Source of the DNA: a virus
IMG/VR virus record: IMGVR_UViG_3300025099_000117
Span: 1 to 26,325 of that record
Reading direction: 5' to 3' (one strand)
DNA: 26,325 nt
Shown here: positions 1 to 26,325 of the stretch, piece after piece
How the letters are laid out: each line of letters begins with the position of its first letter
Position numbering within the stretch: position 1 is the stretch's first letter
Program-made: the position numbers and the translations under genes
Notes under the pieces: model-generated
The model's database searches: none
What the model saw: only the letters and a program-made list of their open reading frames with translations
What the model was told of the DNA's origin: nothing

Positions 1-682
1 CCTGATGACTATGAGGATCAATAAGTTCCCAGCTGTCATCAAAGTCAAGTTCTTTTGTTGCTCTATAGATTATTTCCATAAATGCATCTGGAATAACTAC
101 TCCATGATGTAAGTTTGTACACTTACGGTTAATATCGCCACCAGTTGGTTTTCTTATATCTAAGAACTCCTCTATCTCTGGGTGACTCATATGTAAGTAA
201 GAAGCATAACTTCCTCTACGAGTTACTCCCTGTGAAAAAGCAAGCATTTCTGCATCTACTACTTTCATAAAAGGTATAACTCCTGTACTCTCAGAGCCTT
301 TTGATGTTTTTGTTCCTTGTGCTCGAATAGAACTCCAAGAACCTCCTATACCACCACCAAAAGAAGATAAGTAAGCATTCTCTGTGTAATGCTCTGTTAT
401 ACCTTCTCTGCTGTCATCTACATAGTTTAAAAAACAACTAATAGGTAGACCTCTTTGTGTACCGCCGTTTGATAATAATGGTGTGGCAAACATAAACCAC
501 TGCTTACTAACATAGTCATACAATCTTTGTGCATGAGCTTCGTCATCAGCAAAAGCTATTGCAGCGCGTGCAAATGCTTCTTGTGGTGATTTTTCATCAC
601 CTACCATATATCTTTCTTCTAAAGTTCTCAAACTGAACTCGTCTAGTAAGTTATCCTTACTATAATCAATTTCTATCTTCAT
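1..682 (-). CDS. nrdA: Ribonucleotide reductase class I large subunit, partial (N-terminal part)
   Basis: This is the catalytic alpha chain of aerobic ribonucleotide reductase, which makes dNDPs from NDPs. The frame runs open from an ATG at 682 to the window edge, so only the first 227 residues are present. Recognisable blocks are the ATPLLSNGGT segment near residues 67-75, the ISCFLNYVDDS segment holding the first redox cysteine (C83), the glycine-rich SSFGGGIGGSW segment, and a RRGSYASYLHMSHPEIEEFL block at 155-174. The chain starts directly before these blocks, so there is no room for the N-terminal ATP-cone seen in many NrdA proteins; dATP inhibition through that cone would be missing. 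An AAGGA ribosome site lies 8 nt before the ATG. The start overlaps the end of the flap nuclease gene by 17 bases. Glutaredoxin at 22137-22397 could be its reductant. Confidence 0.93.
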   Translation of the reverse strand, partial: MKIEIDYSKDNLLDEFSLRTLEERYMVGDEKSPQEAFARAAIAFADDEAHAQRLYDYVSKQWFMFATPLLSNGGTQRGLPISCFLNYVDDSREGITEHYTENAYLSSFGGGIGGSWSSIRAQGTKTSKGSESTGVIPFMKVVDAEMLAFSQGVTRRGSYASYLHMSHPEIEEFLDIRKPTGGDINRKCTNLHHGVVIPDAFMEIIYRATKELDFDDSWELIDPHSHQ

Positions 683-1529
683 TCAAATATTCCTTTATCT
701 GTGAGGATAAATCCTCTAAATTCATGTCTGCTTCGATTAGTGCCTGTTCTGAATAACTCTCCAAATCCATGAGTTCAGCATTAAGTAATAATCTGTCTGC
801 GTTTTCGTTTAGAGACTGTATGAATTTATACTTGCTATCTATTGGACAGGCATTGTATATATCAAATAAGTCTCCATACTGTTCTATAAGAGATACTGCT
901 CTCTTAGGGCCGATACCTGCGATACCAGGAACATTATCTCCTGTATCACCAGCTAGACATTTGAGCGTTAGATATTTATCTGGCTCTACATCATAGTGGT
1001 CTTCCCAATTATCTAAAGTTATCTCCTTTCTAGTTACTGTACTAAAGCGAGATACATCATTTTGTATAAGTAAATCCCAGTCTCTATCTGACGATATCAA
1101 CCAAATCTCTCCTATACCAAATTCTTCTTTCTTTCCGACTATCCATGCGGCTAAATCATCAGCCTCTAGTCCTTTTTGTTTTATTGTTAAATGTCCTTTC
1201 TTTTTTAATTGTGAAAAGGCATTGGAAAATTCCCCCATAAACTGGGCGAACTCTGCTTTTTCTTGTTCAGTTTGCTCTGCATACTTATCCTTCCGATTCA
1301 TTTTGTAATCGGGATAGATATTTTTCCTATAGGTACTTCCACCATCAGCCAGCACTATAATGTTTCCACAGTTATAGGACTTTGCTAAACTTTCAACGGT
1401 TCTTACATAGTCATATTTGTACTCGAGTTGTTTAGAGTGCTTCCACCTAAATGCAACATTTAGTCCATCAACTATTAATAAGTTCCCATTCTGAATCTGG
1501 TTCCCAAGGCTTGAGAAGGTTATCGCCAT
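666..1529 (-). CDS. 5'-3' exonuclease / flap endonuclease (T5 D15-like)
   Basis: This is a FEN-family structure-specific nuclease, expected to remove RNA primers and 5' flaps on the lagging strand. The metal-binding acidic residues of the family are visible: D21 in IVDGLNVAF, D62 in LADGG, the EADD cluster at 122-125, SSDRDWD at 146-152, and GDTGDNVPG at 194-202, followed by the helix-3-turn-helix region (GIAGIGPKRA). The 287-residue length matches phage flap nucleases. The DNA polymerase in this window has no 5' nuclease domain of its own, so this gene supplies it. The only in-frame ATG before the catalytic core is at 1529, which makes the gene overlap the preceding nuclease gene by 62 bases; that overlap is long but the alternative starts are poor. 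Confidence 0.93.
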   Translation of the reverse strand: MAITFSSLGNQIQNGNLLIVDGLNVAFRWKHSKQLEYKYDYVRTVESLAKSYNCGNIIVLADGGSTYRKNIYPDYKMNRKDKYAEQTEQEKAEFAQFMGEFSNAFSQLKKKGHLTIKQKGLEADDLAAWIVGKKEEFGIGEIWLISSDRDWDLLIQNDVSRFSTVTRKEITLDNWEDHYDVEPDKYLTLKCLAGDTGDNVPGIAGIGPKRAVSLIEQYGDLFDIYNACPIDSKYKFIQSLNENADRLLLNAELMDLESYSEQALIEADMNLEDLSSQIKEYLNEDRN

Positions 1530-1959
1530 TTGTAAACTCCAAGTCTTCTTTATCTAGCCACTTTTCTGCATCCATTATATATGCACCGAGCCAGTTTATG
1601 TGCATATATCTTGTTTCTTTTGAAGGTTTGCGTGTCGTTATTACAAACCAATTAAAGTAATTTTGTTTCATAAATATGAGAGGTTCTTGTTCCATATCCT
1701 GTGCTTGTTTTATGGCTTTGTTCCACCATACTACAACATTATTACTTTTCTGTGTAAATATTTTATGTGAGAAACCCATATCTCTATAGTGTTTTACTTC
1801 TATGAGAAATAGATTATGTTTGTTTTCAACATACAAATCACCTTTTATTTTACCACTACCACTACCGGGCACTTGAACAAAATCAAGTGCTGTGTGTCTC
1901 TTGAGCATTGCTGCTACTTCTTTCTCTGCTTTTGTTCCTTTTTGTCTTGCGTTTACCAT
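1468..1959 (-). CDS. PD-(D/E)XK nuclease, Holliday-junction-resolvase-like
   Basis: This is a small nuclease with the restriction-endonuclease fold, similar in motif order to archaeal Hjc/VRR-type resolvases. It reads KGTKAEKEVAAML (E12), then a glycine-rich VPGSGSGKIKGD (D41), then LIEVKHY (E54, K56), which is the expected E...GD...ExK series. Its place between SbcC and the flap nuclease suggests processing of recombination or replication intermediates. I chose the ATG at 1959 because AAAAGGA lies just upstream. The frame is open to an earlier ATG at 1998, but that start would run through a perfect GC-rich hairpin and has no ribosome site. The precise substrate cannot be told from sequence. 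Confidence 0.75.
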   Translation of the reverse strand: MVNARQKGTKAEKEVAAMLKRHTALDFVQVPGSGSGKIKGDLYVENKHNLFLIEVKHYRDMGFSHKIFTQKSNNVVVWWNKAIKQAQDMEQEPLIFMKQNYFNWFVITTRKPSKETRYMHINWLGAYIMDAEKWLDKEDLEFTNGDNLLKPWEPDSEWELINS

Positions 1960-1976
1960 GTTTCCTTTTAGTACAA

Positions 1977-1995
1977 TGGGGACAAACTGTCCCCA
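1977..1995 (-). promoter_or_regulatory. GC-rich hairpin in the 5' region of the resolvase-like gene
   Basis: Read on the minus strand, TGGGGACA and TGTCCCCA form a perfect 8-bp stem around a 3-nt loop (GTT). It stands out in an AT-rich, tightly packed genome and lies in the 93-nt gap between sbcC and the resolvase-like gene, about 17 nt before the chosen start. No T-run follows, so it does not look like a rho-independent terminator. It may be an mRNA processing or stabilising hairpin, or a protein-binding site; the role is inferred. Confidence 0.5.
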
Positions 1996-2052
1996 CATGA
2001 ATGTATATTGTATACTCTAGTGTTGGGCACTCATGAATTATGAATGTTTCCA

Positions 2053-3840
2053 CTACTCAAGTCTGCTTATATTGTCCTCTTTTATGACTTCTATTTTATT
2101 TAGAAGTGGGTGAGTCCAGCCGTGAGAAACAATGTATGTATTCAAAGTTTCTGCAAGTAGTATTTCTACTAGTTTTTCTCTGCCTTGATCGTCTAGAACT
2201 GCAATAACTTCGTCAAGAAACAAAGTATTTATTTGAGAGCTAGAAATACTACTCATGAGCTTGCGTATAGCAAGTAGAGTAGCAGTGTTCACTCTTGCAA
2301 GTTCACCACTCGATAAGGCTAGAATATCTACTACATTTGAATTATCTGTAATCTCTACATTTAACTTGTCATTTGTTACTACAAACTCCAAGCTGAATCG
2401 ACCATCAGACAATTCTGCCAGATATTCATTTGTTAGTTGTTCTAAATCTTTTACTAGATTTTCAATCTTATAAGCAAGTAGACCATTAGTACTAAAAGCT
2501 TTCTTAAGTATTTCTAGATGGGCAGCGGTTTCTTCAACCTTGCCCAAAGCCGCGACAATCTCTTCCAATTCCAACTCAAAACTTTCTGTCTGTTCTTGAA
2601 TTATATCAAGTCTTGTGTTGTGTCGCTCCGCGACCATATTGTCAGCCGCAATTTTTTCAATGTCTCGTTTAACTTGCGTTATACGGGAAGAAATCTCGTC
2701 AATTTTGGAAGATATCTCATCACCGTCTAAAATTTGAGAAGGTAGAGAAGTGTCCAAATCACGAATGTAGTCTTCGTACTGCTGTTGTTGATTTCGTGCA
2801 ATTATCACATTCTTATTATGCTCATTTGCTTTCTCAAGTTGTTCTCTTAGCACTACTTGATGATTATGTGCATTTGTTCGTGCGTTTACATAATCTGTCC
2901 AAAGTTCTTGAAGTTTATCGCCATCTATCTCCTGCTCACAAGTTGGACATACATCTTCCTCAAGTTCGTCAATCTTGTCCATGTGTGCTTGGGCTTCAGC
3001 CTGTTTGGAACTATAGGTTCCAATTTGCTGCAATATTAGCGTCGTAGGAATCTCCTCCCCGACATCCTGAGGTCTGTGTTCAAGTGTTTTTAGATTCTCT
3101 TTTACAAAATTATTATCTATAATTTTTTTATTTGTTTCAGAGATTTTTTCAAAATCGTTTCGTAATGAACTTAATTCTGTTTCGTCATTTTCTGAGATTT
3201 TTGGCAGATTTAATATTGGAAGTATATTGATACTCTCTAATTTATTTTCTTCTAACCATTTTACTATTGTATCACACTTGCTGTTAAGGCCATTGATTTC
3301 GAGTGTTAACTCTCGAGAAGCCTCTTTGAATATTTCAAAGAACTCTACATATTCTTCTAGCTTTAAAAGATCAATGAGAAACTTTTTCCTATTTGTATCT
3401 GTCGCAGTTAGAAACTGTAGTGATGTGTTCGTATTCTGATACACAAGTTGGGTAAATGTTTTGAAATCTAACCCAAGTAGATTTTGTACTGTGTTGTATG
3501 TATTCGTTGCAGTATGACTTGATATATCTTCTCCAGCTTTATAAAGTTTACACTTAATAGAGGCTTTTCGAGTTACATCAATTTCATACTCAATGTCATC
3601 AACTTCAAATTTAAGATTAATCCAATACCCGTCTTTGATAAAACGGTTTTGAATCTCTTGCTTTTTTATTCCTTTACTGTTTTTATTAAAGAGTACTTCT
3701 TCAATAATAAGTGGTATGGATGACTTACCCATACCATTTGTCCCAACAAGTTGGGTAAGATTACTGTCATTAAGATCAAGAATATTTCCTTTGCCATAAC
3801 TAAAACAGTTATCCCATTGTAGAGTTTTTAGAATAATCAT
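2053..3840 (-). CDS. sbcC: SbcC/Rad50-type ATPase (T4 gp46-like)
   Basis: This is the SMC-like ATPase subunit of the SbcCD (gp46/gp47, Rad50/Mre11) complex, which opens and resects DNA ends for recombination. The N-terminal Walker A GTNGMGKS is at 33-40. Long coiled-coil arms flank a zinc hook, CPTC at 298-301. The C-terminal half has the ABC signature LSSGELAR at 509-516, Walker B NTLFLDEV at 538-545 and the D-loop LDD near 549. At 595 residues it has short arms compared with bacterial SbcC, as usual for phage versions. It starts 32 bases inside the sbcD gene, with a GGGAG ribosome site 7 nt ahead of the ATG, so the two subunits are translationally linked. Confidence 0.94.
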   Translation of the reverse strand: MIILKTLQWDNCFSYGKGNILDLNDSNLTQLVGTNGMGKSSIPLIIEEVLFNKNSKGIKKQEIQNRFIKDGYWINLKFEVDDIEYEIDVTRKASIKCKLYKAGEDISSHTATNTYNTVQNLLGLDFKTFTQLVYQNTNTSLQFLTATDTNRKKFLIDLLKLEEYVEFFEIFKEASRELTLEINGLNSKCDTIVKWLEENKLESINILPILNLPKISENDETELSSLRNDFEKISETNKKIIDNNFVKENLKTLEHRPQDVGEEIPTTLILQQIGTYSSKQAEAQAHMDKIDELEEDVCPTCEQEIDGDKLQELWTDYVNARTNAHNHQVVLREQLEKANEHNKNVIIARNQQQQYEDYIRDLDTSLPSQILDGDEISSKIDEISSRITQVKRDIEKIAADNMVAERHNTRLDIIQEQTESFELELEEIVAALGKVEETAAHLEILKKAFSTNGLLAYKIENLVKDLEQLTNEYLAELSDGRFSLEFVVTNDKLNVEITDNSNVVDILALSSGELARVNTATLLAIRKLMSSISSSQINTLFLDEVIAVLDDQGREKLVEILLAETLNTYIVSHGWTHPLLNKIEVIKEDNISRLE

Positions 3841-4771
3841 TAAATACTCCCATTATATTCTGTATTTTATCGTCTGTTAAATTAAGTATAGCACTCAAAT
3901 ACTCAACCAATTCTTCATCCATTGTCATCTCTTTGAGATTTAATGTAGCTTCGCTATTTCGTTTTATTACTTTCTTATCGAGTAACTCAGAGTTCTTCAC
4001 TGTTGCAAGGTCTGCCACATCACCTTCAATTTCATAAATTGTATGATGAAAGTCTGTGGGAATCATCTCGGAAGGGTCTGTTACGGTTTGTCGTAACAGT
4101 TGGGGAAGGTCAAACTTATGCCAAGTCCATGGCGGTAAGTGTTTATCTCTGTGTTCGTCAATCATTAAGTACCCTGTCTCGACTGTAGTTCTATGAAAAG
4201 AAGTAGTCATTGGTGAGCCAGGATAAACTATGTTTAGTTGTGTATTTGTGTGGCTATGTAAGTCTCCTGCATAAACTACAGGAAACGCGCTAAACCTATC
4301 GAGATCAACCTCAGGTGTTACATGTGGTGGTATTTCACCACGCACATGAGTATACAGAGGTTTATCTGGGTTACAAGCCTCTATGCCGCCCTTCTTGTGA
4401 AGGTCAACATAGGGCAGTATTGTACCCCATTCGTACTCTGTAGTCTCGTCAATTATTTCAACGAGAGGGTTAACATCTTGGGTTGCTCTCTTAAGATTTG
4501 AAAAGAAAGTCTTGTATTTCTTTGTAGCTTCATGGTTACCATCATAAATGATAGTAGGTTTCTTTACACCTCTGACAAAGTCAAAGTATAGCGTAAGTTC
4601 ATCCATTGAAGGTACTCTGTCAAACAAGTCTCCTCCTATAACATGCATATCAGCTTGAAGTTCTAGTTCATAGATTTTCTCAAAGAACATTTCAAACCGT
4701 GCACACGCCCAGGGAAGTGGCACATTCTTTTGCCCTAGCTTAATATGCCAGTCTGCCGTAAATAAGATCAT
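3809..4771 (-). CDS. sbcD: SbcD/Mre11-type nuclease (T4 gp47-like)
   Basis: This is the metallophosphoesterase nuclease subunit that partners the adjacent SbcC. The metal-site motifs are in order: TADWHI (D7, H9), GGDLFDR (D48), YDGNHE (N79, H80), H142 in THVRGE, and YAGDLHSHT (H172, H174), followed by YPGSP. The phosphoesterase core fills roughly residues 1-200, and the remaining 120 residues would hold the capping and SbcC-binding parts. Length (320) is typical of phage gp47. Its ATG overlaps the peroxiredoxin stop by 4 bases (ATGA), so it is probably read by ribosomes that have just finished that gene. Confidence 0.93.
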   Translation of the reverse strand: MILFTADWHIKLGQKNVPLPWACARFEMFFEKIYELELQADMHVIGGDLFDRVPSMDELTLYFDFVRGVKKPTIIYDGNHEATKKYKTFFSNLKRATQDVNPLVEIIDETTEYEWGTILPYVDLHKKGGIEACNPDKPLYTHVRGEIPPHVTPEVDLDRFSAFPVVYAGDLHSHTNTQLNIVYPGSPMTTSFHRTTVETGYLMIDEHRDKHLPPWTWHKFDLPQLLRQTVTDPSEMIPTDFHHTIYEIEGDVADLATVKNSELLDKKVIKRNSEATLNLKEMTMDEELVEYLSAILNLTDDKIQNIMGVFNDYSKNSTMG

Positions 4772-5271
4772 CCTACGAATTTATCTCCCGGCTGCCATTC
4801 GCATCCTGTGAGACCACCAGCCTGTAAGGCTTGTAGTGTTCGTAAAGTTTCACTTGCATTTCTTCCTGTATCTAATGCATTTACTGATACATGTTGTATA
4901 ACTCCTTCGGGATCAATTATAAAAGTTGCTCTATAGTGTACTCCATTATCTTCATCAACTATTCCTAGTTTACGACCTAGAGTAAGTCCAGAGTCTGCAC
5001 ATAGTATATGTCCTATGTGACCTAGTTCTGAATTTGATTCTTTCCATGCAAGTTTGCAGAATTCATTATCTCCACTCACGCCAATAGTATCAGCATGATC
5101 GATAAGTTTATCCATATCTACAATCTCTGTCGGACATATAAAAGTAAAATCTTTTGGATAAAAGTACATTACTGTCCATTCATTCAACAGTAAGTCTACA
5201 TCAACGATAGTGTTAGTATCGTTGACTCCGTGCATGTTAAATTTTGGAAATTTATCTCCTACTGTAAGCAT
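4768..5271 (-). CDS. 2-Cys peroxiredoxin (AhpC/TSA family)
   Basis: This is a thiol peroxidase that reduces H2O2 or organic peroxides. The active site reads YPKDFTFICPTE, with peroxidatic C46, T43 and P47, and R114 in HYRATFIID as the conserved arginine. A C-terminal C157 in LTGCEWQPGD is in the position of a resolving cysteine, so a typical 2-Cys mechanism is likely. At 167 residues it is a little shorter than bacterial AhpC. The ribosome site AGGAGG, 5 nt before the ATG, is the best in the window, which points to high expression. It sits between the ssDNA-binding protein and sbcD in one operon, an unusual place for an antioxidant enzyme. The reductant is unknown; no thioredoxin was seen, but a glutaredoxin is encoded elsewhere in the window. 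Confidence 0.93.
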   Translation of the reverse strand: MLTVGDKFPKFNMHGVNDTNTIVDVDLLLNEWTVMYFYPKDFTFICPTEIVDMDKLIDHADTIGVSGDNEFCKLAWKESNSELGHIGHILCADSGLTLGRKLGIVDEDNGVHYRATFIIDPEGVIQHVSVNALDTGRNASETLRTLQALQAGGLTGCEWQPGDKFVG

Positions 5272-5280
5272 AATAACCTC

Positions 5281-5913
5281 CTAAGAAATGTTAAATTCAT
5301 CTGACACTTCGTCAGGTGTTTCTGTACCAGAAGGTGTGGTAACTCTCTGTAAAAGCTCTAATTGAGCATCTGCTGTAGGTCTAGGTAATACATCATCCAT
5401 AGATTTGAGTTCAGCAATAGCTGCTGTCTCTTCTTCGGTTAATGGCCTTGGTTTACATTTAAGAGCTTGTAGTCTGTACTCAACATTAAATGCCATAGGT
5501 CCAGTTTTAACTCTTTGGAAACATATATCCCAGCCTGTTTCAGGATCAGTAGGGTCACCTAAGTCTTCAGCAGCAACCATAATTTGCTCCCAAAGTTTTT
5601 TCTTTAGATTTACTACTTTCACTGTGCCGTCAGTTGAGTCGATGCATTGGAGTGCATACGCCCAACCACATTTTAGATCAGGAAAGAAATCTCTTACATG
5701 ATCTTTGTCCAAGTTATTAAATGTCTCTGTCTCTCTGTCGAAAGCCAAGCACTCCATAGGAATGTTCTTAGCGTTCTCGCCTTTGATCCAGTATACATAT
5801 CTTGGTAATATATCTCCCACTAGACGGAATTTGTTATCTCCCTCTGTGTATTGATATTGGTTGATTTTAGTTTTTTGGGCTTCCCCTTTGACTTGATTAA
5901 ATTTTATAGCCAT
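5281..5913 (-). CDS. Single-stranded DNA-binding protein (phage gp32-like)
   Basis: This is the probable replication ssDNA-binding protein. The N-terminal two-thirds contains a FRLVGDILPRYVYWIKGENAKN segment (about 29-50) of a kind I recognise from marine-phage ssDNA-binding proteins, with C55 and C82 possibly part of a structural site. The end is acidic and low in complexity (TPDEVSDEFN), like the protein-interaction tails of gp32 and bacterial SSB. The 210-residue length is short for T4 gp32 (301). Its start codon directly abuts the stop of the upstream gene, and a peroxiredoxin gene follows after 9 bases. Family assignment is from pattern memory, not a search. Confidence 0.72.
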   Translation of the reverse strand: MAIKFNQVKGEAQKTKINQYQYTEGDNKFRLVGDILPRYVYWIKGENAKNIPMECLAFDRETETFNNLDKDHVRDFFPDLKCGWAYALQCIDSTDGTVKVVNLKKKLWEQIMVAAEDLGDPTDPETGWDICFQRVKTGPMAFNVEYRLQALKCKPRPLTEEETAAIAELKSMDDVLPRPTADAQLELLQRVTTPSGTETPDEVSDEFNIS

Positions 5914-6297
5914 TTATTTTCTCCATGTTGCGTTATCTTCAAACTTAAAATATATTCTTTCATTTTTTATTTGAAGAAGTCTGTTGTTATTAATTATCTC
6001 CTCCATTATAGGCAGGTGTATTAACTGTAAAGTTGTATCACCAGTTGCTTTGTAATGGTGGTAATTGCGATAGGAAGCTATAGTTAAGTAAACTGAAGCT
6101 TCCAAGTTACTGTAGTTGCGTCTTTCGACTAATAGCTGTCTTGGGTTTACCAAAAAGCTATCCCCATAGAAACTTTTGCCGTAGTATTTGTAGGTTGGAT
6201 CCTTATAACTAGATGGCATAGGTTTATGGGTTAAAATATGTACTATAGTCATAATTGATGCGGGGTCGCCTTCGGTCACGCTCATTATTTTGTTCAT
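5914..6297 (-). CDS. Hypothetical protein, first gene of the SSB-SbcCD operon
   Basis: I do not recognise this protein. It is about 127 residues, rich in tyrosine, with an ordinary soluble composition. It is the first gene after the promoter at 6316-6344. The frame opens with ATGs at 6312, 6297 and 6285. The ATG at 6312 begins only 3 nt after the -10 box, which is too close to be inside the transcript, so I give 6297, which would have a leader of about 12 nt and no clear Shine-Dalgarno site. Being first in an operon with ssDNA-binding and end-processing proteins suggests a replication or recombination role, but nothing in the sequence proves it. Confidence 0.6.
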   Translation of the reverse strand: MNKIMSVTEGDPASIMTIVHILTHKPMPSSYKDPTYKYYGKSFYGDSFLVNPRQLLVERRNYSNLEASVYLTIASYRNYHHYKATGDTTLQLIHLPIMEEIINNNRLLQIKNERIYFKFEDNATWRK

Positions 6298-6315
6298 ATC
6301 ATATTTTATCATTAT

Positions 6316-6344
6316 ATTATATCAAAATTTTATGCTCTTGTCAA
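6316..6344 (-). promoter_or_regulatory. Sigma-70-type promoter for the SSB-SbcCD-NrdA operon
   Basis: On the minus strand a perfect TTGACA (6344-6339) and TATAAT (6321-6316) are separated by exactly 17 nt. The spacer carries the AAATTT block seen in sister promoters. The -10 box is followed by ATAATG, so the first ATG is 3 nt away and transcription should begin near 6309, inside the annotated frame. It lies in the 52-base gap between the SF2 helicase and the operon it drives. Confidence 0.85.
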
Positions 6345-6364
6345 GCATTATTTTTCTATGGTCT

Positions 6365-7645
6365 TTATAAGGTTGAAATTTCATATCCCTGCTTTATATA
6401 GTAGCCAGTCCTAGCCGTAGCTTGTCGAGCAGCTGTTTTACCAATTAGTTGTATATCCACTACTGTAGGCTGTTGTTTGTCTGGATAATCTCGGATTACC
6501 CTACCAATTAGCTGTGTAAGTAGTGGCTCGTTATTTACTGGAGTTCCAAGTATTAAGCAACTAAGAATATCTAAAGATATACCCTCAGAGAAAATACTCT
6601 GAGTTCCAAACAGTATGTCTTTGTCGTCAAATACTTGTTTCATTATGTCTGCTCTGTCTTCGTGTGCTATGTCTCCAGTCACACAAACTGCATTATCTCC
6701 TACTAAGTTGTAACAGCTTTTTAGGAAGTCAACTCGATCAGACACTACCAATACTTTATGACCTTTTGCTGCATACGATGCTGCTGTCATAGCAATAGAA
6801 TGTTGGTACTCTGGGTTGTATGCCAGTTCATTCACTCTATTAGCCCAAGGTATTGAGTTTCCATCCATAAACCGTATTGGAAGTTTTAGGATATCAATTT
6901 TTGGGACTATATAATTCTCTTTTGGTGGTTGAAAGATGTTATCTCCAAAGTAGTCTCTGAACACAACATGTTTACCATCTTTTCTTTGCAATGTACCCGA
7001 TAGACCAATCTTATATCTAGCACAAGATTTATCTATTATTCTAGCAAAAGTCGGACTACTTACATGATGCATTTCATCTAGTATAATAGTTCCAAACTCT
7101 TGTCTTATCTGCTCAATCTTTCGGTATAAACTTTGTACATTTCCGACTACGACTGGAGCATCAATATTAAATTTACCACTGCCAATAATGCCAGGTGTAA
7201 ATCCATATACTTTTTTACATTCTGTTTCCCATTGCTTTCTTAAAGTTAAAGTATGGGTTACTACTAATGTTTTCTGTCCTAGTTTCCCAGCTATTGCTAA
7301 AGCTGTAAATGTCTTTCCCCAACTCACCCAAGCGTTAATTATACTACTGTCTTCAATTTCGTCATATACAGACTGCTGTGAAGGTCGCAAAGTAAACTTG
7401 AATGTAGGAAACTCTACAGGTTTCAAGATTCGTTTGTCTTTGATTTCATGATCTTCTGGTATTAAATCCTCTCTACCCACAGGCATAGATACCATACCTT
7501 GTTTGATCATTGCCATATTCTTAATTATAAATGGCGGGTCTCCATACTTAAATGATGGGATAGCATAAGTTAACTCAGTATCAATTTTCTTTTGTGTGTG
7601 CGGAAGCACTTCCAAATAGATTCGATTGCTGAGTACTGCTTTCAT
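6365..7645 (-). CDS. Superfamily 2 DNA helicase (T5 D10 / UvsW-like)
   Basis: This is a DEAD/DEAH-type SF2 helicase, probably remodelling branched DNA during recombination-dependent replication. Motifs: TLRPSQQSV (Q-like region, 85-93), motif I WVSWGKT (106-112), TLVVTHTLTLRKQW (Ia region), DEMH (190-193), SGTLQRKDG (motif III, 216-224), and QLIGRVIRD (motif VI) near residue 385. Motif I is divergent: the usual GxGKT is SWGKT, with serine where the first glycine of the loop is expected. The length of 426 matches phage D10-like helicases. The start overlaps the oxygenase stop by 4 bases. It is the last gene of the operon that carries the polymerase and primase. Confidence 0.9.
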   Translation of the reverse strand: MKAVLSNRIYLEVLPHTQKKIDTELTYAIPSFKYGDPPFIIKNMAMIKQGMVSMPVGREDLIPEDHEIKDKRILKPVEFPTFKFTLRPSQQSVYDEIEDSSIINAWVSWGKTFTALAIAGKLGQKTLVVTHTLTLRKQWETECKKVYGFTPGIIGSGKFNIDAPVVVGNVQSLYRKIEQIRQEFGTIILDEMHHVSSPTFARIIDKSCARYKIGLSGTLQRKDGKHVVFRDYFGDNIFQPPKENYIVPKIDILKLPIRFMDGNSIPWANRVNELAYNPEYQHSIAMTAASYAAKGHKVLVVSDRVDFLKSCYNLVGDNAVCVTGDIAHEDRADIMKQVFDDKDILFGTQSIFSEGISLDILSCLILGTPVNNEPLLTQLIGRVIRDYPDKQQPTVVDIQLIGKTAARQATARTGYYIKQGYEISTL

Positions 7646-8208
7646 GTAAAGTCAGGACCATTGTACCACTGAACTAAAGAGTATCGCATTCCGCTAGTTA
7701 CAGGCGTTACTCTATGCATTAGGGCAGAAGGAAATACAACTACTGTACCTTTCTCCATAATTTCTTGGGTAGGTTGTAATTCCATATTACCCCAATAGTT
7801 TTTGAACTGTAGTTCTCCACCTTCATAATTTTTTGGATCAGATAGTTGCACAGTTACAGATAATTTTCTATATAAGTCTGAGTCTATATCACAGTCTCTG
7901 TGCCAATCGTAAAATGCCCCCTCATAGTAGTTTGCAAACTGTAATTGTTCTTTGCCAGTTACATTAAACTTCCATCCAGTTTCAATGTTAGCAGCACCTA
8001 CATAGTCTACAACTAATTTTTCTATCCAGCAATTTTCGGGAAAGAAAGATATAAGACCTTTTCTCATATTTTCATCTCGGCTATTATCTTTATTGATAGT
8101 AGCAGGGTTTGCTATTAGTTTTGTTCCTTCTTTTATTATAAGGTCACAAACATCATCTGACAAAGCGCGAGACCAATAATAGTATGGATTACGAATAACT
8201 GTTCTCAT
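7642..8208 (-). CDS. 2-oxoglutarate/Fe(II)-dependent oxygenase (PKHD / prolyl-hydroxylase type)
   Basis: This is a non-haem iron oxygenase using 2-oxoglutarate and O2. The jelly-roll signature is complete: YDWHRDCD gives H103 and D105, PSALMHRVTPV gives H165, and R175 in MRYSLVQW would bind 2-oxoglutarate. GGELQFKNYWG and GTVVVFPS are the family's characteristic strands. The closest general class is the PKHD-type hydroxylase family common in phages; the substrate is not known and cannot be read from the sequence. It overlaps both neighbours by 4 bases (ATGA), in an operon of replication enzymes, so a protein or nucleic-acid substrate in the replisome is possible but speculative. Confidence 0.9.
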   Translation of the reverse strand: MRTVIRNPYYYWSRALSDDVCDLIIKEGTKLIANPATINKDNSRDENMRKGLISFFPENCWIEKLVVDYVGAANIETGWKFNVTGKEQLQFANYYEGAFYDWHRDCDIDSDLYRKLSVTVQLSDPKNYEGGELQFKNYWGNMELQPTQEIMEKGTVVVFPSALMHRVTPVTSGMRYSLVQWYNGPDFT

Positions 8209-8375
8209 TCCATGTCTCCATATCTGTCATTCCATACATCTTCGTAGATTATTCTAAATTCTTCTACTGTGGGAACTTCAATTTTTATTAAAGGATTAGT
8301 CTCATTAGTTTGAGCAATATCCCATACATGACTTGCATAAGCCACTAGTAATTGTTTTTCTGTGTATAAAAGCAT
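8205..8375 (-). CDS. Small hypothetical protein, 56 aa
   Basis: This is a short gene that fills the space between the oxygenase and the 68-residue protein. It has an AGGAG ribosome site 6 nt before ATG 8375, and its stop overlaps the oxygenase start by 4 bases in the ATGA arrangement used throughout this operon. The product is acidic at the C-terminus, with a VEEFRIIYEDVWNDRYGD region, and has no membrane segment. I recognise no family. The spacing and ribosome site make it very likely real. Confidence 0.72.
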   Translation of the reverse strand: MLLYTEKQLLVAYASHVWDIAQTNETNPLIKIEVPTVEEFRIIYEDVWNDRYGDME

Positions 8376-8384
8376 TGCTTTCTC

Positions 8385-8591
8385 CTATTTCATCCAGTAT
8401 CTTTTAACTGGGGGGTTAATTTCTTTTTTCTCTGCTGGGTTTCTTTTTATAAGTTTACCACACGAATAGCATGTTAAATTTATATTTAGTAACTCACATA
8501 TTGCCTCATCTTTTGGCATAGCAAAACAACTATGCGGATGAAACATTTCTGTGGGCAAAGGCCAGCCTATGTGTTTTATATCATTTTTCAT
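8385..8591 (-). CDS. Small hypothetical protein with CxxC knuckle, 68 aa
   Basis: This is a small basic protein of unknown function. It contains one CYSCGK knuckle (residues 41-46), plus an upstream HPHSCF segment near 19-24 (H19, H21, C23) that could complete a zinc site with it. The C-terminal part is rich in lysine and proline. It starts 11 bases before the end of the preceding ParB-fold gene and is followed within 10 bases by the next small gene, so it belongs to the polymerase operon. A zinc-binding or nucleic-acid-binding role is only a suggestion. Confidence 0.65.
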   Translation of the reverse strand: MKNDIKHIGWPLPTEMFHPHSCFAMPKDEAICELLNINLTCYSCGKLIKRNPAEKKEINPPVKRYWMK

Positions 8592-8976
8592 TTATTCTAA
8601 GATGAGTAGCATATGCCCACTCAATATTAGGTGCTACTATTGTTTTTAATTCATATAGTCCTAACTTTAAAGCAATGTCTATTCTTTGATTTCCGTATAC
8701 ACAAAGCCACCTTTTACATAGCCAGGGGTTTATATACTCGGTCTTAACTTGTCTTAAAGCTAGATTATAGTTGATTTGATTATTAGGAATTACTATGATT
8801 GGATTCTTAAATCCATTTTCTGCAATATTATCAAAAAGACTACTATATCCTTTTTGTTCGTTTCGTTTTCCTACTACTTGAAATATATCTATAAGTTTTA
8901 TGTTTTCAATTTCAAAAGTTTCTTCAAGAACTTTTAAATCTGAGGTTAACATATTTACTTTTATATCATTCTCCAT
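8581..8976 (-). CDS. ParB/sulfiredoxin-fold protein (first of two)
   Basis: This is a 131-residue protein with a ParB N-terminal-like (ParB/Srx) fold. The pattern is LFDNIAENGFKNPIIVI (47-63), the strand-helix core of the fold, then VYGNQRIDIALKLGL (93-107), in the place of the ParB GxRR nucleotide-binding box. It has no HTH domain, so it is not a complete partition ParB. Phages carry stand-alone ParB-fold proteins with nuclease, kinase-like or modification roles. It sits in the polymerase operon between a 160-residue unknown and a CxxC protein. A second, different member lies at 12529-13071. The activity cannot be assigned from sequence. Confidence 0.7.
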   Translation of the reverse strand: MENDIKVNMLTSDLKVLEETFEIENIKLIDIFQVVGKRNEQKGYSSLFDNIAENGFKNPIIVIPNNQINYNLALRQVKTEYINPWLCKRWLCVYGNQRIDIALKLGLYELKTIVAPNIEWAYATHLRINEK

Positions 8977-9443
8977 GTGTCTTTTTCTTTTTTACTAGAT
9001 ACATTGTACAGTACCCAAGGTATATTTTGTTTATATAAAATTCCTGCCCATGTCATATCATCAGACAAAGGTCTTTTTAAAGTAAATGGAAATACACAGT
9101 CCTTACACCATAGTATACTTACTACATCTTTTTTATCTACTTTTAAAATTTTGTGGTATTTTAACTCCACTCTTGTTGTCTTTTCTTTTAGTATAAAATA
9201 TCCAGATGAATCAATATATTGTTTACCTCTATGCATAAGTAGAGAGGGTATATCCTCTAGCATATACTTTAATGGGTATAAACTTTTCATAGGACTTTGA
9301 AGCCTTCTCATTCCAAGAGTTTTTCCTTTCATATTTCTATCATCAAGTACTTGATCTTCCACCCATAGTAATCCATCTTGCATTTCTACATTATCAGTAT
9401 GTACTACATATACTGGGAAGTCAATATTATCATAGTTCAGCAT
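8961..9443 (-). CDS. Hypothetical protein downstream of DNA polymerase, 160 aa
   Basis: I recognise no family. The protein is soluble in composition, with a pair of cysteines (WCKDC near residue 112) and several tryptophans. I chose ATG 9443, which overlaps the polymerase stop by 14 bases and has GAG a few nt upstream; the frame is open further upstream, but a longer start would add a stretch read from inside the polymerase gene. The tight coupling to the polymerase suggests co-production with the replisome. It overlaps the ParB-fold gene by 16 bases. Confidence 0.65.
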   Translation of the reverse strand: MLNYDNIDFPVYVVHTDNVEMQDGLLWVEDQVLDDRNMKGKTLGMRRLQSPMKSLYPLKYMLEDIPSLLMHRGKQYIDSSGYFILKEKTTRVELKYHKILKVDKKDVVSILWCKDCVFPFTLKRPLSDDMTWAGILYKQNIPWVLYNVSSKKEKDTWRMI

Positions 9444-11700
9444 ATTTACTCTCAAACTTGCCAAAGGAATAATCATCACCAATATCAAAATCACAACCTA
9501 CAGGGCAGCCTGGTATACTAAGTCCTCTGTCTTTTTGTACACATTCTCTAATAACCAGTTTGTATGCTTCAACTGCAGGCTCTTCGACCTCTGCTAGAAT
9601 GGAGTCATGGACAAGAGCAAATATATTTGCTTTCCATGGAGCATTCTTAACTATAGCATGAGCATCAACAGCACCTAATAAATTAATATCTGACGCCACT
9701 GATTGCACAAGAAAGTTTAGACCTGATCTAACTTCATGACTGGCAACACCTTTATTGTCAGACATTACATTAGGTAATCTTCTTTTTCTACCAAAGTAAG
9801 AATAAATAAAACCATTATCCCTAATATACTTTGATGATTGATCAATCCACTTTCTTAATTGGAAAAACTGTCTGAAGTAATCATCAATAACTTCTTGTGC
9901 TTCATTGACACTAAATCTACTTCCTGAGTCTTGTGTTACTTGTTCTGATATTTTTCTTGCACCAGCACCATACATAATCCCAAAGGTAACAGCTTTAGCA
10001 GCCTGTCGTTCTTTTGAGAAGTTGGTTGCAATATCTTCTACTTCACCTGGTAGCTGGAAAACTAACTTAGCAATATTACTATGAAAGTTACCGCCAGACT
10101 TAAATACATTCATTAATGCTTTGTCATTTGCAAGTACTGCTGCAACATACACTTCTGCTGTTGTTAAGTCCATTGCAACTATTTTGTTGCCTGGCTTAGC
10201 TTTAATACATCCTTTAACAATAGGATTATCTCTAGGTATCTGTTGCATATTCATTTTACCACTAGATGATAGTCTACCTGAAGTAGTGCCATGTAAATTA
10301 AATCCTGTACGAAGTCTACTATCTTTATCCAGCTGTGGAAGTATTTTATCTAAATAAGTATTCTTAATCTTTGACTTTTGTCTTATGCTAAGAATATGTT
10401 TAGGTATCTCGCTAGTCTCTGCTAGTTCTTTTAATACTTCTGCATTTGTAGAGTGAGCTCCTGTACCAGTCTTTACACCTGTAGGTTTTAGTCCTACAAA
10501 GTCAAACAATAACTCTCGTAATTGAACTGTACTATTTGGATTGAACTCTTTTTTCTTTATTTCTTCAAACCTTTTAACAGCATCAAACTCATATAATTCT
10601 GCTACTGATTTATCAATATCTTCTTGCATGAGTATGGTTGATTTACCTAGTCGTTCTTTATCAAAAGGTACTCCTGTATCTTGTACATCCGTTAAGAATC
10701 TGCAGCCAGGTATCAATATATTTTCGTACACGCTAAACAGCTTTGCATTTTTCTTTACTGCTGGATATAATTTAGCAAACACTAATAGTGTAACTACCGC
10801 ATCCATCGCAGCATAAATCTTCATAACATCAAAAGGTATTGAGTCCCATTGAAAATCAGCTTTTAGTACTCTGTTATTCTTTTTGTAATCATCTATCCAA
10901 TCATACATAGGTTTCTCGTAGTCACCATAAGGTGTGAACTTCATTGCTAATTGTTTTAATCCATGACTGCCAGGTACTTCATCTAAGCAATAATGCAATA
11001 ACATAGTGTCTTCGAAGTCTGGAAAAGTAAAATTGAAATGATACTCTAACATAGCTATGTCAAACTTTGCATTGTGAAATACTACTTTCTTCTTTTTAAA
11101 TATTTGATTAAACAATACTTCTGCAGTTTCGTCTATGCAGTCAGTTGCAATGTATACTCCATGGTCTCTTTGGTAAGACATACTTATACCTATTACATGA
11201 CCATCTCTAGGATATAATCCTGTGGTTTCTGTATCAACAGCAACCCATTGATTTTCATGATCTCTGGCATTGATAAGGTATCTATGTAATTCTTTTGACT
11301 CTGTAATTCCATAGACTTTTTCTTCATCTACTTTCATTACTTTCAGTTCTCCACTAATAAACTTTATAATGTTTGCTTTACTTTCTTCCCATGCTGGCTT
11401 TGCCTCTGGTTTAAAAGTAAGCATAGCAGGATTTATTACTGGTAGAAACTTATCATCTACACATCTACCACTATACTCTGTTATTGAGGTACACTTCGTA
11501 TAACTTTTTAGTGCCTCTGATCCGACTAGAATAACCCAGTCATATTCATCTGTGTCAATCTCTATGTCAACATCAGCTTTTAAAATTTTCTTTTTTGTTT
11601 TGTCAGAGCAAAGTGCGAATCTATCGAACTCAAACTCATTCTCAAAGTATCTTACGAAGTCTGTTATACTAGGCTTCGATTCAATTAGTGCTACTTTCAT
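9430..11700 (-). CDS. polA: Family A DNA polymerase with 3'-5' exonuclease
   Basis: This is the replicative DNA polymerase. Residues about 50-120 (VILVGSEALKSY ... INPAMLTFKPEAK) look like a degenerate uracil-DNA-glycosylase-fold domain of the type fused to some phage family A polymerases. The proofreading exonuclease shows VDTETTGL (D156, E158), HNAKFD (N210, D214) and YAAMD (D300). The polymerase core has HGTTSGRLSS (470-479), motif A AMDLTTAEVYVAA (D511, E516), motif B RQAAKAVTFGIMYG (R565, K569, Y577) and motif C ALVHDS (H698, D699). The position equal to E. coli F762 is phenylalanine (F573). There is no 5'-3' nuclease domain; that is the gene at 666-1529. Length 756. It overlaps the primase stop by 20 bases. 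Confidence 0.96.
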   Translation of the reverse strand: MKVALIESKPSITDFVRYFENEFEFDRFALCSDKTKKKILKADVDIEIDTDEYDWVILVGSEALKSYTKCTSITEYSGRCVDDKFLPVINPAMLTFKPEAKPAWEESKANIIKFISGELKVMKVDEEKVYGITESKELHRYLINARDHENQWVAVDTETTGLYPRDGHVIGISMSYQRDHGVYIATDCIDETAEVLFNQIFKKKKVVFHNAKFDIAMLEYHFNFTFPDFEDTMLLHYCLDEVPGSHGLKQLAMKFTPYGDYEKPMYDWIDDYKKNNRVLKADFQWDSIPFDVMKIYAAMDAVVTLLVFAKLYPAVKKNAKLFSVYENILIPGCRFLTDVQDTGVPFDKERLGKSTILMQEDIDKSVAELYEFDAVKRFEEIKKKEFNPNSTVQLRELLFDFVGLKPTGVKTGTGAHSTNAEVLKELAETSEIPKHILSIRQKSKIKNTYLDKILPQLDKDSRLRTGFNLHGTTSGRLSSSGKMNMQQIPRDNPIVKGCIKAKPGNKIVAMDLTTAEVYVAAVLANDKALMNVFKSGGNFHSNIAKLVFQLPGEVEDIATNFSKERQAAKAVTFGIMYGAGARKISEQVTQDSGSRFSVNEAQEVIDDYFRQFFQLRKWIDQSSKYIRDNGFIYSYFGRKRRLPNVMSDNKGVASHEVRSGLNFLVQSVASDINLLGAVDAHAIVKNAPWKANIFALVHDSILAEVEEPAVEAYKLVIRECVQKDRGLSIPGCPVGCDFDIGDDYSFGKFESKYAEL

Positions 11701-12532
11701 GATATAATCTCTCTCTTAATTTATTTACTTGTGTTTGTGCTAAGCTGCCTGGATCAATACCGTTTCCTAAATCTATGTTTCGTACTAACATTCCAAGTGC
11801 TTCTCCCATTGTTTTGATGTCTTCGGCTGCTGTCTGTCCAGCCTCATCGCCATCAAATATAATATCTAACCCAACAATATTTTGCATCTTAAGAATTGAT
11901 AACTTTTCTTTATCTACATTCCTAGTTCCGAAACAACATATTGCGTTTGTCAATCCCTTGTCGAAAAGATTTACTAAATCGAAAATACCCTCGACAAGAA
12001 TTACTCTGCCTTTTATTGAGTTAACGGCTGAAGGATAGAGTGGTAGCACGGCTTGGGGAGGATATATAAGATACTTTGGCGTTTCCGTCATAGTCATATG
12101 TCTGCCGTTAAATGCTACCACCTTTCCAGTTATGTCACGAATTGGAAAAACGACTCTGCCGTTAAAACTTCTATCGTGATGTAAAAAAGCTTCAAAATGC
12201 TTATAAGTTTCAGGTTTGATTTGTCTCCAGTTTCCTTCATATGGAATGAAACCTTTTGGAAACTTAAACCCTACACTTGAAGATCTTGTTTCTTGTATTA
12301 CAGTTTTTAATTTTTGTCTTCTGATGTCTAAGAAGTTAGCTGCTTCACCGAAATGTGTAAAAGCATTTCCACGAAATCCACAAGCAAAACAATTAAATAT
12401 GCCAGTTACCTGATCAATACGCATACTAGGATTAGTGTCGTCATGTTCAGGGTTAAGACATTTGACTAGAAAATCTCTACCAGAGACTTTGTACTCAATG
12501 CGTTTTTCTTGTAAAAGTTCGTCTACTCTCAT
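11681..12532 (-). CDS. DnaG-type DNA primase (zinc finger plus TOPRIM)
   Basis: This makes RNA primers for lagging-strand synthesis. The N-terminus has a CHCC zinc finger (C25, H30, C48, C51) with the typical HDDTNPSMRI and FNCFACGFRGNAF segments. The TOPRIM fold follows: ILVEGIFDLV (E181) and FDGDEAG (227-232). At 283 residues it lacks a helicase domain, and a separate DnaB-like helicase is encoded just upstream, so primase and helicase are split rather than fused as in T7. It starts with a 4-base ATGA overlap of the ParB-fold gene and ends inside the polymerase start, so primase and polymerase are coupled. Confidence 0.95.
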   Translation of the reverse strand: MRVDELLQEKRIEYKVSGRDFLVKCLNPEHDDTNPSMRIDQVTGIFNCFACGFRGNAFTHFGEAANFLDIRRQKLKTVIQETRSSSVGFKFPKGFIPYEGNWRQIKPETYKHFEAFLHHDRSFNGRVVFPIRDITGKVVAFNGRHMTMTETPKYLIYPPQAVLPLYPSAVNSIKGRVILVEGIFDLVNLFDKGLTNAICCFGTRNVDKEKLSILKMQNIVGLDIIFDGDEAGQTAAEDIKTMGEALGMLVRNIDLGNGIDPGSLAQTQVNKLRERLYHESSTN

Positions 12533-13071
12533 TTTATATCGTTGCCAGTATCGCTGCGTAAACTATCAGAATCACTAGGAGTAGTTCTATCATGTTGCCA
12601 TTTCAATTTTTCACCAAGTTTTTCATACTCGGTCATGTTAGTTCCATCTTTATCTGTGTTTTCCTTATAATGTAAAGACTTGAATACTACTTCTTGCATC
12701 TGAAACCAGATTGCTATAGCATCATTTCTAAACTTAATATCAGGCCACAGGTAAAAACAATTATGCCAATCCTCTAAAAATCTGTGTACTGTAACTTCCA
12801 CATTAAAAGTTGGATCGCTTTCTTTTATTACTTGTACCGCCCTTAATCTTTGACTGCCCGCCAAAGGATACCACTGCTTGAGTGTAAGAAACGGATTCAT
12901 TATTCCATTTTCTTTAACACTAGCCATTAGCGGCTCATTGGTTGGTACATTATGTATGTTCTCTATCACCTGTGGTTGTGAGAACAAAAAATCTGTATCT
13001 GTATGAACTACTTCATACGGAGGCACGCCTACTAAATCAGCAGCTGTACTACCTATTCTGTCGTGAGCCAT
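12529..13071 (-). CDS. ParB/sulfiredoxin-fold protein (second of two)
   Basis: This is a 180-residue protein with a ParB-like N-terminal fold: LMASVKENGIMNPFL (48-62) and YPLAGSQRLRAVQVI (68-82) match the core strand-helix and the G-x-x-R-R-like box (here AGSQRLRA). The second half is rich in tryptophan and phenylalanine and ends in a polar tail with no recognised domain. It differs clearly in sequence from the other ParB-fold gene at 8581-8976. A GGAGGA site lies 10 nt before the ATG, and the gene overlaps both neighbours. It is placed between helicase and primase, suggesting a role close to replication; a nuclease or DNA-binding role is possible but unproven. Confidence 0.68.
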   Translation of the reverse strand: MAHDRIGSTAADLVGVPPYEVVHTDTDFLFSQPQVIENIHNVPTNEPLMASVKENGIMNPFLTLKQWYPLAGSQRLRAVQVIKESDPTFNVEVTVHRFLEDWHNCFYLWPDIKFRNDAIAIWFQMQEVVFKSLHYKENTDKDGTNMTEYEKLGEKLKWQHDRTTPSDSDSLRSDTGNDIK

Positions 13072-13345
13072 AACGCAAATCCTCCATGTAATTTGAGAAC
13101 ATTTCTACCATAGATTTCTTACTAATCTGTTCTCCTATCCACACTACCCTTCCTGTTGATAGTGTGCGTTTAACTTTGCCATTATTATATCTAACATCTA
13201 AGACATGACCATCGTCTAGTCTATTATCATACCACATTGTTACTTGCTCTGTATTAAAAGCATGTATGTCAGCAACTTCGTTACCCCAATCTTCTGCGGC
13301 AAGTTCTTGTCTTTTTCTTCTCATTATATAATCATATTGCGTCAT
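13049..13345 (-). CDS. Hypothetical protein between helicase and ParB-fold gene, 98 aa
   Basis: I do not recognise this protein. It is mixed-charge and soluble, with a beta-rich middle (VLDVRYNNGKVKRTLSTGRVVW). The ATG at 13345 is preceded by AGGAGAAG at good spacing, whereas the internal ATG at 13324 has no ribosome site, so I use the first. The gene overlaps the helicase end by 14 bases and the next gene by 23 bases, which fixes it in the replication operon. Confidence 0.7.
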   Translation of the reverse strand: MTQYDYIMRRKRQELAAEDWGNEVADIHAFNTEQVTMWYDNRLDDGHVLDVRYNNGKVKRTLSTGRVVWIGEQISKKSMVEMFSNYMEDLRYGSRQNR

Positions 13346-14687
13346 GTATATCTTCTCCTGTTGATAGGCTATCTTTTATATTCTCCCTGTCTTTAGGGTT
13401 CATAGTGGACTGAGGGCCTATCTTTAATGTTTCCCAGTCCATTACACTTGTAAAGCCTTCCATTTTTGCACTACGCATTTTAGTACAGTTGAATGTAATA
13501 CATTCATCTTCTGGAGCCCATGTTTCAATGGTATAAGCAGCATCTGCTGCATCAAGTATACCTTTTGCGAATCTCGCCTCACCAGACGCATCTGTCTGAT
13601 AAGGCGAGAAGATTGGCACTTCATATTCCTGTGCCATACTTTTCAGAGTCTTACTTACTTCTATTTGCTCTGTCCAGTCATATTGTCCACCCTTACTGGG
13701 TATGTTTGATCTTTTGACTTGGTTTAAGTAATCGACAATGATGACTCCAACATCTGTCTGTGTTAGTTTACTTTCCAACTCTTTTCGTATAGTTGAAAGA
13801 CTTAGTACTGGATCATACACCACTTCTAATTGTCTTTCTGGAGTGAGTCTGCGTCTTGTCAAACCCTCATGTAATTCTTCAAAGTCTCTCGTTTCATAGA
13901 AACTAGGTAGGAGCTCTGCTCCATCTACAAATCTATTAGCCCACCACTCAGCAACTCTGTTCCACTCGGTGGAGCTTAAGTTTCTAGTAGCTAGTCTACC
14001 AATAGGTACTCGTGCGCCAAGAGCGCACATTCTTTGTAGAATGGAGCGACTGTCCATCTCTATTGTAAAATATATAGAGCTACGCCCTTGATTATAAACA
14101 TTTGTTGCAATGTTTACACAGGTTAAGGACTTACCTGCACCTCTACGTCCACCAACAAGCACAAGGTCTCTGGGAGAAAACTTCATGTCTTGATCATATT
14201 CGTCATTAAGACCTAGAGGTAAATATTTTTTAAGATTCTTTTCAGAATCAAATAGTGTGATAGTTTCCATACTCTCTTCTGGAGCCTTTAGGTCTACTCT
14301 ATCACCTATGTCTAAGACTATCTGTTGTAAAGCCTCGACATTTTCTTCTGCATTAGATATAGCCACTGATGTGTCTACGAACTTGTCTAATTCATCTAGT
14401 ATTTCTACTTGGGTATATTCATTTTTGAGATATTCAAGGAGAACCCAGGCGTCGACATCTACTTCGACAGCCTCTATAGCAAATACTTTTTCTTTTAACT
14501 TTCTATCACGAATGGATAGTTTGAGGTCTTCAAAGGTTGGTAAACCTCTGAAATCTTTAATATGATTATCTATCTTTTTGTGAAGCACTTGATATTCAGC
14601 TGGCAAGTAATTTTCACGCAGGTTTCCCCAAGTTTCAAAGTCTTGTTGCGAAATAATTTGTTTCAGCAAAGCTGAAGATAGGTTCAA
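13332..14687 (-). CDS. Replicative DNA helicase (DnaB / gp41-like, SF4)
   Basis: This is the hexameric replicative helicase. The C-terminal RecA-like domain carries Walker A GGRRGAGKS (179-187), IYFTIEMD (206-212), RIPIG-like switch region ARVPIGRLATR, Walker B VIIVDYLNQ near residue 318, and FSPYQTDASGE as the sensor/arginine region. The N-terminal 150 residues are helical and would be the primase/loader-binding domain. At 451 residues it has normal size. The start is a TTG at 14687, supported by GGAGGA 7 nt upstream and by the lack of a nearby ATG. A rho-independent terminator lies just before the gene with no promoter in between, so transcription must read through from the right. Confidence 0.93.
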   Translation of the reverse strand: MNLSSALLKQIISQQDFETWGNLRENYLPAEYQVLHKKIDNHIKDFRGLPTFEDLKLSIRDRKLKEKVFAIEAVEVDVDAWVLLEYLKNEYTQVEILDELDKFVDTSVAISNAEENVEALQQIVLDIGDRVDLKAPEESMETITLFDSEKNLKKYLPLGLNDEYDQDMKFSPRDLVLVGGRRGAGKSLTCVNIATNVYNQGRSSIYFTIEMDSRSILQRMCALGARVPIGRLATRNLSSTEWNRVAEWWANRFVDGAELLPSFYETRDFEELHEGLTRRRLTPERQLEVVYDPVLSLSTIRKELESKLTQTDVGVIIVDYLNQVKRSNIPSKGGQYDWTEQIEVSKTLKSMAQEYEVPIFSPYQTDASGEARFAKGILDAADAAYTIETWAPEDECITFNCTKMRSAKMEGFTSVMDWETLKIGPQSTMNPKDRENIKDSLSTGEDIHDAI

Positions 14688-14705
14688 TTAAATATCCTCC
14701 CAGAT

Positions 14706-14740
14706 AAAAAAGGGTGAGAGAACAAACGCTCCCGCACCCT
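14706..14740 (-). terminator. Rho-independent terminator upstream of the helicase gene
   Basis: On the minus strand AGGGTGCGGGAG pairs with CTCTCACCCT around a short loop (a stem of about 9-10 pairs with two mismatched positions) and is followed by TTTTTT. It lies in the 67-base gap after the four-repeat HTH gene. As no promoter is seen between it and the helicase ribosome site, it probably acts as a partial terminator (attenuator) that lowers expression of the helicase-primase-polymerase genes relative to ligase and HTH protein, or that is suppressed at a given stage. Confidence 0.85.
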
Positions 14741-14754
14741 AGAGTTGAAAAGTT

Positions 14755-15477
14755 TTAGCTAGACGCTTTTTCTTTTCTTGCAGCACCGTCGTAATCAGCA
14801 CAAGTTAACCCTCTACGAGTTAGCATTGTTTTAACGCCTCTTACTGTTTTGCCAATTTCGTCAGCAATGTCTTCAACATTCATTGTGTCGATATCGCTGA
14901 TGTCAGCTAAAGGATCAGTTTTAGATGAGCCTTTTGTTTCTTTCTGCTTTGGAATAGCGTTAATATCGCCACTTCTTAGTAAGCTAAGAGCTTTTCCTCT
15001 GATAGAATTAACAGATTTGCCAAGTGCATCTGCGATTTCTTCAACGAAAGATCCGCTGTTAACCATAGATACAAAGGTTGTTTCTTCATCGGGAGAGTAA
15101 GTTCTAACAGATTCTTGTTTCTCAGCTGGTTTAACATGAGAAGTAAGTTCCATAGAAAGAATTTTTCCTTGGATTGATTTAGCTGAAAAATGACCATCTT
15201 CAAAAGATGATGCAATTTCTGCATAAGTGTACTGACCGCTGTTGTCAGTTACAAAGGCTTCTAATGTGCTTTCTTGCGCATCAGAAAAAGATTTAGTAGA
15301 TACTGCTGAAGCAAGTTCAACTTCGTGTCCCATTTTTCTCAATTTGCTAGACACTGATCGTGTTGATGTGTCTAACTCTTGTGCAACTGCTTTAACAGTT
15401 TCTTGAGATACTGGTCCAGACCCAACTGAGTCTACTAATTGTTGGGTTCTTTCATCTGTCCATTTAGGTAATGCCAT
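14755..15477 (-). CDS. Multi-repeat SANT/HTH-like DNA-binding protein
   Basis: The 240-residue protein is built from about four similar units. Each has a start like WTDERTQQL, FSDAQESTL or YSPDEETTF, then a helix-turn-helix such as VAQELDTSTRSVSSKLRKMG, IASSFEDGHFSAKSIQGKIL, IADALGKSVNSIRGKALSLL, and IADEIGKTVRGVKTMLTRRG; the fourth unit lacks a clear first helix. The repeats look like SANT/Myb-type or sigma-like HTH modules joined by short linkers, which would bind DNA in a bead-like manner. AGGAAAA lies before ATG 15477. It follows the ligase C-terminal half by 2 bases and is followed by a terminator, so it may be made in larger amounts than the replisome genes. It may be a nucleoid-like or transcription-regulating protein; the role is inferred. 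Confidence 0.75.
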   Translation of the reverse strand: MALPKWTDERTQQLVDSVGSGPVSQETVKAVAQELDTSTRSVSSKLRKMGHEVELASAVSTKSFSDAQESTLEAFVTDNSGQYTYAEIASSFEDGHFSAKSIQGKILSMELTSHVKPAEKQESVRTYSPDEETTFVSMVNSGSFVEEIADALGKSVNSIRGKALSLLRSGDINAIPKQKETKGSSKTDPLADISDIDTMNVEDIADEIGKTVRGVKTMLTRRGLTCADYDGAARKEKASS

Positions 15478-15479
15478 GA

Positions 15480-16247
15480 TTATTTTCCTATAATTTCTTT
15501 TAAGTTTGTTATTATTATAACACCCCGTTCTCGGGCTGTCTGTGTCTTTGCGGACTCTATACCGCTTTCATTGACTAGAATTGATACATCTTTAGTCAAA
15601 CTACTTTTAACAAGATAGCCCAGTTTTTCTAATAGTTCTGTTGCTTGAGCCTTTGTCTTGTAGCTTTTTAGTCTGCCAGAGATACACACCACTCCTTTAT
15701 TCTCTGTGGGTTTTGATACTTTAAGTATCTGTGCCCACTTAAACGGAAGTTTGCTATATCCATTGATAAACTCGTCATAATACCAGTCCAATAAATGTTC
15801 TGTTGCTACTGGTCCGAGTCCTGCTTCTTTACAAGTTTCCTCATTAAGTTCTCCCATGTTACGAATAACAGAGCAGATTTTTGCAGAAGCAGATCGACCA
15901 ATTAGTTTGATTGAGAAAGCTGGTAGTAAGTCGATTAGATCGGTAGCTTTACTACTTATGATTTCTCTGTGCAGTTTTACTGCAAGTTTTTCGGATTGCA
16001 ATGCCTCTATCATTATTTCAAGAGTCAATTCATAAATATCATAAATACTTGTAATCTGTAGTTTTTCTACTGTTGCTGGTCCGAGACCTTTTATTCTGAG
16101 AGTCTTAGCAAAATGCTCAACTTTCTTACTTGTCTTACCCTCACAGGCAGTGTTCTCGCAGAACAGTTGATCGTTTCTCCACACTAACTCTATACTACAA
16201 GTAGGACAGTGTGTTGGTGGCGATATTTGTTTAAAATTGTCTCTCAT
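15480..16247 (-). CDS. NAD+-dependent DNA ligase, C-terminal subunit (Zn finger, HhH, BRCT)
   Basis: This is the DNA-binding half of a split LigA. C14, C17, C30 and C35 form the ligase zinc finger (HCPTCSIEL ... FCENTAC), then helix-hairpin-helix repeats (LRIKGLGPATVEKL, KLIGRSASAKI, AGLGPVATEHLL), and a BRCT domain from about residue 180 (GVVCISGRLKSYKTKAQATELL). The catalytic half is the separate gene at 16756-17706. Phage T5 also encodes its NAD+ ligase as two polypeptides; here two other genes lie between the halves, and this gene has its own promoter (16265-16293) with a predicted leader of only about 11 nt containing AAAAAAGAA. The two proteins should associate to form one ligase. Confidence 0.9.
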   Translation of the reverse strand: MRDNFKQISPPTHCPTCSIELVWRNDQLFCENTACEGKTSKKVEHFAKTLRIKGLGPATVEKLQITSIYDIYELTLEIMIEALQSEKLAVKLHREIISSKATDLIDLLPAFSIKLIGRSASAKICSVIRNMGELNEETCKEAGLGPVATEHLLDWYYDEFINGYSKLPFKWAQILKVSKPTENKGVVCISGRLKSYKTKAQATELLEKLGYLVKSSLTKDVSILVNESGIESAKTQTARERGVIIITNLKEIIGK

Positions 16248-16264
16248 TTCTTTTTTGTATATAT

Positions 16265-16293
16265 ATTATATCAAATTTGGGTTGCCATGTCAA
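16265..16293 (-). promoter_or_regulatory. Sigma-70-type promoter for the ligase C-half and replisome operon
   Basis: Perfect TTGACA (16293-16288) and TATAAT (16270-16265) on the minus strand are 17 nt apart, with AAATTTG next to the -10 box. The -35 box overlaps the stop codon of the GIY-YIG-like gene, showing how tightly the units are packed. Transcription should start near 16258, 11 nt before the ATG of the ligase C-terminal half. Confidence 0.87.
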
Positions 16294-16655
16294 GATTTAT
16301 TTTTTGGAAAGTCCTGAAGAATAAGTGAATCAATTTTGAAACACTCCGTATGTCCACCGAACTTAATTTTTGGTTCAAATCTATCATGCTTGTACATATC
16401 GTGTAAGTATTGCTCATGCGCCCAGACATTATATAATGTACTAGACCAAGTCTTTTGAATACGAATATCGTACCCTCTAAAACCTCCACTTCTTTTGATG
16501 ACATGACGCCAATCCTTTCCACTGGCAATGCCTACTTTGATACACTCTCTTTCGAAAGTTGCTTTATTTACTAAAACAATTCCGTATAGTACACCATCTC
16601 TGAGTTTCTCCTCGGGGCGATTCTCAAAGTATGTATGGTTATATACTCCACTCAC
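16290..16655 (-). CDS. GIY-YIG / T5orf172-like nuclease-fold protein
   Basis: This is a 121-residue protein that resembles the GIY-YIG superfamily in its core: LYGIVLVNKA (about 22-31), CIKVGIASGKDWRHVIK (38-54), then GYDIRIQKTW and VWAHEQYLHD (about 72-84) with a glutamate in the catalytic position. The C-terminal FGGHTECFKI resembles the end of T5orf172-type proteins. The start is a GTG at 16655, overlapping the stop of the membrane microprotein by 4 bases (GTGA). It lies between the two ligase halves. Family assignment is from motif order only; it may act on branched DNA or could be a free-standing homing-like nuclease. Confidence 0.65.
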   Translation of the reverse strand: MSGVYNHTYFENRPEEKLRDGVLYGIVLVNKATFERECIKVGIASGKDWRHVIKRSGGFRGYDIRIQKTWSSTLYNVWAHEQYLHDMYKHDRFEPKIKFGGHTECFKIDSLILQDFPKNKS

Positions 16656-16759
16656 AACTCAACCCACCAGCGCAGTAGCATTACTACTATAGTAATACAT
16701 ATTACACCAATGATGGGGGTTGAATATAAGTCAAGCAAGGCTAATACTTGTCTAATCAA
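16652..16759 (-). CDS. Single-pass membrane microprotein, 35 aa, TTG start
   Basis: This is a very short gene nested exactly between the ligase catalytic half and the GIY-YIG-like gene. An excellent AAGGAG ribosome site inside the ligase gene lies 6 nt before a TTG that overlaps the ligase stop codon, and the reading frame ends at a TGA that overlaps the GTG of the next gene. The product has a short amphipathic start (LIRQVLALLDLY) and one hydrophobic segment (PIIGVICITIVVMLL) followed by RWWVEL. The precise tiling makes it a credible gene. Function is unknown; a membrane anchor or host-interaction peptide is possible. A 7-bp inverted repeat (ATTACTA/TAGTAAT) lies inside it. Confidence 0.6.
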   Translation of the reverse strand: MIRQVLALLDLYSTPIIGVICITIVVMLLRWWVEL

Positions 16760-17706
16760 TCTATTCTCCTTACAATTTTAGGGATAATTTCTCCACTACG
16801 GATTACTTCAACTGTACAACCTATTTCTAGTCGTAAGTCGCTTATATATCTCATGTTATGTAAGGTTGCTCTACTAACATTAGCACCATCAATTTCTACA
16901 GGTTCTAAAATAGCTGTAGGAGCAACTACACCTGACTTACCAACATTCCATACCACATCCAATAGTTTAGTGTCAACGCCAGTCTGTATAGACTTTAGAG
17001 CGAAAGCACCTCTAGGGTGGTGTGAAGTATAACCCATTCTTTCAAAATCAGTATAGTTATCCACTCGGAAGACTACACCGTCATCTGGAAACTCAGACCA
17101 TTGAGACTCGATTACAGTATTAAAACCTTGATGGCTTAGCATACCTAAATCTGTTGTCAACATATCTGACATTGCGGGTTGCACTCCATATACAATAAAT
17201 GTGAGTTCTCTAGTTTTGAACTCCTCTGGATCTTTCAAGTTAAGTGCTCCTGCAGCATAGTTGCGAGCGTTCTTAATTGACTTTGGAGCAACTACTTCAC
17301 CAGTTATCTGTTGTACTGAAGCGTGGGGAACAATGTACTCGGGAACTATGTTTATCATTAACTTAGTAATATCTAGTCCTTTTGTACCATCTCCTCGAGT
17401 CAATGCTCGGTGAAGTAAGCCGTCAATATAAAGCAATGAAACCGCTGCTCCATCAAGTTTAGGAGAAACAACTGTTGCTCCCTTATAATCATTTAATGGA
17501 TTTTTATCGACTTCATTAGTAAAAACTTTCTGAAGTGAATACATTGGAAAAGCATGAGGAGTTCGATTATCTCGACTGTTAAAGCCGACTTCATCGAACT
17601 CAGCAACTCTTGCTAACTGGTCAAACTCTTTGTCTGACATAGTGGGGTTACCCTCATAGTATGCAGTAGCCGCGTCTCTCAATATTGCTTTTATATTTTT
17701 TGTCAT
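16756..17706 (-). CDS. NAD+-dependent DNA ligase, catalytic subunit (Ia, adenylation, OB fold)
   Basis: This is the catalytic half of a split LigA. The Ia domain motif AYYEGNPTMSDKEFDQL (15-31) binds NAD+. The adenylation domain has SPKLDGAAVSLLY with the adenylated lysine K83, RGDGTKGLDIT, TGEVV, DGVVFRVD and RGAFALK. The OB fold follows (VGKSGVVAPTAILEPVEIDG ... ATLHN ... VEVIRSGEIIPKI). It ends where a full LigA would enter the zinc finger, which is encoded separately at 15480-16247. The ATG at 17706 starts 6 nt after a TATAAT, so the mRNA is predicted to begin on the start codon (leaderless). Confidence 0.94.
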   Translation of the reverse strand: MTKNIKAILRDAATAYYEGNPTMSDKEFDQLARVAEFDEVGFNSRDNRTPHAFPMYSLQKVFTNEVDKNPLNDYKGATVVSPKLDGAAVSLLYIDGLLHRALTRGDGTKGLDITKLMINIVPEYIVPHASVQQITGEVVAPKSIKNARNYAAGALNLKDPEEFKTRELTFIVYGVQPAMSDMLTTDLGMLSHQGFNTVIESQWSEFPDDGVVFRVDNYTDFERMGYTSHHPRGAFALKSIQTGVDTKLLDVVWNVGKSGVVAPTAILEPVEIDGANVSRATLHNMRYISDLRLEIGCTVEVIRSGEIIPKIVRRID

Positions 17707-17712
17707 TTATAT

Positions 17713-17741
17713 ATTATACTAAATTTATAAACTCATGTCAA
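17713..17741 (-). promoter_or_regulatory. Leaderless sigma-70-type promoter for the ligase catalytic half
   Basis: TTGACA (17741-17736), 17 nt, TATAAT (17718-17713) on the minus strand, with AAATTT in the spacer. ATATAA follows the -10 box and then the ATG of the ligase gene, so the expected +1 is the A of the start codon at 17706. No Shine-Dalgarno site could be present in such an mRNA. Confidence 0.87.
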
Positions 17742-17750
17742 GAACTAAAT

Positions 17751-18053
17751 TCAGTTTAGGTAAATTTTGTCTAAAATATCTTTGAAGTGTACTTCTAGGG
17801 TATCCTTCACTTCTGCTATAGATAAAATTTCTACTAAACCTTCAAATAATGCTTTTGAATTTTCAAAATCCAACTTCATTGCTAACCCGTCCTTGCTGGG
17901 TTTGAAGGTTCCATCGAAGTCAAGGTAGTATTTTCGTATGTGTAAATACTCTGTTCCTCGAAATTCGTTTACAGTCAGCCTTACTTGTTCTGTGCCTTCT
18001 TCATTTTCAGACACAAGTTTTTCATAGACCTCTGGAGATTCGTATATCTTCAT
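17751..18053 (-). CDS. PC4-like ssDNA-binding protein
   Basis: This 100-residue protein carries the PC4/p15 transcriptional-coactivator fold: VRLTVNEFRGTEYLHIRKYY (23-42), FDGTFKPSKDGLAMKLDFENSKALFEGL (46-73). The G-x-x-Y-h-x-IRxYY and KPSKDGL patterns are characteristic of this ssDNA-binding family. Phage T5 is known to encode a PC4-like protein linked to recombination-dependent replication, which fits the T5-like replication gene set here. It would be a second ssDNA-binding protein beside the gp32-like one, and may also act in transcription. Its ATG overlaps the preceding gene's stop by 4 bases. It is the last gene before the ligase promoter. Confidence 0.83.
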   Translation of the reverse strand: MKIYESPEVYEKLVSENEEGTEQVRLTVNEFRGTEYLHIRKYYLDFDGTFKPSKDGLAMKLDFENSKALFEGLVEILSIAEVKDTLEVHFKDILDKIYLN

Positions 18054-18316
18054 CGTTTGTTTTTCAGTATTGCACTGAGTGGTACGATGCTAGTTACATT
18101 CTTAGGTTTAAGAAGTCTATACGAATCGGTATCCCAACAGAAAAGAAGAACAGTGTCGCCAGTTTCCTTAGCCCTATTCTTCTTACTCTGGATATACTTA
18201 TTATCAAAATCTAAAGTACAAACATTGTACTTCAATTTTTGAGAGTTAATACTTCTGTAAGTTATTATGGCGTCGCCACAATTCTCTACATTCTTTTTGA
18301 ACTCATCTTTAGTCAC
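18050..18316 (-). CDS. Hypothetical protein behind a hairpin-linked ribosome site, 88 aa
   Basis: I do not know the function. The protein is soluble, with YNVCTLDFDNKYIQ and VLLFCWDTDSYRLLKPKNV segments that look like a small beta-rich domain. The start is most likely GTG 18316, which has GGAG 6 nt upstream; an in-frame TTG at 18328 has no ribosome site. The GG of that ribosome site is the last part of an 11-bp perfect inverted repeat (18325-18362). The gene lies between a SANT/HTH-like protein and the PC4-like protein and is transcribed from the promoter at 18830-18858. Confidence 0.68.
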   Translation of the reverse strand: MTKDEFKKNVENCGDAIITYRSINSQKLKYNVCTLDFDNKYIQSKKNRAKETGDTVLLFCWDTDSYRLLKPKNVTSIVPLSAILKNKR

Positions 18317-18324
18317 TATGTACT

Positions 18325-18362
18325 CCAATTACTATTAAGAAAACTCTTTCCATAGTAATTGG
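18325..18362 (-). promoter_or_regulatory. 11-bp inverted repeat overlapping a ribosome-binding site
   Basis: In the minus-strand mRNA, CCAATTACTAT and ATAGTAATTGG form a perfect 11-bp stem with a 16-nt purine-rich loop (GGAAAGAG inside). The 3' arm ends in the GG of the GGAG ribosome site of the gene starting at 18316, so folding would hold part of that site in the stem. No T-run follows, so it is not a normal terminator. A translational switch or a protein-binding site, for example for the upstream HTH protein or the PC4-like protein, is the simplest reading. Confidence 0.7.
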
Positions 18363-18378
18363 TCGTACTTATTTAGTG

Positions 18379-18822
18379 TTAGCTATTCATGTTTCCAATG
18401 ATAGTATTAAAGTAAACTGCAGCTTTACCTGTTAGTTTGCTGATGATGTCCATGTCAATCTCTTGACCAGCATCAGTTAGAGAAGCTACTAGGTCGTCTT
18501 GTGCGCCCTGTTTGCTAACTCTAGGTGTTGAAGATTTTGCACTAGATGATCCACCGCTTGAAGGAGTTTTCTTAACATACACTCCTGCTTTAGTAAGAAT
18601 CATACGAACGCCATTTGGTGATTCACCAATCTCGTCTGCAATTTCTTTTACAATCTCCATACTTGTTTCTGGAGTTGGTTCTTGTTCAGTATACATCTCT
18701 ACTGCTTGAGCTTTTTTGTCGTCATCCCACGCCATTTTTCTACCTCGTTTTCTATAGTATTCTGGAAGCCCAAGTGCAAAGCCTGTGCGTTCCCGTTGTT
18801 GTTGATAAAATCTATCTCCCAT
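18379..18822 (-). CDS. SANT/HTH-like DNA-binding protein, single repeat
   Basis: The core (WDDDKKAQAVEMYTEQEPT ... EIVKEIADEIGESPNGVRMILTKAGVYVKK) is a helix-turn-helix unit very like the repeats of the 240-residue protein at 14755-15477. A low-complexity serine linker and a C-terminal helical part follow. Two starts are possible. ATG 18822 begins 7 nt after the -10 box, giving a leaderless mRNA and an N-terminal MGDRFYQQQRERTG segment. ATG 18735 has GAGG ahead and begins directly at the HTH unit. I report the longer one because it fits the leaderless pattern of the sister promoters; both may be used. An even earlier ATG lies inside the promoter and is excluded. Confidence 0.75.
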   Translation of the reverse strand: MGDRFYQQQRERTGFALGLPEYYRKRGRKMAWDDDKKAQAVEMYTEQEPTPETSMEIVKEIADEIGESPNGVRMILTKAGVYVKKTPSSGGSSSAKSSTPRVSKQGAQDDLVASLTDAGQEIDMDIISKLTGKAAVYFNTIIGNMNS

Positions 18823-18829
18823 ATATAAT

Positions 18830-18858
18830 ATTATACAGAAATTTAGATTATAAGTCAA
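18830..18858 (-). promoter_or_regulatory. Leaderless sigma-70-type promoter for the HTH-PC4 operon
   Basis: TTGACT (18858-18853), 17 nt, TATAAT (18835-18830) on the minus strand, with AAATTTCTG against the -10 box. The next ATG begins 7 nt after the -10 box (18822), so +1 falls at or one base before the start codon. Confidence 0.85.
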
Positions 18859-18876
18859 GAAATATTTTTCAATTCC

Positions 18877-19077
18877 TTAATATTTTATACCGCTGACGAA
18901 ATCTAATTTCTCTGCAGCAGCTGCTGCTTTTTCTACTTGTTCGTCAATCGCAGCAACTACCTCGGGATGTTCCCCGATACCTGCTGAGTTTCTCATATAA
19001 ACTTGTATGTTTGCTTCGGCTTCAGCCATCTGTGCCTTGTATTTTAGTATCAAGGCTGCAAGTAATTTATCTCTCAT
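18877..19077 (-). CDS. Small helical hypothetical protein, 66 aa
   Basis: This is a short alanine- and glutamate-rich protein (KYKAQMAEAEANIQVYMRN, then EHPEVVAAIDEQVEKAAAAAEKL) that should form a helical hairpin or coiled coil. I recall similar short proteins as common hypotheticals in marine phages, but no function is known to me. It has a 4-base ATGA overlap with the membrane protein upstream and is the last gene of its transcription unit; the next promoter begins 19 bases beyond its stop. Confidence 0.72.
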   Translation of the reverse strand: MRDKLLAALILKYKAQMAEAEANIQVYMRNSAGIGEHPEVVAAIDEQVEKAAAAAEKLDFVSGIKY

Positions 19078-19334
19078 TGTTGTCCTTTTTGTACTGCATC
19101 ACAGTATGCCAATACCCATCTCTTTCTAACGCTATCGAAAAAAGCGATTTGCCATATGAAAGGTATAATACATATTGTTCCTAGTCCATAGACTATGCAA
19201 TGCATTGTTTTAAACTTAGTTAGCAGTTTTTCTTCTCTATCTTTTAATATATATGCTATAATACAAAATGTCCTATACATAATCATGATCCATGTACTAA
19301 GATAGATCGATAGAAGTATATATAATACTTCCAC
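19074..19334 (-). CDS. Small membrane protein, 86 aa
   Basis: This is a predicted inner-membrane protein with two or three hydrophobic segments: LYILLSIYLSTWIMIMY and FCIIAYIL near the N-terminus, and MHCIVYGLGTICIIPFIWQIAFF in the middle, with charged KDREEKLLTKFK between them. The GTG start at 19334 has AAGGAG 7 nt ahead. Function is unknown. It is co-transcribed with an HTH protein and several other small membrane proteins. Confidence 0.68.
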   Translation of the reverse strand: MEVLYILLSIYLSTWIMIMYRTFCIIAYILKDREEKLLTKFKTMHCIVYGLGTICIIPFIWQIAFFDSVRKRWVLAYCDAVQKGQQ

Positions 19335-19344
19335 TGTTTACTCC

Positions 19345-20001
19345 TTATATCTCGGCTCCGTACTTCTCTAAATGCTTTAAACTACCTAAGTCATAACTAG
19401 GGTAGTGAGCGTGGAACCCGCCTTCCTTGATAAATCCAAAGTATGGACTTTCAAAGTTTGTTAATTCTATTACATATACATGATAAGTTTTACACTCTGA
19501 TTTTTCACTATATATGCCATCATTCATGATGCGAGCAGGTAGATCATATCTACTGCACCATACTTTTTCTCCTACTTCGAAGTCGTCTGATACGCATTCT
19601 TCGGGTAAGAATCCCATTTTCTCTTTCATTCCTTGTTCAGTTTTGGGACGCTTTGTAGGTACTCCTATCCTTTCTACTATACCTTTTACAAAGGTTGCAG
19701 AACGATATAAACCCTTAGCTATATCACTAACAGGTTCTCCACTTAGATATCTTTGAACTGTTTGTCTTATTTCCATATCTGTTGCTCTCTTACCTCTATT
19801 GAGTTCTTTTCTTCGAGCACGGAAGTCCATTGTTTCTATGTGTTCTTCTATAATTTTAGAAAGTCTAGTAGTATTATAACTAATGTTTAACATCTCACAC
19901 GCCTCTTTCTTTGTTATGGGCGTGTCAGATTCTAGATGTCCAATTACTCTTTGGATATTAGCTTCATCTAATTTTTCGTGTTTTTTACTTTTTATTGCCA
20001 T
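19345..20001 (-). CDS. HTH DNA-binding protein, 218 aa
   Basis: The N-terminal half holds two helix-turn-helix-like units: ITKKEACEMLNISYNTTRLSKII (29-51) and VQRYLSGEPVSDIAKGLYRSATFVKGIVERIGVP (about 82-115). The C-terminal half (about 130-218) is a separate domain with VGEKVWCSRYDLPARIMNDG and TYHVYVIEL segments that may be a small ligand- or protein-binding beta domain. It may regulate phage or host genes; no family name is certain. AGGATTATA precedes the ATG, which overlaps the stop of a 45-residue membrane protein by one base. Confidence 0.7.
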   Translation of the reverse strand: MAIKSKKHEKLDEANIQRVIGHLESDTPITKKEACEMLNISYNTTRLSKIIEEHIETMDFRARRKELNRGKRATDMEIRQTVQRYLSGEPVSDIAKGLYRSATFVKGIVERIGVPTKRPKTEQGMKEKMGFLPEECVSDDFEVGEKVWCSRYDLPARIMNDGIYSEKSECKTYHVYVIELTNFESPYFGFIKEGGFHAHYPSYDLGSLKHLEKYGAEI

Positions 20002-20138
20002 TATAATCCTAAATCAATTAAATAAAAAGCTAGAATCATTAAACCGAAAGTGCAAAATTGAAAGAGTGAGCCAAGCACAACTGTAGTCAATACAGTGCGT
20101 ACTGTTTCTTCGTAGTCCTCCTGCTCCTCTTTAGTCAT
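20001..20138 (-). CDS. Membrane microprotein, 45 aa
   Basis: This is a short gene tiled between two others: its ATG shares a base with the upstream stop (TAATG) and its own stop shares a base with the next ATG (TAATG). The N-terminal third is acidic (TKEEQEDYEET) and the rest is one long hydrophobic stretch (VLTTVVLGSLFQFCTFGLMI ...). The perfect tiling argues that it is real. Function unknown; it could be a holin-like, host-membrane or small regulatory protein. Confidence 0.65.
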   Translation of the reverse strand: MTKEEQEDYEETVRTVLTTVVLGSLFQFCTFGLMILAFYLIDLGL

Positions 20139-20338
20139 TACTTTATGTTTAAATGTTCGTTGCCGTTTTGTGTGTTAAATTTTCGTACTAAATACTTGAA
20201 ATTGTTTACTAAATATGTAGGATAGTCGTCTGCAACAGAATAGAAAGCACTATTCTCATCACAATGATCAAGCCACATTCTACTTACAAAACTTGCAAAC
20301 TTATCACTAAATATATCATTAAATGCACTCTGTCTCAT
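20138..20338 (-). CDS. Small hypothetical protein, 66 aa
   Basis: I recognise no family. It is a soluble, aromatic-rich protein (FNDIFSDKFASFVSRMWLDHCDEN at the start). It has a 4-base overlap with the DUF3310-like gene upstream and a one-base stop/start overlap with the membrane microprotein downstream, so it is clearly part of the operon starting at 22105. Confidence 0.65.
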   Translation of the reverse strand: MRQSAFNDIFSDKFASFVSRMWLDHCDENSAFYSVADDYPTYLVNNFKYLVRKFNTQNGNEHLNIK

Positions 20339-20637
20339 GATTTATCCACATACATTTGGTCATCATACTCATAGTCCTCTTTCTCTAGTTGTCCTATTAA
20401 TATGATTGCATAATGAATAACTTTGAATAAATCTTCTGTGTTCTTGCCGTCTTTCTTTCCAAAACGCTGTGCGTATTTGATAATATTACCAATACAAAAA
20501 CCTTCTCCATGCCCGTTCTCAAATACTATCTCTGTTGTTTGAGTCTTTGCTTGGGCATAGTGCTGGTCATAGGTAAAGTCTATATACTTTTTTAGTTCTT
20601 CAACTACTTTGTTTTCGTTAAATTTATACTGTATCAT
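20335..20637 (-). CDS. DUF3310-like protein
   Basis: The 100-residue protein contains GFCIGNIIKYAQRFGKKDGKNTEDLFKVIHYAIILI (47-82), the core of the DUF3310 family of small phage proteins, often annotated as nucleotide-kinase-like without firm proof. The pattern is Y/F-C-x-G-N-x-IKY-x-x-R-[FY] followed by K-x-G and a second helix. In this window it lies near a MazG-like gene, which suggests a nucleotide-metabolism setting. It has ATGA overlaps on both sides. Confidence 0.8.
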   Translation of the reverse strand: MIQYKFNENKVVEELKKYIDFTYDQHYAQAKTQTTEIVFENGHGEGFCIGNIIKYAQRFGKKDGKNTEDLFKVIHYAIILIGQLEKEDYEYDDQMYVDKS

Positions 20638-20813
20638 TTTTGTCTTTTCTTCACCCAGTCATTCCATCTTTGCTCACAATACTCTGTAAAGGCAAGGAAT
20701 GATTCACTTTGTAATAAAAAATTAATTCCAAACCAATAGGCTGCTATACTAAATATGTACTTACCTATTGAATATGGGAAAAGCAATATTTGATGTAAAA
20801 AATCAATCATCAT
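20634..20813 (-). CDS. Small membrane protein, 59 aa
   Basis: This gene begins with two consecutive ATGs (20813 and 20810) behind an AGGAG site; the second has the better spacing. The product has a hydrophobic first half (FLHQILLFPYSIGKYIFSIA, then YWFGINFLL) and a charged tail (YCEQRWNDWVKKRQK). Its start overlaps the stop of the neighbouring membrane microprotein, and its stop overlaps the DUF3310-like start by 4 bases. Function unknown. Confidence 0.65.
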   Translation of the reverse strand: MMIDFLHQILLFPYSIGKYIFSIAAYWFGINFLLQSESFLAFTEYCEQRWNDWVKKRQK

Positions 20814-20974
20814 TTGTCTCCTGTTAACAGGGCTACAAATATAAGTAAAAGTATAAAGCCTGCTAAATTATTCAGTGTATATAAAACTGTTGGCATAAAG
20901 TTAAAACCTAGTAATACACTAGCTACTGTAACTAAGCCAAATACACCTGCTATGAAGTGTGCTATTGCTTTCAT
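20810..20974 (-). CDS. Two-helix membrane microprotein, 54 aa
   Basis: The product has two hydrophobic helices (IAHFIAGVFGLVTVASVLLG and LAGFILLLIFVALL) joined by a short FNFMPTVLYTLNN turn, with almost no soluble part. The ATG shares a base with the MazG stop (TAATG), and the end overlaps the start of the 59-residue membrane protein. Two adjacent tiny membrane proteins may act together; a holin-like role is possible but the lysozyme is in a different operon. Confidence 0.65.
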   Translation of the reverse strand: MKAIAHFIAGVFGLVTVASVLLGFNFMPTVLYTLNNLAGFILLLIFVALLTGDK

Positions 20975-21399
20975 TATATGTCTCCGTCTTTGCGTACTTC
21001 ACTACGCACTGCTTCAAATCCGTTAGGGTATCTACTCTCGAGTTTACTAATATTTTCTTGCATTACTTCTTGTGGAGTGTACCCTAACGCGGTGCAACCT
21101 TGAACCCAATACCACAGGACATCGCCTAGCTCTCGCTTTAAGTGGTATCGTTGATCGCCGTTGAATGGTTTACCTTGAAATATAATCTTTTTGATTACTT
21201 CTGAGAACTCTCCTGATTCAGCTTGCATACCGATTGATGCTGTGAGTAGCTGTGAAAATTCTGTCAAGGGGTGGTCTAAAGAAAGATTAACTAGCTTTTC
21301 GCATAGTTTTACTGTATCTAAACTTTCTTCAGATGTTGTGCTGACTACAAACTTTGCGTAGTCATTAAAATTTGTTTGTTGTGTGTCTGGTATATACAT
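20974..21399 (-). CDS. MazG-like nucleotide pyrophosphohydrolase
   Basis: This is an all-alpha NTP pyrophosphohydrolase. The metal-binding pattern is SIGMQAESGEFSEVIKK (E61, E64, E67) and HLKRELGDVLWYWVQG (E90, D93), followed by the TALGYTPQEVMQENISKLESRYPNGF helix that ends many MazG-type proteins. Members hydrolyse dNTPs or modified NTPs, and phage copies have been proposed to lower host ppGpp or cleanse the pool. Length 141 fits a single-domain MazG. GAGAACAAACA precedes the ATG. It is the third gene after the promoter at 22112-22140. Confidence 0.9.
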   Translation of the reverse strand: MYIPDTQQTNFNDYAKFVVSTTSEESLDTVKLCEKLVNLSLDHPLTEFSQLLTASIGMQAESGEFSEVIKKIIFQGKPFNGDQRYHLKRELGDVLWYWVQGCTALGYTPQEVMQENISKLESRYPNGFEAVRSEVRKDGDI

Positions 21400-21411
21400 T
21401 GTTTGTTCTCG

Positions 21412-21531
21412 TTAATGTGTTAAATTTCGTTCCGAATACCATTTGGACAACCAAATGTCTATTTCTTCTTGTGTCCAATTACTCGGAAAGTATACTGCTA
21501 TATAAGGACTATCTTGTAATACGACTCTCAT
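21412..21531 (-). CDS. Small hypothetical protein, 39 aa
   Basis: This is a short reading frame that fills the gap between the leaderless gene at 21509-22105 and MazG. It overlaps the upstream gene by 23 bases and ends 12 bases before the MazG start. The product (SPYIAVYFPSNWTQEEIDIW segment) has a protein-like composition with no membrane helix. The ribosome site is weak (GAGGAC, too far upstream), so translation may depend on coupling. Function unknown; moderate confidence that it is a gene. Confidence 0.5.
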   Translation of the reverse strand: MRVVLQDSPYIAVYFPSNWTQEEIDIWLSKWYSERNLTH

Positions 21532-22105
21532 AGTCTGCATAGTCCTCGTTCCACCAGTGTGGTTTATCCCTAAACTTCCAACTTGCAAAGGTTGCTTTAT
21601 CTAAATGGTAATAATCTCTATATGATTGTATAGGATTATCATAGTCTTTCAACTCGTCTGGCATTGCCAATCCAAATTGTGTAAAGCCTAACCTTTCCAT
21701 ATGTTGTGGTTCGGGTAATTTATTTACTACTTGTGCTATGGACTTATGTTCTTTGCCATATCTGTATCTATACTCGTCATTCAATGCATTGCCATAGCAA
21801 TGTGTCCACTCATGATTGTCCAATGATGACCTAGCCCATATAGTACATGGGTGGTTATACATCATTGGTAAATAAGGTGTGATTGGTCTATCTTCTGGAA
21901 GTAGGTGTTTGATTTTAGATTTTTCTTCATTCAAAACATCTCTTTCTTCTTTATTCAAAGCTCTAGGAACAAACCCTAGAAACTTATCTACCCATATGCT
22001 AGTGCATAGTATCTGTGCTACTTCGAGAGGCATTTTGACAATATGTTTGTCAACATGGTACTCGGCACACTTGTCTAGATTTTCGTCTAAGTAAAATAAA
22101 TTCAT
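21509..22105 (-). CDS. Conserved phage protein of unknown function, leaderless
   Basis: The N-terminus, MNLFYLDENLDKCAEYHVDK followed by HIVKMPLEVAQIL, is a pattern I recall from many marine phage hypotheticals, where the histidine- and lysine-rich helix is well conserved. Some relatives may be labelled pyrimidine-dimer-glycosylase-like, but I cannot confirm that here. The rest is rich in histidine and aromatic residues (MYNHPCTIWARSSLDNHEWTH; KPHWWNEDY). The ATG at 22105 starts 6 nt after TATAAT, so the mRNA should begin on the start codon. It is the first gene of a nine-kilobase-side operon of small genes that includes MazG and DUF3310. Confidence 0.78.
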   Translation of the reverse strand: MNLFYLDENLDKCAEYHVDKHIVKMPLEVAQILCTSIWVDKFLGFVPRALNKEERDVLNEEKSKIKHLLPEDRPITPYLPMMYNHPCTIWARSSLDNHEWTHCYGNALNDEYRYRYGKEHKSIAQVVNKLPEPQHMERLGFTQFGLAMPDELKDYDNPIQSYRDYYHLDKATFASWKFRDKPHWWNEDYADYESRITR

Positions 22106-22111
22106 AAGTAT

Positions 22112-22140
22112 ATTATACAGAAATTATGAGGAGATGTCAA
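22112..22140 (-). promoter_or_regulatory. Leaderless sigma-70-type promoter for the MazG operon
   Basis: Perfect TTGACA (22140-22135) and TATAAT (22117-22112), 17 nt apart, on the minus strand, with AATTTCTG against the -10 box. ATACTT and then ATG follow, putting +1 on the start codon at 22105. The -35 box overlaps the stop codon of the glutaredoxin gene. Confidence 0.88.
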
Positions 22141-22397
22141 GTACTATTTTTAGGTTTCCTGAAAAGTGGTTCAAATTCTGTATAACCACCTATTTTTTCT
22201 CCATCAACAATAATTTGAGGAAAAGTTCTAGCAGTAGGAAATATATGCATCATATCATCCATGTTAAAGTCAACACCTAGTTTTTTGACTGTGTACTCTT
22301 GTAAGCCACATTCTCCAAATTGAAACTGTTGTGCTAATCTTACTGCTTTATCACAGAAAGGACAATTATCTTTGCTATATATTTCTACTGTTTTCAT
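22137..22397 (-). CDS. Glutaredoxin
   Basis: This is a thioredoxin-fold dithiol glutaredoxin. The active site is C12-P-F-C15 in SKDNCPFCDKA, the cis-proline segment is ARTFPQIIVDG, and IGGYTEF closes the glutathione site. It is 86 residues, the normal size. In phages it commonly supplies electrons to ribonucleotide reductase, and an nrdA gene lies at the left edge of this window; it could also serve the peroxiredoxin. Its start directly abuts the stop of the holin-like gene, and it is the last gene of the hsp20-lysis operon. Confidence 0.93.
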   Translation of the reverse strand: MKTVEIYSKDNCPFCDKAVRLAQQFQFGECGLQEYTVKKLGVDFNMDDMMHIFPTARTFPQIIVDGEKIGGYTEFEPLFRKPKNST

Positions 22398-22775
22398 TTA
22401 TTTACTATTAATTTTATCTTTTGCTGTACCTGCATAGAGTCCAAACCAAGCTGCGCCTGCTCCGACCACTATAGATATCAACCCTGACTGTTCTAATGTG
22501 GGTACATCTAGTTCCATAAACCAAAATGTACAGTAGTATAGTAAATACATATATACACTTAGGAAGGCTCTAGGAAAAATACGCCAAGAATCTATCATTT
22601 GAGAAAACCATATAGCTTTCTGCCATGGATTGTCTGGCTCTCTTTCGTTCTCCATCTCCATGATGGTTTGCTTTAGTTCCCCTATTTCAGAAACCATTGC
22701 CATGAATTTATTTAGGTCTATTTCAACCTCGTTTCGGCTCATGTCGCCTTGAAATTGCTCGCTAGGTTGTGCCAT
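22398..22775 (-). CDS. Two-helix membrane protein, holin-like
   Basis: A soluble helical N-terminus (VEIDLNKFMAMVSEIGELKQ, then a run of acidic residues) is followed by two hydrophobic helices (FLSVYMYLLYYCTFWFMEL and GLISIVVGAGAAWFGLYAG) and a short charged tail. Two transmembrane helices downstream of a lysozyme gene that lacks a signal sequence make it the best holin candidate in the window, though the N-terminal domain is longer than in most small holins. I chose ATG 22775 with GGAG 10 nt upstream; a GTG at 22799 is possible but has no ribosome site. Confidence 0.65.
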   Translation of the reverse strand: MAQPSEQFQGDMSRNEVEIDLNKFMAMVSEIGELKQTIMEMENEREPDNPWQKAIWFSQMIDSWRIFPRAFLSVYMYLLYYCTFWFMELDVPTLEQSGLISIVVGAGAAWFGLYAGTAKDKINSK

Positions 22776-22914
22776 GCTCAATTTTCTCCAATTTTTCACG
22801 AAGCAGTATTAACTCATCTTCGTAGCTTTGCCATAGTGAAGGACTCTTAGTTAACTGTTGGTTTTCTTCGAGTACTTTTATGGCGACCTTAAGATTATTT
22901 ATTCTAGGACTCAC
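22762..22914 (-). CDS. Small coiled-coil protein, 50 aa, GTG start
   Basis: This short frame fills the gap between the 69-residue gene and the holin-like gene. The product is a heptad-rich helix (NNLKVAIKVLEENQQLTK ... YEDELILLREKLEKIE). The GTG start at 22914 overlaps the previous stop, and the end overlaps the holin-like start by 14 bases while containing its GGAG site. No strong ribosome site is seen for the GTG itself, so coupled translation is likely. Function unknown. Confidence 0.55.
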   Translation of the reverse strand: MSPRINNLKVAIKVLEENQQLTKSPSLWQSYEDELILLREKLEKIEHGTT

Positions 22915-23113
22915 GGAGAATATCTTTTATCCATTTATTCTCTATTGAATCTATATCTAAAGGTGTTGTGTCGGAGGATATTATCCTACTAGGGCTGTTT
23001 TGAAACATGACTTTATCATTATAATCATAAATGTCATCTACCCATTCTCCGACATCTTCATTGTCGAGTTCTATTATTAACTCAATTCTATGTACTTGTT
23101 TTGTGTTTGCCAT
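22904..23113 (-). CDS. Small hypothetical protein, 69 aa
   Basis: This is an acidic soluble protein with a beta-strand-like RIELIIELDNEDVGEW segment and a DIDSIENKWIKDIL helix at the end. AGGAAAAA precedes the ATG. It overlaps the coiled-coil gene upstream by 37 bases. No family is recognised. Confidence 0.62.
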   Translation of the reverse strand: MANTKQVHRIELIIELDNEDVGEWVDDIYDYNDKVMFQNSPSRIISSDTTPLDIDSIENKWIKDILRES

Positions 23114-23295
23114 TTTTTCCTTTTAGTTTTTAACTTAGCATATTTAACATACGCTCTATATTTAGCTTCTTGTTCTTCCTTTACAGAAGTTTTCAGTACT
23201 TTAATTGTGGATTTTAAACTGTTTATTTCATTCTGTTGTTCACAGATTATCAGTCTTAGCTGTTCCTCCAGCGTGTTGTTGAGGTTCTGATTCAT
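23077..23295 (-). CDS. Coiled-coil protein, up to 72 aa
   Basis: This is a lysine- and glutamate-rich helix over most of its length (LEEQLRLIICEQQNEINSLK ... EEQEAKYRAYVKYAKLKTKRKKW), predicted to form a coiled coil. It overlaps the upstream gene by 56 bases and the downstream gene by 37 bases in other frames, which is unusually much, so the true start may be further inside. No ribosome site precedes ATG 23295. The position near the lysis genes raises the possibility of a spanin-type function, but no membrane helix or lipobox is present. Confidence 0.5.
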   Translation of the reverse strand: MNQNLNNTLEEQLRLIICEQQNEINSLKSTIKVLKTSVKEEQEAKYRAYVKYAKLKTKRKKWQTQNKYIELS

Positions 23296-23425
23296 TTTTA
23301 AGTTTGGTAAATGCTTCAGCTATGTACTCTGTCATGTCCATACCCCACTCAGCGGCTTGTATATTCATGGCATCCCACATATCTTGTGTGATATTATAAG
23401 TCTGACCTTCGAATTTAATTTCCAC
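23240..23425 (-). CDS. Small hypothetical protein after lysozyme, 61 aa
   Basis: I recognise no family. The product (IKFEGQTYNITQDMWDAMNI, then MTEYIAEAFTKLKNE) looks like a short strand pair plus two helices. GTG 23425 is preferred because it overlaps the lysozyme stop by only 11 bases and has GAGG upstream; a TTG at 23470 would overlap lysozyme by 56 bases. The C-terminal tail is polar and low-complexity. Confidence 0.55.
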   Translation of the reverse strand: MEIKFEGQTYNITQDMWDAMNIQAAEWGMDMTEYIAEAFTKLKNESEPQQHAGGTAKTDNL

Positions 23426-23843
23426 TAAATAGATCAGCCTCGGCTTGTCGTCTGCGAGTAAGTCCTTCAAGAACTTTTCCGCCTGCTTTGTTCCATCTCA
23501 TTATCTGTGCTGGAACTTCATCATAACTTCCTGCATTTAACACTTTCAAAAGTGTACTTGCTGCAAGATTGCCTGCACCTAGATTGAATACCCATGATAC
23601 TAATGCATCAAATTCGTTTTGCTCTAAAGGCACAGCTACATACTTATGTATATAGTTTTCATACTCCTCTAGTTCATGTACTAACATGGACTCGGCTTCT
23701 TCTTGAGTGATGGTATCACCCATCTTTACACCTTTAATGTGTCCGTACCCGATTGTAGGTACTCCAGCAGCACAATGATATGCTTCTAGTTCACACCCTT
23801 CAAAGTGTTTAATTAAATCTATTCCTTTACTACTTATATTCAT
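23415..23843 (-). CDS. Lysozyme / endolysin (T4-type muramidase, GH24)
   Basis: This is the cell-wall hydrolase for host lysis. The family's catalytic triad is present as E15-(8)-C24-(5)-T30: KHFEGCELEAYHCAAGVPTIGYGH. Cysteine in the second position, instead of aspartate, occurs in some phage lysozymes such as that of P1. WVFNLGAGNLAASTLL and LTRRRQAEADLF are conserved C-terminal blocks. The length is 142 residues. There is no signal peptide or SAR anchor, so export should need a holin. AGGAAACGA precedes ATG 23843; the frame is open further upstream, but that part overlaps the Fe-S carrier gene. Confidence 0.93.
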   Translation of the reverse strand: MNISSKGIDLIKHFEGCELEAYHCAAGVPTIGYGHIKGVKMGDTITQEEAESMLVHELEEYENYIHKYVAVPLEQNEFDALVSWVFNLGAGNLAASTLLKVLNAGSYDEVPAQIMRWNKAGGKVLEGLTRRRQAEADLFSGN

Positions 23844-23850
23844 TCGTTTC

Positions 23851-24153
23851 CTATATGTAAAAACTTTCTCCGCATCCACAGCGACCAGTTTCTTGTTCAT
23901 TAACGATATGAAATGACTCACTAAAATCATCAGTTTTCCAATCCAATATCGCATCTGTTAAATATTTATTACTTAGTATGTCTACTACTAAGATTTCTTG
24001 ATATACTATATCAGTTAAATCATGATTTTCGGCATGGCTTAACTCATATGTATAACCACCACAACCACCGCCACTCACTTTCAAGCGAGCGCCCCAAGGG
24101 TTTGAGGCGACTCTCCTTTTTAAGTGTTCTAGTGCGGTGGACGTGATTTGCAC
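23851..24153 (-). CDS. A-type iron-sulfur cluster carrier (IscA/ErpA/HesB family)
   Basis: This is a 100-residue Fe-S carrier. The three cluster-binding cysteines are in place: C31 in SGGGCGGYTYEL and C92, C94 in GRCGCGESF. The fold's middle segment is shorter but the spacing is that of A-type proteins. It could mature or protect Fe-S enzymes of the host during infection. The start is GTG 24153, at the usual distance from the conserved core; the ribosome site is weak. It lies between a membrane microprotein and lysozyme, in the hsp20 operon, and fits the stress theme of that operon. Confidence 0.92.
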   Translation of the reverse strand: MQITSTALEHLKRRVASNPWGARLKVSGGGCGGYTYELSHAENHDLTDIVYQEILVVDILSNKYLTDAILDWKTDDFSESFHIVNEQETGRCGCGESFYI

Positions 24154-24158
24154 TATGG

Positions 24159-24260
24159 TTAGGTTATTGCCACAATGGAACTTAGAAAAAGACTGATTAA
24201 TACAATCAATTCAAATTGTTGTTTTACTACTAAAAGTGTTAATCTTGTTCTTGCTCTCAT
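24159..24260 (-). CDS. Membrane microprotein between hsp20 and Fe-S carrier, 33 aa
   Basis: A short frame with a basic N-terminus (RARTRLTLLVVKQQ) and one hydrophobic helix (FELIVLISLFLSSIVAIT). AAGAAGAG lies just before ATG 24260; an in-frame GTG at 24281 would overlap nothing and add 7 residues. The frame fills the gap exactly and ends 6 bases before the Fe-S carrier start. Only the frame, ribosome site and composition support it. Confidence 0.45.
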   Translation of the reverse strand: MRARTRLTLLVVKQQFELIVLISLFLSSIVAIT

Positions 24261-24282
24261 TGCTCTTCTTATAACGCCCACG

Positions 24283-24711
24283 CTAACCTATGTTTATGCT
24301 TTTGGGTTTTTCAGCTTCAGGTGTGTTTACCACTAGATTTATAACAAGCATTCCGTCCTTGAATACTGCCTCATCTACTTCCACCCAACTGCCTAGAGAA
24401 AATTCTCTTGTGAAAGGTTTTCCACTTAATCCTTTATGGATATAGCTTTCTTCCTCGTTTGTTTCCAACTTAGTTGTACCCTCAATGGTGAGTGTATTCT
24501 TTCGCTGGGTCACCTCGATATTTTCTTTTGACCAGCCAGGCAAAGCCATCTCTATTCGATATGCTTCATCGCCTACTGATACTAGATTATATCTAGGGTA
24601 ATTTGTCAATGGGTTATTAGCAACCCTGTTTGATAAGTCTCGGTTGAGACGATCGAATCCGACAAACAATTTGTCGAAATCGCTAAAATTTAAATGCTGT
24701 ACTACAGTCAT
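24283..24711 (-). CDS. Small heat shock protein (Hsp20/IbpA-like)
   Basis: This is an ATP-independent holdase. The alpha-crystallin domain spans about residues 42-135: YNLVSVGDEAYRIEMALPGW, IEVTQRKNTLTIEG, FTREFSLGSWVEVDEAVFKDGMLVINL, and a C-terminal SINIG in the place of the I-x-I/V anchor motif. The length is 142, as for bacterial IbpA. AGGAG precedes the ATG. It is the first gene after a 223-nt hairpin-rich leader, so its expression may be controlled by RNA structure, as is known for IbpA-type genes in bacteria through RNA thermometers. Phage copies probably protect capsid or host proteins during infection. Confidence 0.94.
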   Translation of the reverse strand: MTVVQHLNFSDFDKLFVGFDRLNRDLSNRVANNPLTNYPRYNLVSVGDEAYRIEMALPGWSKENIEVTQRKNTLTIEGTTKLETNEEESYIHKGLSGKPFTREFSLGSWVEVDEAVFKDGMLVINLVVNTPEAEKPKSINIG

Positions 24712-24934
24712 CTTCTTCTCCTATATCGCACCCTCATGGTGTGCGTCTATGAACTCCTTTCGGTAGTTCGGGTTAATATTGTATGCCTAACAAACCCGAC
24801 CATTGGTGGAAATGGTACTCCTAACCTCGCCCTCGGAAAGCTGTGTTTCCTACTCGTGCCAGACATATGTAGGTGTTGTTATGGCAGTGCCTACAACTGC
24901 GCTTAATTCGTCAAGTGAATTTAAAATCTCACTT
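24712..24934 (-). ncRNA. Structured 5' leader RNA of hsp20 (candidate cis-regulatory RNA)
   Basis: From the predicted +1 at 24934, the RNA begins on a hairpin (AAGTGA/TCACTT, 24934-24913). Then come TGTAGG/CCTACA (24895-24868), GGAAA/TTTCC (24850-24835), ACCATT/AATGGT (24816-24799), CGGGTT/AACCCG (24798-24769), GAACTaCCGAAAGGAGTTC with a GAAA tetraloop (24769-24751) and CGCAC/GTGCG (24745-24727), which ends next to the ribosome site. Seven stems in 223 nt are more than expected by chance. Known candidates are the manA and wcaG RNA motifs of marine phages; manA RNAs are reported upstream of ibpA chaperone genes. This assignment is a hypothesis. Confidence 0.62.
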
Positions 24935-24940
24935 ATGTAT

Positions 24941-24969
24941 ATTATAACAAAAAAATACCACCTTGTCAA
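24941..24969 (-). promoter_or_regulatory. Sigma-70-type promoter for the structured hsp20 leader
   Basis: Perfect TTGACA (24969-24964) and TATAAT (24946-24941), 17 nt apart, on the minus strand. ATACAT then AAGTGA follow, so +1 is near 24934 and no ATG lies at the start. Unlike the leaderless sister promoters, this one makes a 223-nt RNA before the first gene. Confidence 0.88.
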
Positions 24970-24979
24970 CAACTATTTT

Positions 24980-25120
24980 TCAGTCGTCAAAGTCTATCTG
25001 CCCATCTTCTTTTAAGAAATCCAATGTCCTAGATATCCAATACTGTTTTGTAGCATGGTAAGTTATATGCACCGCGGCTACAAGAATTATTATGTATGAG
25101 AGGTCTATTTGCCAATCCAT
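24980..25120 (-). CDS. Single-pass membrane microprotein, 46 aa
   Basis: An AGGAG site lies 7 nt before ATG 25120, and the start overlaps the end of the 92-residue gene by 16 bases. The product has one hydrophobic N-terminal helix (LSYIIILVAAVHI) and a charged cytoplasmic tail (FLKEDGQIDFDD). It ends 11 bases before the -35 box of the hsp20 promoter. Function unknown. Confidence 0.65.
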   Translation of the reverse strand: MDWQIDLSYIIILVAAVHITYHATKQYWISRTLDFLKEDGQIDFDD

Positions 25121-25383
25121 TCTACATCTCCTCGTGGTATCACTTGATACGCACCTTTGTTATAGGCGGGAGCAACTGTAAACTTCTTACTTTCTTCCAG
25201 TTTCCAACTATTGTCTTTCGCTGGAGCGTACCCTGTAGATTTATAACTAGGTATCTCTGTAGATTTACTACTGATAGTTTTTGTACTCTGTGCTACAAAG
25301 TCTGGTCTTTTTGCTTTCTTCCATGCATTAGTTTTTCGCTTGCGTCCACTCGGGCTATGCCTCATGCTTCCTCGTACTATCAT
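25105..25383 (-). CDS. Basic hypothetical protein, 92 aa
   Basis: The N-terminal third is strongly basic (RHSPSGRKRKTNAWKKAKR), the middle is serine- and threonine-rich, and the C-terminus has a KFTVAPAYNKGAYQVI and DVEWIGK part that looks conserved. AGGAG precedes ATG 25383. It may bind nucleic acid. It is the first real gene after the promoter at 25419-25447, although that transcript begins with an ATG-TAA pair (see findings). Confidence 0.68.
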   Translation of the reverse strand: MIVRGSMRHSPSGRKRKTNAWKKAKRPDFVAQSTKTISSKSTEIPSYKSTGYAPAKDNSWKLEESKKFTVAPAYNKGAYQVIPRGDVEWIGK

Positions 25384-25418
25384 AAATTTGTCTCCTATAA
25401 AATAATTTACATATGTAT

Positions 25419-25447
25419 ATTATACAGGAATATTCACCGAAAGTCAA
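25419..25447 (-). promoter_or_regulatory. Sigma-70-type promoter, leftward arm of the divergent pair
   Basis: TTGACT (25447-25442), 17 nt, TATAAT (25424-25419) on the minus strand. ATACAT and then ATG TAA follow, so the predicted transcript begins with a start codon directly followed by a stop. The gene proper starts at 25383 with its own AGGAG site. The -35 box lies only 31 bases from the rightward -35 box. Confidence 0.82.
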
Positions 25448-25478
25448 GTAAAATTCGAACCACTCCTAAAAATAGTTC

Positions 25479-25507
25479 TTGACTTCTACTTAAGAATTTG
25501 CTATAAT
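25479..25507 (+). promoter_or_regulatory. Leaderless sigma-70-type promoter for the SANT-bS21 operon
   Basis: TTGACT (25479-25484), 17 nt, TATAAT (25502-25507), with AATTTG near the -10 box. ACACAT and then ATG follow, so +1 falls on the A of the start codon at 25514. It is the only rightward promoter of the leaderless type and is back-to-back with the leftward one. Confidence 0.86.
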
Positions 25508-25513
25508 ACACAT

Positions 25514-25678
25514 ATGAAATACGAAAATAAATGGACAGACAAAGAACTTCGCTTGTTGAAAGCGTACTACGGAAAAGTGCCGAACTCGAAGTTAGCCGCT
25601 GAGCTAGGAAAGACTCCTACAGCCCTCGCAAATAAGGTTCACTATCTAAGAAGGCGTGGGTGGACATTTAATGCGTAA
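25514..25678 (+). CDS. SANT/Myb-like mini-protein, 54 aa, leaderless
   Basis: The whole protein is a single DNA-binding unit: KWTDKELRLLKAYYGKVPNS, then KLAAELGKTPTALANKVHYL and RRRGW. It has the same architecture as the repeats of the genes at 14755 and 18379 (acidic WTD/E start, helix, then the IA-x-x-LGKs-x-x-s HTH). The ATG starts 6 nt after TATAAT, so the mRNA is predicted to be leaderless. The stop lies 8 bases inside the bS21 gene, so the two are made together. It may autoregulate the operon or the divergent promoter; that is inference. Confidence 0.82.
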   Translation: MKYENKWTDKELRLLKAYYGKVPNSKLAAELGKTPTALANKVHYLRRRGWTFNA

Positions 25679-25889
25679 TAACTTTGACCGAATGCTAAGA
25701 AATTTCAAGCGTTATGTCACGAAGAAAGGCGTAGTCGAAGAAGTCCGTAAAAGACAGTATTACATCAAGCCTTCCGAACAAAAACAAATAAAAAAGAACG
25801 CTGCAAAACGGAGAGCAGCACTGCAAAAACGACAAGACGCCCAGGCACCTCGCAGAGGGTATATAAATCGTTCCAGAAAAAAACGATAA
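25671..25889 (+). CDS. rpsU: Ribosomal protein bS21 homologue
   Basis: This is a 72-residue protein with the bS21 signature: FDRMLRNFKRYVTKKGVVEE (5-24) followed by VRKRQYYIKPSEQKQIKKNA (25-44) and an arginine- and lysine-rich tail. It matches bacterial bS21 in order and spacing (FD-x-AL-x-x-FKR, a KxGVxxEVRxRxYYxKPS core). bS21 sits near the anti-Shine-Dalgarno end of 16S rRNA in the 30S subunit and acts in initiation. Phage-encoded bS21 has been reported in several marine phages. I use ATG 25671, which overlaps the SANT-like stop by 8 bases; an in-frame ATG at 25656 is possible. It may replace the host protein in ribosomes. Confidence 0.93.
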   Translation: MRNNFDRMLRNFKRYVTKKGVVEEVRKRQYYIKPSEQKQIKKNAAKRRAALQKRQDAQAPRRGYINRSRKKR

Positions 25890-25945
25890 CTTATCCAAAA
25901 TATACACTTTTTTATGTTAAGTGAAAGCCACACAGACCTTATATT

Positions 25946-25956
25946 CGATGACATCG
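25946..25956. other. Perfect dyad upstream of the rightward promoter
   Basis: CGATG-A-CATCG is an 11-bp perfect palindrome with a single centre base, 14 bases before the -35 box at 25970. Its position suits a protein-binding operator, perhaps for one of the SANT/HTH-like proteins. It is short, so chance is not excluded. Confidence 0.35.
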
Positions 25957-25969
25957 TCAAAAACATAAC

Positions 25970-25998
25970 TTGCATTATTGCTAAACTTGTGGTATAAT
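25970..25998 (+). promoter_or_regulatory. Sigma-70-type promoter driving rightward non-coding RNA
   Basis: TTGCAT (25970-25975), 17 nt, TATAAT (25993-25998). ATATACA follows, so +1 is near 26005. No coding frame begins near there, so like the hsp20 promoter this one should produce a long untranslated RNA before any gene, which would lie beyond the window. Confidence 0.78.
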
Positions 25999-26004
25999 AT
26001 ATAC

Positions 26005-26325
26005 ATAAATTGATAATCAACCAAGCTAACTACTGTTAAACAAATCAATAAAACCCTAATCTAAAGAGCACTGCATGAGAAAGATTTTTTGTGGGAGTGT
26101 AAACGGGAACAAAAAATAATCTCGAATCCAGTGTCTCTGATAAGAATTATAATTGGTTTCTATTATAAGCAACCGATTATACACGATAAAACTAAACAGT
26201 CGTTAAGCTAATATCAAATTTCAACACTAAAACCAAGTTACTACACTTGCGTATCTTTTTTACTTCCACAACTTCCGAAAGTCCAAAATTTTTTAACTAA
26301 ACTATAACGGACTATCCCAAATTAT
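26005..26325 (+). ncRNA. Structured non-coding region after the rightward promoter (long leader or ncRNA)
   Basis: From 25890 to the window edge (436 bases) I see no credible gene on either strand. After the predicted +1 the RNA can form a compound hairpin: CACTG (26069-26073) with CAGTG (26129-26133), GAGA (26077-26080) with TCTC (26120-26123), and ATTTTTTG (26084-26091) with CAAAAAAT (26110-26117). A second stem, TATAATTGGTT (26148-26158) with AACCGATTATA (26171-26181), has 11 pairs including one G-T. A CAAGT/ACTTG hairpin follows near 26240. It could be the 5' leader of a rightward gene beyond the edge, or a stand-alone ncRNA. Confidence 0.5.

Follow-up and report, generated by a model that had tools for sequence, protein, structure and literature searches.

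Does a message carry a leader at all when the start codon of its first gene lies where transcription is expected to begin? The question is raised by the virus fragment IMG/VR record IMGVR_UViG_3300025099_000117 (26.3 kb, 36% GC; the window, meaning the whole stretch analysed), in which four genes start 6-7 nt past the -10 box of very similar promoters. Judged by its sequence, the window covers the early genes of a marine T5-like phage that has not been cultured. Its DNA polymerase is ~44% identical to the polymerases of T5-like phages, and its gene order is that of coliphage T5 (D3, ligA, ligB, D5, D6, primase, polymerase, D10, D12, D13, flap nuclease). The replication module typical of Demerecviridae, with a split NAD ligase, a PolA-type polymerase and other genes in T5 order, is present on this 26-kb fragment of early-region genes. 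The relatives of the window are of metagenomic origin.

T5-type promoters of the early region

The window contains eight strict TTGACW-N17-TATAAT sites, as against a mean of 0.05 and a maximum of 1 in dinucleotide shuffles, and a ninth site, at 25970-25998 (+), is a TTGCAT-17-TATAAT variant (Table 1). The original prediction of nine promoters sharing TTGACA/T (one TTGCAT), a 17-nt spacer and TATAAT is thereby borne out, as is that of AATTT in most spacers, which is found at spacer positions 10-15 in six of the nine. The proposed TATAATA(T/C)A at the -10 edge needs one correction, at 18830 (-), where the sequence reads TATAATATT. The eight strict sites show the 17-18 nt spacing between -35 and TATAAT that characterizes T5-type promoters, and the A/T-rich upstream tract and spacer AATTT of T5-type early promoters are present as well.

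T5 itself has promoters at the matching loci: N26 before D3, one before ligA, K28a before ligB and P31A/B after D10. The T5 early promoters (among them N25, N26, K28a and P31A/B) resemble those of the window in their 17-18 nt spacers with an AATTT-like element, TATAAT, the ATATT/ATATA discriminator and the A-rich tract upstream. They differ in the more frequent use of TTGCT -35 boxes, where the window has TTGACA/T, and in the leaders, mostly bearing a Shine-Dalgarno (SD) site, that precede ligA, ligB, D2 and D3, many of which are absent in the window's branch. Sharing of the ATATT discriminator among T5 early promoters, and their temporal classes, have been described (PMC7472727). By motif, the promoters of the window belong to the T5 early type, and they occupy loci that T5 uses as well (D3, ligA, ligB and after D10). 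Nine cultured T5-like phages (four from Vibrio or marine sources) also have leaders at these promoters, mostly with an SD site; the -10-to-ATG distance is typically 25-31 nt, and the lone 7-nt case is a 43-codon ORF.

Table 1. T5-type promoters of the window and the genes that follow them (distances are counted in nt between the -10 box and the ATG).
Feature	Coordinates	Strand	Remarks
T5-type early promoter, TTGACA-17-TATAAT	17713..17741	-	ligA start 17706 at 6 nt, the predicted +1; orthologous to T5 ligA promoter
ligA, NAD-dependent DNA ligase subunit A, predicted leaderless	16756..17706	-	Pfam DNA_ligase_aden/OB, phrog_3359; 42% identity to T5 LigA
T5-type promoter, TTGACT-17-TATAAT	18830..18858	-	start 18822 at 7 nt; position orthologous to T5 promoter N26 before D3
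D3-like DNA-binding protein, predicted leaderless	18379..18822	-	phrog_1725; 48% identical to T5 D3 from residue 41
T5-type promoter, TTGACA-17-TATAAT	22112..22140	-	start 22105 at 6 nt
Pyr_excise/phrog_624 DNA-binding protein, MNLFYLDENLDKC..., predicted leaderless	21509..22105	-	15/24 relatives at 6-7 nt
T5-type promoter, TTGACT-17-TATAAT	25479..25507	+	start 25514 at 6 nt; divergent from 25419-25447
Small HTH/SANT-like protein, 54 aa, D5-related, predicted leaderless	25514..25678	+	phrog_323, D5-like; 8/9 relatives at 6 nt
T5-type promoter before ligB	16265..16293	-	start 16247 at 17 nt; leader ~11 nt, no SD
ligB, NAD-dependent DNA ligase subunit B	15480..16247	-	phrog_3498
T5-type promoter after D10 helicase gene	6316..6344	-	ATG 6312 at 3 nt, upstream of predicted +1
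phrog_4258 protein, start codon overlapping promoter	5914..6312	-	
T5-type promoter with start-stop ATG TAA	25419..25447	-	ATG TAA at 25412-25407, exactly at predicted +1
T5-type promoter before Hsp20 gene at 24711	24941..24969	-	leader ~225 nt; no ATG near +1
TTGCAT-17-TATAAT promoter	25970..25998	+	T5-like initial sequence ATATACATAAATTGATAA, cf. T5 P31A/B; ATA at +1, no start codon

Start codons at the predicted transcription start

The four first-gene starts noted at the outset (17706, 18822, 22105 and 25514) lie as close to the -10 box as had been claimed, within the 6-8 nt expected of leaderless genes, and lack an SD site; the starts at 16247 and 6312 fall outside this range. In the window, a strict promoter followed by an ATG at exactly 6 nt occurs four times (17706, 22105, 25514 and 25412) and in none of 100 shuffles. 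At the T5 promoter N25, transcription begins with the seventh base past TATAAT, where the ATGs of the window lie as well. Since the start codons lie exactly at the expected transcription start, the messages probably have no leader.

The same spacing is seen among relatives, in a survey of 201 viral loci with 436 distinct strict promoters, with 2308 TATAAT boxes lacking a -35 as control. The sample is partly unbiased, as 120 of the DNA stretches were retrieved with a pattern that covers only the upstream and core promoter elements and ignores the ATG. An ATG stands 6 nt past the -10 box at 19.7% of the promoters and at 1.1% of the control boxes, so that the enrichment of 6-7 nt distances, proposed with the original prediction as its own test, is found at about 18-fold for 6 nt. 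A further 6.7% have the ATG at 7 nt and 5.3% at 8 nt, and distances of 4, 5 and 9 nt are nearly empty. When similar promoters are clustered, the distances are bimodal (79 starts at 6-8 nt, 80 at 18-30 nt), and an SD core precedes 4% of the former vs 75% of the latter. The share of starts at 6-8 nt varies by orthologue: 33/49 for ligA, 22/45 for D3, 15/24 for the 22105 family, 14/35 for the polymerase, 8/9 for the small HTH gene and 1/62 for ligB. One and the same orthologue is found both leadered and at 6-8 nt, and gene trees (FastTree) imply at least four switches between the two states in ligA, at least three in the polymerase and at least three in D3, for which the alignments are short. Diverged LigA proteins retain the 6-8 nt state, and two records of 88-91 kb hold several such starts apiece. 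A pyrimidine at -1, which a transcription start would lead one to expect, is slightly commoner than at leadered starts, though not significantly (p=0.12).

These observations are best explained by leaderless transcription of ligA, D3, the 22105 gene, the small HTH gene and, in relatives, the DNA polymerase gene, a reading that we consider highly probable on the strength of sequence comparison. The promoters would be read by the host sigma70 RNA polymerase through an AAAAATA UP-like tract, TTGACA/T, a 17-nt spacer in which AATTT and an extended -10 are frequent, and TATAAT. Initiation 7-9 nt past the -10 box would make the 5' end of the mRNA the AUG itself or a base 1-2 nt before it, and ribosomes would start on this 5'-terminal AUG without an SD site, by leaderless initiation. 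The start codon of the first gene would have moved repeatedly onto the transcription start in the uncultured marine T5-like branch. Several T5 promoters have ATA(A) where the window has ATG, one base away, and a single A-to-G change in a T5-like ATAAAT would yield an AUG at +1, possibly an easy evolutionary path. The sequences themselves show the promoters, the bimodal spacing, the loss of SD sites, the conservation and the repeated switching; the precise +1, translation without a leader and a possible benefit are inferred.

Alternatively, the start codons at +1 might be translated mainly from longer transcripts that read through from upstream and thus carry a leader lacking an SD site, the overlap with the promoter being due to compaction only. 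Nearly all genes at these promoters do sit in a long same-strand array, with one exception, and the ATG at 6312, upstream of +1 in almost all relatives, needs such transcripts. However, compaction by itself predicts neither the sharp 6-8 nt peak, with starts at 9-19 nt scarce or missing in ligA, the polymerase and the 22105 family, nor the complementary loss of the SD site, and the excepted gene, at 25514, is transcribed divergently and has, as far as the window shows, no gene on its own strand directly upstream; we regard this account as unlikely.

Far less probable still is that the ATG at +1 belongs to a promoter or initial-transcribed-sequence motif and that translation starts further downstream. 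The ATG-TAA at +1 of 25412, the T5 ATA(A) at the corresponding place and the T5 D3 homologue, which begins ~30 codons further in, would suit such a motif. However, LigA and the 22105 family align with their homologues from the first residues, leadered D3 relatives, whose start codon follows an SD site, share the initial MSDRF/MGDRF residues, and family promoters with leaders have no fixed ATN at +1. Moreover, substitutions favour third codon positions from codon 2 onward, directly after these ATGs, which are therefore very probably translated starts. A chance origin of the ATGs after -10 boxes in AT-rich sequence, for which the 36% GC of the genome would speak, is refuted by the shuffle and TATAAT controls.

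The D3-like protein has a conserved 29-residue N-terminal extension (MGDRFYQQQ...), kept in relatives and absent from T5 D3. An internal ATG of this gene, with GAGGT upstream, lies where T5 D3 starts, which would allow for two products. Identity of the 22105 gene with T5.105 was considered and rejected, as there is no convincing match.

Known leaderless genes and the hosts

Bacterial leaderless genes are generally recognized by a -10-like box ~12 bp ahead of the start codon, and are rarely detected in gamma-Proteobacteria (15/239 genomes; PMC3160421); the first point speaks for the leaderless reading, the second against it. The TA-led genes of that survey resemble those described here in the box ~12 bp upstream and the missing SD site, and differ in that they come from cellular genomes, few of them in gamma-Proteobacteria (PMC3160421). 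In PY54 cI/cro and lambda cI, a strong sigma70 promoter likewise places the transcription start on the AUG, a position determined by RACE for PY54 (PMC4488713) and predicted by spacing here; those are single regulatory genes of temperate phages, whereas in the T5-like lineage several genes of replication and DNA metabolism are concerned. Cluster O mycobacteriophages also have several SigA-like promoters with the predicted +1 at the first codon, but infect actinobacteria, in which leaderless genes are common (PMC4351075), whereas the T5-likes described here probably have Gram-negative marine hosts. No paper joining T5 and leaderless mRNAs was found in the open-access literature. The comparisons support regarding the present case as a putative lineage-wide form of the leaderless phage mRNA, itself a known arrangement, built on T5-type promoters that are likewise known.

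In Gram-negative bacteria, the leaderless messages known from phages are mainly single cases such as lambda cI and PY54 cI/cro; here a whole lineage appears to convert classic T5 promoters repeatedly for core replication genes, whose orthologues in sister phages are SD-led. Such natural pairs of leadered and leaderless genes offer a test of why a leader is gained or lost and of whether infection favours leaderless initiation. The arrangement also matters for annotation, as gene callers that expect an SD site can misplace such starts.

With respect to the host, a first-pass search of bacterial genome contigs with the window polymerase gave no match. A profile scan found relatives 63-65% identical in contigs of marine MAGs assigned to Porticoccaceae, Halieaceae, Parcubacteria and Bacteroidetes; MAG binning errors are likely, so that gammaproteobacterial hosts are only a hint. 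The early region also holds peroxiredoxin, Hsp20 and glutaredoxin-like genes (4768-5271, 24283-24711 and 22137-22397, respectively), which are not listed in the T5 segment viewed and are probably stress-related auxiliary genes; the relatives of the peroxiredoxin in phages gave no host signal. In five loci (L144, L203, L165, L331, L333), an ATG 6-7 nt past the -10 box also precedes a gene with the N-terminal motif SPEGLE(V/I)A outside the early region, and leaderless starts may extend to further classes of genes or groups of phages.

Promoters that depart from the spacing

The claim that the first genes of this promoter family are leaderless agrees with the spacing, the complementary SD pattern and the conservation, and appears to hold for only part of the family, with 16247, 6312, 25412 and 24941 deviating. 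The accompanying statement that downstream genes keep normal SD sites is true of about half of the other genes; many lack one, and some of them overlap the preceding gene. For ligB, the spacing agrees with the predicted leader of about 11 nt, and starts in relatives are mostly 12-30 nt past the -10 box.

The ATG of the phrog_4258 gene after D10 lies at -2 to +3 from the -10 end in 67/72 distinct relatives (uncultured, e.g. L112, L099, L110, L212), and in Vibrio and Proteus T5-likes it lies 19-28 nt downstream of the -10 box, behind a normal leader. As the ATG at 6312 is upstream of +1, a transcript from the gene's own promoter should lack the start codon, and its message would most simply come from transcripts reading through from D10. 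T5 has no ATG at the equivalent place. There the N-terminal part seems to extend from an ATT codon preceded by GAGGAG, and the annotated T5.125 may therefore be truncated. A broader view, which we find rather doubtful, is that two initiation modes would stand side by side in the early programme, leaderless for first genes (ligase, polymerase, DNA-binding regulators) and SD-led for the others, with the mode tuned by selection and the promoter after D10 starting inside its first gene, which would be made only from read-through.

The start-stop at 25407-25412 (-) lies 23 nt before an SD-led gene at 25383. The Hsp20 leader (24712-24940, -) opens with a hairpin (AAGTGA...TTCACTT) that is conserved, as well as a GCGCAGT-like stretch, and L139, L179 and L326 are similar. 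A small RNA or a leader that responds to heat is conceivable here; the folding is not significant (z -1.4), and an Rfam search of the window found no known RNA. The variant site at 25970 reads TATAATATATACATAAATTGATAA, nearly the initial sequence of T5 P31A/B.

Follow-up and report, generated by a model that had tools for sequence, protein, structure and literature searches.

A cassette made up of a predicted leaderless HTH gene, a gene for ribosomal protein bS21 and a structured RNA is conserved, as judged from comparison of sequences, in a group of T5-like phages, and it suggests an adjustment of translation initiation on the host ribosome by the phages. Phage bS21 is already known; in this group, dozens of contigs show a tight genetic linkage of bS21 with a predicted leaderless message class and a structured RNA. 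The setting in a predicted leaderless HTH operon and the RNA, which is absent from Rfam 15, appear to be new, and the open-licence PMC literature yielded no description of an HTH-bS21 operon that is leaderless and linked to a structured RNA, which is weak evidence of absence. The group is a natural system in which the effect of bS21 on message choice becomes directly testable.

We analysed the cassette in record IMGVR_UViG_3300025099_000117, whose 26,325 bases (in their entirety, the window) belong to the linear class in IMG/VR and are probably a fragment. Its parts are:

25471-25507, + strand: operon promoter, with the element AATAGTTC at 25471-25478, a -35 TTGACT at 25479-25484, a 17-nt spacer and a -10 TATAAT at 25502-25507
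25514-25678, + strand: single HTH/SANT-like protein of 54 aa, D5-like, predicted leaderless (PHROG 323, E 6.5e-8; pLDDT 86)
25671-25889, + strand: bS21 (rpsU-like), 72 aa (PF01165, 49.5 bits; alignment with E. coli bS21)
25904-25919, + strand: conserved element ACACTTTTTTATGTTA directly 3' of bS21, kept in L006, L007, L011 and L050 and altered in others
25970-25998, + strand: second promoter, with TTGCAT at 25970-25975, a 17-nt spacer and TATAAT at 25993-25998, followed by ATATACATAAATTG
26005-26294, + strand: putative structured noncoding RNA of ~290 nt (fold z -3.1; no Rfam match; no credible ORF)
26063-26142, + strand: core hairpin of the RNA with a conserved bulged U (14/19 pairs compensatory; covariance model R1, 58.4 bits)

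The first-pass annotation had read this locus as a two-gene operon. Its gene calls and coordinates, the 8-nt overlap and the placement of the HTH/SANT-like gene and bS21 on the + strand, with the remaining credible window genes on the - strand, are all borne out. That reading overlooked the third part, the structured RNA with its own strong promoter, and the kinship of the first protein to D5.

The phage and its gene content

By its gene content, a T5-type replication set that includes a split ligase, the phage of this record is T5-like (Demerecviridae). The likeness to phage T5 (AY543070) takes in the split LigA/LigB, a D5-like protein, DNA polymerase, a D10-type helicase, D12/D13-type nucleases and a flap endonuclease, as well as a promoter-like sequence common to the window and T5-type phages. 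T5 differs in that no bS21 is annotated in its 1-100 kb region. No close isolate phage was found for the window, and identity of its DNA polymerase to those of isolates is at most 44-45%. The search for a cultured relative with the cassette found none, with weak matches of the promoter region to isolate phages (E at least 0.8) and 0 matches for bS21 by tblastn. Scans of genome contigs with bS21 gave nothing useful for host assignment, and tRNA genes that might serve for host matching number 0 in the window and are few in relatives. Host-like genes on the - strand of the window include one for a peroxiredoxin-like protein, judged from sequence alone (4768-5271), one with a weak Fe-S biosynthesis domain match just below the Pfam cut-off (23851-24153) and one for Hsp20 (24283-24711).

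The two proteins of the operon

The 54-aa protein is most aptly called a single HTH/SANT-like unit with kinship to the D5 family of T5. The PHROG profile that it matches is that of a D5-like regulator, and its predicted model consists of three helices. On these grounds the initial label of a SANT/HTH protein is fair as far as HTH/SANT-like goes. Membership of the SANT family itself is unproven, since no Pfam cut-off is reached, with weak Myb-type matches in a few relatives only, and a Foldseek comparison with PDB folds returns nothing significant (best E 0.47).

The identity of the second gene as bS21 is certain from its sequence. Its Pfam score lies well above the cut-off of 27 bits (E 3.4e-13), it matches PHROG 21469 'ribosomal protein S21' (E 4e-14) and its top PDB match is E. 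coli bS21 (E 2e-8). The alignment with the E. coli protein reveals the core residues F, LR, F, G, R, Y, KP and A that the window protein has in common with cellular bS21. The N-terminus is ~7 residues shorter than in E. coli, and close relatives carry a variable, often basic stretch there; this segment is not a defining feature of the family, and its shortness leaves family membership standing. The bS21 start has no clear SD and overlaps the stop of the HTH gene by 8 nt (25671-25678, ATGCGTAA), an arrangement in which translation of bS21 is probably coupled to that of the HTH gene. Between the window and L001, bS21 has a dN/dS of 0.18 and the HTH gene one of 0.20; both genes are short and have few changes, and these values indicate that both proteins are under purifying selection.

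Published phage bS21 proteins (Mizuno 2019, PMC6375957; Chen 2022, PMC9723584) are likewise phage-borne, have the Pfam core and are under purifying selection, and Hsp20, which lies near the window bS21 too, is a frequent neighbour of theirs. The published bS21 phages are described as having structural-gene neighbours and late expression, whereas the window bS21 belongs to a predicted leaderless HTH operon that has a structured RNA next to it and genes for replication, lysozyme and Hsp20 in its vicinity.

A class of predicted leaderless promoters

Six nucleotides separate the TATAAT of the operon promoter from the ATG at 25514, and the predicted +1 is the A of this ATG. The geometry (TTGACT-17-TATAAT-6-ATG) had been noticed at first pass and holds up as a prediction; it is identical in L001, L006, L007, L011, L013, L015, L016 and dozens more loci. 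The leaderless start of the HTH gene is a strong sequence prediction. The pattern TTGAC-N18-TATAAT-N5..8-ATG occurs at five sites in the window, compared with 0 in 100 dinucleotide-preserving shuffles, and real genes lie behind four of the five. Besides the HTH gene, these are:

16756-17706, - strand: LigA, NAD-dependent DNA ligase subunit (PHROG 3359, E 2.6e-102); promoter 17704-17741; predicted leaderless, 6 nt after TATAAT
18379-18822, - strand: 147-aa DNA-binding protein (PHROG 1725, E 2.2e-27); promoter 18820-18858; predicted leaderless, 7 nt
21509-22105, - strand: 198-aa protein of a DNA-binding family (PHROG 624, E 2.3e-46); promoter 22103-22140; predicted leaderless, 6 nt

The earlier statement that this phage starts several operons without an SD site agrees with these four predictions. 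The fifth site (25410-25447, - strand) leads into a start-stop ATGTAA and lies upstream of a divergent 92-aa gene (25105-25383, - strand), which has this ATGTAA at its predicted +1, followed by an SD-bearing leader and its true start. Homologues of the gene in L013, L065 and L069 start leaderless, so it looks like a natural switch from a leaderless to an SD-led start. In G007, a tRNA-Ala (9051-9126) falls inside the leaderless ORF of a homologue of the same gene (L157, 8970-9263), and L083 and L092 contain stretches resembling 'GAVAQ.GER..CTAKVA'.

A scan of IMG/VR with AATAGTTCTTGAC-N17..18-TATAAT-N5..8-ATG finds at least 120 stretches. Among 141 distinct sites in loci from the fetched sets, TTGAC and TATAAT are 18 nt apart in 140, and the gap from TATAAT to ATG is 6 nt at 86 sites, 7 at 34, 8 at 19 and 5 at 2; the search pattern itself requires an ATG at 5-8 nt, and the informative features are the peak at 6, the constant spacer and the real genes downstream. 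An ORF of at most 15 aa follows 16 of the 141 sites; these 16 probably arose by chance or are remnants, and one of them is cut by a contig end. In its extended form, AATAGTTC-TTGAC-N18-TATAAT-ATG, the promoter is widespread among the IMG/VR stretches and precedes ligA, DNA-binding, zinc-ribbon and other small genes, and conservation of AATAGTTC within this class points to a recognition element of its own. In several relatives the terminase small subunit (PHROG 3802) is also predicted to be leaderless (L156 10031-10489 on the - strand, G002 and G010).

By a looser criterion that takes in a few doubtful sites, promoter-like sites with a start codon 4-9 nt after the -10 make up 4 of 26 in the window, 10 of 29 in G002, 10 of 36 in G010 and 10 of 57 in G001. 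In contrast, the promoter-like sites of T5 (1-100 kb) are essentially never leaderless (1/46, at 9 nt). A crude census of phages of the group puts ~4-9% of genes as leaderless and 27-44% as having a clear SD (39% for SD in T5), percentages that are rough because the gene caller is simple and because SD and promoter signals sway the choice of start.

A structured RNA downstream of bS21

The 5' end of the RNA is placed from the second promoter and its 3' end from a short hairpin and U-run at 26271-26294. None of 200 shuffles folds as well as the window RNA. The core hairpin shows compensatory double changes at 14 of the 19 pairs and a covariation of 0.647, compared with 0.295 +/- 0.042 when shuffled, and the signal is lost when partners are slid; the alignment comprises seven sequences only, and the structure was predicted from the same seven. 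The covariance model built on them finds further copies in L050, L072 and L048, each close behind bS21, and no copy in 90 other promoter-set loci or in T5 1-100 kb.

No Rfam 15 family, OLE included, reaches its gathering threshold in the window, L001, L006 or L007, and at E<=1 the matches in seven relatives are tRNAs and sub-threshold chance matches, all outside the RNA. With its strong covariation, this appears to be an RNA family absent from Rfam. On this lack of Rfam matches we rejected OLE, GOLLD, ROOL or another known family. We also rejected a mimic of 16S rRNA, SD or anti-SD as a general explanation, as matches of 8-12 nt to E. coli 16S are at chance level and no SD or anti-SD motif is common to all subtypes. 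The promoter, the compensatory changes and the terminator-like end favour a transcript here rather than a replication origin.

A 22-mer across the -10 of the second promoter occurs in 8 contigs, with bS21 upstream in 8/8. Throughout the group this promoter takes the form TTGC, 17-19 nt, TATAATATATACATAAATTG; similar sequence lies between genes of T5-type phages, and the T5 promoter P-H207 in particular may be alike. Other bS21 loci of the group have more divergent RNAs behind a similar promoter, and their position and shared motifs make it likely that all RNA subtypes form one family. Repeats like AACCCCGTTGCGGTTT lie 3' of the RNA in L006, L007, L011, L013 and L015 and are possibly bidirectional terminators.

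Conservation of the cassette

Loci fetched by the promoter alone include ~40 with bS21, which in nearly all comes right after a single-HTH gene (ATG 6 nt after TATAAT); several contigs are near relatives and the fetched sets overlap, so neither this count nor those below represent independent events. In relatives bS21 mostly overlaps the HTH gene or trails it closely, and as a rule it lacks an SD. A conserved gene of ~86-87 aa (M.KVIPFPK...) intervenes between the two in L006, L007, L011, L013 and L016; it is absent from the window and L001, and its L007 copy has no PHROG match.

When loci are fetched by the RNA motif alone (one subtype), 23 contigs result, one of which has just 108 nt of upstream sequence and is untestable. 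In all 22 testable contigs bS21 precedes the motif by 239-255 nt on the same strand; the HTH gene is present in 21 of them and the leaderless promoter in 20. The protein fetch, which covers the best 80 of 529 bS21 loci, includes 31 with the HTH gene. A leaderless promoter lies at most 1.3 kb upstream in 28 of these 31; for some of the 28, the gene that it precedes is not the HTH gene but a different one, a few hundred bases ahead of bS21. The RNA promoter is found in 25 of the 27 that are testable. The other 49 of the best 80 have neither the leaderless nor the RNA promoter, and nearly all have a coding gene after bS21. Strict leaderless sites number 38 in 155 kb around the HTH-type loci versus 0 in 252 kb around the other class.

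The co-occurrence of rpsU with leaderless promoters, put forward as a check in the first-pass annotation, is strong within the T5-like group and fails as a general rule; the 49 loci among the best 80 of 529 rule out the statement that bS21 phages use leaderless messages. One contig, G008, has a single leaderless site and no bS21 over 52 kb of a contig that is a fragment.

Possible functions of the cassette

The explanation that we tentatively favour is a conserved host-takeover cassette, in which bS21 exchanges into the host 30S subunit and shifts initiation in favour of phage messages. The predicted promoter, a strong one of sigma-70 type, would start transcription on the AUG of the small D5-like HTH gene, and the leaderless message would make an SD unnecessary for translation of the operon. 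bS21 would then be produced by coupling, exchange into host 30S subunits and alter initiation at the platform beside the anti-SD, such that phage messages gain, much as envisaged for bS21 paralogues in Francisella. The small HTH protein would probably be a regulator of this promoter class or of phage transcription, and the structured RNA would probably act in the same process as bS21. Consistent with this account, the whole cassette is kept in independently fetched sets, both proteins appear to be under purifying selection and the bS21 core residues are retained. E. coli 70S ribosomes take up a pelagiphage bS21 (PMC6375957), bS21 is loosely bound and exchangeable (PMC12186496) and Francisella bS21-2 changes the protein levels of a subset of genes and not their transcript levels (PMC9578407). 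Ribosomes without bS1, uS2 and bS21 favour leaderless messages (PMC4929434). The Francisella homologues resemble the phage case in that an alternative bS21 is proposed to alter the choice of translated messages, but they are cellular paralogues with no leaderless operon or RNA, and the comparison is by function only.

Several observations argue against host takeover. Most genes of these phages are not leaderless and many have an SD, and another lineage of bS21 phages has no leaderless promoters. bS21 tends to be missing from species whose messages are mostly leaderless (PMC12054373), and for this reason added bS21 should rather benefit SD-led messages. Opposite outcomes are allowed by the published data, in which bS21 supports SD-led initiation and its loss, along with that of other proteins, favours leaderless messages (PMC4929434, PMC12054373), while a pelagiphage bS21 nearly abolishes translation of a GFP reporter (PMC6375957). 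It is very likely that the phage bS21 enters ribosomes, and it probably changes initiation in one direction or the other. The original suggestion that bS21 tunes ribosomes to leaderless phage messages is plausible as a hypothesis; bS21 should be no simple switch to such messages, because the phage's own SD genes (27-44%) would suffer.

A rather unlikely alternative is that phage bS21 tops up a limiting, exchangeable ribosomal protein and sustains initiation late in infection, that leaderless starts are merely compact strong early promoters on genes and that the two traits share a lineage without interacting. This would suit the 49 loci among the best 80 of 529 that have bS21 without leaderless promoters, the SDs retained by phage genes and the presence among the leaderless genes of ligase, terminase small subunit and DNA-binding genes that have no link to translation, but it does not account for the close association of bS21 with both the HTH gene and the structured RNA in almost all members of the group. 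If the phage bS21 were instead partly incompatible with the host, it might cripple SD-led host initiation while the leaderless lead genes, having no need of SD/anti-SD pairing, are spared. The short N-terminus of the window bS21, variable in the group, and the finding that E. coli ribosomes with pelagiphage bS21 made only ~5% of GFP reporter protein (PMC6375957) are compatible with such a shut-off. We nevertheless regard it as very unlikely, as 27-44% of the genes of these phages have a clear SD by the crude census and would also be affected, and the 5% result may, according to its authors, reflect host mismatch (PMC6375957).

The RNA could have a more direct part. It is quite unlikely, in our estimation, that bS21 and the RNA, whether within an RNP or on one ribosome, jointly reprogram initiation during infection to the advantage of leaderless phage messages over SD-led messages of the host, which if true would constitute a phage-encoded switch of initiation mode. 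A most unlikely reading has bS21 bind the adjacent RNA, as host bS21 binds OLE RNA, so that this pair, and not a changed ribosome, would be the functional unit. The linkage of bS21 and RNA in 22/22 testable loci, the restriction of the RNA promoter to HTH/SANT-type bS21 loci and the OLE precedent (PMC12054373) would fit such a particle. However, no SD/anti-SD mimic is kept across RNA subtypes, there is no significant 16S similarity and the RNA has its own promoter, so that joint action with bS21 is not required. The OLE ribonucleoprotein is alike in connecting a structured noncoding RNA with bS21; OLE is a ~600-nt bacterial RNA that binds host bS21 via an SD/anti-SD mimic (PMC12054373), whereas the window RNA is ~290 nt long and phage-borne, has no Rfam match or conserved mimic and is a putative ligand of bS21. 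T5 itself (AY543070) has several annotated stable RNAs without assigned function (rnaX and others), for example at 40848-41566.
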